From a virus, in the IMG/VR virus record IMGVR_UViG_3300025154_000033, positions 1-40,635 of that record: a stretch of 40,635 nt of DNA. The stretch is one strand, 5' to 3'. Both the position numbers and the translations under genes were made by a program. Below the pieces are notes generated by a model, which was not told the origin of the DNA, ran no database searches, and worked only from the letters and a program-made list of their open reading frames with translations. Positions 1 through 40,635 of this stretch are shown in pieces. Numbering within the stretch: position 1 is the stretch's first letter; every line of letters starts with the position of its first letter.

Positions 1-127
1 AAAGTTAAAAAGCATAGTCAAGCAAATATTTAAATTTATTTTCAGGGGTGAAAATGCTTAAATTTCCTAAAATAATTTACTTCATTAGAGACGGCGTGCC
101 GACCGATGAAGAAATGAAAGATGCTTA
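1..127. repeat. Terminal direct repeat, left copy (assembly overlap)
   Basis: Bases 1-127 are identical to 40509-40635. An exact 127-base overlap is what a de Bruijn assembler run at k=127 leaves on a circular contig, so it marks circularity rather than a biological terminal repeat. The unit genome is therefore 40,508 bp. The repeat contains the upstream part of the promoter at 40501-40529 and the start of the first gene, so features are continuous across the junction. Confidence 0.93.
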
Positions 128-476
128 CCGCTACGGTGGCGGGGTTGTTTTTCGCAATGCGTCGTTTGTTCCCGCTGCCGGATGCCTCGAAAGCTGTGAA
201 GGTGTTGCCGGGTCTGTGCCGGGGCGATATGCGGCGAAATTTCCCCCTGCACAAGAAGCCCTTTCCGCTTATGTCAAATCACTGAACATTGGCGAGCCTG
301 AACCGGTCAAATACGCGGGTGATCCACTCGTGGCTAAATTCAACAATCAGCCCGTGGGCGAGCCTGAACCGGTCGAACCTCCTGCGGGCAAGATAGGCGA
401 AAAAGAGCCGAAACCGGAACCTAAAACCAAAGTTCCGGAGCCTAAGGCCGAAGTTAAATGGAAACCTAATTCGTAA
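54..476 (+). CDS. Head-region protein with duplicated N-terminal domain and Pro/Lys/Glu tail
   Basis: 140 residues. I chose ATG 54 because AGGGG at 44-48 is a well-spaced ribosome binding site; the in-frame GTG at 48 overlaps that site. The first 65 residues align by eye with the next gene product: both have PT..E.....R.G..V..RNA, then LE...G.AGS.P..Y. The C-terminal third is low complexity, rich in Pro, Lys and Glu, with GEPEPV twice, encoded by an 18-base direct repeat at 291-308 and 358-375. On the circle it lies after the coat gene and before the connector genes, so a capsid decoration or accessory head role is likely. That is inferred from position; no named family was recognised. Confidence 0.7.
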   Translation: MLKFPKIIYFIRDGVPTDEEMKDAYRYGGGVVFRNASFVPAAGCLESCEGVAGSVPGRYAAKFPPAQEALSAYVKSLNIGEPEPVKYAGDPLVAKFNNQPVGEPEPVEPPAGKIGEKEPKPEPKTKVPEPKAEVKWKPNS

Positions 477-487
477 AGGATTTTAAA

Positions 488-1039
488 ATGACAGTCACGC
501 TTGACACTCGAAAAATTCTATTTTTCACCGCTGGTGAATTTCCTACCGCTGCCGAAATTGCGCTTATGGCTCGCATTCGGGGCAATGTTCTGGCGCGAAA
601 CGCCGCTGCGGACTGCACTTACGGAACCCGCCTTGAAGCTGCCGATGGCTTGGCCGGCTCCATCCCGGCGACTTATCTCACTGGGGAAGGGTCGACCGTT
701 GACACTGATGTTTTTTCCCTTGGAGACGTAACCCCCGAAGCTACGGATTACCCTGAGGACTTTAACGTTTTTCCGGCAACTGGAACCCTTGCCGCTGAAG
801 CCACTCTTCAACTTTATGCGATTATCGCGGATCTGGCCGAAGGCACCGGGGTTATTACTCTGTCAGATATCGCGGCTGAAACGGAAGTTGCTTGGACTTC
901 AAGCGACGAAACCAAGGTAACGGTCGATACAAACGGCCTTGTTACCGCTGTTGCCACTGGAACCGCAACAATTACGGCAACCTATACATACGCAACCGAA
1001 GCCACGACTACGGCAACTTGTGCAATTACCGTAAGCTAA
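488..1039 (+). CDS. Head-region protein with C-terminal Big_2 (Ig-like) domain
   Basis: 183 residues with ribosome binding site AAAGGA seven bases before the ATG. The N-terminal part is a paralogue of the preceding gene product. Roughly residues 95-182 look like a bacterial Ig-like group 2 (Big_2) domain: the string VAWTSSDETKVTVD followed by GLVTAVATGTATITA is the usual core of that fold. Big_2 domains are common on exposed surfaces of phage heads and tails, where they may bind carbohydrate weakly. It sits between the coat gene and the head-tail adaptor, so a surface decoration protein is the best guess. Confidence 0.75.
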   Translation: MTVTLDTRKILFFTAGEFPTAAEIALMARIRGNVLARNAAADCTYGTRLEAADGLAGSIPATYLTGEGSTVDTDVFSLGDVTPEATDYPEDFNVFPATGTLAAEATLQLYAIIADLAEGTGVITLSDIAAETEVAWTSSDETKVTVDTNGLVTAVATGTATITATYTYATEATTTATCAITVS

Positions 1040-1049
1040 GGGGTTTGAA

Positions 1050-1556
1050 ATGGCGCTTGTAATTGAGGATGGAACAATCGTTTCAGGGGCAAACAGTTAT
1101 GTCGCAACTATTGAGGCTCGCTCTTACGCAGCGTCTCGGTCGCTCTCTCTCCCGGCTGACGACGCGGCGCTTGAAGCTCTGCTTTTAAATGCGATTGACT
1201 ACCTCGAAAGCAAGCGCCAGCTTTACCAAGGCTCCAAAGTTTCGGAAACTCAGGCATTGCAATGGCCTCGGACCGATGTTTTTGTCGACGGCATTTACAT
1301 CGCTGCAACCGTCATTCCGGATTTGCTTAAATCGGCGCAAATCAGACTTGCAACAATTGCATATTCTGGTGTTGACCTCATGCCCACAAGAAGCGGGCCG
1401 ATTGTCAAAAAAGAAAAAGTCGGGCCAATTGAAACGGAATACTCTGAAACAGTTGGTACTACCATTGAGCCGTCAATGACTGTTATCGATTACCTTTTGG
1501 CACCGTTGCTTAAAAGCAAAATGAGCCAATTTTTTCTTAAAACGGTCCGGGTATGA
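1050..1556 (+). CDS. Head-tail adaptor (DnaT-like ssDNA-binding domain family)
   Basis: 168 residues. It resembles the phage connector family annotated as putative DnaT-like ssDNA-binding proteins: an N-terminal strand region (ALVIEDGTIVSGANSYV), then a helical part with ALEALLLNAIDYLES and QALQWPR, then a helix PDLLKSAQIRLA. These are the usual marks of the first head-completion protein that docks under the portal. The 3' end overlaps the next start by four bases (ATGA), as expected for translationally coupled connector genes. One TGTGGGCA-family 8-mer lies inside it at 1381. Confidence 0.8.
   Translation: MALVIEDGTIVSGANSYVATIEARSYAASRSLSLPADDAALEALLLNAIDYLESKRQLYQGSKVSETQALQWPRTDVFVDGIYIAATVIPDLLKSAQIRLATIAYSGVDLMPTRSGPIVKKEKVGPIETEYSETVGTTIEPSMTVIDYLLAPLLKSKMSQFFLKTVRV
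1381..1388 (-). repeat. Dispersed 8-mer TGTGGGCA, first of 21 copies
   Basis: Copies reading TGTGGGCA on the + strand start at 2477, 7877, 12574, 13967, 16068, 17801, 20910, 22340, 25637, 28704, 33091 and 36597. Copies on the - strand start at 1381, 3791, 7198, 11609, 13928, 17653, 22793, 33388 and 38158. Sixteen of 21 are preceded by T (TTGTGGGCA). About one copy is expected by chance at this base composition. Confidence 0.85.
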
Positions 1557-1900
1557 GCGAGCCGAGTCACGTCAGAGCGGCAGCAACAGCAAGCCGATTG
1601 ATAGCCAAGCATGGCCGATCAATGCAACTCAGAAGCATTGTTACAAGTGGCCCTGTTTACAATCCAACTGTAACAACGTCGGATAAAGCAATTGTCGGTT
1701 GCATGTTGCTTTACAGTGCAATTGAGCAAGCGAGCAGTTTAATTGCCGTTGGCGACAAAAAAGTATTGGTCGATTGTACCGAAGAAATTACAACGCAACA
1801 CAAATTGGTTGACGGGTCAATTGTTTACGAAATTAAAAACGTAAACGAAATTAAACCTGGTGACGTTTCGATCATGTACGAATTGCAGGTAAGCCGATGA
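1553..1900 (+). CDS. Head closure / connector protein
   Basis: 115 residues. Overlaps its neighbours at both ends by ATGA. The N-terminal RLIAKHGR and the C-terminal pattern of short beta strands ending KPGDVSIMYELQVSR match the small head-closure proteins (SPP1 gp16-like) that follow the DnaT-like adaptor in many siphoviruses. I assign it on that pattern and on gene order. No catalytic motif is present or expected. Confidence 0.65.
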   Translation: MSEPSHVRAAATASRLIAKHGRSMQLRSIVTSGPVYNPTVTTSDKAIVGCMLLYSAIEQASSLIAVGDKKVLVDCTEEITTQHKLVDGSIVYEIKNVNEIKPGDVSIMYELQVSR

Positions 1901-2334
1901 CTTTTGCACAGCAAATGGAAGCGTTTGCAAAAAAGACAAACAACAAAATTGAAGATGTTGTCGGGGCTGTTTGTTTTCAATTGTCTGAGTCAATTGTTTT
2001 GCGTACTCCGGTCGACACAGGTAGAGCGCGGGCCAATTGGATTCCAAGTTTAAATAATGTTTCACGTGAAACATCGGATGAAACCGACAAGACGGATGAC
2101 GCAAGCCCCACATTAAACAAAGTAAAACCGTTTGCCGAAAAATCAGCAGGTAAGATTTTTTATTTGATTAACAATTTGCCTTACATCAAAGTTCTTGAAT
2201 ATGGTAAATACGGAACAGGACCGGGGGCGACGATTAAAACAACCCGTGACGGTTACTCTATTCAAGCGCCGTATGGCATGGTTCGGATTTCGACAATAAG
2301 ATTTAGGCAAGCTCTCAAAAAGGCAATTAAATGA
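1897..2334 (+). CDS. Tail completion / neck protein (HK97 gp10-like)
   Basis: 145 residues. Shows the typical layout of HK97 gp10-like neck proteins: a helical N-terminus (TFAQQMEAFAKKTNNKIEDVV), then RTPVDTGRARANW, the family's best conserved stretch, then YIKVLEYG, and a C-terminal helix ending RQALKKAIK. It should sit at the head-tail interface. It overlaps the next gene by ATGA. Base use is AT-richer than the neighbouring tail tube gene. Confidence 0.82.
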   Translation: MTFAQQMEAFAKKTNNKIEDVVGAVCFQLSESIVLRTPVDTGRARANWIPSLNNVSRETSDETDKTDDASPTLNKVKPFAEKSAGKIFYLINNLPYIKVLEYGKYGTGPGATIKTTRDGYSIQAPYGMVRISTIRFRQALKKAIK

Positions 2335-2714
2335 GCTTTTCAAACATTTTAATCCAAGTTTTTGCTCGACTCGAAGCAGCAACAACTTTGCCGGATATTC
2401 TCTATCCCAACATCGAAGCACCGGAACAAACGGCAACCCATTTGCGGGTTGATATTCTTCCTGCGGGTGTTGATCCTGTGGGCATTTCCGAAGGCAATCA
2501 AGAATTGGGAACTATTCAAATTTCCGTATATTGTACACAAGGAACCGGGGCAATTGTTCCGGCATTGATTGCGGCAGCGGTGCTGGCGCTTTTTCCTCGA
2601 AACCTTGTTTTATCCGGTGTACGGATAGACAAGCCTGGAACTGTTAACCCTGGGTTTTTGGACGGCGCTTGGTATGTTTTACCGGTGTCCATCCCTTACC
2701 AATCTATTTCATAA
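2331..2714 (+). CDS. Tail terminator protein (DUF4128-like)
   Basis: 127 residues. The start, the central QTATHLRVDILPAG and QELGTIQISVYC, and the final YVLPVSIPYQS fit the small alpha/beta tail-terminator proteins (DUF4128 and lambda gpU-like) that cap the tail tube. Gene order, directly before the major tail protein, agrees. One TGTGGGCA site lies at 2477-2484. Confidence 0.75.
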   Translation: MSFSNILIQVFARLEAATTLPDILYPNIEAPEQTATHLRVDILPAGVDPVGISEGNQELGTIQISVYCTQGTGAIVPALIAAAVLALFPRNLVLSGVRIDKPGTVNPGFLDGAWYVLPVSIPYQSIS

Positions 2715-2727
2715 GGAGTATTAAAAA

Positions 2728-3186
2728 ATGCCCGCTTCCACCGTACCTTTTACCAGTGCAGATTCTTTGCTCTCGATCAGCGCTGCGACCCCGGCGACGT
2801 TCGACGCTGCCGGTTACGCCGCTCTCACGTTTACCGAAATCGGATTTCTCGATAATATCGGCGAATTTGGGGCCGAAAGGGCGCTTGTAACTTTTAATCC
2901 TATTGATGACATCAACACCCTTAAATATAAAGGGTCCAGAAATAACGGGTCGATGTCTCTGACCGGCGCTTATGTTCCAGGTGATGCAGGGCAAATCCTG
3001 TTAATCGCTGCCGAAGCCGCCGATGGCGATTATTCATTTTGCGAAGAGCTGCAAGATGGGACCAAAGTTTATTTTCAGGGCAAGGTCATGAGTTACAAAA
3101 CCTCCGTTGGTAGTGTCGACGACATGACCGGAATTAGTTCAACTGTTGAGATTTCCGGTGCAATCGTTATCGTTTACCCGACTTAA
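2728..3186 (+). CDS. Major tail (tube) protein
   Basis: 152 residues, with a strong ribosome binding site (AAGGAG) before the ATG. Short strand-rich protein with NTLKYKGSRNNGSMSLTGAY, close to the KYKGS-type stretch seen in phage tail tube proteins, and a final ISSTVEISGAIVIVYPT strand. Position between the tail terminator and the frameshifted chaperones is the standard place. An intrinsic terminator follows at 3207-3244, as often found after this abundant product. GC content is higher than in its neighbours, consistent with codon optimisation for high expression. Confidence 0.85.
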   Translation: MPASTVPFTSADSLLSISAATPATFDAAGYAALTFTEIGFLDNIGEFGAERALVTFNPIDDINTLKYKGSRNNGSMSLTGAYVPGDAGQILLIAAEAADGDYSFCEELQDGTKVYFQGKVMSYKTSVGSVDDMTGISSTVEISGAIVIVYPT

Positions 3187-3206
3187 TCTTTTCCTCCATG
3201 CTATAA

Positions 3207-3244
3207 GCCGGGCCTTTGAATGGTCAAGGGTCCGGCAATTTTTG
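3207..3244 (+). terminator. Intrinsic terminator after the major tail protein gene
   Basis: A 13-bp stem pairs 3207-3219 with 3224-3236, with two G-U pairs and loop ATGG, followed by AATTTTTG. It probably lowers transcription of the downstream chaperone and tape measure genes relative to the tail tube. Confidence 0.8.
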
Positions 3245-3269
3245 AAAACTTTTACGAGGATAAAAAATT

Positions 3270-3665
3270 ATGGATCTTGCAAATCTCAATACCAAAGAAC
3301 TTGGCGAAAAGGGTGCGGAACTTCATCTTTTACACCCGGCAACCGAAGAACCCCTTTTTCACAATGAAAAGCCGGTAACGATTCGCCTAGCCGGTTCGGA
3401 TTCGAATCTGTTTCGCAAGGCAAATGCAGCAATTGTTCGCCGGGTGCAGGGCAAAAAAGGCAAGCAAACCTCGGAAGAATTTGAAGCGGCTGTAACCGAA
3501 CAACTTGCGGCGGTAACGCTTGGTTTTTCAAATCTGGTTTTTAACGGTGAACCTGCTGTTTTTTCGAAAGAAAAGGCGATTGAAATTTACGAGGAATACC
3601 GATGGATTCGTGAACAGGTCGCCGAGTTCGTCGCCAATCGTGCAAATTTTTTGCCGAATGCCTAG
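3270..3665 (+). CDS. Tail assembly chaperone, short form (gpG-like)
   Basis: 131 residues, starting LANLNTKELGEKGAELHLLHP with PVTIRLAGSDS, the usual first domain of tail assembly chaperones. These proteins coat the tape measure during tail assembly and are absent from the virion. The frame ends at TAG 3663, just after a slippery run. In the -1 frame the reading continues open into the next segment, so this is the lambda G partner of a G/GT pair. Confidence 0.85.
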   Translation: MDLANLNTKELGEKGAELHLLHPATEEPLFHNEKPVTIRLAGSDSNLFRKANAAIVRRVQGKKGKQTSEEFEAAVTEQLAAVTLGFSNLVFNGEPAVFSKEKAIEIYEEYRWIREQVAEFVANRANFLPNA

Positions 3666-3696
3666 CAGAACTGACCATTTATGTTAGGCATTTGGC
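3644..3696 (+). promoter_or_regulatory. Programmed -1 ribosomal frameshift site
   Basis: The zero-frame codons GCA AAT TTT TTG give two overlapping heptamers that fit X XXY YYZ: A AAT TTT (3644-3650) and T TTT TTG (3647-3653). A hairpin starts at once: 3653-3664 pairs with 3685-3696 over 12 bp with one G-U pair and a 20-base loop. The zero frame stops at 3663, and the -1 frame is open from here to 4192. Slippery run, stem and open -1 frame together make frameshifting very likely. The spacer is short for the second heptamer, so the first may be the one used, with the lower stem melted. Confidence 0.85.
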
Positions 3697-4192
3697 ATGG
3701 TTGCACGCTGTTCCAAAGCAGGATGAAAAAAGTAAAATAAAGCTTCCGCAGAAAAGCAGAATGGAAACCCTCAAGGATCGAGCGCCAGATTGCCCACAAT
3801 TGGAACTGCCGGAGCTTGAGGGTTTTTCTTTTTTAATAGATTATTTGTTTGAAGTCGGGCCGGGCATAACAAATGGCATGGGCTATTGTGGGCTATCGTT
3901 TCAAGAGATTGAAAGCTGGCTACGAACAACAGCGTTGACTCTCACAGCCTGGGAAGTACTCGCATTGAAAAGGCTTTCATCGGCGTACGTTTCAGAGTAC
4001 AATCGGGCCGACGATCCGAAGCGAAGACCACCATATGTTCCCGAGGGAGCAACTGAGAAAAAGCCAGACAACAGTCAAGAAAGATTAGCATTTTACAAAT
4101 CGTTACAGGAAACAACAAAAAAGCGGGGTGGTGGTAATGGATCTGGCAATGTTGGGAATCGGAGTGGACAGCCGAAAAGTAAAATCGGCTGA
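3653..4192 (+). CDS. Tail assembly chaperone, frameshifted extension (T domain)
   Basis: The -1 frame extension of the gene at 3270, giving a GT-like fusion of about 307 residues. The junction reads AECLAELTIYVRHLAWLHAVP, which is typical of T-domain starts. No good independent start exists; the first candidate is TTG 3692 with no ribosome binding site. The segment ends in a Lys/Arg/Gly-rich tail. Its last 56 bases overlap the tape measure start, as usual. The T domain is thought to bind the tape measure. Confidence 0.8.
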   Translation, partial: AECLAELTIYVRHLAWLHAVPKQDEKSKIKLPQKSRMETLKDRAPDCPQLELPELEGFSFLIDYLFEVGPGITNGMGYCGLSFQEIESWLRTTALTLTAWEVLALKRLSSAYVSEYNRADDPKRRPPYVPEGATEKKPDNSQERLAFYKSLQETTKKRGGGNGSGNVGNRSGQPKSKIG

Positions 4193-7100
4193 AAAAGATC
4201 TTGACAACCTCGCAAGACAAGCCAAAAAAACTGAAGGGTCCGTCGACCGACTCGAAAAACAATCTACTTCTTCAACCAGCAAAATGGCCGCTGGTTTCTC
4301 AAACGCAGCTAAAGCAGTCACCTTATTAGGTGGTGTCTTGGCCGCTGCCGGTTTATCGACGCCCTTTCGCCGAATCCTCGAAAACACAATCAAACAGGAA
4401 AAGGCCGTTGCACAGTTAAACGCGGCTTTAAAATCTACTGAATTTGCTGCCGGGTTGACTTCAAAAGAATTACAAATCTTGGCAGGAGACTTGCAAAAAG
4501 TTACGACTTTTGGTGACGAAGCAACTATAGAAATGGAAGCCCTGCTTTTAACTTTCAAAAACATCAAAGGCGACAACTTCAAACGAGCGACGACCGATAT
4601 TCTTGACATGTCAGTCGCCATGGAACAGGATTTAAAATCATCTGCGATCATGGTCGGCAAGGCTTTGAACGATCCAATCGCCGGAATTAACGCCCTGAGT
4701 AGGGTTGGCGTTACACTGAACGACTCGCAAAAAAAATTAATCAAGACACTCGCCGAAACGGGGCGAGTTGCGGAAGCTCAAGGGTTAATCTTGGCGGAGC
4801 TTGAAAGCGAATTTGGCGGGTCTGCGAAAGCAGCACGCGACACGTTAGGCGGCGCTCTGGATGGTCTATCAAATGCGTTTAACGATTTGCTGGAAGGGCG
4901 CGGAAATCTTACCGGAACGATTGCAGCTTTTGAAAAACTGACGGCTATTTTATCGGATGAAAAAACGGTCGTTGCTGCTGACAAGTTGATGACAAGCCTT
5001 TTATCTGGTTTTGGCGAGACTGCCAATGCATTGGTCAAGATTCTGGATGTTTGGGAGCAACTTGTCGCAAGTGGATGGCTTGGTAGTATGAGGTCATCGG
5101 GAGGGGCATTACGAATCGAAGACACCCCTTACGCAAACTTACTGGACATGTCTGGTAAAAAGATAAAAATGCCGGCAGGCGTGCAAGCTAGCGCAAATAT
5201 TAGCAGGAAAGACGCAACAACAGATAGGGAAACATTGGCAGCGACAGCAATCGAAATAAATAAAATAGTTGAAGCCCTCAAATTTGAAAACTCGCAAATC
5301 GGTAAAAATTCTGTCGAACAACGAATCAACACAGAATTGCGTGCCGCCGGTGTTTCGGCAACGAGCGCCGAAGGCCAGGCCATTGCTTCTCTCGTGACGC
5401 AAATCGAGGCCAAGAGCGCAGCAATTAAAGCCGCCGCCGATGAAGACACCCGGATTCGTAAAGCTGCTTCCGACGCACAACAGGCTTTTGATAAAGCTGC
5501 CGAAGACGAAACGACTCGCCGTTTTAATCTTTACAAAGATCAATTACGAGAAAAAACCGACGCCCTTGCTGAACTAAATGAAATGCTTAGCAAAACGTCT
5601 ATTGAATCTACCGGAGCAACTTCTTTTGGAGATTCGTTGACCGACGGAATAAGTCAAACAATCACAGCAATGAACAAACTCAATTCAACGTATGAAAAAG
5701 AGCGTGAATTGATCGAAGAAAATGCAGCTATTAAAGCTTCGATTCTTGAACAGACATTGGCCGGCTCGAAAGAACAAGAAGCGATGTTAAGCAAATTGAG
5801 TAAAAAAGAAAATAAAGAAAACGAAATATTGTTTAAAAATCAAATATCCGGTTATCGGGAAATGTTTAGCACGGCTAAGGAACTTTACGGCGAACAATCG
5901 AAAGAGCGCAAAAAACTGCATCAGATTGAACAGGCTTTTGCGGCAATCGAAATTGCATTAAATCTTAAAAAAGCTTTGTCTGCGGCTGTAACCGCAATTG
6001 CAACTCAGGGTAGCGGCGACCCCTACACAGCGTTCGCCCGCGTCGCTGCCATGATTGGCCTCATGGGATCAGTGCTGGCAATGGCAGGTGGTAGCCTGGG
6101 CGGTAGCAGTTCGTCGTCTGGCGGGGCTTCGGCGGCAACTGCCGGCACTGTTTTGGGAGATCCTTCGGCCCAAAGCGAATCTGTAAGTAAAGGGTATGAA
6201 CTGCTGAAAGACATCCACGCGGAAGAATACACAGAGCTTCGCGGAATTCACAATGAAATGAAAGATTTGAATGACAACATCACAGGTCTCGTTTCTAATA
6301 TTGTCAGAAATTTCGGGAGCTTTGACGAATCAGCAATGGGGGTTTCGACCGGAAGTCAAACATCAAAATTGGCGGACACACTGGTTGAATCCTATGCAAA
6401 ATCACTGACTATTTACAACACTGATTTCATGAAAAAAATTGATCCTTTGACGTCATTCGTCAACGATTTAACAACCAAAGCCCTAGGGTGGGTCGCAAAT
6501 GGTATTTTCGGCGGGTCGTCAAAAACCACAATGGCCAGCAGCGGCCTATCAATTGGGAGTGCCAATATTGGCAAGATCCTGGCCGGCATGGATGCTGACA
6601 TTAAAGCGTATGCGGTTCTTCGGACCAAAATAGACGGAGGTTGGTTTAAAAGCGACAAAACAAAATACTCGACTATTTATTCAAAAGTAGACGCCTCCAT
6701 TACTGGGCTTTTTACGTCACTGTTTGAAAATATTGGCAATTCCGCACTCGAAATCAGTAAGGGCCTCGGGGTTGATTTTTCCAAAAAAATTAAAGCGTAT
6801 ACTATTTCAATCGGTGATTTGTATCTGACCGGCAAAACGGGCGATGAAATTGCCGAGATTATCGGGACTAAAATCTCCGAAGCGTCTGACAAAATGATTG
6901 AAGACATTTTCGGCGAACTTGTTTTGCAATATCAACAAATCAACGAAGGGGTTTTCGAAACAGCAATTAGACTAATTGCTGAAAAGGCTGTAATTGTCGA
7001 CGCTCTCGATAAAAGCGCTCTTAAAATCACTGGCGATATTATTGCAATTACTCAATCAATCTCAACTCTAGCGGGTGGTATCGAAGAGTTTCAGGATATT

Positions 7101-8054
7101 TTTAATACGTATTACGATAAATTTTATACTGACGCTGAAAAACAAGCCAATTTGCAAAAATCGCTAACTACTATTTTTAAAGATATGAACATGATCCTGC
7201 CCACAACTAGGGAAGGATATCGCGCAATTATCGAATCTCTAAATCTCAATAATGAAGCCGACAGGGAACGGTATGTAAATCTGCTGAATTTGTCGGAAGC
7301 TGCTGACAGCTACTACAGCGCGATTGATGAAGGATTTGAAACGCTAGTTTCAAACATGAAAAGTTATGTCAGCGAATTAACAAATTTAAGCGGCTCCGTT
7401 AAAAGTGCACTCGCTACACTTTTCGGTACCAGTGCAACGACCAATACAAGAGGTTCAGCAAAAAATCTGATTTCTGACGCAATAACCACAATGCGGGGCG
7501 GCGGACAGATTAATAATGTTTCGGATTTGCAAAATGCATTAACTACTGTCGCCAATATTTCAAAAGGCGATTATGCTTCATTTACCGATTATCAGCGTGA
7601 GTTTTTTAAATCAGTAAATTTGATAACTTCTCTTGGAAAAGTGACCGACAATCAACTGAGCATTGAAGAACGGATGCTTGCCGCGATTGAAGACCAGACC
7701 GGGACCGAGGAAACACAACACACGGAGGCTATGGCCAGGCTTGACGCAATCCGGGCCGCTGTGCTGGGCGAGACTGCAACGGTTCCGGGATTTGCTTCGG
7801 GCGGTCGTCACGCGGGCGGGTGGCGAGTGGTCGGCGAGAACGGGCCGGAACTTGAGTATACCGGGCCAAGTCAAATTGTGGGCAACAGTGCAAGTGCATC
7901 TTTGCTGGACAATCGGGAGCTGGTCGAAGAGGTCCGCAAATTGCGCCAGGATCTTGCATCAAGTCAGTTTGCAATTGCTAAAAATGGCAAAGACGTGGTA
8001 AAAATAATCGACCGTTGGGACGTTAACGGATTGCCCGAAACCCGTGCTATATAA
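4137..8054 (+). CDS. Tape measure protein
   Basis: 1,305 residues from ATG 4137; in-frame GTGs at 4128 and 4131 belong to the G-rich ribosome binding stretch. It sets tail length and helps DNA entry. It is long and mostly helical, with charged coiled-coil stretches (KVKSAEKDLDNLARQAKK near the start and others at about 370-600). A Gly/Ser-rich linker (SLGGSSSSSGGASAA, about residue 640) follows a hydrophobic segment. Near the C-terminus is FASGGRHAGGWRVVGENGPE, a motif shared by many tape measures. At about 1.5 angstrom per helical residue the tail would be close to 195 nm, which implies a siphovirus (inference). Antisense open frames inside it are shadows. Confidence 0.93.
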   Translation: MDLAMLGIGVDSRKVKSAEKDLDNLARQAKKTEGSVDRLEKQSTSSTSKMAAGFSNAAKAVTLLGGVLAAAGLSTPFRRILENTIKQEKAVAQLNAALKSTEFAAGLTSKELQILAGDLQKVTTFGDEATIEMEALLLTFKNIKGDNFKRATTDILDMSVAMEQDLKSSAIMVGKALNDPIAGINALSRVGVTLNDSQKKLIKTLAETGRVAEAQGLILAELESEFGGSAKAARDTLGGALDGLSNAFNDLLEGRGNLTGTIAAFEKLTAILSDEKTVVAADKLMTSLLSGFGETANALVKILDVWEQLVASGWLGSMRSSGGALRIEDTPYANLLDMSGKKIKMPAGVQASANISRKDATTDRETLAATAIEINKIVEALKFENSQIGKNSVEQRINTELRAAGVSATSAEGQAIASLVTQIEAKSAAIKAAADEDTRIRKAASDAQQAFDKAAEDETTRRFNLYKDQLREKTDALAELNEMLSKTSIESTGATSFGDSLTDGISQTITAMNKLNSTYEKERELIEENAAIKASILEQTLAGSKEQEAMLSKLSKKENKENEILFKNQISGYREMFSTAKELYGEQSKERKKLHQIEQAFAAIEIALNLKKALSAAVTAIATQGSGDPYTAFARVAAMIGLMGSVLAMAGGSLGGSSSSSGGASAATAGTVLGDPSAQSESVSKGYELLKDIHAEEYTELRGIHNEMKDLNDNITGLVSNIVRNFGSFDESAMGVSTGSQTSKLADTLVESYAKSLTIYNTDFMKKIDPLTSFVNDLTTKALGWVANGIFGGSSKTTMASSGLSIGSANIGKILAGMDADIKAYAVLRTKIDGGWFKSDKTKYSTIYSKVDASITGLFTSLFENIGNSALEISKGLGVDFSKKIKAYTISIGDLYLTGKTGDEIAEIIGTKISEASDKMIEDIFGELVLQYQQINEGVFETAIRLIAEKAVIVDALDKSALKITGDIIAITQSISTLAGGIEEFQDIFNTYYDKFYTDAEKQANLQKSLTTIFKDMNMILPTTREGYRAIIESLNLNNEADRERYVNLLNLSEAADSYYSAIDEGFETLVSNMKSYVSELTNLSGSVKSALATLFGTSATTNTRGSAKNLISDAITTMRGGGQINNVSDLQNALTTVANISKGDYASFTDYQREFFKSVNLITSLGKVTDNQLSIEERMLAAIEDQTGTEETQHTEAMARLDAIRAAVLGETATVPGFASGGRHAGGWRVVGENGPELEYTGPSQIVGNSASASLLDNRELVEEVRKLRQDLASSQFAIAKNGKDVVKIIDRWDVNGLPETRAI

Positions 8055-8130
8055 CGCACTAGCTCAGGGGCCGGGCGTAGCCAGTCCGCTTGCACCGATT
8101 GGTTATGGCTCATTACCTACGGAGAAGACG

Positions 8131-8380
8131 ATGATTAAAAAATGGACGGTGACGGACATCCTCACAGGGACAGAAGAATTTTATGACACCGAAGACGATG
8201 CCCTGGCCGCAGCAGACGCAATACTAGCAGACTATCGAAGTGACTGCCGGGGAGTGGCCCGGAGAGGTCGAACACCTGCGCGTGTACCGGCTGGCGCATT
8301 CGGCACAGATCAGCCGCCGCGAAAAGGATGACGACGGGCGGGAGTGTGTGGATTACGATATTCTGCCAGTTGAGCCATAA
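8131..8380 (+). pseudogene. Small tail-region gene broken by one extra G
   Basis: ATG 8131 follows GGAG at 8121-8124. Frame 1 gives a convincing start (IKKWTVTDILTGTEEFYDTE) but ends in low-quality Arg/Pro sequence at a stop at 8331. From about 8250 the +1 frame gives equally convincing protein (EWPGEVEHLRVYRLAHSAQ, then VDYDILPVEP) to TAA 8378. Removing one G from the four-G run at 8249-8252 joins the two into a single 82-residue protein. It is therefore either an assembly or sequencing indel or a real frameshift mutation. The product family was not recognised. Its position between the tape measure and tailspike genes suggests a small tail accessory protein. Confidence 0.7.
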
Positions 8381-8396
8381 CCAAGGAGTTTAAAAA

Positions 8397-10304
8397 ATGA
8401 AGCGTTTTATAATTTCACTTTTGCTTTTATTTGTATTCGTTACACCATCATTTGCGGTCTACACATCAACGTTAACCGGTGCACAAATTGATGGCGCTCT
8501 AATCAGCTCGTCAATGCCTGTTGGCTTGTCAGATTTACAAGCAATTGCAGCAGATACATACCCAGACGGCTATGTTTTTACAACTAAATATCGCACTACC
8601 GACGGCGACGGTGGCGGTGGATCTTTCCGTTGGCTTTCTGGCGATCAATCGGCAAATGCTGGTGTTTTGGTCGATACATCACAGGGGGTGTTTGTTTTGC
8701 CTTTAACCCCCGGAGATGGATCTACGGGATGCTGGGTGCGTGTTAACTATAGCGCCGCTAATGTGCGCTATTTTGGAGCAAAGGGCGACGGAACAACCAA
8801 CGATCAGCCGGCTTTTCAAGGAGCTGCTAATATTGCAAAACTTTTTGGCATCCCGATTTATGTTCCCGCGTCGGCGTCTTTTTATCTTCTCGAAGGCGTT
8901 GGCGTTGACCAAGTTGCCTTGGTTGACTGCACCCATGACATTTTGATTTTTGGCGATGGGCTTGCAAGTAAAATAAAACGGGGGGCAGCAACATCAACGG
9001 TTGATTTTATCAGCCTATTCGACATCAGAAATCATGCCTCGGCTGTTATTAATGTAGAAATTCGAGATCTTTACATTGACGATAATGCCACAAACAATCC
9101 GTTAAGCGGGACTGATGTTAACGAATTCCAGCACAATCATGTTTTCGCTGTTCAGCCGCAAAGCGTGGGTGGCATTAATGTGGTTTCCTTCTCCAACATT
9201 TATTGCACCGATCCCATGGCAGATGTGTGCAACGTGTCCGGGAACGCCACGCTAAGCGCCAATAAGATCATTGCCGATCAAATTGTATCGGAAAACAGGA
9301 CCAGAACTAGAAGCGATGTGACGGTTACATGTAGTTACGACACGCTGATTATATCAAACTGCGACTGTAGTGCAATTGAAGTAGAAACAAACTCGGCAGC
9401 AGAGGCAAATTTGGGGCAGACGTTTGTCTCAAACTGCGTAACAGATATGCTCGACTTGAGTTACTTATCGTATGCCAGGCCGCTTTTCCTCGACAATGTT
9501 TTAGTCAAAAAGACTCTGGTTATTGAAGGGTTTAACGTCCAAGCTCAGAACAGCACGTTTCAGCTTAGCGGATCGTATCGGCTAAACAGCAACTTGATTG
9601 CAGGTGTCGAGGTAGATTTCAGAAACTGCCGGTTTAAGGCCAACAGTGATTTTGTTGGGGCCAATGGATTAACATATGTTTCTGGTTCGACCACAACGCC
9701 GAAGCGTATTTCCTTTGATGGATGCGAGTTTGATCCCAACGGGGTGGCACCATACCTGTTTTATGACATCAATGCTTATTTGACTGGCAAGCGAGTATAT
9801 TTTACAAACAACACGTTTAAGGACGGAGCAACGGCACAAGATATGCTTTTCCGTTCAGGGTGGTTCTCTTTTGTGCAAAATTCGTTCGAACGTACGTCTG
9901 GCTTGTGTATGGCACAATCCACCGTTGCTGATTTTGCTGAAAACTATCTTGAGTTTATTGGTAACTCAGTACAAAAAACCGGGGTGGAACTGTGGCAACC
10001 GGCCATTGGTGGAGATTACACTGTTAATATTATCATGCGGAATAATTGGGCCTATGACGGGCTTGGGGCACTCATCGCCTTCACGCGCTATGATAAAATC
10101 ATGGCACCACGCGGGGCTGGGTTGGTCCTCAATTTTAAACAGGTGGACACAGGCGAATCCGACGGAATACCGACAGCGGGAAAATATGTTAAGGGTCATT
10201 GGGTCCGCTATATAGCACCAGTTGCTGGTGGTTATTCTGGGGCCGTTTGCACCGTTTCAGGCAACCCGGGAACCTGGAAAGAATGCGGGGCGGTGGCCCC
10301 CTAA
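8397..10304 (+). CDS. Tailspike-like protein with pectate-lyase fold and signal peptide
   Basis: 635 residues, with a strong ribosome binding site (AAGGAG). Residues 1-20 form a textbook Sec signal peptide: MKR, a run of Leu/Phe/Val, then TPSFA before the likely cleavage point. Residues 124-136 read RYFGAKGDGTTND, the hallmark that opens Pectate_lyase_3 right-handed beta helices in phage tailspikes. The rest is Asn/Asp-rich repeating strand sequence, as expected for a beta helix. The likely role is receptor binding or polysaccharide depolymerisation at the tail tip. A cleavable signal peptide is unusual for a virion protein that assembles in the cytoplasm. Confidence 0.82.
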   Translation: MKRFIISLLLLFVFVTPSFAVYTSTLTGAQIDGALISSSMPVGLSDLQAIAADTYPDGYVFTTKYRTTDGDGGGGSFRWLSGDQSANAGVLVDTSQGVFVLPLTPGDGSTGCWVRVNYSAANVRYFGAKGDGTTNDQPAFQGAANIAKLFGIPIYVPASASFYLLEGVGVDQVALVDCTHDILIFGDGLASKIKRGAATSTVDFISLFDIRNHASAVINVEIRDLYIDDNATNNPLSGTDVNEFQHNHVFAVQPQSVGGINVVSFSNIYCTDPMADVCNVSGNATLSANKIIADQIVSENRTRTRSDVTVTCSYDTLIISNCDCSAIEVETNSAAEANLGQTFVSNCVTDMLDLSYLSYARPLFLDNVLVKKTLVIEGFNVQAQNSTFQLSGSYRLNSNLIAGVEVDFRNCRFKANSDFVGANGLTYVSGSTTTPKRISFDGCEFDPNGVAPYLFYDINAYLTGKRVYFTNNTFKDGATAQDMLFRSGWFSFVQNSFERTSGLCMAQSTVADFAENYLEFIGNSVQKTGVELWQPAIGGDYTVNIIMRNNWAYDGLGALIAFTRYDKIMAPRGAGLVLNFKQVDTGESDGIPTAGKYVKGHWVRYIAPVAGGYSGAVCTVSGNPGTWKECGAVAP

Positions 10305-10305
10305 A

Positions 10306-11277
10306 ATGAAACTTATCCGGCCAATATTTATTGATGACGATTCCCTGGTTGCCTCGGACGTCCCGGAAAACGATTACGCTGCGTATGCTGTCGGAACAAC
10401 GTATGCAACCGGTGATAAAGTTCTTGTTCTCGCGACTCACAAAATTTACGAGTCGCTGACCGACGGAAACATCGGCAATGATCCGACGACAGACACGGCA
10501 AATTGGCTGGACATTGGCTATGACAACCGCTGGAGGATGTTCGACGGGTCGGTGTCGACTGCCACAACTCAAGCAGCATCGATGGAAGTCAATCTGCAAG
10601 TTCCTTTTTATGTTGATTCCATCGCGCTTTTAAATGTATACGGCGAGAAAATAACGGTAAAAGTTGCTTTGCTTGATGTTACCGAACCATTTTATACAGC
10701 AACGGAAGGGCAATTTAAAACGGCGGATGATGAAGATTTTTATGTGCAAACCCCTCCTATTTATTTTAATGTAATACCGATTGATTTGATCCAGTCCATA
10801 AACAGCTATGAAATAGACACACAAAAAAGAGATTTTGTTTTAACAGGTTTAACAGATTTGTATGACCCCGGTGAATCTAATCTAGCAATTTTGATAACAA
10901 TTGAAAATTCTCAGGTTGATGGAGATGTGTCTTGCGGCATGTGTGTTTTGGGAATTGCTCAAGATCTTGGTTTAATGGGATGGGCACCACGAATCGGGAT
11001 TATTGATTACAGCAAAAAAACCGTTGACGACTTCGGAAACCCAACAATACTTGAGCGCAATTACAGCAAACGACTTTCGGCTGAATTGTGGATTGATAAC
11101 TTGTCTATCGATAGAATTGTTCGTTTGCTGGCTCAATATAGGGCAACCCCGGTGGTCTGGTTCGGAACCGACGCTTTTGATTCCACGATCATTTATGGGT
11201 GGTATCGAGATTTTGAAGCGATCATTGAATCGCCCGCCGGTTCAAGATGCTCATTAGAAATTGAAGGGATGATTTAA
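10306..11277 (+). CDS. Distal tail protein with carbohydrate-binding-like N-terminus
   Basis: 323 residues from ATG 10306, one base after the tailspike stop. The open frame extends upstream to 10222, but that part overlaps the tailspike. Residues 25-70 (YAAYAVGTTYATGDKV, then YESLTDGNIG and TANWLDIG) resemble the CBM5/12-like module found in many phage tail proteins. The C-terminal half is strand-rich (APRIGIIDYSKKTVDDFGNP, VVWFGTDAF). A minor tail or baseplate role is inferred from position. It ends tail-to-tail with the DNA polymerase gene; the stop codons overlap and no terminator lies between them. Confidence 0.7.
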   Translation: MKLIRPIFIDDDSLVASDVPENDYAAYAVGTTYATGDKVLVLATHKIYESLTDGNIGNDPTTDTANWLDIGYDNRWRMFDGSVSTATTQAASMEVNLQVPFYVDSIALLNVYGEKITVKVALLDVTEPFYTATEGQFKTADDEDFYVQTPPIYFNVIPIDLIQSINSYEIDTQKRDFVLTGLTDLYDPGESNLAILITIENSQVDGDVSCGMCVLGIAQDLGLMGWAPRIGIIDYSKKTVDDFGNPTILERNYSKRLSAELWIDNLSIDRIVRLLAQYRATPVVWFGTDAFDSTIIYGWYRDFEAIIESPAGSRCSLEIEGMI

Positions 11278-13181
11278 AAGAAAGTGATTTGCTCAGGCTT
11301 TTTTGCGCGATGATAAAAATCTATATCATGTAACATTTCAATAGTTTCATTAATGTACCATTGATAATTAATATCATTTGGAAAAGCAAGGGGCAAATCC
11401 ATACAGGGTTTTGCCCCTTCACTTTTAGCAACTTTGTTTCCGCTGGCAATGTAATTAATCGTTTTGTTTTTTGTCTCGGTTGAATAGTACCAGCGCACAG
11501 CTTTGCCGAGATAAACGCCGTCTTGCTCACCCCCTCCTTTTACTGTTCGCACAGTCAAAAAGCGAGTCAAATCTTTGCAGTTTAAAATTGTTTCTTCAAT
11601 AGGGATGCTGCCCACAATAAGGGCTTCAATTGCATCGACACAGATTAATGAAGTTGGGTTTTTCTGCAATCCTGGTGCTGAATAAGCGCCCTTTGCTTTG
11701 CACTTGCCGTCTTCCTTGACAGCAATATAATTGTTTACGTCACGTGAGTAAACGGCTTTGTATCGGGTTTCTTCTGTTTCAAAGTCGGTCAATCGTTCCC
11801 AATGTTTTACAACATTATTCAAATCATTGTAACGATCAACCTGGCATTTAATAATAATTCCGTCGGTATTTCCAGACACAACGGGGATACCAATCAATTC
11901 GATCATTTCAATTAGCATTAAAAGTGAAAGCTGACCACTAATTGTAACTTGAATCATTAAATCGGGAGCGTACAAACTTGAGTATTTAGAGCCTAATTTG
12001 CCAAATGATCCATTAATTGTAATTTTAAGTGAATCAGCTACTACTTTGTTTTTTTCCTTTTTAGCTTTTAACCTTCGTTCAACGATTGAACGATAAACTT
12101 TTAAAAAGGCTTTCCCCATATGTGAAGGGTAAAGACCTTGATTCAGTATTATATTCGGGTAATAGCTCGCGACGTCCCTATCAATTAATAAAGTATTTTC
12201 GTCTGCAATATGATGCACGTTTTCTTCATTTGAATGCAGTCCGCCTATTCCCATGCGGTAATAAGTGCTGCTTATTTTAACTTTTTTTAGTTCTGTAAAC
12301 TCTTCGGGTTCTTCAATTGAGCCGTTTTCTTTTACCACAAAATCGGCATTCGCAACAATAGAAAGCATGTTGTTTAATTGTTCGGACTGATATTTAATAT
12401 ATTTAGGAACTTTGTATTTATAAATTGTTCCCGGCGCGATTCTTGGCCGCTTTGAATATCTGCCATTGACCTTGGCAACCTCTTCGCTTATAACGCATTC
12501 AGCAATTTGAGCGTCTGATTTCGAGCGCAAGTCTTGCCCATACTCCACCGACATTTGGGCACGAAGCTCCAATTGTGGGCAAAGCTCTTTGCAAAGCAGG
12601 GCGGTCAAGTCAAGGTCATTAAGGCAATAAAACCGTGTTTCGTTCATTTGGCTTGCCGTCAGGGCCGTGCTTGGATCATAAGGCAGGTCTTGCATGCGTT
12701 CGCAGTGCAAGCGACCCCCGTAGACCTTCAAGGAGGCTTTGAGCGGGGCAACTTCGATCAAGTCGATGTGGTTGAGCGGCAGAATTTTAAACTTATATTT
12801 TTCTTCAAGCTCCTGGCGACGAAGGTTATACAAAATCAAATCGTCGGTTGCATCTTTTAAAGTTCGGCAACTTGCGCCGGACAAAGCCAAAAAAATAACA
12901 GGAATGTCATAATTGATTGAATTAAATCCAACAAGGCAAAAGTTGAATAAGACAAACCAAAGTAATTCAAAATCTAAATCTTTGCTTTCCGTTCGCTCAA
13001 AATAAATAACTTTGTTAGTCTCAATACATTTAAACGCAATCAAAAAATAATTAGGAAAGCACTCAACGTCAAAAACTAAAACTTTGCCCTTGCTGGCTTG
13101 CAATTCTGCAACCGTAAAAAGAGCAAAGTCTTTTTTGACTCGCGGGGGTGTGGTAAGGGGTTTGTTTTTTGGTTTGAACAT
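11274..13181 (-). CDS. Family B DNA polymerase with 3'-5' exonuclease
   Basis: 635 residues. N-terminal DnaQ-like exonuclease: ExoI FDVE (D38, E40), ExoII GFNSINYD (N87-D92), ExoIII YCLNDLD (Y185-D189). Polymerase motifs: A, IDRDVASYYPN (D334, with S339 Y340); B, KITINGSFG (K386-G394); C, GNTDGI (N438 T439 D440). Motif C usually reads DTD; here the first Asp is Asn, but the Asp that binds metal in RB69-like enzymes (D623) is kept, so activity is expected. It is short for PolB and lacks a clear TPR2 insertion, so it probably uses RNA priming plus the clamp encoded just upstream. It is the last gene of the leftward replication block. Confidence 0.9.
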   Translation of the reverse strand: MFKPKNKPLTTPPRVKKDFALFTVAELQASKGKVLVFDVECFPNYFLIAFKCIETNKVIYFERTESKDLDFELLWFVLFNFCLVGFNSINYDIPVIFLALSGASCRTLKDATDDLILYNLRRQELEEKYKFKILPLNHIDLIEVAPLKASLKVYGGRLHCERMQDLPYDPSTALTASQMNETRFYCLNDLDLTALLCKELCPQLELRAQMSVEYGQDLRSKSDAQIAECVISEEVAKVNGRYSKRPRIAPGTIYKYKVPKYIKYQSEQLNNMLSIVANADFVVKENGSIEEPEEFTELKKVKISSTYYRMGIGGLHSNEENVHHIADENTLLIDRDVASYYPNIILNQGLYPSHMGKAFLKVYRSIVERRLKAKKEKNKVVADSLKITINGSFGKLGSKYSSLYAPDLMIQVTISGQLSLLMLIEMIELIGIPVVSGNTDGIIIKCQVDRYNDLNNVVKHWERLTDFETEETRYKAVYSRDVNNYIAVKEDGKCKAKGAYSAPGLQKNPTSLICVDAIEALIVGSIPIEETILNCKDLTRFLTVRTVKGGGEQDGVYLGKAVRWYYSTETKNKTINYIASGNKVAKSEGAKPCMDLPLAFPNDINYQWYINETIEMLHDIDFYHRAKKPEQITFF

Positions 13182-13182
13182 T

Positions 13183-14151
13183 TCACCCCCTCACCTGCAT
13201 AATAGCACCCCTAGTTCGTTCACCGAAAAAAAACATCATATTCTTATGCGTTTTATAATCGGCAAACAAACAACAGTTTTCAATTAGTCTTAATTGTTTT
13301 ATAGCAAAAGCAGCGCCTAAAGTCAAGCCGGAAAGTTCAAAATTAGCGCCTTCATTTTCTTTTTTAGAAGTTCTGAGTTGATCTTGAAAAAAATAAACAT
13401 ATTCACCAAAATCTTTTAATGTGTCAACAGCTTTAAAAAAGTCTTTTGGTAATTCTTCGGCGTTTGTCTTTTGATTTAAAATGCGATTGCAGTCTGGAAA
13501 TTTTTCTTGATATAATTGAGTTTTAATCCAAGCTCCGTTTTCGAAATGAAAAGTGATTGAATTATCGGAAAAGCCTAATTGTTTTAGTTTTTGGCTGGAT
13601 TTTACAACGGCTTTGATTGCTGAAACAGGTATGACCAAATTTGGAGGCAAGTCGACCCCGTGCCAATACTCGATAACAACGGCACCGTTGGTCCCGGTGA
13701 CTGAGCCCGGGCCAAGCAGAATTGCAGAATTATGAACGAGAGATGAGTCTTCAGAAGGCAAATGAGCAATGAGGGCCAGCCCTTGTATCAGTTCGTCGGT
13801 GATCATCGCCTGTGGGGTGTCTGGCGAGGTTTCCGGCAGGTCTTCGGCGGTGCAGGGGATGACCACTTGCAGTTTTCCGGACTTAACGGCAAGGCGGTTG
13901 CCTTCGAGTTGCGTCATGCTGATATTTTGCCCACAATTGGCCAAGGCTTTTTGCAACGTGGCTGTGTGTGGGCAGCAACTCAGTTCTTCGGCGATTGGAT
14001 GACCGATAGTGGTTTGCCCATCTGTGGCCGTCAAAAAATTATCACCAAACCGACAATGAGTCTGAAAAACATTACCTTTATCCCTTTGCACTGGATAAAT
14101 AAATTTAATAGCGTCAAGCAAACCTTTTGATATTTTGGGTTGTTTGGCCAT
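13183..14151 (-). CDS. DNA polymerase sliding clamp (beta-like)
   Basis: 322 residues. Matches the layout of bacterial beta clamps: NFLTATDGQTTIGHPI in the first domain, GTNGAVVIEYWHG and LPPNLVIPVSAIKAV in the second, and FPDCNRIL, the equivalent of the common YPDYxxVI segment. It should encircle DNA and tether the phage PolB encoded one base downstream. The ATG shares one base with the stop of the preceding small gene (TAATG), implying coupled translation. A phage-encoded clamp next to PolB suggests replication is fairly independent of the host. Two TGTGGGCA sites lie only 39 bases apart inside it, in opposite orientation. Confidence 0.85.
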   Translation of the reverse strand: MAKQPKISKGLLDAIKFIYPVQRDKGNVFQTHCRFGDNFLTATDGQTTIGHPIAEELSCCPHTATLQKALANCGQNISMTQLEGNRLAVKSGKLQVVIPCTAEDLPETSPDTPQAMITDELIQGLALIAHLPSEDSSLVHNSAILLGPGSVTGTNGAVVIEYWHGVDLPPNLVIPVSAIKAVVKSSQKLKQLGFSDNSITFHFENGAWIKTQLYQEKFPDCNRILNQKTNAEELPKDFFKAVDTLKDFGEYVYFFQDQLRTSKKENEGANFELSGLTLGAAFAIKQLRLIENCCLFADYKTHKNMMFFFGERTRGAIMQVRG

Positions 14152-14264
14152 TATCGTTTTCCCCTTTTGGCTTCGCGAAGCAAAGCGCTACATTTTTTAC
14201 AGCACGTTTTACTGTTAGGCTTTTGCGGCTTGAAGGGTTTTGAACACCATTCACAAATTTTCAT
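14151..14264 (-). CDS. 37-residue zinc-ribbon-like microprotein
   Basis: Very short gene with a good ribosome binding site (GAGGA, five bases from ATG) and a TAATG overlap with the clamp gene. The product has CEWC near the start and CCKKC after 15 residues, and is otherwise Lys/Arg-rich, so it looks like a single zinc knuckle that could bind nucleic acid or a partner protein. It resembles the CxxC start of the small zinc proteins common in phage replication operons. The function is not known. A branched hairpin at 14278-14376 lies just upstream. Confidence 0.7.
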   Translation of the reverse strand: MKICEWCSKPFKPQKPNSKTCCKKCSALLREAKRGKR

Positions 14265-14277
14265 AGCATCCTCAAAA

Positions 14278-14376
14278 ATTAAACCCCGGTTAAAACTGGT
14301 GACTGTTCTCAGTCAACGAGATTTAACCCCAACGCCTTTGTAAGTTGTTAAAGTTCTATTTTAACCGGGGTTTAAT
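14278..14376 (-). repeat. Long-loop inverted repeat, leader-like element 1
   Basis: 14278-14295 and 14359-14376 form a perfect 18-bp inverted repeat separated by 63 bases. The loop holds its own hairpin, TGACTG-ttct-CAGTCA at 14300-14315, so the RNA would branch. On the - strand the outer stem ends in GGGGTTTAAT followed by TTTTT, then the ribosome binding site of the 37-residue gene. Stem, T-run and position fit an attenuator or cis-regulatory leader. A second element of the same design is at 17993-18060. Confidence 0.65.
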
Positions 14377-14378
14377 AT

Positions 14379-14579
14379 CTAAAACGGAATTTCATCGTCA
14401 ATACTAAAATGTTTTTCGCAACTGTAGCAAATAATCCTTGCTGGCGGTTTTGCGTTAAACTCTTTGCAGGTTTCATTTTGTTCATCAAATTTAATACAGT
14501 TTAAACAGTTTCTTGTTTTACTGTCAAGCGTTTTTTCGAATTCTTTTGTTAATTCTCGGATGAACTGGTAATTTAACAT
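14379..14579 (-). CDS. Small Cys-rich protein
   Basis: 66 residues with ribosome binding site GGAG six bases before ATG. The N-terminal half is helical (RELTKEFEKTLDSKT). The C-terminal half carries C-x2-C-x8-C, then PPARIICYSCEKHF, a cysteine layout (CxxC, C, PP.xI..xC) that recurs in short phage proteins of unknown function and in the C-terminal tail of the exonuclease at 17133-17975. It probably binds one zinc ion. It lies directly downstream of the helicase gene in the same operon. Confidence 0.7.
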   Translation of the reverse strand: MLNYQFIRELTKEFEKTLDSKTRNCLNCIKFDEQNETCKEFNAKPPARIICYSCEKHFSIDDEIPF

Positions 14580-14591
14580 TTGAGGCTCCTT

Positions 14592-16163
14592 TCAAAATTC
14601 ACAACTTAAAATTTCAGGAAAACGACGATTAACCCATACTCGAATTCTTTTTGGTGGTGTTAGCTGCGAGACTTTCAGCAACGCTTCATCGGTAGTGGCT
14701 GGCGGTTCTTCATCATGGCGCTGCTTCCACCATTCTCTTGCGCGTTTGCCGGCAAAACCAGAGTGCTCCAAACACACCCATTCGTTAAACATTCGAAGAC
14801 CTGAATAATAGCAAACTTTGATCGACGGTGGGGATCCGATTTTATGATGCCGTTGATAGATAACTTTCTGAATGTCAAAATATTCAATAACCGGTGCGTC
14901 TGAACGTAAAATCTCATGTTCGCCTGCTGTCGGTTTAAGCTTGGTTTGGAAGGTAAATTCGTGACCGCAAGAACAGCAAAAACGGGCAGAAGCATGGTTG
15001 TAAACTCCACAATTTTCACAAATTCTTACCGGTGCTTCGCCTACTTTCTGGCCTTTTTTTCGAGGCAACACCGGGTCATTAATCGGGCCGAGTCTGGGAA
15101 CGTTCCCAGCGTAGTCTAAAACTAAGCAATTGGCTTTTTCTTCACAGGGTCGGGTTCCGCGCCCCAACATTTGGACATGCAATCCAGGTGAAACAGTTGG
15201 CCTAAATGATCCGATTAAATCAATCGGCGGATGATCGAAGCCGGTAGTTAAACAATTGTTATTTACAATACAGCGCAATTTTCCGCTTTTAAATGCCGCA
15301 ATCCTGGCGTCCCGTTCAGATCCGCTCATTTTGGAATGGACGGCAGCGGCGTCAATTCCCATGCTTGTTAAAATTTGGGCAGCATGTTCACTGCTTTTAA
15401 TACCGGATGCAAAAATTAACCAGCTTCGCCGGTCGTATCCGTATTGGACCAGTTCTTTTAATCCTTCAAACAAAACTTTATCAGTTTCATCGTCTAATTT
15501 TCCTTTGGCAAAATCACCGTTAACAATATTGATTTCCGAAGTGTCAATTTTGGTATTTGTTGGCCTTGGAATCAGCGGAGCAAGAAAACCGTCCGTAATG
15601 AGCCGATTAAACGCTTCAACACCTGTGAGGTCAAAACAAATGTCGGTAAAAAGCCCTTCGTCGGTGATTAAACCCTGACCAAGCCGGAACGGAGTTGCTG
15701 AAAGGCCGATGACTTTAATGTGGGGATTAATTATTTTAAATCTTGTAATAACGTTTTGATATGTCGTGTCATCTTTTGGGCTTACAAGGTGTGCTTCATC
15801 GATTATAATTAAATCACGGTGGCCGAACGCCTCAACGCAATTTTTAACCGATGCCATGCCACCAAAAATAATTGGCCGAATAATGTCTTTTTGATTTAAC
15901 CCCGCAGAATAAATTCCAGTAGGAGCAGTGGGCCAAATACTTTTTAATTTGTTGTGATTTTGTTCTATCAATTCTTTAACATGAGTCAAAACCATAAAAC
16001 GTTGTCGAGGCCACATATTCAAAACACGCTGAATAAATCCGGCAATAATAACTGATTTGCCCGTGCCTGTGGGCAAAGCCGTCACTGGATTGCCTTGGTT
16101 GCCTTCTTCAAAATAATCAAAAATGCTTTGAATGGCGTTTTCTTGGTAGGGTCTGAGAATCAT
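14592..16163 (-). CDS. SF2 DEAH-box DNA helicase with zinc ribbon
   Basis: 523 residues. Motif I PTGTGKS (31-37), motif II IDEAH (121-125), motif III SATP (155-158), motif VI QMLGRGTRP (331-339): all core SF2 helicase motifs are intact, of the type III restriction / SSL2-like group. A zinc ribbon follows at 382-399 (C382, C385, C396, C399). The C-terminus has VCLEHSGFAGKRAREWWKQR, a region common in phage copies of this helicase. It should unwind DNA during replication or recombination. Its start overlaps the radical SAM stop (ATGA), so the two are co-translated. Confidence 0.9.
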   Translation of the reverse strand: MILRPYQENAIQSIFDYFEEGNQGNPVTALPTGTGKSVIIAGFIQRVLNMWPRQRFMVLTHVKELIEQNHNKLKSIWPTAPTGIYSAGLNQKDIIRPIIFGGMASVKNCVEAFGHRDLIIIDEAHLVSPKDDTTYQNVITRFKIINPHIKVIGLSATPFRLGQGLITDEGLFTDICFDLTGVEAFNRLITDGFLAPLIPRPTNTKIDTSEINIVNGDFAKGKLDDETDKVLFEGLKELVQYGYDRRSWLIFASGIKSSEHAAQILTSMGIDAAAVHSKMSGSERDARIAAFKSGKLRCIVNNNCLTTGFDHPPIDLIGSFRPTVSPGLHVQMLGRGTRPCEEKANCLVLDYAGNVPRLGPINDPVLPRKKGQKVGEAPVRICENCGVYNHASARFCCSCGHEFTFQTKLKPTAGEHEILRSDAPVIEYFDIQKVIYQRHHKIGSPPSIKVCYYSGLRMFNEWVCLEHSGFAGKRAREWWKQRHDEEPPATTDEALLKVSQLTPPKRIRVWVNRRFPEILSCEF

Positions 16164-17131
16164 TTATTTGAATTCCATTTATGCAAACTGGTTTGTATTC
16201 TATCTTTATTTGTATGTCGTCTTTTTAAAAATTGCTCAAACGATAAACTCTTAAAAGCAAAAACCTGATTACACCATGCAGCAATGTCAATATAAAATTC
16301 CCTATTCTCAGATTTCCAGCACGAAATATCGCGCATAATATAGGGAAGTAATTTGCGTTCTTTTAAAAATTCAATACGTTTTATTGTTTCATTTAATTTC
16401 ATGTCGGGTTTAACATAAACAAAAAATTTAAATTGCCAATCTTTACGCCAAGTCAAAAGAGATAATTGTTTTTCTATAATTGTTTGTTGATCCAAATTGT
16501 CGAATGCAAAAATATATTCTTTCCAATAATTAAGTTTTGACAATAAGATCGAGTTTTCTTCTGTTACAAGTCTGATGTCTAGTCCTTGATTAAATTGATG
16601 TTTAACATTTAGTTCGATAAGTTCTTGCAATATATCGCAGTGATTAGGAAGTGCTAGAAAATTGTTGTCTAAAAATTTAACTGTTTTGTGTTTCGAAATT
16701 TGCTTTACTGTCGAAACCTGCCTGACAAACCCTTCCATCAAATGTACTTTACAAAATGAGCATTTACGAATACAGCCCCGCGATATAAACCCATAACTGG
16801 TTTTTGTTTCATTGTAAATACTATAGTCTGGTTCGCTATTTTCTATTTCTTCGGGTAGTTTTGTCGTAAGGTCAAATCCACTTCCGCCAAACTGTATATT
16901 TTCACCCTTTACATAATTCGCGGAACCTTCAAAAATAACGCTACAAAATATTAAATCATAACAACTGGTGTTTATATTGTGTACAATTTTTTTTCTATCG
17001 GGGTAATACGGAATAAATAATCGAGTCAAATCAACAATACACCCCCAAAAATTAGATTTATAAAAAGCGGAAATCTTCATTAATGCTAAATTGGGTATGG
17101 TTGAGTCGGCGTCTATCAATAAGATTTTCAT
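16160..17131 (-). CDS. Radical SAM protein with B12-binding-like N-terminus
   Basis: 323 residues from the ATG at 17131, two bases past the previous stop; an in-frame ATG at 17146 would add five residues. MKILLIDADSTIPNLALMKIS resembles the first strand and helix of cobalamin-binding domains. QFGGSGFDLTTKLPEEIE and PDYSIY precede GFISRGCIRKCSFCKVHLMEG, whose C120-x3-C124-x2-C127 is the radical SAM [4Fe-4S] motif. FLDNNFLALPNHCDIL and FNQGLDIRLV follow, a pattern I associate with a family of unknown reaction found in phages and prophages. It lacks the canonical DxHxxG B12 motif by eye, so cobalamin use is doubtful. It is very AT-rich compared with the helicase. Confidence 0.82.
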   Translation of the reverse strand: MKILLIDADSTIPNLALMKISAFYKSNFWGCIVDLTRLFIPYYPDRKKIVHNINTSCYDLIFCSVIFEGSANYVKGENIQFGGSGFDLTTKLPEEIENSEPDYSIYNETKTSYGFISRGCIRKCSFCKVHLMEGFVRQVSTVKQISKHKTVKFLDNNFLALPNHCDILQELIELNVKHQFNQGLDIRLVTEENSILLSKLNYWKEYIFAFDNLDQQTIIEKQLSLLTWRKDWQFKFFVYVKPDMKLNETIKRIEFLKERKLLPYIMRDISCWKSENREFYIDIAAWCNQVFAFKSLSFEQFLKRRHTNKDRIQTSLHKWNSNK

Positions 17132-17132
17132 A

Positions 17133-17975
17133 TTAGCAAATAGCATCCCATTCGTCGCAACCGATTCTAATAAACTCCTTCGGAATTACACCATAGACTG
17201 CGCATTCCCATTCAGCATTTTTAACAGGTTTTGCATTTACGCAAGACCTGCAATTTTTCATCAGCTTTTCGTCATGGTGGCAAACATCGAACATATCACA
17301 GCTTTTACATTGCCAAAATGTTGAATTTTTGCTTAACTTTTCCGGCGGTTCTGTTGCTTTAATTATTTTTTTCGCTTTTTCTTCAAGCTGTTTTCCAAGT
17401 TCCCAATTTAATTTTATCAATTCAACATGCAAATCATCGTCATTTTTATTTATACACATATAAAGCGCATATTGCAAATTATATTTATAACCATAAAAAG
17501 ACATTTGACAAAAATGTTGTTCACGTTCAATTTCAACCCCATTTTGCAACAATTTATTAAATTTTGATCCTGTGCCACTTGTTTTAAATTCTAACAAAAC
17601 TTTTTCATTAATCCCCGGCAAAGTTCCGATACCGTCAAGTGATCCGCCGGCATGCCCACAACAAGACGTGACTCGATGCTGTTTTCCATCTTCGCCCGTT
17701 TCTGAAACTTCAACGCCAATCCCCCGTAACCATTCACAAAATCGGGCTTCTTCCAGGTGGCCCCGCTGAAATAAGCGTTGCTGCCGTCCGGTGTGTTTTT
17801 TGTGGGCAACCCAGCGGAATTGATACCACAAATACCGGCTACAATTATGACCGATTTGCGAAGCTCCCAGATGATTTCTAAAACCATCGTCATAAATTTC
17901 AGCACAATATTTATCAATCTTTTCGAGTATGGAAAAGGCCATTTCGCGGCGGTCGGTTGAGTTGGTTAGGTTCAT
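17133..17975 (-). CDS. Cas4/RecB-like PD-(D/E)XK exonuclease with Fe-S cluster residues
   Basis: 280 residues. Nuclease core: GHLEEARF (72-79), then GGSLDGIG (D114) and LLEFKTS (E129-x-K131), with Q/Y-rich helix EREQHFCQMSFYGYKYN after it. The four cysteines of a Cas4/AddB-type [4Fe-4S] cluster are present: C45 (HNCSRYLWY), then C223-x2-C226-x5-C232. An extra tail (C242-x2-C245, C258, C273) matches the cysteine layout of the small protein at 14379-14579. Expected to resect DNA ends for the Sak4/DUF669 recombination pathway, or to process replication ends. Starts just downstream of the branched hairpin at 17993-18060. Confidence 0.87.
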   Translation of the reverse strand: MNLTNSTDRREMAFSILEKIDKYCAEIYDDGFRNHLGASQIGHNCSRYLWYQFRWVAHKKHTGRQQRLFQRGHLEEARFCEWLRGIGVEVSETGEDGKQHRVTSCCGHAGGSLDGIGTLPGINEKVLLEFKTSGTGSKFNKLLQNGVEIEREQHFCQMSFYGYKYNLQYALYMCINKNDDDLHVELIKLNWELGKQLEEKAKKIIKATEPPEKLSKNSTFWQCKSCDMFDVCHHDEKLMKNCRSCVNAKPVKNAEWECAVYGVIPKEFIRIGCDEWDAIC

Positions 17976-17992
17976 TTTTCCCTCAAATTAAA

Positions 17993-18060
17993 AACCCCAG
18001 CTAAAGGGACACACAATATAGTCGGCACGATTGCCAAAAAATTGAACTTTAGCTGGGGTT
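17993..18060 (-). repeat. Long-loop inverted repeat, leader-like element 2
   Basis: 17993-18006 and 18047-18060 form a perfect 14-bp inverted repeat separated by 40 bases. The loop contains GGCA-cgat-TGCC at 18024-18035, so it would branch like element 1 at 14278-14376. On the - strand the stem ends GGGGTTTTTAATTT and the ribosome binding site of the exonuclease gene (GAGGG) comes right after. This looks like a terminator-type attenuator placed in front of a gene, or a protein-binding leader. Confidence 0.65.
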
Positions 18061-18070
18061 AACTTAAAAA

Positions 18071-18652
18071 CTATTTATTCTGACTCCACGGAGGTTCTAC
18101 ACTTGTTGGTGCTGCGTTCGGTTGCTGACTCCAAGCGGACGGACCTGCTGACGGTTGCGGCACTGGTTGAGGCTGAACCGGTGGGGGCGCGGCGTGCGTA
18201 ACTTGCGGCGCTGCCGGTTGACCAGCTTTTCCCGGCTGATTCCCGGCAGCGTCGAGAACGCCCTTGACTTCGGTGTAGCCGTTCGGGTTGTCACCTTTTT
18301 GAAGGGTGACAATAACACGGAATGGAATGTTGTGAAGCTGTGCTGAATCTTGAACGTTGAAAACCCCTGTTACGTGACACAGGGCCGAAAGCTGTTTTTG
18401 AGCGATATTGGCAGCAGTTTCGTTCGTGTTATAAAGATTGAGGCGGTACGGACCAGATTCGCCTTTCAAGGGGCCGTCGATGATTTCCAAATCGAGTTTG
18501 AGCATCCCCCCATCATTAGCTTTGGTCGGCACGATTTCAGATCCGGTAATGACAACCAAATGGCCTGTCTTTTCTGACACTGGCAATTGCCCGCCGCCAG
18601 TTCCGGCGGGTTCGACCTCATGAGCGTTAAAGGGGACAAGTAATTTAGCCAT
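18071..18652 (-). CDS. DUF669 protein (SSB-like)
   Basis: 193 residues starting at the ATG at 18652, which has a strong ribosome binding site (AAGGAG). The open frame extends far upstream only because the neighbouring repeat has no stops. Residues 1-120 (FNAHEVEP, LVVITGSEIVPTKANDGG, LKLDLEIIDGPLKG, YRLNLYNTNETAANIAQKQLSALC) match DUF669, a phage family usually placed next to Sak4/AAA_24 ATPases and treated as an SSB-like partner. The C-terminal 60 residues are Pro/Gln/Ala-rich and disordered, ending SVEPPWSQNK, reminiscent of SSB tails. It probably coats single-stranded DNA for annealing and replication. Confidence 0.85.
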   Translation of the reverse strand: MAKLLVPFNAHEVEPAGTGGGQLPVSEKTGHLVVITGSEIVPTKANDGGMLKLDLEIIDGPLKGESGPYRLNLYNTNETAANIAQKQLSALCHVTGVFNVQDSAQLHNIPFRVIVTLQKGDNPNGYTEVKGVLDAAGNQPGKAGQPAAPQVTHAAPPPVQPQPVPQPSAGPSAWSQQPNAAPTSVEPPWSQNK

Positions 18653-18680
18653 TTTTATTTCTCCTTTTGTTGTTTGTTGT

Positions 18681-19046
18681 TTAGTCACCGTCACCGGAGC
18701 TGGAGCCATAGTCCTCACCGTAGCTGTAGCCGTAGCCGCAGCCCTCACCAGAGCCGGAGCCGTAGCCGGAGCCGTAGCCGAAGCCGAAGCCGCAGCCGGA
18801 GCCGGAGCCGGAGCCGTCACCGTCGCCTGAGCCGGAGCCCTCACCGTAGCTGTAGCCGTAGCCGCAGCCCTCACCAGAGCCGGAGCCGGAGCCATAGCCA
18901 TAACCGGAGCCGTTACCGTCACCTGAGCCATAACCGGAGCCGTCACCGTCGCCTGAGCCATAACCGGAGCCGTCACCGTCGCCTGAGCCATAACCGGAGC
19001 CGTCACCGTCGCCTGAGCCATAACCGGAGCCGTTCACTTTTTCCAT
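18681..19046 (-). CDS. Gly/Ser/Tyr/Asp-rich repeat protein B
   Basis: 121 residues. I accept this frame because GGAG sits seven bases before its ATG, the start overlaps the end of the DUF6948 gene by 13 bases, and the stop is followed by the ribosome binding site of the DUF669 gene. After MEKVN the protein is almost pure GSGYGSGDGD repeats, four of them nearly perfect, then GSGEGCGYGYSYGE twice. No hydrophobic core is possible, so it must be disordered or form a special fold such as a polyproline-II bundle or condensate. Two other frames are open across the same repeat (Ala/Thr-rich and Arg/Ser-rich); they lack ribosome binding sites. Function unknown. Confidence 0.72.
   Translation of the reverse strand: MEKVNGSGYGSGDGDGSGYGSGDGDGSGYGSGDGDGSGYGSGDGNGSGYGYGSGSGSGEGCGYGYSYGEGSGSGDGDGSGSGSGCGFGFGYGSGYGSGSGEGCGYGYSYGEDYGSSSGDGD
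18901..19034 (-). repeat. 30-bp minisatellite inside Gly-rich gene B
   Basis: Four full 30-base units and a partial fifth, beginning at 18901, 18931, 18961, 18991 and 19021 and differing at two or three positions. Each unit encodes GSGYGSGDGD. A further 50-base direct repeat in the same gene occurs at 18713 and 18839 (offset 126). Such arrays change length easily by slippage, and the unit being a multiple of three keeps the frame. Confidence 0.9.
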
Positions 19047-19321
19047 TCTTTCACTCCACTAATAGATTTTGCGGCATTTTCGGTAATAGGAATAATTTCG
19101 ATTACCTCAGTTAAAATAACCTCGGCTACCGGAGCGGGAAATTTACAATTTTCCGGTTTGCTTGTTCCGTCAGTCGCAAGTTGAGAAAGACTCGCTGCCC
19201 CGTCCCAATACCAAATGCGGCGAGCGTTGGAAAGTCTCGCTTCTTTCCCGTTTCTTTCCTCAATTGTTCCAGCGAAAACGCCGGCAGAATTGGTTCTAAT
19301 CATACAATAACGACCGATCAT
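19034..19321 (-). CDS. DUF6948-type phage protein
   Basis: 95 residues from the ATG at 19321, which has a strong ribosome binding site (AAGGAG). The longer open frame upstream is an artefact of the stop-free repeat. The sequence (YCMIRTNSAGVFAGTIEERN, KEARLSNARRIWYWDGAASL, ENCKFPAPVAEVILTEVIEI) is a well conserved phage family that I know as DUF6948. RIWYWDGAASL is its signature. No enzymatic motif is evident; it looks like a small strand-rich domain. It is flanked on both sides by Gly-rich repeat proteins, and the downstream one overlaps its 3' end. Confidence 0.85.
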   Translation of the reverse strand: MIGRYCMIRTNSAGVFAGTIEERNGKEARLSNARRIWYWDGAASLSQLATDGTSKPENCKFPAPVAEVILTEVIEIIPITENAAKSISGVKEWKK

Positions 19322-19352
19322 TTTTAATCTCCTTTTGTTGTTTGTTTGTTGT

Positions 19353-19652
<300 letters not shown>

Positions 19653-19700
19653 CGTAAAAACTCCTTTTGTTAGCCTTTCGGCTTTGGTTAAGTTAAATCA

Positions 19701-19729
19701 ACTTTAAGACAGTTAAAAATAAAAGTCAA
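19701..19729 (-). promoter_or_regulatory. Sigma-70-type promoter for the Gly-rich/DUF6948 unit
   Basis: On the - strand: TTGACT, 17 bases, TAAAGT. The spacer holds TTTTTAAC at the same place as in the promoters at 27122 and 40501. It reads toward the Gly-rich gene at 19652. The leader between promoter and ATG contains CCGAAAGG. Confidence 0.7.
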
Positions 19730-19738
19730 CAATAAAAA

Positions 19739-20419
19739 TCAAGTAAACGCTTTTTTAAACAATTCTGTTAAATTCGGCGGTTCAAGATCATTTAAGTTTC
19801 CGCTCCTATCCCTCGCCATAATATCAAATGTAGGTTTGCACCTAATTGCTGTTTGCTCTCCGTAACCAGGGATAACAACCTTGGCAACATGCAGGATCGC
19901 ATCAAACAAATGAGGCGCTTTAATTGGAACTTCTTTACCTGGGAAAAATGGGCGCTTTTGCATTATGCCCGAATCATTATAAATCTCTTGTTTGCAAATT
20001 ACATAAATGTGTTTTTCTGGCATAAAATAAAGTTTGTTGAGTATATCTAAAACTTTTTCATTGGCTTCACCGTATGCTTTTAAGCCGTGTTTGTTATTTT
20101 TTTCAGCATCTTTAATATATATTTCGGCCATTTGAGACGCTGAATCAAGAACTAAAGAATCAAAATTTTTGCTTTCTTTTGATCCAAAAAACCAAGCGAA
20201 AAATTCATCGATGGATTTGGAATCAAAAGCAGGCCAAGCACATTTTCCAAGTGGGCTGTTTCTCATGGACAGCATGCCGGGTTCGGTGATGCACATGACC
20301 GGATTTGGTGCCGTTCCACTGATAGGTGTCTTTCCCCCTCCAGGTGGACCGTAAGCCAGTGCCTTGACGCCGAGGCGCATTGCAAGGGCCGAAGGTTGTT
20401 TAAGATCGTTGATATTCAA
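19739..20419 (-). CDS. Sak4-like AAA ATPase (AAA_24), annealing/recombination
   Basis: 226 residues. Walker A YGPPGGGKT (23-31) and Walker B SLVLDSAS (D92) with the compact RecA-like core of Sak4/AAA_24 proteins. These stimulate single-strand annealing together with a DUF669-type SSB, which is encoded in the same strand cluster at 18071. The start is a TTG at 20419: AGGAGGG sits six bases upstream and the first in-frame ATG is 13 codons later, too close to the Walker A strand. The late motif KRPFFPGKEVPIKAPHLFDAI fits the family's C-terminal half. Confidence 0.85.
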   Translation of the reverse strand: MNINDLKQPSALAMRLGVKALAYGPPGGGKTPISGTAPNPVMCITEPGMLSMRNSPLGKCAWPAFDSKSIDEFFAWFFGSKESKNFDSLVLDSASQMAEIYIKDAEKNNKHGLKAYGEANEKVLDILNKLYFMPEKHIYVICKQEIYNDSGIMQKRPFFPGKEVPIKAPHLFDAILHVAKVVIPGYGEQTAIRCKPTFDIMARDRSGNLNDLEPPNLTELFKKAFT

Positions 20420-20440
20420 AATATCCCTCCTGAATATTTG

Positions 20441-20599
20441 CTACCTATAATTGTTGTAGCAATTTAGAAATCCGGCGAAAAATCCAGCTCGAAGAAGTTT
20501 AATTTCGTGTTCTGACAACCTCAATTTATATAATGTTTTCTCGAATTCCTTTTCGATTATTTCGCGATTTCGTTCAACCACTTCGGCTAAATCGTTCAT
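20441..20599 (-). CDS. 52-residue helical protein
   Basis: Starts ATG 20599 after GAGG with an eight-base spacer and ends at TAG 20441, 22 bases before the TTG of the Sak4-like gene. The sequence is highly charged and predicted helical: VVERNREIIEKEFEKTLYKL, then LSEHEIKLLRAGFFAGF. No homologue recognised. Its position between the Sak4-like gene and the 136-residue gene in an evenly spaced operon supports a real gene. It may act as a small adaptor. Confidence 0.6.
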   Translation of the reverse strand: MNDLAEVVERNREIIEKEFEKTLYKLRLSEHEIKLLRAGFFAGFLNCYNNYR

Positions 20600-20619
20600 T
20601 TTAAAAACCTCACTAAAAT

Positions 20620-21030
20620 TTAAACAATCTTTGGTTCGATAAGTTCTAGCGACGGCGACGCCGGTGTAACCGTCAAGATCAAGTCAATCAACGCTTTGTA
20701 CGGTTCGGGTAGTTTTTTGTATTCTGAAATTACAAGCTCAGGCTTGAATTTTACCAAGCATTCAGCAAAAATTTTTCCAGCTTCATCGAGTTCGGCCATT
20801 TGTTCAAGACAGCCGGACACATCATCAGCAGAAAGGGTGTAAGTCTGCTTAAAAACAGCCTTAATTTTGTACCCGTTTCCAAGATCATGATTTTCTGTAC
20901 CCTCATTCTTGTGGGCAGGAAATAACGATTCGATGACTAGTTTCCGCAATTGGGATTCGGCAACTTTTGCGATTGCCAATTCTTCTTTAGCTGTTTTCCA
21001 GGCTAAAATTAATTTATCTCTGGCGTCCAT
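20620..21030 (-). CDS. Conserved phage protein (DUF7173-like)
   Basis: 136 residues; ATG overlaps the stop of the small gene upstream (TAATG). A helical N-terminus (LAWKTAKEELAIAKVAESQLRK) is followed by GNGYKIKAVFKQTYTL, KPELVISEYKKL and a final TVTPASPSLEL. I recognise this order (NGYKIK.., LVISEYKKL.., ..PASPSLE) from short proteins in phage recombination and replication operons; the exact family name is less certain. It is plausibly a partner of the Sak4/DUF669 annealing system. No catalytic residues are evident. Confidence 0.65.
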   Translation of the reverse strand: MDARDKLILAWKTAKEELAIAKVAESQLRKLVIESLFPAHKNEGTENHDLGNGYKIKAVFKQTYTLSADDVSGCLEQMAELDEAGKIFAECLVKFKPELVISEYKKLPEPYKALIDLILTVTPASPSLELIEPKIV

Positions 21031-21161
21031 TATTTCCTCCGATTAGTGTGATTTTGACCACATGAGACAGCCACCGATACAATGTGATCCACCCGCATAC
21101 AAATGGAGTGCGTTTCGGTGTAAATCATCACAAAGCCTTTTGGTATTTTTTGCCCACTCAT
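21030..21161 (-). CDS. 43-residue protein
   Basis: Starts inside an ATGA overlap with the gene before it and ends in a TAATG overlap with the gene after it, so it is clearly translated as part of the operon. The product (IPKGFVMIYTETHSICMRV, then DHIVSVAVSC) looks like a short strand-rich phage protein of the type that reads DHIxxV. No function is assigned. The first codons contain a near miss of the dispersed 8-mer (TGCCCACT at 21152). Confidence 0.6.
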   Translation of the reverse strand: MSGQKIPKGFVMIYTETHSICMRVDHIVSVAVSCGQNHTNRRK

Positions 21162-21775
21162 AACCCCTCCTTATAAAGTCCATCTTGAACAAAGGTTAAG
21201 ATCGCTTCTTCAGCTTTTTTGTCGCGGTCAATATAAAACCTGTACAACAGTTCTTCCGCTTTCAGTGCTCGGTTATAATTCATTTCTGCTTCGGCTTTAA
21301 AAGAGGCAACTCGCCGGTCAGCGTCAATGAATTTACCAAGCGGCTTCCACTCCGCAGGCATTTTCGAAAACGGGTTCCATGCATGAGGTTTCCATTGCAA
21401 TGCATCACCGCATCGTGAGCACATCACACATGGGTCAATCACTACATTCCCATCGCTATCAACAACGGCAATCTGATACACCCATTTGTAATTGTTGGCT
21501 TTTGTACGTATTACAACCTCATCTCCTTTATATTTGGACAGTGGGAAACGAGCGTCATCTATGCTTATCCATCCGTTTTGCTCAGACACAAAATCTCCTA
21601 AAAAACCGGCTAACCAGTCGTTGCACTCGGACTGGCCAAACTGCGGCCAGCCGGTGAACTCAAGCGATATGCGGCGGCTTGAGGGGTGCTTAGCATTGTA
21701 ATTTACATTGTTACCTCTAATAAAAATCAAGTTGTGAGTCGTTGATATGTTCGGCAAAATACGAAGCGTCCTCAA
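21158..21775 (-). CDS. Hypothetical protein with CxxC pair, start uncertain
   Basis: Up to 205 residues if begun at TTG 21775, which would overlap the MazG-like gene by 59 bases. A good ribosome binding stretch (AGAGGT) after the MazG stop leads to ATG-TAA, which cannot be the start, so either TTG 21730 is used or an indel sits near 21705. The body from about residue 38 is solid: FTGWPQFGQSECNDWLAGFLGDFV, KGDEVVIRTKANNYKWVYQI, PCVMCSRCGDALQWKPH. A CVMCSRCG zinc-knuckle-like piece and many Trp residues stand out. Family not recognised. Confidence 0.6.
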   Translation of the reverse strand: MRTLRILPNISTTHNLIFIRGNNVNYNAKHPSSRRISLEFTGWPQFGQSECNDWLAGFLGDFVSEQNGWISIDDARFPLSKYKGDEVVIRTKANNYKWVYQIAVVDSDGNVVIDPCVMCSRCGDALQWKPHAWNPFSKMPAEWKPLGKFIDADRRVASFKAEAEMNYNRALKAEELLYRFYIDRDKKAEEAILTFVQDGLYKEGL

Positions 21776-22328
21776 TTGTTTTAAACTCTTCGCTTAAAAC
21801 TTTTCGTTCTTCCGTCAAATTCCGTTTGTTTGCGTCAATTGTTTTAAAATTATTAGGGTAACGCTTCCGAAGTTTTGCGATGTTTATTTTCTGGATTGCT
21901 TCAAAATTTGTTCCGCAAGCCTTCGCTAAAAGTGCTTGATACCAAAACAAATCCCCGCTTTCCTCAACCGCATTTACCTTATCAAAACATAGTTGGTCGT
22001 CGACTACTTTCAACAGTGCTTCGAGCAGCTCCCCTGACTCCGTGGCAATGCCCAAAATAGCATGTATGACCTCAACACCTTGTTGCTGATTGTGAAACAA
22101 TTTGGGGAGCGAGGAGCATTTTAAATGCTCCTGTTTGCTCGCAATGTGCATTGCCGGGGGGAGATCCTGACCGTAGAAAAGCGTTTTTTTGATACGATCC
22201 AACCGTGACAGTTCGTGAACGCAACTTGCAACAGATTCAATGAAAATACCAGCAGCAACTTTATCGCCGTGAAATTCATTAGAATTTGTCACAGATGCTT
22301 CTTGTTCGTAATTAAAAGTATTTGACAT
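21717..22328 (-). CDS. MazG-like nucleotide pyrophosphohydrolase
   Basis: 203 residues from ATG 22328, with GGGAGG five bases upstream; the open frame extends further but lacks a site. The all-alpha NTP-PPase motif is present: TESGELLEALL (ExxE), then after about 22 residues NAVEESGDLFWY (ExxD), followed by AIQKINIAKLRKRYP, which is common in phage MazG-like proteins. It may hydrolyse (d)NTPs or ppGpp-like molecules to adjust the host pool. It is the first gene of the leftward block, under the promoter at 22363-22391. The N-terminal 60 residues are less conserved. Confidence 0.8.
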   Translation of the reverse strand: MSNTFNYEQEASVTNSNEFHGDKVAAGIFIESVASCVHELSRLDRIKKTLFYGQDLPPAMHIASKQEHLKCSSLPKLFHNQQQGVEVIHAILGIATESGELLEALLKVVDDQLCFDKVNAVEESGDLFWYQALLAKACGTNFEAIQKINIAKLRKRYPNNFKTIDANKRNLTEERKVLSEEFKTIEDASYFAEHINDSQLDFY

Positions 22329-22362
22329 TGTATCCTCCCTGTGGGCAATTCGAATGTAAGCA

Positions 22363-22391
22363 ACCATAAACCCAAAACAAAAATGTGTCAA
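22363..22391 (-). promoter_or_regulatory. Leftward early promoter
   Basis: On the - strand: TTGACA, 17 bases, TATGGT. It drives the MazG-like gene and probably the replication block. It is back-to-back with a rightward promoter at 22404-22432. A TGTGGGCA site lies between it and the gene start (22340-22347). Confidence 0.75.
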
Positions 22392-22403
22392 GTAAAAATT
22401 TAC

Positions 22404-22432
22404 TGTTGCATATGCTTTTTTTCTAGTATAAT
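22404..22432 (+). promoter_or_regulatory. Rightward early promoter
   Basis: A perfect TATAAT at 22427-22432. The -35 is weaker: TGTTGC with a 17-base gap or TTGCAT with a 15-base gap. It reads into the HTH gene at 22466. A weak -35 next to a regulator gene suggests it is activated or repressed by a protein, possibly the HTH product itself. Confidence 0.65.
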
Positions 22433-22465
22433 CTCAAACATAAAAACCACTAAAGGAGAATTTTA

Positions 22466-22666
22466 ATGAGAACGGAGTTAAGGGATAAGACTTTGGAATT
22501 ATTGCAGAATAGGAATGTTACTTTGACTCTTTTGGACATTTCAGTCGCTACGAAAATATCATTGCATTGGATTCATAAATTTTCAACAAATAAAATAGCA
22601 GACCCTTCAGTCAACAGGATTCAAACGCTATATGAATATTTGAGCAAAAAAGAACTTAAATTTTAA
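22466..22666 (+). CDS. Small HTH DNA-binding regulator (Cro/CI-like)
   Basis: 66 residues after AAAGGAG. The middle (LLDISVATKISLHWIHKFST, then IADPSVNRIQTLYEYL) has the spacing of an XRE/Cro helix-turn-helix followed by the usual PSVxxxxxLYEYL helix. It is too short to carry a repressor C-terminal domain. It is the first gene rightward of the divergent promoter pair, the classic place for a Cro-like switch protein. No integrase or full repressor was found, so a developmental timing role is more likely than lysogeny control. Confidence 0.75.
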   Translation: MRTELRDKTLELLQNRNVTLTLLDISVATKISLHWIHKFSTNKIADPSVNRIQTLYEYLSKKELKF

Positions 22667-22690
22667 TTTAATTTTAAGGAAGGCGCTGCA

Positions 22691-24985
22691 ATGTCCTTTG
22701 AAAAAATACCGCTGGAAATGCGTCAATATCGGCAGTGGATTTGCTGGCGGCTTGAAGAAACAGACACAGGTAAACCGACTAAGCTCCCTTATTGCCCACA
22801 AACAGGTCAACTTGCATCCGTCTCAAATCCTCTAACGTGGGCCAGTTATGATGAGGCCGTTGCCGCTTCGGTTAATTATTCGGGCATTGGGTTTGTGCTG
22901 ACCGAAGAAGACCCTTACACTTTCATCGACCTGGATGAGCCCCATGATGTAGACGATGAAACCCGAACAACAATTTACGATAGACAATTAAAAGTTTTTA
23001 ATGAGTTTGACAGTTATGCCGAAACGTCACCTTCCGGAAAAGGATTGCACATTATTGTTAAAGGTTCGGTTCCGGCAGGTCGGAAACGTTCGGCTATTGA
23101 AATTTATTCAAGCGGTCGATACATGACCATGACCGGGCGGGTTTACCGCGAAAGTCCAATCAATAATTATAATGATTTGTTGCAACAATTATATAAGCAA
23201 ATGGGTGGGGGTGTTATTAATTATTGTGTAACAAATTGCGAACAAACGAAAGAAGATGACGAAGTAATACAAAAAGCTTTTAACGCAGCAAATGGCGAAA
23301 AATTTCACGATCTTTTAACCGGGAATTGGGCCGACCATTACCCGTCACAATCCGAAGCTGATTTTGCTTTGATAAATATCATTGCTTTTTACACACAAAA
23401 CACGCAACAAATCGCCCGAATATTTAGAAATTCAGGATTAGGAAAGCGAAAAAAGGCGCTCAGGGATGATTATCTAAATTATATGGTAAATCGGTCCTTT
23501 GACCGCATGTTGCCGCCAATTGACCTAGAAGGGCTAAAAAATCAGATGGAAGAGGCTCTTTGCTCAAAAAATAGGCTTTCAAATTTGCCCTGTGAGCCGT
23601 TAAAAGAACAAGCCCCCGCCCTTACCCTGCCTGAAACAAGCCCATATTCACTGCCCCCCGGCCTGGTGGGGGAAATTGCTCAATTTATTTATGAGGCATC
23701 CCCTCGGCCTGTGCTCGAAATAGCTTTGGCCGGCGCAATAGGTCTTATGGCGGGTGTTTGCGGGAGATCCTACAACATAAGCGGAACGGGGCTAAATCAA
23801 TATGTTTTACTTATTGGAGATACTGGCGTTGGAAAAGAGGCTTTATCTTTAGGTGCTGACAAATTAATAAAACCAATTTTGGCAACGGTTCCTTCCGCTG
23901 AAGAATTTATCGGCCCGGGAGAAATTGCAAGTCCACAAGCTTTGATTAAATATCTAGGATATGGTTCATCCTCTTTTGTCTCGCAAATTGATGAATTCGG
24001 AATGAAGCTACAAGAGATGACTTCCATAAATGCATCCCCTAATCAAGAAGGATTAAAAAGAGCTTTCCACTTTCTTTTTAGTAAATCGGGTGAGGGGCAG
24101 TCATTAAAAGGTTCAATTTACAGCGAGAAAGAAAAAAATACTAAACCTGTAATGGCTCCGGCCTTTTCAGTTTTGGGAGAATCAACGCCGGAAGAATTCT
24201 ATAAATGTTTAAACGAACGAATGATAACATCGGGTCTTTTACCTCGTTTTTTCATCATCGAATATAAAGGCAAGCGTGGCTATTTAAATAAGGGCCATGA
24301 AAAAATTAAACCAGATTTTCAATTGATCGAACGTTTTGGCGGATTGTGCGCACATTCATTAACTCTAAATAATTCGAACAAAGCCGTACATGTTGAAATG
24401 ACACCTGAGGCAACTTTTGAATTAAATAGATTTGACCAAGAAACAACGGATATCATAAATGAAAATAAACAAGATATTAGAAAAAGAATTTGGAATAGAG
24501 CACACATTAAAGTTTTAAAGTTGGCTGCGTTGGTTGCGGTGGGAATTAATCCGTTCAGCCCACAAGTGGACATGAATTGTGTTAATTGGGCCAAGCGTTT
24601 AATTATGGCCGATATTAAAAATCTTATTTCAAAATTTGAAAGCGGCGAAGTGGGCGATGACACGGAAGAAACAAAACAAATTGATGAAGTTAAACGAGTT
24701 ATTAAAGAATATATTAAAAAAGATTGGTCCGAAATTGAAAATTATAAAGCGTCTCAACCTAAATTACATCACGACAAAGTGATAACGTTGACATATATTC
24801 AACGTCGTTTAATGAGCACAGCTTGCTTTAGAAAAGATAAATTAGGTGCTACAAGAGCAATTCACAAAGTTGTCGAAACTCTTAAAGATCAAGGTATATT
24901 AATTGAAATTGGAAAAAGTCAAATTTTAAAAGAATACAACTTTAATGGAAAGTGTTTTAGTGCTTCTGTTTCAATGGTTTTATAG
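22691..24985 (+). CDS. Primase-polymerase / DUF3987 ATPase fusion
   Basis: 764 residues with ribosome binding site AAGGAAGG. N-terminal primase-polymerase: TFIDLDEP (D80, D82), SGKGLH (115-120) and IEIYSSGRYMTMTG (E137), the three AEP-type motifs seen in NrS-1-like phage enzymes. A DUF3987-type ATPase follows: Walker A LIGDTGVGKEA (374-384), then SSFVSQIDEFG as a likely Walker B. The C-terminal 120 residues are helical and AT-rich, perhaps a winged helix that binds DNA. The protein should make primers and unwind at the origin. The 364-base AT-rich gap right after it could be that origin. Two TGTGGGCA-type sites lie nearby (22340, 22793). Confidence 0.85.
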   Translation: MSFEKIPLEMRQYRQWICWRLEETDTGKPTKLPYCPQTGQLASVSNPLTWASYDEAVAASVNYSGIGFVLTEEDPYTFIDLDEPHDVDDETRTTIYDRQLKVFNEFDSYAETSPSGKGLHIIVKGSVPAGRKRSAIEIYSSGRYMTMTGRVYRESPINNYNDLLQQLYKQMGGGVINYCVTNCEQTKEDDEVIQKAFNAANGEKFHDLLTGNWADHYPSQSEADFALINIIAFYTQNTQQIARIFRNSGLGKRKKALRDDYLNYMVNRSFDRMLPPIDLEGLKNQMEEALCSKNRLSNLPCEPLKEQAPALTLPETSPYSLPPGLVGEIAQFIYEASPRPVLEIALAGAIGLMAGVCGRSYNISGTGLNQYVLLIGDTGVGKEALSLGADKLIKPILATVPSAEEFIGPGEIASPQALIKYLGYGSSSFVSQIDEFGMKLQEMTSINASPNQEGLKRAFHFLFSKSGEGQSLKGSIYSEKEKNTKPVMAPAFSVLGESTPEEFYKCLNERMITSGLLPRFFIIEYKGKRGYLNKGHEKIKPDFQLIERFGGLCAHSLTLNNSNKAVHVEMTPEATFELNRFDQETTDIINENKQDIRKRIWNRAHIKVLKLAALVAVGINPFSPQVDMNCVNWAKRLIMADIKNLISKFESGEVGDDTEETKQIDEVKRVIKEYIKKDWSEIENYKASQPKLHHDKVITLTYIQRRLMSTACFRKDKLGATRAIHKVVETLKDQGILIEIGKSQILKEYNFNGKCFSASVSMVL

Positions 24986-25349
24986 TTTTTATAGTTTTTA
25001 TAAGATTATATAATACAAAAATATAAAATAACAAGATGACAATATAGTGGCAATTAATTGAACTTAAATTGGATAAGTTGCTGTTTTTACTAACTTATGT
25101 TAAATAAAGTGAATATAGCAAAAAATATTCAAAAACTGACATCCAAAAATGGGTGCTCTCTCATTAAGACTAAATTTTACCTTACCTTTATATTTATTTT
25201 ATTTATTATAAGTTAGTAAAAATAAGTAGTTAGCTATTAAAAGGTTGATAAAAGGCTGATATATTGTTAATTTATCATTTTTATGTTGCTTTTCCTTAAA
25301 ATTCTGATATGTTCATACAAAACAAATACAAACCTTGAAAGGGAAGTCG
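24986..25349. other. AT-rich gap with 15-bp inverted repeat; candidate origin
   Basis: No gene is seen in these 364 bases. Hand counts of three lines give 22-25% GC, the lowest in the genome. 25084-25098 and 25208-25222 are a perfect 15-bp inverted repeat (core TTACTAACTTAT) 109 bases apart. Two near repeats, AAGGTTGATA and AAGGCTGATA, lie at 25241-25261. AT-richness, the inverted repeat and the adjacent primase-helicase fit an origin, but promoters for the downstream small genes may also be here. Confidence 0.5.
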
Positions 25350-25718
25350 ATGATCGAGAAAATTAAAAAATTACGAGAGACTAGGGATGCTCTCCTAGCT
25401 ATTGTGGGTAACTGCCCCGAGGCCGACGCTTTGGGTGACAGGATCGACAGAATGACCGAAGCCATATCAACGCAAGGGTGTAACTCTCCTGTGGCTTATG
25501 ACGCCTCCCCAAAGGCATTGCACAAAGCCTATTTTAATTTAACTCAGGAAGTTTTTAAAAAACTGGAAATTGGAAAATGTTTTCTTTGGAAGTTTGAAGA
25601 TGTAAAAGAAACTTATTTGAGAAACAGGGCTTCTATTGTGGGCAAACAGATAGGCCGGAAGTTTCGAGTTATTAAACACAAAAATAACCAAATTTTTGAG
25701 ATTGCGAGAATAAAATGA
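25350..25718 (+). CDS. Hypothetical 122-residue protein
   Basis: I use ATG 25350 after AAGGGAA; a TTG at 25335 is in frame. The N-terminal half is helical and charged (IEKIKKLRETRDALLAIV, GDRIDRMTEAIS). The C-terminal half (KLEIGKCFLWKFEDVKETYL, then GRKFRVIKHKNNQIFEIARI) looks like a small strand-rich domain similar in feel to phage proteins that end in a beta hairpin. The GC content is higher at the start than at the end. It is followed by an ATGA overlap with the next gene. Function unknown; it is the first gene after the possible origin. Confidence 0.65.
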   Translation: MIEKIKKLRETRDALLAIVGNCPEADALGDRIDRMTEAISTQGCNSPVAYDASPKALHKAYFNLTQEVFKKLEIGKCFLWKFEDVKETYLRNRASIVGKQIGRKFRVIKHKNNQIFEIARIK

Positions 25719-25945
25719 ATGACGAAATCAAAAAAATAAAAGAGCACATAATTAAAGAAAAACAAATGTTGTTAAGTATTGCAAAAGATGAATCTTTTAA
25801 TTTTATTAAAACAGGAAAGATAAAACATAAAAATAATGCAAAAGAGAATATAAATATGATTTATGCTTTAGATGGAGTTTTAAAATTAATTGAAAACAGA
25901 GGATATAGCATTTCTCAAATAAATGAATTTGAGAGGGAAAAATGA
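25715..25945 (+). CDS. Hypothetical 76-residue helical protein
   Basis: Starts in an ATGA overlap with the previous stop. Very Lys/Ile/Asn-rich, predicted to be all helical: DEIKKIKEHIIKEKQMLLSI, then MIYALDGVLKLIEN. It is far more AT-rich than the gene that follows at 26001. No family recognised. Coupled translation with the gene before it suggests they work together. Confidence 0.6.
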   Translation: MNDEIKKIKEHIIKEKQMLLSIAKDESFNFIKTGKIKHKNNAKENINMIYALDGVLKLIENRGYSISQINEFEREK

Positions 25946-26000
25946 GAAACTTAGATTAGATTGTTATACAGGCTTTTCACCACGAATAAGGAGATTGATG

Positions 26001-26402
26001 ATGATTCAGAAATTTGTTGACCGCTACATGGGTCGAAAAGAGAAACTTCGGGCGTTGTTTGCTGAGAAGCACCCGGAAGAGTACAAAAGTATCGTGCAAG
26101 CGGTCGTTAAGGTGTTGCATGATGAAGACGAGTATGAAAGCCCCGATCCGGAGCGCGTTGTTGAAATCGACCACGGCGATTACCAGGGGACGCTCGTTTA
26201 TGTTATCGGTGCATCCGGATGCCAGCCAAGTGAGTATTGGGCCGTTATGGTTGGCTACGGATCGTGCAGCGGGTGCGATACGCTGCAAGCGATTCACAAA
26301 TATTCTGATGAGCCGCCAACCGAAGATCAAATTAACGATTACATGGCGCTGGCGTTGCACATCGTGCAGGGGATAAAGCACATAGGCGACGAGCCTGTGT
26401 AA
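26001..26402 (+). CDS. Conserved phage protein with YGSCSGCDTLQ motif
   Basis: 133 residues from ATG 26001 with GGAG seven bases upstream (25998 is also possible). The segment VVEIDHGDYQGTLVYVIGAS, then PSEYWAVMVGYGSCSGCDTLQ and a final DYMALALHIVQGIKHI, matches a conserved family found across unrelated tailed phages, without known function. The invariant GSCSGCDTL could hold a metal or a thiol active site. The gene is about 55% GC in the middle, unlike the AT-rich genes on both sides, which suggests recent exchange. Confidence 0.75.
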   Translation: MIQKFVDRYMGRKEKLRALFAEKHPEEYKSIVQAVVKVLHDEDEYESPDPERVVEIDHGDYQGTLVYVIGASGCQPSEYWAVMVGYGSCSGCDTLQAIHKYSDEPPTEDQINDYMALALHIVQGIKHIGDEPV

Positions 26403-26495
26403 TGATCGTTGCAATTAATTAAAAAACTTAGCAAGCGGATTGCAAATAAAATAATTGGTCGTTATATTGTTTCTAAACTTCGGTGGAGGTAAAAA

Positions 26496-26570
26496 ATGTT
26501 TAATGTTTGGGTCGGCACAATGTTGTTTAATATTTGGGTTGCTCTCGTTGTTATTATTTATAAACTTTAA
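26496..26570 (+). CDS. 24-residue membrane microprotein
   Basis: ATG 26496 has a near-ideal ribosome binding site (GGAGG, six bases). The product is almost one hydrophobic helix: FNVWVGTMLFNIWVALVVII followed by YKL. The stop TAA runs straight into GGAG for the next gene, so the pair is tightly arranged. It could insert in the host membrane, for example as a lysis helper or inhibitor. Short length limits confidence. Confidence 0.5.
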   Translation: MFNVWVGTMLFNIWVALVVIIYKL

Positions 26571-26583
26571 GGAGTTTTAAAAA

Positions 26584-26745
26584 ATGAACGAAAACCAAAT
26601 TAAAGAAAGGCTTTATGAATACAGGCAAGAAAATAAAAAGTTGAAAATTGCTTTGCGAGACTTAGTTGAGTTTTGCGAAATGCCAGCGATGGAGCAATTC
26701 AATAAAATTAAATATTACATTAACGCGAAAGGGCTAATTAAATGA
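26584..26745 (+). CDS. 53-residue coiled-coil-like protein
   Basis: Starts after GGAGTTTTAAAAA and ends in an ATGA overlap with the VRR-NUC gene. The N-terminal 35 residues are a continuous charged helix (NQIKERLYEYRQENKKLKIA, then LRDLVEFCEM), probably a short coiled coil. Translational coupling to the nuclease suggests a partner or regulator of it. The hand-counted GC of its first line is 25%. Confidence 0.6.
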   Translation: MNENQIKERLYEYRQENKKLKIALRDLVEFCEMPAMEQFNKIKYYINAKGLIK

Positions 26746-27125
26746 ACCCTGCCGATCTAGCAAAATCCGGGTCCGAATACGGTGAGCAATGCGCGTTGTT
26801 TGCTATGTGCGCTCTTCATCTAAAGCAATACCCTGAATTGCGTTGGTTTCACGCGATCGAGAATGAAGAGAAGTCGGGGAGCGCAATCAGGGGGGCCAGA
26901 AGCCGCGCTGCTGGCAAAAAGAAGGGTGTGGCTGACACTTTCCTGCCCGTCAAGCGCGTCGGCTTTGATGGCTTGTATATTGAGCTTAAAACAACGACTG
27001 GGAAAGCAAGCAAGGAACAAATTGAATTTGGGGAATTTGTTCAACAGCAAGGGTTTTGTTTCTGTATTTGCTATGGTTGGGAAAGAGCATGGGAAACTAT
27101 TGTTTGGTATTTAAATTTGACTTGA
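26742..27125 (+). CDS. VRR-NUC domain nuclease
   Basis: 127 residues. Shows the compact VRR-NUC fold: HAIENEEKSG near residue 38, GKKKGVADTFLPV (D65), LYIELKTTTGKASKEQ (E81-x-K83), and a final GWERAWETIVWYL. D65, E81 and K83 form the PD-(D/E)XK site. Stand-alone VRR-NUC proteins in phages act on branched or looped DNA, as Holliday junction resolvases or in replication. It shares an ATGA overlap with the small coiled-coil gene upstream. Confidence 0.87.
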   Translation: MNPADLAKSGSEYGEQCALFAMCALHLKQYPELRWFHAIENEEKSGSAIRGARSRAAGKKKGVADTFLPVKRVGFDGLYIELKTTTGKASKEQIEFGEFVQQQGFCFCICYGWERAWETIVWYLNLT

Positions 27126-27149
27126 CATTTTATTTTTAACATTTATAAT
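27122..27149 (+). promoter_or_regulatory. Sigma-70-type promoter before the HNH gene
   Basis: TTGACA, 16 bases containing TTTTTAAC, then TATAAT. The -35 overlaps the stop of the VRR-NUC gene. It reads into 27150-27258, a 109-base leader that includes a small hairpin (GTGG-ctga-CCAC, 27158-27169) followed by GGAAAGG. Confidence 0.75.
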
Positions 27150-27258
27150 TTTATTAAGTGGCTGACCACTGCGGAAAGGGAACCGCCGAGATGAACGAGA
27201 ACACGAACGGCCCCGACAGTCCGAGTTGATTTACTGGTTATCACAATAGAGGTTGCAA

Positions 27259-27597
27259 ATGAGAAAAACGGTACATGCAAAATACAGTGGCCGCTGTGCA
27301 TATTGCGGCCAGGAAATCACACTGAAAGAGATGCACGTTGACCATCTGAAACCAATCTGGCGCGGAAACCCTACCGTAAACCCCGGTATCCGGGGAACGG
27401 ACACGATTGACAACATGATGCCAGCGTGCAGGCCGTGTAATTTGTGGAAATCGGTGCACCCGCTGGAGCAATTCCGTGCCGAAATGACGGCACAGGTAGA
27501 TCGGCTGAGGCTGAGAAGTGCCAATTACCGTATGGCCGAGCGGTACGGGCTGGTAGAGGCGACAGGGAAGCCGGTTGTTTTTTGGTTTGAGCGATAA
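27259..27597 (+). CDS. HNH endonuclease
   Basis: 112 residues from ATG 27259 (GAGG six bases upstream). Zinc pair C13-x2-C16 and C57-x2-C60, with the HNH core MHVDHLKPI (H26, D28, H29) and DNMMPACRPCN (N52, N61). This is the McrA-like HNH with a full zinc site. It may be a free-standing homing nuclease or a phage packaging/DNA-processing HNH; its distance from the terminase favours the first. The gene is about 55% GC against roughly 25-35% in flanking genes, and it begins a GC-rich island running to about 28370. Confidence 0.85.
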   Translation: MRKTVHAKYSGRCAYCGQEITLKEMHVDHLKPIWRGNPTVNPGIRGTDTIDNMMPACRPCNLWKSVHPLEQFRAEMTAQVDRLRLRSANYRMAERYGLVEATGKPVVFWFER

Positions 27598-27672
27598 CGA
27601 AAAAGGGTCTCTGGCGGGGGATTTTGGTTGATAAGAGAGCACAGGGTCGACCGTCCAGTGACCCGATTGTTA
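27595..27672 (+). other. attC-like imperfect inverted repeat A
   Basis: Begins at the HNH stop (TAAC, 27595-27598) and ends in GTTA (27669-27672). After spacers of 6 and 4 bases, 27605-27617 pairs with 27651-27664: 12 base pairs, one T-T mismatch and one extra T at 27654. Outer TAAC/GTTA, unpaired spacers, an inner stem with a bulged base and 78-base length are the general design of integron attC sites. The outer boxes are only partly RYYYAAC/GTTRRRY, so this is a resemblance, not an identification. Confidence 0.35.
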
Positions 27673-27691
27673 ACCATGAAGGAGAAACATT

Positions 27692-27934
27692 ATGGATTTA
27701 TTGGTTTCTGCCATCAGGCAGTACCGCCACAACAACAGCGATGAGTTTGTTTTTGGTTATGACAAGGCCGAAACTGAAAGGGTCATGGAGCACACCCTAT
27801 ACTTGCTTGAAAATTTGGTCTTATGGGGGGAGAGCGTACAAAAGCGGGCAGGGGTGCGAATGAACGACGCTTGCACTGGAGCGCTGGTTGATGCTCGGGA
27901 ATTTCTCGACACCATGACGCCGAAGGCTGGCTAA
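27692..27934 (+). CDS. Hypothetical 80-residue protein
   Basis: ATG 27692 follows AAGGAGAAACATT. The sequence (LLVSAIRQYRHNNSDEFVFG, ERVMEHTLYLLENLVLWGES, CTGALVDAREFLDTM) is predicted to be mostly helical and amphipathic. No family recognised. It sits in the GC-rich island and its stop TAA lies inside CTAACG, the left end of inverted repeat B, as stop codons of integron cassettes often do. Confidence 0.6.
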   Translation: MDLLVSAIRQYRHNNSDEFVFGYDKAETERVMEHTLYLLENLVLWGESVQKRAGVRMNDACTGALVDAREFLDTMTPKAG

Positions 27935-28099
27935 CGTATCTAAATTGAGCGGCTGCGCTCGGAAAGTTTAGGATTGACGCAATGGAATGTTTGACAAGTA
28001 AATACAGCTCGGCTGTGTGCAGCAAAGGCACAAGAGGATGCCAACAGCTTCACTGTGACCCCAAACAGTCTCAACAGTCCGCCTCGAATGCCGGGTTAG
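27931..28099 (+). other. attC-like imperfect inverted repeat B
   Basis: CTAAC (27931-27935) and GTTAG (28095-28099, inside GTTAGAT) are the ends. Inside, 27944-27955 pairs with 28075-28089 over 12 bp with three single extra bases (T78, C82 or C83, G86), all on the right arm. The bulges on one arm recall the extrahelical bases of attC sites. The 169-base length is long for attC. The left part has hairpin GAGCG-gctg-CGCTC then GGAAAG, similar to the leader at 27158. Confidence 0.3.
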
Positions 28100-28308
28100 A
28101 TGTGCCCTGCGGATGGAGGCGCGGCGAACCTCTTGTTGTTAGTAAGCGCGATGTTCATTATAAGAGCGTGTGGTTTGTTGAGCAGAAGCCCAGTTTTAAT
28201 TTCAGGGAGGGGGCAGAAAAATTTAAGCCGGGTCATATTGGCGCGTGCTGGTTTTATTCGTTTGAAAAATTTGCCGAGTTTATACAGTGGTGGCACAGGG
28301 CCATCTAA
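27982..28308 (+). CDS. Hypothetical 108-residue protein, start uncertain
   Basis: The first ATG (27982) has only a weak AGGA upstream, and the first 38 residues (Cys, Ser and Gln-rich) read poorly and lie inside inverted repeat B. The C-terminal 55 residues read well: VSKRDVHYKSVWFVEQKPSF, FKPGHIGACWFYSFEKFAEF, WWHRAI. A start near 28102-28152 (GTG 28102 or later) may be the real one. It ends ATC TAA CG, again placing the stop inside a YYYAACG box. Function unknown; possibly a cassette-type gene. Confidence 0.4.
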   Translation: MECLTSKYSSAVCSKGTRGCQQLHCDPKQSQQSASNAGLDVPCGWRRGEPLVVSKRDVHYKSVWFVEQKPSFNFREGAEKFKPGHIGACWFYSFEKFAEFIQWWHRAI

Positions 28309-28424
28309 CGCCATGATAACCGGCGACGGACAGCCGCTTGAGCTTTTGCCATACCAGTATATTTTGTCCGCTTGATTTTATTGCTGAATATTTGTTGAGC
28401 GTTCTAACATGCGGATAGACGGAA

Positions 28425-28451
28425 TTTACAGATATAGAAATTTCATATAAT
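28425..28451 (+). promoter_or_regulatory. Promoter before the 86-residue gene
   Basis: A perfect TATAAT at 28446-28451 with TTTACA 15 bases upstream (28425-28430). The gap is short, so activity is less certain. It stands in the AT-rich stretch where the GC-rich island ends. Confidence 0.45.
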
Positions 28452-28484
28452 TTGTTCACTAAAATACTTAAAGGAGATTTTAAA

Positions 28485-28745
28485 ATGACCGATGATATTT
28501 TCAATTTTCTGCAAATGGGTTTGAAAGATTTTGACGCCGGGTTTAATATGATTCCGAGAAACGATGACGAAAGAGCAATTTATAACGTAATTCAATCTCT
28601 TTCAAAAATGAAAAACGTTTCCAGGCATACTGTTGGGAATTATGTTACCCTGCTTCGGGCCGAACGATGCTTAAGCGCGACCGACGGAAAGCCGGAAGAT
28701 CATTGTGGGCAACCTGGTTGTCCTTTTATGGAGGTTTTGTCATGA
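28485..28745 (+). CDS. Hypothetical 86-residue protein
   Basis: ATG 28485 follows AAAGGAG. Helical protein (DDIFNFLQMGLKDFDAGFNM, RAIYNVIQSLSKMKNVSRHT) with a C-terminal Cys/His cluster: C.. then DHCGQPGCPFMEV, which could hold a zinc ion. VSRHTVGNYVTLLRAE looks like a short DNA-binding helix pair, so a regulator is possible. It overlaps the next start by ATGA. One TGTGGGCA site lies at 28704-28711 within the Cys/His coding part. Confidence 0.6.
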   Translation: MTDDIFNFLQMGLKDFDAGFNMIPRNDDERAIYNVIQSLSKMKNVSRHTVGNYVTLLRAERCLSATDGKPEDHCGQPGCPFMEVLS

Positions 28746-28885
28746 CTCAACAAGAAATTAAAAAGTTAATGAAAACAAAATACAAACGGAGTCAATTGAC
28801 TGAAAATGAGGAGATTTGGCAAACACTCGGGCTTGCGACATTCCTAATTTTTTGTTTGTGCATTTTTTACAAAATTCTCTATTGA
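28742..28885 (+). CDS. 47-residue single-pass membrane protein
   Basis: Starts at ATG 28742 in an ATGA overlap, with GGAGG upstream. The first 28 residues are charged (QQEIKKLMKTKYKRSQLTEN), then one hydrophobic helix (LGLATFLIFCLCIFYKILY) at the C-terminus. The topology would be N-in with a C-terminal anchor, similar to small phage membrane proteins that alter the host envelope. The stop overlaps the next promoter's -35. Confidence 0.55.
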   Translation: MTQQEIKKLMKTKYKRSQLTENEEIWQTLGLATFLIFCLCIFYKILY

Positions 28886-28910
28886 CATTTGCAGAATGGT
28901 TTGATAGTGT
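28882..28910 (+). promoter_or_regulatory. Sigma-70-type promoter before the 188-residue gene
   Basis: TTGACA, 17 bases, TAGTGT. It lies just after the membrane protein gene and 36 bases before the ATG at 28947. The gene it drives is closed by a strong terminator at 29573, so the two form a single-gene unit. Confidence 0.7.
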
Positions 28911-28946
28911 TTCGTAGACGAAAACATTTTCATTACGGAGGAAAAA

Positions 28947-29513
28947 ATGGCAAAATTTTTGAGCAACAAAGAAAAGGCGGCGAACCTTTTGCCTGATATC
29001 GTTAAGGCGACGATTGATGGCGCATTTTTGTATGTTGAAAAAAAGTTGGCAGATTTGCTTGTTGAATCTGGACTGGTTGAAATCAACGAAAGTTTGACAA
29101 CCGAAGCGGGGGCGGTAGCTACTCGCGCAACCGAGGAAGGAATAAAAACTGTTATGGTTGAACCTGTTGAGGAAACGAAAGCCGGCGTAGTTGATGGCTT
29201 TCCGATTGAAACTGGGATTCCGATTCCTGAGATTAAACGCGCCAATTCTGGTCGAACGAGTAAATACCCGTTTGGCTCTCTTGAAGTCGGTCAGTCGTTT
29301 TTTGTTGCCGGTGGCGACGCCAAAGCCCTGAGTTCGACTGTTTCAAGCGCCAACGCTCGGTATGCCGTACCGGTTGAAGATGAAGCTGGGAACCTGGTAA
29401 TGAAGCAGTACAAAGTCAAAGGCGAGATTAAAACCAAGCCTAAAATGCGGAAAACTCGAATCTTTAAAGCGGCACCGGTCAACGGTGGCGCTCGGATCTG
29501 GCGCATTCAGTAA
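28947..29513 (+). CDS. Conserved phage protein with KYPFGSLEVGQSFFV motif
   Basis: 188 residues after GGAGG. The N-terminal third is helical (LSNKEKAANLLPDIVKATID). The C-terminal part, RTSKYPFGSLEVGQSFFV, then AKALSSTVSSANARY and ARIWRIQ, is a short domain found widely in phages as a stand-alone protein of unknown function; it resembles DUF7303. It looks like a small nucleic-acid-binding or regulatory fold. It has its own promoter (28882) and terminator (29573), so it is expressed separately from the structural genes downstream. Confidence 0.75.
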   Translation: MAKFLSNKEKAANLLPDIVKATIDGAFLYVEKKLADLLVESGLVEINESLTTEAGAVATRATEEGIKTVMVEPVEETKAGVVDGFPIETGIPIPEIKRANSGRTSKYPFGSLEVGQSFFVAGGDAKALSSTVSSANARYAVPVEDEAGNLVMKQYKVKGEIKTKPKMRKTRIFKAAPVNGGARIWRIQ

Positions 29514-29572
29514 ATCAAATCGGCTGGCCCTTGATTCTAAGAGATCTACAGAGGCCTATTAAACTGCCGATG

Positions 29573-29610
29573 AACCCCTGCCCTAAATTACAGGAGCGGG
29601 GGTTTTTTCT
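29573..29610 (+). terminator. Strong intrinsic terminator
   Basis: 29573-29584 pairs with 29592-29604 over 12 bp, with one G-U pair and one bulged A, loop AAATTAC, followed by a T-run to 29610. It ends the accessory block; the tail fibre block starts 58 bases later. Confidence 0.9.
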
Positions 29611-29667
29611 TGCAATTTTTTAAATTTCTTTCTATCCTAGCCCTAATATTTTTTTAACGGGGGTTTT

Positions 29668-29934
29668 ATGGCAGAACGGCGAGCAAAAACCTTGACAGAG
29701 GGTGACCTTGAGGCGATAGCCGAAGCCGTAAAAAATCACGGTGCCTGCAACTTAGGCTTGACAAACGAGCAAGCCAACACACTGAAACGACTTCTTAAAG
29801 CCTTTGATTCAGCCTCCGCACTTATTGGTAAAACCTTCCTGTTGGCAATTCTTGCATGTATCTTCGGCATTTTCAGTTCTGGTTTTTGGGTTTGGCTCGG
29901 CGAAGGTTTGAAAAACTTTTTTACTGGAAAATAA
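29668..29934 (+). CDS. Membrane protein, holin candidate
   Basis: 88 residues, ribosome binding site GGGGG. The first 55 residues are soluble and helical (DLEAIAEAVKNHG, ANTLKRLLKAFDSASALIG). One long hydrophobic segment follows (TFLLAILACIFGIFSSGFWV, about 56-76), then a short positively charged end. One-segment proteins of this size with a charged C-terminus are often holins or pinholins, but no family match is claimed. It opens the block that also contains a fibre and DUF1353 genes. Confidence 0.55.
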   Translation: MAERRAKTLTEGDLEAIAEAVKNHGACNLGLTNEQANTLKRLLKAFDSASALIGKTFLLAILACIFGIFSSGFWVWLGEGLKNFFTGK

Positions 29935-29943
29935 GGGGAATTT

Positions 29944-30237
29944 ATGGCAAGGGATAGATCGTTAGTCAAAGATAAAAATCAAACTTTAATTCAAGGGCGC
30001 TGTCCTGACCCCGCTTCGGTGGGAGAATACACGATTGGGACTTCTAACCCGATTGACGTTACAGGCCGGCTTGCTTTTTTTTGGAACAGCAAAAGCGGTA
30101 CACGTGTTTGTCGAAAACTAAATAATAATTCTGTTGGTATTACAGCAACTTCCGGGAGCCATGTTTTGTCCGGTGATATCACGTCGATTGTTTTTACCGG
30201 AACGGCTGGAAATGTTGTTGAATGGGAACTTAGCTGA
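29944..30237 (+). CDS. Small strand-rich protein, fibre-block
   Basis: 97 residues; ATG 29944 follows AAGGGGAATTT. Apart from a charged N-terminus, the sequence is rich in Gly, Ser, Thr and Val in short strands (YTIGTSNPIDVTGRLAFFW, GSHVLSGDITSIVFTGTAGN). This is typical of small virion surface or tail accessory proteins. Its place before the fibre gene supports that. No family recognised. Confidence 0.6.
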   Translation: MARDRSLVKDKNQTLIQGRCPDPASVGEYTIGTSNPIDVTGRLAFFWNSKSGTRVCRKLNNNSVGITATSGSHVLSGDITSIVFTGTAGNVVEWELS

Positions 30238-30280
30238 TTTTATTGATAATTATCTGACTTAAAAAGCAGAAAGACCCTTT

Positions 30281-31693
30281 ATGATTGGAATTAGTTTACA
30301 GCTCTTCGATGAGTCCGCAGAGCAAGTCGGCCTGTCCGGTATAAAGGCTATATGGTGGGATACCACGGACCCGTTCGGCGACGCCGTTGCACCTATCGGG
30401 CGGTCCGAAGCCGTTACAACGGATGCTTCTGGGTACATCAATCTCGATTTGTCTTCGGTGAGTCAACTTACCGTTGGTGATTGGGGTTTCCTGACTCTTT
30501 ACCGGCTCGATGCTGGCAACCATGAGGACAGTCTGGTATTTTCCGGCCAGGTTCAGACCTCTGACGTTGTTTCAGGGGTTGTTCTTGGGCAGGCCGTAAC
30601 CCAGTGGGTGCGCCCTACCGACTGGGTTGCTATGCCTGCCGATGCCGCAAATCAGGTGTGTTGCCTGGTTCGCATCGATGGCACAGACAGCGAGTATGTA
30701 GCCCTGAAAGCCGTGGCCGTTGGTGGATATATTGTTGACTGGGGTGACGGAACCAGCGAAAACGTAGCCTCCAATGTCGCCGCAGAACATAAATACGATT
30801 ACGCCGACACGAATCTTGATGGCACATTATGCAGTCGAGGGTATAAACAGGCTATCATAACAATCACCCCACAGGGCGCTGTGAATTTTACCGAACTATA
30901 TTTCAATGTTCGGCACAGTTATTATTCTGCTGGGAGCGTTAGCACTCCATTTCTGGATATGCAGGTTAATGCACCAGGTTGCACGGTGTTGCAGTCGTAT
31001 GCATCTAATGTGTCGTTTTGTAGATATGTTGAGCGGTGGAACATTACCGCGCTGGGTGCACAGACCACTCAATATCAAATGTTCAGCGGCAACTTCTCCT
31101 GCCAATCCTACACATTCCCAGCAGGTTTTGGGGCTGTTGCAACCAGTCAATATCAAATGTTCGGCAGCAACTATTCCTGCCAATCTTACATTTTCCCAGC
31201 AGGTTTTGGGGCTGTTGCAACCAATCAATATCAAATGTTCAACAGCAACTATTCCTGCCAATCTTACACATTCCCAGCAGGTTTTGGGGCTGTTGCAACC
31301 AATCAGGGTTCAATGTTTTACAACAACTATTCCTGCCAATCTTACACATTCCCAGCAGGTTTTGGGGCTGTTGCAACCAATCAGGGTTCAATGTTTTACA
31401 GCAACTTCTCCTGCCAATCCTACACATTCCCAGCAGGTTTTGGGGCTGTTGCAACTGATCAGGGTTCAATGTTTTACAACAATTATTCTTGCAAAAAACT
31501 GGTAAACAACGCCGCTGAAATAAGCTGGTCTGCCGACGGTATGCTGCTCGATGCTTTGGCCCTTATCGCACTTTTTGAAAGCCTACCAACGGCGACGGCA
31601 ACCCTCACGATTACCGGTAACCCTGGTATCGCAGGGCTCACCGCAGCGAACAGATTGATAGCCACAGCCAAGGGGTGGACCCTTGTGGAATAA
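30281..31693 (+). CDS. Tail fibre with PKD-like domain and 26-residue LRR-like repeats
   Basis: 470 residues. Residues 1-110 are strand-rich and probably the anchoring part. Residues 149-172 (GYIVDWGDGTSENV, then EHKYDY) form a PKD-like Ig domain. Residues 264-404 are five full and one partial 26-residue repeats built on MF..N.SCQSYTFPAGFGAVAT, related to the BspA-like/DUF285 LRR type (MFxxCxSL..LPxGFG) seen in gut-phage fibres. The tail (LALIALFESLPTATATLTI) is LRR-like too. It likely binds host surface structures. There is only a weak ribosome binding site (AGAAAGA). The repeats are nearly identical in DNA, so copy number may vary. Confidence 0.8.
   Translation: MIGISLQLFDESAEQVGLSGIKAIWWDTTDPFGDAVAPIGRSEAVTTDASGYINLDLSSVSQLTVGDWGFLTLYRLDAGNHEDSLVFSGQVQTSDVVSGVVLGQAVTQWVRPTDWVAMPADAANQVCCLVRIDGTDSEYVALKAVAVGGYIVDWGDGTSENVASNVAAEHKYDYADTNLDGTLCSRGYKQAIITITPQGAVNFTELYFNVRHSYYSAGSVSTPFLDMQVNAPGCTVLQSYASNVSFCRYVERWNITALGAQTTQYQMFSGNFSCQSYTFPAGFGAVATSQYQMFGSNYSCQSYIFPAGFGAVATNQYQMFNSNYSCQSYTFPAGFGAVATNQGSMFYNNYSCQSYTFPAGFGAVATNQGSMFYSNFSCQSYTFPAGFGAVATDQGSMFYNNYSCKKLVNNAAEISWSADGMLLDALALIALFESLPTATATLTITGNPGIAGLTAANRLIATAKGWTLVE
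31070..31493 (+). repeat. 78-bp tandem repeats in the tail fibre gene
   Basis: Copies start at 31070, 31148, 31226, 31304 and 31382, with a partial copy at 31460. About 40 bases in each unit are identical in all five, while variation sits in the first nine bases (CAATATCAA or CAGGGTTCA) and in the four codons before SCQS. The pattern suggests concerted evolution plus selection at exposed residues. Confidence 0.95.
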
Positions 31694-31702
31694 GGAGGCA
31701 GT

Positions 31703-32125
31703 ATGTTTTACAAACTCGACACAATAAATCAGCAAATAGTGTGTGCACCTAATGCGGTCTACGGCCCCGGATACACGCTGAGCAAAAACGACCCTGACGA
31801 CTCAGTGACGAAAACTGGGATCACCGACGGCTGGAAGTGGTTTACCACCGATACCGAAGCATATCTGTATTTCGGGCTGGTTGTTGGCGATGACCCGTGG
31901 ACAATCAGCCCAATGCAAGCAAAAATGGCACTGTTGCAGGCTGGGTTGTTGGATGACGTTGAAACATTCATTGCTGAAGCATCGCGAGACATTCAGATTG
32001 CGTGGGAGTACGCATCCGAGTTTAAACGGACATCCCCGCTTTTGTTGAGTCTTTCGGAACTTTTGGGCCTTACGTCAACTCAACTCGATGAACTTTTCGC
32101 CCTCGCCAAAGGGATAGAGGTATAA
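31703..32125 (+). CDS. Tail fibre assembly / accessory protein
   Basis: 140 residues after AAGGAGG. The C-terminal two thirds (WTISPMQAKMALLQAGLLDD, ASRDIQIAWEYASEFKRTSP, LGLTSTQLDELFALAKGI) match short proteins that follow fibre genes in many phages: a P-QAK-L helix, IAWE, then QLDELF. These are treated as fibre chaperones or fibre-end proteins. The N-terminal part has strand-rich sequence. Directly follows the LRR-like fibre gene. Confidence 0.7.
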   Translation: MFYKLDTINQQIVCAPNAVYGPGYTLSKNDPDDSVTKTGITDGWKWFTTDTEAYLYFGLVVGDDPWTISPMQAKMALLQAGLLDDVETFIAEASRDIQIAWEYASEFKRTSPLLLSLSELLGLTSTQLDELFALAKGIEV

Positions 32126-32251
32126 ATGCACGCGCAATTTAGATCGGCATATATTTCAGGGTTAATTCAGTTCCGGCCAGCCTTTTTTGATTTGACGGTG
32201 GGTGGGCTCACTCCAAAATGTTTGAGGTTTGATTTCAATTTGTGGAGTTAA
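32126..32251 (+). CDS. 41-residue protein
   Basis: ATG 32126 lies one base after the previous stop, with AGAGG five bases upstream, so initiation is plausible. The product (FRSAYISGLIQFRPAFFDLT, GGLTPKCLRFDFNLWS) is aromatic-rich and not clearly membrane-spanning. It overlaps the next gene's ribosome binding site. No family recognised. It may be a genuine microprotein or a leader. Confidence 0.45.
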   Translation: MHAQFRSAYISGLIQFRPAFFDLTVGGLTPKCLRFDFNLWS

Positions 32252-32256
32252 AAGTT

Positions 32257-32505
32257 GTGCAATGGCCGGTTATAAAATCAAACTGCCTTACTTACGTTTT
32301 GAATAAAATTCGTAAGGAAGGTGGAGGCATGATTATTTACAAATCAGAGTTTGGTTGGTGGCCTCATTTTCAACATGTATCAAAAACGGGGCTTGTAACC
32401 GAACTCAACCCTGACGGCCCAAAATCAAAACGCAGAATCCCACCGTTATTTTTTTATGGCAAAGTTAACATTGTTGGCTTAATATTAAAAAAGACAACCG
32501 AATAA
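32257..32505 (+). CDS. Conserved phage protein, 82 residues
   Basis: I start at GTG 32257, which has GGAG nine bases upstream; GTG 32242 is in frame but lacks a good site. The sequence (SNCLTYVLNKIRKEGGGMII, KSEFGWWPHFQHV, RRIPPLFFYGKVNIVGLIL) matches a phage protein type with NCLxYxL, RxEGG, PHF and PPLxFxG landmarks. Function unknown; it usually occurs near lysis or late tail genes. Confidence 0.7.
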   Translation: MQWPVIKSNCLTYVLNKIRKEGGGMIIYKSEFGWWPHFQHVSKTGLVTELNPDGPKSKRRIPPLFFYGKVNIVGLILKKTTE

Positions 32506-32518
32506 AGGAAAGGTTACT

Positions 32519-32716
32519 ATGTTGGAAAAATTAATTAAATGGTTATTGGGCGATAAAATGACCTCCAGCGTAGTCGGGCTTTTGGTCGGTGCAGCAACGG
32601 GTGCCGCTGCTGCATCGGCAACCGGAAACGCCGACAACAAAACGTTGATTATCGGAGCCGTTGGCGGGGCACTTTCCGCTGTTGCCGGTGCTGGTGGCCG
32701 AGGAAAAGGGGAATAA
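32519..32716 (+). CDS. Gly/Ala-rich membrane protein, holin candidate
   Basis: 65 residues after GGAAAGG. LEKLIKWLLGDKM is an amphipathic start, then two Gly/Ala-rich hydrophobic stretches (VVGLLVGAATGAAAASAT and IIGAVGGALSAVAGAG) and a basic Gly-rich end. GxxxG-type packing and the two small segments fit a small holin or membrane-oligomerising peptide. It stops one codon before the DUF1353 gene. Confidence 0.6.
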   Translation: MLEKLIKWLLGDKMTSSVVGLLVGAATGAAAASATGNADNKTLIIGAVGGALSAVAGAGGRGKGE

Positions 32717-33082
32717 ATGGCATCCTCAGGTATCATTGTTTATATGTGTACGGTTCCGGGCAAGCCTTTACACAGGAGGCTTATCAAACCCTTACCTTTA
32801 ATTAAACAGGACGGAACCTGGGATTTTATCCCTATCGGTTTTGAATCAGATGGTTCAAGCACTCCGTTTTTGCTTCAGGGGATTTTTCCACGGCATCAAC
32901 ACCCTATTGCTTTTTTCAGGCATGACTGGCGATGCCGAAATGCAAAAAATAAAAAAGAGCGCGCATGGGCCGACAAAGAATTTAAAAAGGATGTTGCAAA
33001 AACTAGCTGGAAAATAACAGCTTTGATCGGTTATGCTGGTGTTAGAATTGGAGCATTTTTCGGGGTTGGAAGTAACTTTTAA
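32717..33082 (+). CDS. DUF1353 protein
   Basis: 121 residues; ATG directly follows the previous TAA. The conserved DUF1353 landmarks are present: FIPIGFESDGSSTPFLLQGIF, then AFFRHDWRC, ERAWADKEF and a hydrophobic end ALIGYAGVRIGAF. The HDW and D residues could bind a metal, and the family is suspected to act on the cell envelope during late infection, though that is not proven. It is close to the terminase genes. Confidence 0.8.
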   Translation: MASSGIIVYMCTVPGKPLHRRLIKPLPLIKQDGTWDFIPIGFESDGSSTPFLLQGIFPRHQHPIAFFRHDWRCRNAKNKKERAWADKEFKKDVAKTSWKITALIGYAGVRIGAFFGVGSNF

Positions 33083-33103
33083 AGTCAATCTGTGGGCATT
33101 GCA

Positions 33104-33568
33104 ATGAGCGAACTTGAGGAAAAGAAAAGACAATTTGCCGAAGCTTTGCGACTCGACATTTATGAGCCGATGAAAGCCGGTATGCTGTGCTTTCCTCTTG
33201 ATTTTCCGAAGGCGGCACAAGCAGCAAGCCAATGGCCGAATGATCCTTTTGTAAAAGCTGAATTAAAAAGACTAGATGAGGAAGCCGAAGAAGAAAAACT
33301 TTTGACTTTGCCTGATAAACTAAAACACGCTTTATCGGTTTGGGTTATGGCAAATGACGAAAAAATTGACCCGAAAGAACGACTGACTGCCCACAAATTA
33401 TATGCGGAAATGATGGAGCATATCCCCAAACCGCAGCCGGCGAATGTCAATGTCAACGTTGATAATCGGCGAGTGATGCTAATTAATGAAATGCCTTCGC
33501 TTGATGTTTGGGAACAAAAGGCAATCGAACAACAAGAAACTATAATTAATGCGTCAACGAGTCATTAA
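33104..33568 (+). CDS. terS: Terminase small subunit
   Basis: 154 residues from ATG 33104. It lies directly before and overlaps the large subunit by 20 bases, the usual arrangement. Central helices (DKLKHALSVWVMANDEKIDP, KERLTAHKLYAEMMEHI) and a final region (VNVDNRRVMLINEMPS) resemble small terminases of podo- and siphoviruses. It should bind the packaging start site on DNA. There is no clear N-terminal HTH, so identification rests on position and overall pattern. A TGTGGGCA site is six bases upstream of the ATG (33091-33098) and another lies inside (33388). Confidence 0.72.
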   Translation: MSELEEKKRQFAEALRLDIYEPMKAGMLCFPLDFPKAAQAASQWPNDPFVKAELKRLDEEAEEEKLLTLPDKLKHALSVWVMANDEKIDPKERLTAHKLYAEMMEHIPKPQPANVNVNVDNRRVMLINEMPSLDVWEQKAIEQQETIINASTSH

Positions 33569-35060
33569 TGGAGAGCAATTTGATATTGTTTGGGAGCCGA
33601 TACCCGGATCAAGTCAAGCTATCGCTTTAAGTTCCCCGTGCCACCATATCCTTTATCATGGGACGCGCGGGCCGGGCAAAACGATTACCCAATTGATGAG
33701 GTTTCGGGCGCGGGTTGGTTTGGGCTATGGGTCTTACTGGCGTGGCGTTATCTTTGACAAAGAATTTAAGAACTTAGGTGATTTAGTCGCGCAGTCAAAA
33801 CGCTTTTTTAATGCGTTTGGCGACGGAGCAAAATTTCACGAATCCGCCTCGGATTATAAATGGGTTTGGCCTACTGGTGAGGAATTACTTTTTCGGCATG
33901 TCAAAAAGCTTAGTGATTATGACGGTTTTCACGGCTGGGAACTGCCGTTTATTGGCTGGAACGAGTTGACAAAACATGCAACCGCTGACCTTTATGACAA
34001 AATGATGTCGACAAATCGGTCGAGTTTTGTTCCGGAACTTCATAACTCAAATTTACCACCCATTCCTTTGGAAGTATTTTCGACAACAAATCCAAGCGGA
34101 CCGGGTCACAATTGGGTGCGGCGACGTTTTATTAATCCGGCTAAAAATGGAAAAGTTGTTAGAACGACAACGCGAGTTTTTAATCCGCAAACGCAGCAAG
34201 ATGAAGATATAACAAAAACTCAGGTGGCTATATTTGGCAGCTATCGAGAAAACATATATCTGGCCCCCGAATATATTGCCGAACTCGATCGACTGACGGC
34301 TTCAGATATTAATTTGCGTGAGGCTTGGCTTCATGGGAATTGGGATGTTACGTCAGGTGGGGCGCTTGATGATCTTTGGAAAAAGGAGATCCACATTTTG
34401 CCCCGGTTTGTTGTCCCTCGAAACTGGCATATTGACAGGTCGTTTGACTGGGGCAGCTCGCATCCTTTTTCTGTAGGCTGGTGGACTGAAGCAAACGGTG
34501 AAGAAGTTGAACTTTTAAATGGTAAAAAGATTTGCTTTCAGCCGGGGACCTTGATCCAGATTGCAGAATGGTACGGCACAAAAGAAATTGGCAGCAATAA
34601 GGGGTTGAAAATGTCTGCTGCTGATATTGCCGACGGTATCATCGAACGTGAAATTGAATTAATGAAAAGCGGATGGATTCAGTCGCAACCATGGCCCGGG
34701 CCGGCAGACAATCAAATTAGCGACGTTCGAGAAACGGACGTTGACACGATTGAAAAGAAAATGGGAGACAAGGGTGTCAGGTGGACCCCTAGTGATAAAA
34801 GTCCGGGTTCAAGGCGCAACGGTTTACAGCTCATTCGGGACCGGCTGCAAGCGTCCGTAACCAAAGAAGGACCGGCGCTTTACTTTATGCAAAATTGCAC
34901 AGGCTCAATTGAAACATTGCCAACTTTGCCTAGGGATGATATTAAAATAGATGATGTCGACAGCGCTGCCGAAGACCACTGTTACGACATGGTACGCTAT
35001 CGCGTTTTAAAAGGCTCAAATAGAATAGCTAAAAAAATCAAAACAACAATGCCAAATTAA
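33549..35060 (+). CDS. terL: Terminase large subunit
   Basis: 503 residues. ATPase: Walker A GTRGPGKT (38-45), Walker B FIGWNEL (N138 E139), coupling motif STTNPSG (178-184). Nuclease: IDRSFDWGSSHP (D300), GPADNQISD, and a late DHCYDMVRY. All core motifs look intact, so the packaging motor and headful or cos cutting nuclease are functional. It resembles terminases paired with DUF4055 portals. It ends at a strong bidirectional terminator (35062-35081). Confidence 0.95.
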   Translation: MRQRVINGEQFDIVWEPIPGSSQAIALSSPCHHILYHGTRGPGKTITQLMRFRARVGLGYGSYWRGVIFDKEFKNLGDLVAQSKRFFNAFGDGAKFHESASDYKWVWPTGEELLFRHVKKLSDYDGFHGWELPFIGWNELTKHATADLYDKMMSTNRSSFVPELHNSNLPPIPLEVFSTTNPSGPGHNWVRRRFINPAKNGKVVRTTTRVFNPQTQQDEDITKTQVAIFGSYRENIYLAPEYIAELDRLTASDINLREAWLHGNWDVTSGGALDDLWKKEIHILPRFVVPRNWHIDRSFDWGSSHPFSVGWWTEANGEEVELLNGKKICFQPGTLIQIAEWYGTKEIGSNKGLKMSAADIADGIIEREIELMKSGWIQSQPWPGPADNQISDVRETDVDTIEKKMGDKGVRWTPSDKSPGSRRNGLQLIRDRLQASVTKEGPALYFMQNCTGSIETLPTLPRDDIKIDDVDSAAEDHCYDMVRYRVLKGSNRIAKKIKTTMPN

Positions 35061-35061
35061 A

Positions 35062-35081
35062 AAAGCCCCCGAAGGGGCTTT
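35062..35081. terminator. Bidirectional intrinsic terminator
   Basis: AAAGCCCC-cgaa-GGGGCTTT: a perfect 8-bp stem with a four-base loop, followed by TGTTT on the + strand. On the - strand the stem is followed by TTTTTTAA. It separates the terminase gene from the opposite-facing gene at 35084-35296. Confidence 0.92.
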
Positions 35082-35083
35082 GT

Positions 35084-35296
35084 TTAAGCATTGAGTTTTT
35101 GGGCTAAGGCCACTGCGTCTTCGTATTTCATTCCGAGGTTTCCACCTGGGCCACGATGACCGTATATATCGTTGGTGTATTTGTATTTCCCGGTTTTTTC
35201 GTTAAGGTCGTATTTCCTGACGTGATAATATTTGGTGGAAAAAATTTGGTTAAAAACGGCCACTCGGTACACGCTTTTTTTAAGTTCGTGTTTCAT
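35084..35296 (-). CDS. Reversed moron-like gene 1
   Basis: 70 residues from ATG 35296 (GGAG and an eight-base spacer); an upstream in-frame start lacks support. The protein is basic at the start (KHELKKSVYRVAVFN) and ends YGHRGPGGNLGMKYEDAVAL with AQKLNA. It looks like a small folded domain, but no family is recognised. It faces against the late operon, with its own promoter (35344-35372) and shared terminator (35062), the definition of a moron. Host takeover or anti-defence is a guess. Confidence 0.75.
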   Translation of the reverse strand: MKHELKKSVYRVAVFNQIFSTKYYHVRKYDLNEKTGKYKYTNDIYGHRGPGGNLGMKYEDAVALAQKLNA

Positions 35297-35343
35297 TTTG
35301 AAGACTCCTTTTTTGTTTGTTGTTTTGTTTCCTTCTTGACTAA

Positions 35344-35372
35344 ACAATATCAAAGTTAAGCTTAACTGTCAA
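35344..35372 (-). promoter_or_regulatory. Promoter of reversed gene 1, with palindromic operator
   Basis: On the - strand: TTGACA (35372-35367), 17 bases, TATTGT (35349-35344). AGTTAAGCTTAACT at 35354-35367 is a perfect 14-bp palindrome filling most of the spacer and touching the -35, an ideal place for a repressor. The stretch TTAACTTTG next to the -10 is shared with the promoter at 40501. Confidence 0.8.
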
Positions 35373-35415
35373 GCAATTATTTTTTAAAAGTTAAATTTAT
35401 TTTTGAGGTTAATTT

Positions 35416-36810
35416 ATGCCGAATGTAGCTTTTATCAGAAACGAGCTAAAAAACAAATTAGCCTCATATTATTTGATTCGTGATTGTATCGAGGGTGAGC
35501 AAAAAATAAAGGCCGGCAAAACTAAATATCTGCCAATGCCGAATGCCTCTGACACGTCGATTGAAAATCAAACCCGATACAAAGCCTATGTTGAAAGGGC
35601 TGTTTTTTACAACGTCACGCAACGGACGCTTGAAGGACTTGTCGGTCAAGTCTTCGCAAAACCTGCGGAAATTGAAATTTCCCCCATCCTTGATACGGTC
35701 AAAGATGACGCAAACGGATCTGGCATAAGTCTCGAACAGGTCGCAAAGCGGGCTTTATCGCTTAACGTGTCCTTTGGGCGTGCCGGTGTTCTGGTTGATT
35801 ATCCGGCGACCGACACGCCGGCTTCTCGTGCTGATATTATCAACGGCGACATTCGGCCAACAATCGAAACTTACAATCCTTGGGATATTATCAACTGGCG
35901 TACCATTGCCAGGGGAGCGAAAGAGATTCTTTCCCTTGTTGTTCTTCATGAGGATTTCGTTTACTCAGACGACGGCTTCGAAATGAAGACCGGTGAGCAA
36001 TGGCGGGTTTTGCGGCTCGAAAATGACTTGACTTATAAAGTTGAGGTATGGCGCAAGGGGGAAGCGGATTTTTCAATTGTTGAGCAATATTATCCGAAAG
36101 ATTCGACTGGAAATTATATTCGAGAAATTCCTTTTACGTTTATCGGATCAAAAAACAACGATTCTGAAATTGATGAAGCCCCGTTGTATTCGATAGCTTC
36201 ATTAAATATTGCTCATTACAGAAACTCGGCTGACTACGAAGAAAGTTGTTTCATGGTTGGCCAACCGACACCAATTTTCACCGGTTTAACCGAAGCCTGG
36301 GTCAAAAACGTGCTGGATGGTGTGATTGCCCTCGGCTCCCGTGGCTCAATCCCGTTACCTGTCGGAGCGTCTGCCTCACTGCTGCAAGCAGAGCCTAACA
36401 GCATGCCAATGGAAGCGATGACAGCCAAAGAGCGTCAAATGGTGGCGCTCGGTGCTAAGCTGGTTGAGCAAGCACAGGTTCAGCGAACGGCAACCGAAGC
36501 GGGGCTTGAAAACGCAAGCGAAAGCTCAATCCTGGCAAGCTGCACCAACAACGTTTCGGCAGCAATTAAATGGGCACTTGAATGGTGTGGTGTGTTTGTG
36601 GGCAACTTTGAGCCAGTGATTTTTAAACTTAATTCGGAATTTAATGTTAACGTTTACGACGCACAAATCGCCGTCGCCAAGCAGGGCGAAGTCAGTCTCG
36701 GGTTGACCGCCAAAGCCGATTATCGTTCATGGCTTCGCAAAGTTGGTCAACTCGACCCCGAGCGAACCGACGAAATGATCGATAGTGAAGCCGAAGTTGA
36801 GATTATTTAA
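35416..36810 (+). CDS. Portal protein (DUF4055 type)
   Basis: 464 residues. IRDCIEGEQKIKAGKTKYLPM near the start, YVERAVFYNVTQRTLEGLVGQVF, then YNPWDIINWRT and a long helical stem region are typical of DUF4055 portal proteins, with the C-terminal AKADYRSWLRKVGQLDPERT. It forms the ring through which DNA is packaged and to which connectors bind. One TGTGGGCA site is at 36597. It opens the head operon after the reversed gene. Confidence 0.9.
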   Translation: MPNVAFIRNELKNKLASYYLIRDCIEGEQKIKAGKTKYLPMPNASDTSIENQTRYKAYVERAVFYNVTQRTLEGLVGQVFAKPAEIEISPILDTVKDDANGSGISLEQVAKRALSLNVSFGRAGVLVDYPATDTPASRADIINGDIRPTIETYNPWDIINWRTIARGAKEILSLVVLHEDFVYSDDGFEMKTGEQWRVLRLENDLTYKVEVWRKGEADFSIVEQYYPKDSTGNYIREIPFTFIGSKNNDSEIDEAPLYSIASLNIAHYRNSADYEESCFMVGQPTPIFTGLTEAWVKNVLDGVIALGSRGSIPLPVGASASLLQAEPNSMPMEAMTAKERQMVALGAKLVEQAQVQRTATEAGLENASESSILASCTNNVSAAIKWALEWCGVFVGNFEPVIFKLNSEFNVNVYDAQIAVAKQGEVSLGLTAKADYRSWLRKVGQLDPERTDEMIDSEAEVEII

Positions 36811-36828
36811 ATTATTTTGTGAGGAAAA

Positions 36829-37149
36829 ATGAAAATTCCAAAGCGATTTAAACTAATGGGCGCATCAATCGAAGTTGTTGAAAACCCTCGCTTGATGCAA
36901 GACAGACATTGGGCGGGTTGCTGTGATTACGAAAATCACAAAATTGAAATCTTGCCTATAAGCGAAATTTATGCTGCTTCACAAACAAAATTAGAGCAAA
37001 CTTTTTGTCACGAACTTACCCATTTTTTGCTACATGCTTCGGGCGGCTGCGTGAACGCTGAGCTGAAAGATTACATTCATACGAATGAAGAATTTGTTGA
37101 GTTGCTTGGATGTTTGATCCATCAAGTTTTTGATACAATGGAATATTAA
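36829..37149 (+). CDS. HExxH metallopeptidase-like protein in the head operon
   Basis: 106 residues after GAGG. The first half is strand-like (KIPKRFKLMGASIEVVENP, YENHKIEILP) and leads to QTFCHELTHFLLHASG, a clear zincin HELTH (61-65). NEEFVELLGCLIHQ follows and could supply the third ligand (Glu or His). It resembles the small phage metallopeptidases of the ImmA/IrrE or SprT-like type. Its location between portal and Mu F-like head gene, with no serine-type prohead protease seen elsewhere, raises the possibility that it matures head proteins. That is inference. Confidence 0.75.
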   Translation: MKIPKRFKLMGASIEVVENPRLMQDRHWAGCCDYENHKIEILPISEIYAASQTKLEQTFCHELTHFLLHASGGCVNAELKDYIHTNEEFVELLGCLIHQVFDTMEY

Positions 37150-38157
37150 ATGCCTAATTCAATCTCACAAACATTAACCCGACACCAAATATTTATCCAG
37201 CGTTACGGCGGAAGTGAGTTTAAAAAACTCACTCCGGTTTTGCGCCAAATGTTAAAAGATATTAAAACAACGATGCAAAACGCACCCCCGAATCAAGTCA
37301 CACGATTGATGCAAATTGAAACGGAAATACGCTTAATTATTGGTAACGCTGCTGGTAAAATATCTCAGAAACTTTTACAATCCGCGAACGATTTAATTAA
37401 ATACGAATCGGGTTTTACAAATCGTTTTCTTGACGGTTTCATGACGGTTAAAAGTGCCGGCGTTGATTTGTATCAGCTTCAAGCGGTCGTTACAGCCGCA
37501 CCCATGAAACTTTTAAAAGGATCGAGTTTTAATAATCAAACCATTGAGCAAGCAATTAATCATTTTGCAGGTACGATTGAAAACGATATTTTGCAAAAAG
37601 TGCGAATGGGGATTGTTTCAGGGCAAACAACGCCGGAAATCACAAAGCAAATCGCAAGCCAAATCCAAACACGAACAGTTAAACAGGCCGAAGCACTGGC
37701 ACGAACAACGATTAATCACGTCGCAAGTGAAACACGAAATCAAGTTATAAAAGAAAATTCCAATTTGTTCGACGGTGAAAGATTTGTCGCGACGCTTGAC
37801 GGGCGAACGACGGTAACTTGTGCCGGCTTTGACGGCCAAAAATTTGATGTTGGCGAAGGTCCAATGCCGCCTTTGCATTGGAATTGCAGGTCGACCCGCA
37901 TTCCTCTGGTCAAAGAATCCCTTCGAATTCCAGGCTTTACTATGGAGCGGGCTTCGATGACCGGGCCGGTTGATGCCAAAGAGACTTATGGTGGATTTCT
38001 CAAACGGCAGTCGAAAGAATTTCAAAATGAAGTCCTCGGACCAAAACGAGCGGCGTTGTTTCGGTCGGGCAAAGTTTCGATTTCTAATTTTACGGATGAT
38101 AACGGAAGAGTCCTTACATTAAAACAGCTTGCGGAAAAAGAGAATTTAGTTTTATAA
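37150..38157 (+). CDS. Mu F-like minor head protein (SPP1 gp7 family)
   Basis: 335 residues; ATG directly follows the previous stop. Helical N-terminal half, then the family core: ALARTTINHVASETRNQVI, FVATLDGRTTVTCAGFDGQKF and PPLHWNCRSTRIPL, whose C and H residues are the conserved Mu F-like signature. Proteins of this family sit inside the head near the portal and help DNA exit. GC is lower in the first half. The gene ends three bases before a TGTGGGCA-type site (38158). Confidence 0.9.
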   Translation: MPNSISQTLTRHQIFIQRYGGSEFKKLTPVLRQMLKDIKTTMQNAPPNQVTRLMQIETEIRLIIGNAAGKISQKLLQSANDLIKYESGFTNRFLDGFMTVKSAGVDLYQLQAVVTAAPMKLLKGSSFNNQTIEQAINHFAGTIENDILQKVRMGIVSGQTTPEITKQIASQIQTRTVKQAEALARTTINHVASETRNQVIKENSNLFDGERFVATLDGRTTVTCAGFDGQKFDVGEGPMPPLHWNCRSTRIPLVKESLRIPGFTMERASMTGPVDAKETYGGFLKRQSKEFQNEVLGPKRAALFRSGKVSISNFTDDNGRVLTLKQLAEKENLVL

Positions 38158-38164
38158 TGCCCAC

Positions 38165-38180
38165 AAACTAACTATCAATT
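38165..38180 (+). repeat. 16-bp direct repeat flanking the DUF4406 gene, left copy
   Basis: AAACTAACTATCAATT occurs at 38165-38180 and again at 38495-38510, just outside both ends of the DUF4406 gene. The spacing (330 bases) is the gene plus its ribosome binding site. It may mark insertion or deletion of this gene by recombination. Confidence 0.9.
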
Positions 38181-38193
38181 TTTGGAGGAACAA

Positions 38194-38490
38194 GTGCGAG
38201 TTTACATTTCTGGGCCAATGACTGGGATTAAAGATTTTAATTACCCTCTGTTTAATTGTGTCGCTGAAAATTTGAGAGCTAAAGGCGTTGATGTTGAAAA
38301 CCCCGCCGAGGGTGATTTTAAAAAGGAAATGAGTTGGGAAGATTACATGAAACTGGCCATTGGAAAGCTTGTTAAGTGTGATTCAATTTTAATGTTGCCT
38401 GGCTGGGAAAAATCAAAAGGGGCTAGGCTTGAATTTGTTTTAGCGCATTCGCTTGATTTTAAAATATCAACAATAGGCAATTTTACGTAA
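38194..38490 (+). CDS. DUF4406 nucleoside 2-deoxyribosyltransferase-like protein
   Basis: 98 residues. I start at GTG 38194, five bases after GGAGG; a TTG at 38182 overlaps the ribosome binding site. VYISGPMTG (2-10), YPLFNCVAENLRAKG, NPAEGD, SWEDYMKLAIGKLVKCDSIL, LPGWEKSKGARLE are the DUF4406 landmarks. The family has the nucleoside deoxyribosyltransferase fold, and GARLE carries the likely catalytic Glu. The role in phages is unclear; modified-base scavenging is possible. It interrupts the head operon between two copies of a 16-bp direct repeat. Confidence 0.85.
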   Translation: MRVYISGPMTGIKDFNYPLFNCVAENLRAKGVDVENPAEGDFKKEMSWEDYMKLAIGKLVKCDSILMLPGWEKSKGARLEFVLAHSLDFKISTIGNFT

Positions 38491-38494
38491 CAAA

Positions 38495-38510
38495 AACTAA
38501 CTATCAATTC
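38495..38510 (+). repeat. 16-bp direct repeat flanking the DUF4406 gene, right copy
   Basis: Second copy of the repeat at 38165-38180. Here it also forms a small inverted repeat, TATCAAT and ATTGATA, around TCGGTGG, 22 bases before the scaffold gene's ribosome binding site. Confidence 0.9.
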
Positions 38511-38541
38511 GGTGGATTGATAACTTCAAGGAGGTTCCAAA

Positions 38542-39240
38542 ATGGCTTTGAAAAAGAAAATCACGAAAGCAGAATTTGAAAAACTCGCTGAACATTTCAA
38601 GGTTGAGTACAAAGAAGATGGCGAAAACTACATTCTCGACCTGGACGGCGAGGAAGACACCGGCGCGTTGAAACGGGCACTTGATCGAGAAAAACAGGAA
38701 GCCAAAGAAGCCAAGCAAGCTCTGAAAGATGCACAGAAAAAACTTGATGAACTTGACAACACTGACGCACGAAAACGTGGTGATATCGAAATGCTGGAGA
38801 AAAGTTGGAAAGCCAAACTTGAAGCCCGTGAAACTGAGCTTTCCGGCAAAATCGAAAAGTTACAAGGCGCGACAAAAAAGAGCCTTCTTGTAGGCACAGC
38901 TGATAAAATTGCAAGCGAAATTTCTACCGTTCCGGCTCTTATGGCTAAAGTAATCCGCGAAAGATTGCATGTCGATTTTGATGGCGAAGAAGCGACTTTG
39001 AAAGTTCTTGACGCGAATGGTCAAATTTCCGCCTTGACAATTGAAGAACTTAAAAAAGAGTTCTTGACAAATAAAGATTATGCCTCCATCATTACCGGAA
39101 GCAAAGCAACCGGGGGTGGTGCCTCCGGAGCAGATAAAAAAGGTGGCGGTGCCGCTCCCGATAGTCAAACCGATTTCAGCAAACAAAAACCTGAAAGTTT
39201 TGCTGAACATCTTAAAGCAAAAATCGAATCCAATAAATAA
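38542..39240 (+). CDS. Scaffolding protein
   Basis: 232 residues after AAGGAGG. A small N-terminal domain is followed by a long charged coiled coil (KRALDREKQEAKEAKQALKD, AQKKLDELDNTDARKRGDIE, to about residue 115), a second helical region and a Gly-rich, Lys-rich C-terminus ending FAEHLKAKIESNK. This is the usual form of phage capsid scaffolds, which direct coat assembly and leave the head. It lies directly before the coat gene. Confidence 0.88.
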   Translation: MALKKKITKAEFEKLAEHFKVEYKEDGENYILDLDGEEDTGALKRALDREKQEAKEAKQALKDAQKKLDELDNTDARKRGDIEMLEKSWKAKLEARETELSGKIEKLQGATKKSLLVGTADKIASEISTVPALMAKVIRERLHVDFDGEEATLKVLDANGQISALTIEELKKEFLTNKDYASIITGSKATGGGASGADKKGGGAAPDSQTDFSKQKPESFAEHLKAKIESNK

Positions 39241-39252
39241 GGAGCTTTAAAA

Positions 39253-40218
39253 ATGGCACAGTCAGACCTCGCAGTTTTCAGTGAGTACCTGTACGCCGGA
39301 TTGACCGAAGTGGTCGACCAGCAAATCGAAAAATTCAACGCCGCTTCTCGCGGCACGATTACCCTTTCCCCTGGCGCTCATCAGGGTGACTATTCTGAAA
39401 TGGCTTTTTTCAAAAAGCTTTCCGGTCTGGTTCGTCGCCGTAATGCTTACGGCACCGGCACTGTATCGGCAATCGACATGGAACATTTGCTTGATACCAT
39501 GGTCAAAGTCGCTGCCGGTACTCCCCCGGTAAACATTCCGCCTTCGCAGTTTAAGTGGATTCAGCAAAATCCTGAAACTGCGGGTGCTGCTATGGGCCAA
39601 CAGCTTGCCGGCGATACCATGGCCGACATGCTCAACACGGCGGTAATTGCTGGCCGGGTTGCGATTGGTCAAAACGCTTTGGCTGTCCTCGATATCACCG
39701 GCGAAACTCCCGACACCATGAGTGCCAGCGCTCTGGTCCGTGGTGCTGTTAAATTTGGGGATCGTTCCGGCGATATTGCTGCATGGATTATGCATTCGAC
39801 CCCCATGAGTGATTTTTACGTCGCTGGTGTGACCAACACGGCACAACTTTTCACTTATGGCTCAATCAATGTAATTGCTGACCCCTTCGGTCGTATCTTC
39901 GTTGTGACCGATTCCCCGGGCTTGATTACTACCGGCACCCCCAATATTTATTGGTCGCTCGGCCTAGTCAACGGCGCTTTGGTTGTTAATCAAAACAACG
40001 ACTTCACTGACAACTGGTCGACCACGAACGGCGGAGAAAATATTCAGCGCACGTATCAAGCAGAATGGTCTTTCCAAGTCGGTGTCAAGGGCTTCGCCTG
40101 GGACAAAGCCAACGGCGGAGCTTCCCCGAATGACGCGGCACTGGCGACCGCAACCAACTGGGATCGGTATGCTACCAGCCTGAAAGACACCGCCGGTGTG
40201 CTGATTAAATCTAATTAA
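39253..40218 (+). CDS. Major capsid (coat) protein
   Basis: 321 residues after AAGGAG. It starts AQSDLAVFSEYLYAGLTEVV and contains AGDTMADMLNTAVIAGRVAI, IAAWIMHSTPMSDFYVAGV and INVIADPFGRIFVVTDSPGL, which fit the group of HK97-fold coat proteins annotated as Gp13-like/major capsid in DUF4055-portal phages. GC-rich, evenly codon-biased, right after the scaffold and followed by a hairpin, all as expected for the most abundant virion protein. Confidence 0.88.
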   Translation: MAQSDLAVFSEYLYAGLTEVVDQQIEKFNAASRGTITLSPGAHQGDYSEMAFFKKLSGLVRRRNAYGTGTVSAIDMEHLLDTMVKVAAGTPPVNIPPSQFKWIQQNPETAGAAMGQQLAGDTMADMLNTAVIAGRVAIGQNALAVLDITGETPDTMSASALVRGAVKFGDRSGDIAAWIMHSTPMSDFYVAGVTNTAQLFTYGSINVIADPFGRIFVVTDSPGLITTGTPNIYWSLGLVNGALVVNQNNDFTDNWSTTNGGENIQRTYQAEWSFQVGVKGFAWDKANGGASPNDAALATATNWDRYATSLKDTAGVLIKSN

Positions 40219-40225
40219 GTTGAAT

Positions 40226-40254
40226 AACCCCGGTGGCTAAACACCGCCGGGGTT
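40226..40254. terminator. Hairpin between the coat gene and reversed gene 2
   Basis: 40226-40236 pairs with 40244-40254 over 11 bp with one G-U pair and loop CTAAACA. It is GC-rich but has no good T-run on either strand, so it may be a weak or bidirectional terminator, or an mRNA-stabilising 3' end for the coat transcript. Confidence 0.65.
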
Positions 40255-40264
40255 TAGTTGAGAA

Positions 40265-40471
40265 TTAATCGATTGACAACCAACCTTGTTTTTGGCCGGT
40301 AACCAAAAAATCGATGTGGTTGAAATAGCCAATTTCGCCCTTTTTCCATCCGTCGGACGCCATGCTCGCTTCAGCTTTATTAAAAAAAATAGCAGTACGC
40401 TTGTTATTTAAACAATCGTTTTCTAAAATCTCAAGCCTTTTGATTTCGTTTTTGTAAATGGCAGATTTCAT
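40265..40471 (-). CDS. Reversed moron-like gene 2
   Basis: 68 residues from ATG 40471 with GGAGG upstream. The first half is a charged helix (KSAIYKNEIKRLEILENDCL), the second half has KAEASMASDGWKKGEIGYFN and LVTGQKQGWLSI. No family recognised. It faces against the late operon, between the coat and decoration-like genes, with its own promoter (40501-40529) and a hairpin at its end. Its setting is the same as that of the gene at 35084-35296. Confidence 0.75.
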   Translation of the reverse strand: MKSAIYKNEIKRLEILENDCLNNKRTAIFFNKAEASMASDGWKKGEIGYFNHIDFLVTGQKQGWLSID

Positions 40472-40500
40472 TTTTTCCTCCGTTTGTTTAAGTTGAATAT

Positions 40501-40529
40501 ATTTTACCAAAGTTAAAAAGCATAGTCAA
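40501..40529 (-). promoter_or_regulatory. Promoter of reversed gene 2
   Basis: On the - strand: TTGACT (40529-40524, also 21-16), 17 bases with TTTTTAACTTTG, then TAAAAT (40506-40501). It shares TTGCTTGAC and TTAACTTTG with the promoter at 35344-35372. It crosses the assembly junction, so it would be cut in a linear annotation. Confidence 0.8.
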
Positions 40530-40635
40530 GCAAATATTTAAATTTATTTTCAGGGGTGAAAATGCTTAAATTTCCTAAAATAATTTACTTCATTAGAGAC
40601 GGCGTGCCGACCGATGAAGAAATGAAAGATGCTTA
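40509..40635. repeat. Terminal direct repeat, right copy (assembly overlap)
   Basis: Second copy of the 127-base overlap described at 1-127. It carries the -35 half of the promoter for the reversed gene at 40265-40471 and the first 24 codons of the gene that starts at 54. One copy should be removed before counting genes. Confidence 0.93.

What the first reader, a model, noticed from the sequence alone, without database searches (positions are those of the whole stretch)
1381..38165. TGTGGGCA is about twenty-fold over-represented across the genome
Reading both strands I find 21 exact copies of TGTGGGCA (12 on +, 9 on -). From base composition about one is expected in 40.5 kb. Sixteen of 21 extend to TTGTGGGCA. 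Copies are spread over head, tail, replication and accessory genes, in both orientations relative to transcription and in different codon frames: it encodes (I/F)VG(K/N), CPQ or CGQ depending on frame. Protein coding and promoters therefore do not explain it. Candidates are a Chi-like recombination site, a primase or replication start word, a binding site for a host or phage DNA-organising protein, or an uptake or methylation word.
Basis: partly seen in the sequence, partly recalled or inferred. Interest (0 to 1): 0.78.

Follow-up and report, generated by a model that had tools for sequence, protein, structure and literature searches.

The report
Phage primase start sites across genome
An eight-letter DNA word repeated 21 times in this virus of bacteria is most likely the signal its own primase (the enzyme that starts DNA copying) recognises, and related viruses carry altered versions of the word that go with their own primases, so the enzyme's preferred start signal can be read straight from the genome.

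Summary
TGTGGGCA occurs 21 times (12+, 9-); an order-3 Markov model predicts 0.87, and it is the most over-represented 8-mer in the window. Synonymous-codon shuffling gives 2.2±1.4 where 19 lie in genes. One-mismatch variants sit at background.

The word is a property of the phage family, not of the host. Relatives with 39-56% GC from many hosts carry 12-24 copies; more distant ones carry TGTGGTCA, TGTGGTTA or TGTGGACA. Phages of the same host carry different words (Loki/HD01 on A. baumannii ATCC 17978; FtMidnight/Seurat on E. coli). Sites are kept in place: 12/12 between Loki and IME_AB3 against 15% of neighbouring 8-mers.

The word goes with one gene, an NrS-1-like PrimPol (22691-24985). NrS-1 PrimPol is published to recognise TTTGGTTA and GTGA/GTGG in template DNA. 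Phages that keep the Cas4/helicase/SSB/Sak4 cassette or PolB but carry another primase lack any such word; phages with another polymerase but this PrimPol keep it.

Best reading: TGTGGGCA is the template site at which the phage's PrimPol starts primers. Host Chi, uptake, methylation and promoter readings are disfavoured. No biochemistry was possible, and the sliding clamp is not excluded by co-occurrence alone.

The parts
1381..1388 (-). TGTGGGCA site
   Evidence: exact match
2477..2484 (+). TGTGGGCA site
   Evidence: exact match
3791..3798 (-). TGTGGGCA site
   Evidence: exact match
7198..7205 (-). TGTGGGCA site, in tape-measure gene, antisense
7877..7884 (+). TGTGGGCA site, in tape-measure gene, sense
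11609..11616 (-). TGTGGGCA site, in PolB gene, sense
12574..12581 (+). TGTGGGCA site, in PolB gene, antisense
13928..13935 (-). TGTGGGCA site, in sliding-clamp gene, sense
13967..13974 (+). TGTGGGCA site, in sliding-clamp gene, antisense
16068..16075 (+). TGTGGGCA site, in SF2 helicase gene, antisense
17653..17660 (-). TGTGGGCA site, in Cas4-type exonuclease gene, sense
17801..17808 (+). TGTGGGCA site, in Cas4-type exonuclease gene, antisense
20910..20917 (+). TGTGGGCA site, in DUF7173 gene, antisense
22340..22347 (+). TGTGGGCA site, in MazG gene, antisense
22793..22800 (-). TGTGGGCA site, inside the primase gene, antisense
25637..25644 (+). TGTGGGCA site
28704..28711 (+). TGTGGGCA site
33091..33098 (+). 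TGTGGGCA site at the start of the terminase small subunit ORF
33388..33395 (-). TGTGGGCA site, in terminase small subunit gene, antisense
36597..36604 (+). TGTGGGCA site, in portal gene, sense
38158..38165 (-). TGTGGGCA site, between genes
22691..24985 (+). Proposed reader: NrS-1-like AEP primase-polymerase with helix-bundle domain and C-terminal DUF3987 AAA+ domain (764 aa)
   Evidence: PHROG 3022 'DNA primase' E 4e-235; Pfam PF22763 NrS-1 HBD above curated cut-off and PF13148 DUF3987; family profile matches NrS-1 PrimPol structures E ~1e-42 and the 7ola primase E 6e-53; Foldseek of the AF2 model: the top six PDB hits are all NrS-1 PrimPol N300, E 3e-16
22922..23107 (+). AEP catalytic core motifs: D80xD82, S115-G118-H120, E137-Y139
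   Evidence: invariant or nearly invariant columns in alignments A1 and A4
23348..23491 (+). NrS-1-type helix-bundle domain (residues 220-267), the template-recognition module in NrS-1 and pRN1
   Evidence: PF22763 E 1.1e-9; the column most informative about word base 6 is residue 238 (23402-23404), in this domain

Best explanation
TGTGGGCA is the template recognition site of the phage's own primase, an NrS-1-like AEP PrimPol encoded at 22691-24985. The helix-bundle domain reads the GTGG core and the bases 3' of it in single-stranded template; the catalytic AEP domain then starts a primer opposite the T (and the preferred A/T bases) just 5' of the core, and PolB with its clamp extends it. About 20 fixed sites on both strands serve as repeated primer starts during replication of the roughly 40 kb genome. 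Shown here: excess and sharpness of the word, its conservation in place, independence from host, co-segregation with this PrimPol, and relation of that protein to NrS-1 PrimPol. Taken from the literature: NrS-1 PrimPol recognises TTTGGTTA and GTGA/GTGG and starts at the first base upstream; its HBD is needed. Inferred: that this phage's enzyme binds TGTGGGCA and primes there, and that the sites serve lagging-strand or restart priming.
For: (1) Word: 21 vs 0.87, sharp, not explained by coding. (2) Family-wide and host-independent: it or a one-base variant or shifted frame of it is the top 8-mer in the sampled Septimatrevirus/Lokivirus/Kilunavirus relatives; in an unbiased scan 105 of 164 non-redundant genomes or loci, nearly all primase carriers, have a GTGG-containing top 8-mer, while 3.9% of 8-mers contain GTGG. 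(3) Variants in the same register: TGTGGTCA 43 vs 2.7 (VspDsh_1) and 38 vs 1.9 (Ade_ART), TGTGGTTA 38 vs 2.0 (Seurat) and 25 vs 2.7 (HD01), TGTGGACA 17 vs 1.8 (M39). Phages of the same host differ: A. baumannii ATCC 17978, E. coli, P. aeruginosa. (4) Purifying selection: Loki to IME_AB3 12/12 sites kept vs 15% of local same-frame 8-mers; KL1 to phage 73 9/9 vs 18%; FtMidnight to 73 6/10 vs 3%. (5) Gene linkage: four phages with the Cas4+helicase+SSB+Sak4 cassette but another or no recognised primase have no over-represented word; RcIroh has the PolB with a PF09250/PriCT_2 primase and no such word, on the same host as RcSpartan, which has TGTGGGCA; VPv64 has a family A polymerase plus this PrimPol and keeps TGTGGTCA. 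H40/1 keeps the C-terminal DUF3987 domain but has another AEP domain without the NrS-1 HBD, and lacks the word. (6) Enzymology of the family: GTGG and TTTGGTTA sites, start at the first upstream base (PMC8718748); Seurat's TGTGGTTA differs from TTTGGTTA by one base. (7) Flank preference lies 5' of the core (A at -2, T/A at -1), where the primer would begin. (8) HBD residue 238 is R/K in most primases whose word has G at base 6 and N in nearly all with T/A/C.
Against: No biochemical test. The HBD alone is not sufficient: Lactobacillus CL2 has a strong PF22763 match and no word, 9NA only a modest CCCGTGG excess. NrS-1 itself has only two copies of its 8-nt site (PMC7102993). No strand switch along the genome is seen, as strict lagging-strand use from one origin might give. 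Label changes on gene trees favour the primase only weakly (11, against 11-14 for other cassette genes). The sliding clamp co-occurs with the PrimPol in every word-bearing isolate genome checked, so linkage alone does not exclude it. The residue 238 association is confounded by phylogeny; the window itself has T there.
Confidence: 0.82

Rival explanations
1. A Chi-like recombination signal: a host RecBCD/AddAB enzyme, or the phage's own Cas4-type exonuclease with helicase, changes behaviour at TGTGGGCA and so spares phage DNA or promotes recombination.
For: Short, sharp, dispersed, GT-rich word; the genomes encode a Cas4-type exonuclease, helicase, Sak4 annealase and SSB.
Against: Host version: the same host carries phages with different words, many hosts share one word, and E. 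coli Chi is not in comparable excess in FtMidnight (3 vs 1.2) or Seurat (1 vs 2.1). Phage version: four phages with the same Cas4+helicase+SSB+Sak4 cassette but no NrS-1-type PrimPol have no such word.
Confidence: 0.05
2. A binding site for another phage-encoded replication protein, most plausibly the beta-type sliding clamp complex, or a packaging, segregation or DNA-organising protein not recognised here.
For: The clamp co-occurs with the PrimPol in the word-bearing isolate genomes tested; dispersed double-strand sites would fit an organising protein.
Against: Sliding clamps are not known as sequence-specific DNA binders (general knowledge). HTH, MazG, DUF7173, PolB, terminase and portal are each undetected in some word-bearing genomes. 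The word family matches the published NrS-1 PrimPol motifs.
Confidence: 0.08
3. A transcription signal (promoter, operator or terminator element) repeated along the genome.
For: One site lies between genes and one at a gene start.
Against: Nineteen of 21 sites are inside listed genes, in both orientations and all codon phases.
Confidence: 0.02
4. Compositional by-product: trinucleotide avoidance in these phages makes a few permitted words look over-represented.
For: Several relatives strongly avoid GAG/CTC and also deplete GTG/CAC.
Against: The window does not avoid GAG (o/e 1.01) yet has 21 copies; the order-3 null includes these depletions; Seurat, Ade_ART and VspDsh_1 have 38-43 copies with near-normal GAG; site-by-site conservation is not compositional.
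Confidence: 0.02

Closest known systems
NrS-1 phage PrimPol and its 5'-TTTGGTTA-3' / 5'-GTGA(GTGG)-3' template sites (PMC8718748, PMC7102993)
   Same: Homologous AEP and HBD domains by sequence and fold; an 8-base word with a GTGG core; variant words one base from TTTGGTTA (TGTGGTTA in Seurat).
   Different: NrS-1 has only two 8-nt sites, and its PrimPol is described as a replicative polymerase; here there are about 20 conserved sites and a separate PolB with clamp.
pRN1 ORF904 primase, 5'-GTG-3' template motif
   Same: AEP primase whose helix-bundle domain recognises GTG in template and starts primers outside the motif (PMC8718748); a pRN1 primase entry (9aam) is among the fold matches.
   Different: Archaeal plasmid enzyme; three-base motif; a different helicase domain.
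Primase of PDB 7ola/7om0, which I recall as the SaPI5 primase (source not checked)
   Same: AEP and HBD region matches the family profile at E 6e-53.
   Different: The match covers only the N-terminal region; no genome-wide site set was examined here.
T7 gp4 primase sites
   Same: Repeated short template sites used by a phage primase.
   Different: T7 primase recognises the pentanucleotide 5'-(G/T)2GTC-3' (PMC12839067 abstract) and belongs to the TOPRIM class (general knowledge); here an AEP fold and an 8-base word in strong excess.
E. coli Chi, GCTGGTGG
   Same: Sharp 8-mer over-represented in a genome.
   Different: Chi belongs to the host; this word belongs to the phage and changes with its PrimPol.

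Membership tests
NrS-1-like AEP PrimPol | AEP catalytic motifs (DxD, SxGxxH, E of motif III) | tested here: met
   D80, D82, G118, H120, E137, Y139 invariant and S115 at least nearly invariant in A1 and A4
NrS-1-like AEP PrimPol | NrS-1-type helix-bundle domain after the AEP core | tested here: met
   PF22763 38.4 bits vs cut-off 27.9 in the window; matched at E<=0.01 by 17 of 18 family members
NrS-1-like AEP PrimPol | Fold of the N-terminal region like NrS-1 N300 | tested here: met
   Foldseek top six hits all NrS-1, E 2.7e-16 to 2.5e-15, prob 1.00
NrS-1-like AEP PrimPol | C-terminal AAA+ helicase-like domain forming a hexameric ring | tested here: inconclusive
   DUF3987 and MCM-like fold hits for the C-terminal part; oligomeric state not modelled
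NrS-1-like AEP PrimPol | Sequence-specific de novo primer synthesis on template | not testable with these tools
   needs enzymology; genome words match the published motif core
Host Chi site | Word set by the host recombination enzyme, shared by phages of one host | tested here: not met
   A. baumannii ATCC 17978, E. coli and P. aeruginosa each carry phages with different words
Host Chi site | Strand polarity relative to replication | tested here: not met
   no strand switch along 12 aligned genomes, permutation p 0.46; mild overall excess on one strand
Phage Chi-like site read by the Cas4/helicase cassette | Word present wherever the cassette is | tested here: not met
   four cassette carriers without NrS-1-type PrimPol have no word
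TOPRIM (DnaG/T7-type) primase site | TOPRIM primase present | tested here: inconclusive
   the only primase recognised among the proteins scanned is AEP-type; not every ORF was scanned for TOPRIM

The most novel reading that the evidence does not exclude
The phage clade replicates by distributed de novo priming: about 20-40 fixed PrimPol sites on both strands, held in place by selection, act as primer start points, and the helix-bundle domain has been re-specified repeatedly (TGTGGGCA, TGTGGTCA, TGTGGTTA, TGTGGACA, TGTGGGG) with the whole site set rewritten each time, a genome-wide co-evolving primase code.
Probability: 0.35. Interest if true: 0.85.

Novelty: new variant of a known kind. Interest (0 to 1): 0.7.

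Why it matters
If right, the template specificity of a widespread phage primase family can be read from genome sequence alone, giving many natural enzyme-site pairs for working out how the helix-bundle domain reads DNA (an open point stated in PMC7102993). It predicts where primers start in P. aeruginosa, A. baumannii, E. coli, Xanthomonas and Queuovirinae phages, and shows that a replication enzyme can impose a genome-wide word that stays under selection inside genes. It also cautions against reading over-represented phage words as host Chi, methylation or uptake signals.

Tried and rejected
Host Chi, methylation and uptake readings: different words in phages of the same host. DnaA box: TTATCCACA 0-1 copies. 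Fixed longer repeat or mobile element: flanks are unrelated and single mismatches are at background. Protein coding. Strand polarity around an origin: none found. Residue-word association: suggestive only, phylogeny-confounded. Scanning viral contigs with the window primase alone found no relative; alignments were needed. Literature: no paper found that names these words as a phage motif; the Loki genome paper was searched for repeats, motifs and origin and does not mention them. The original NrS-1 paper (PMC5373334) is not held.
Full report
Observation. TGTGGGCA occurs 21 times in the window, 12 on + and 9 on -. A third-order Markov model predicts 0.87; no other 8-mer has so large an excess, and the remaining high scorers come from one low-complexity region near 18.6-19.7 kb. 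Words one base away are at background. Shuffling synonymous codons leaves 2.2 (sd 1.4, max 7) where 19 are seen. Nineteen of 21 copies lie in listed genes, sense and antisense, in all three phases. The window has a 127-base terminal direct repeat, so it looks like a complete circularly assembled phage genome.

What phage. Portal, terminase, PolB, clamp, SF2 helicase, Cas4-type exonuclease, SSB, Sak4-like protein, MazG and primase place it with Septimatrevirus, Lokivirus and Kilunavirus, at about 45-64% protein identity for the best conserved proteins.

The word belongs to the phage family. TGTGGGCA is strongly over-represented in phage 73, KL1, IME_AB3, Loki, AH03, Langgrundblatt1, FtMidnight, Kmi2C, BREN6, VCLv11, RcSpartan and Lucius (12-24 copies, expected about 1 or less); in Loki, Kmi2C and RcSpartan a shifted or one-base variant (AATGTGGG, TGTGGGCT, TTGTGGGC) scores slightly higher. 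These have 39-56% GC and very different hosts. More distant relatives carry variants in the same register: TGTGGTCA (Ade_ART 38 vs 1.9; VspDsh_1 43 vs 2.7; weaker and more degenerate in VPv64 and PSASB_03), TGTGGTTA (Seurat 38 vs 2.0; HD01 25 vs 2.7), TGTGGACA (M39 17 vs 1.8), and CTGTGG-cored words in RHEph04. Phages of one host differ: Loki and HD01 on A. baumannii ATCC 17978, FtMidnight and Seurat on E. coli, 73 and PSASB_03 on P. aeruginosa. Three viral-contig scans with primase alignments gave, with the isolates, 164 non-redundant sequences of 9 kb or more; in 105 the top 8-mer of an unbiased scan contains GTGG, against 3.9% of all 8-mers. Further variants include TGTGGGTA and TGTGGGG.

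Selection on sites. Loki and IME_AB3 are 74.6% identical where aligned, yet all 12 comparable Loki sites are kept in place, against 15% of 8-mers in the same frame nearby. KL1 to 73: 9/9 against 18%. FtMidnight to 73: 6/10 against 3%. KL1 to VCLv11 (96% identity): 15/16 against 81%.

Which gene reads it. The primase at 22691-24985 has an AEP core with invariant catalytic motifs, a Pfam NrS-1 helix-bundle domain and a DUF3987 domain. Its family profile matches solved NrS-1 PrimPol at E about 1e-42, and Foldseek of an AlphaFold2 model (pLDDT 86) puts six NrS-1 entries first. NrS-1 PrimPol recognises TTTGGTTA and GTGA/GTGG in template, through the HBD, and starts at the first base upstream (PMC8718748). 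Seurat's TGTGGTTA is one base from TTTGGTTA, and every variant found keeps GTGG. The preferred flank in GGCA phages (A at -2, T/A at -1, then T) lies 5' of GTGG, where the primer would begin.

Natural gene swaps. Phages H40/1, 1N2-2, Mcat26 and CGphi29 keep the Cas4, helicase, SSB and Sak4 homologues but have a TOPRIM primase, a PF09250/PriCT_2 primase, or no recognised one, and no over-represented word. H40/1 even keeps the DUF3987 domain, so the word goes with the AEP-HBD part. RcIroh has the PolB, another primase, and no such word, on the same host as RcSpartan. VPv64 has a family A polymerase with this PrimPol and keeps TGTGGTCA. A Jerseyvirus with the portal homologue alone has no word. 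HTH, MazG, DUF7173, PolB, terminase and portal are each undetected in at least one word-bearing genome. Only the clamp co-occurs throughout.

Limits. An NrS-1-type HBD is not enough: CL2 (D5-type helicase domain) has no word, and 9NA has only CCCGTGG 25 vs 5.8. NrS-1 itself has two sites. A possible reason, inferred, is that over-representation needs a PrimPol used for repeated priming beside a separate replicative polymerase. No strand switch was found, so use on both strands, for example in recombination-dependent or restart priming, is as likely as strict Okazaki priming. Gene-tree counts favour the primase only slightly. HBD residue 238 is the column most informative about word base 6 (mostly R/K with G; N with T/A/C), but the split follows phylogeny and the window has T.

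Verdict. The word is best read as the template recognition site of the phage's NrS-1-like PrimPol. The enzyme family and its GTGG core are known; the conserved genome-wide site set and its re-specification across a large phage clade appear undescribed in the literature I could search.

Noticed in passing
L012 (RcSpartan), L003 (phage 73), L005 (KL1), L011, L013, L007, L008: Near-total avoidance of the trinucleotide GAG/CTC: RcSpartan 5 copies against 854 expected, phage 73 28 vs 826, KL1 29 vs 809, Lucius 27 vs 902; GTG, GATC and GTAC are also low in several. The window does not show it (o/e 1.01). A Vsr-like nuclease is shared by these phages but also by the window, so the cause is open.
   Followed up: partly
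L024 (Enterococcus phage Paulomi): A different dispersed word, ACTGGTTT, 25 copies vs 3.5 expected; this phage has its own primase/helicase gene, so it may be another primase site.
   Followed up: no
L019 (Salmonella phage 9NA): AATAATTC/AAGAATTA words are over-represented and CCCGTGG is its top 7-mer (25 vs 5.8); the primase has an NrS-1-type HBD with a D5 helicase domain.
   Followed up: partly
window 18640-19655: Long low-complexity GC-rich repeats with 12- and 18-base periods, before and beside the SSB gene, read as Ala/Thr/Pro-rich in one frame; they explain the other over-represented words.
   Followed up: partly
window 30986-31495: Five tandem copies with a 78-base period inside the 470-aa ORF at 30281-31693, which has no PHROG match and only a sub-threshold Pfam hit.
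   Followed up: no
window 16160-17146: A radical-SAM gene (PHROG 9298) inserted between helicase and Cas4 genes, not detected in the close relatives examined; function unknown.
   Followed up: no
window 1-127 and 40509-40635: Identical 127-base terminal direct repeats, most likely from circular assembly of a complete genome.
   Followed up: no
L134, L203: Primases nearest to the TGTGGTCA group but genomes enriched in TGTGGGCA, suggesting independent re-specification.
   Followed up: partly
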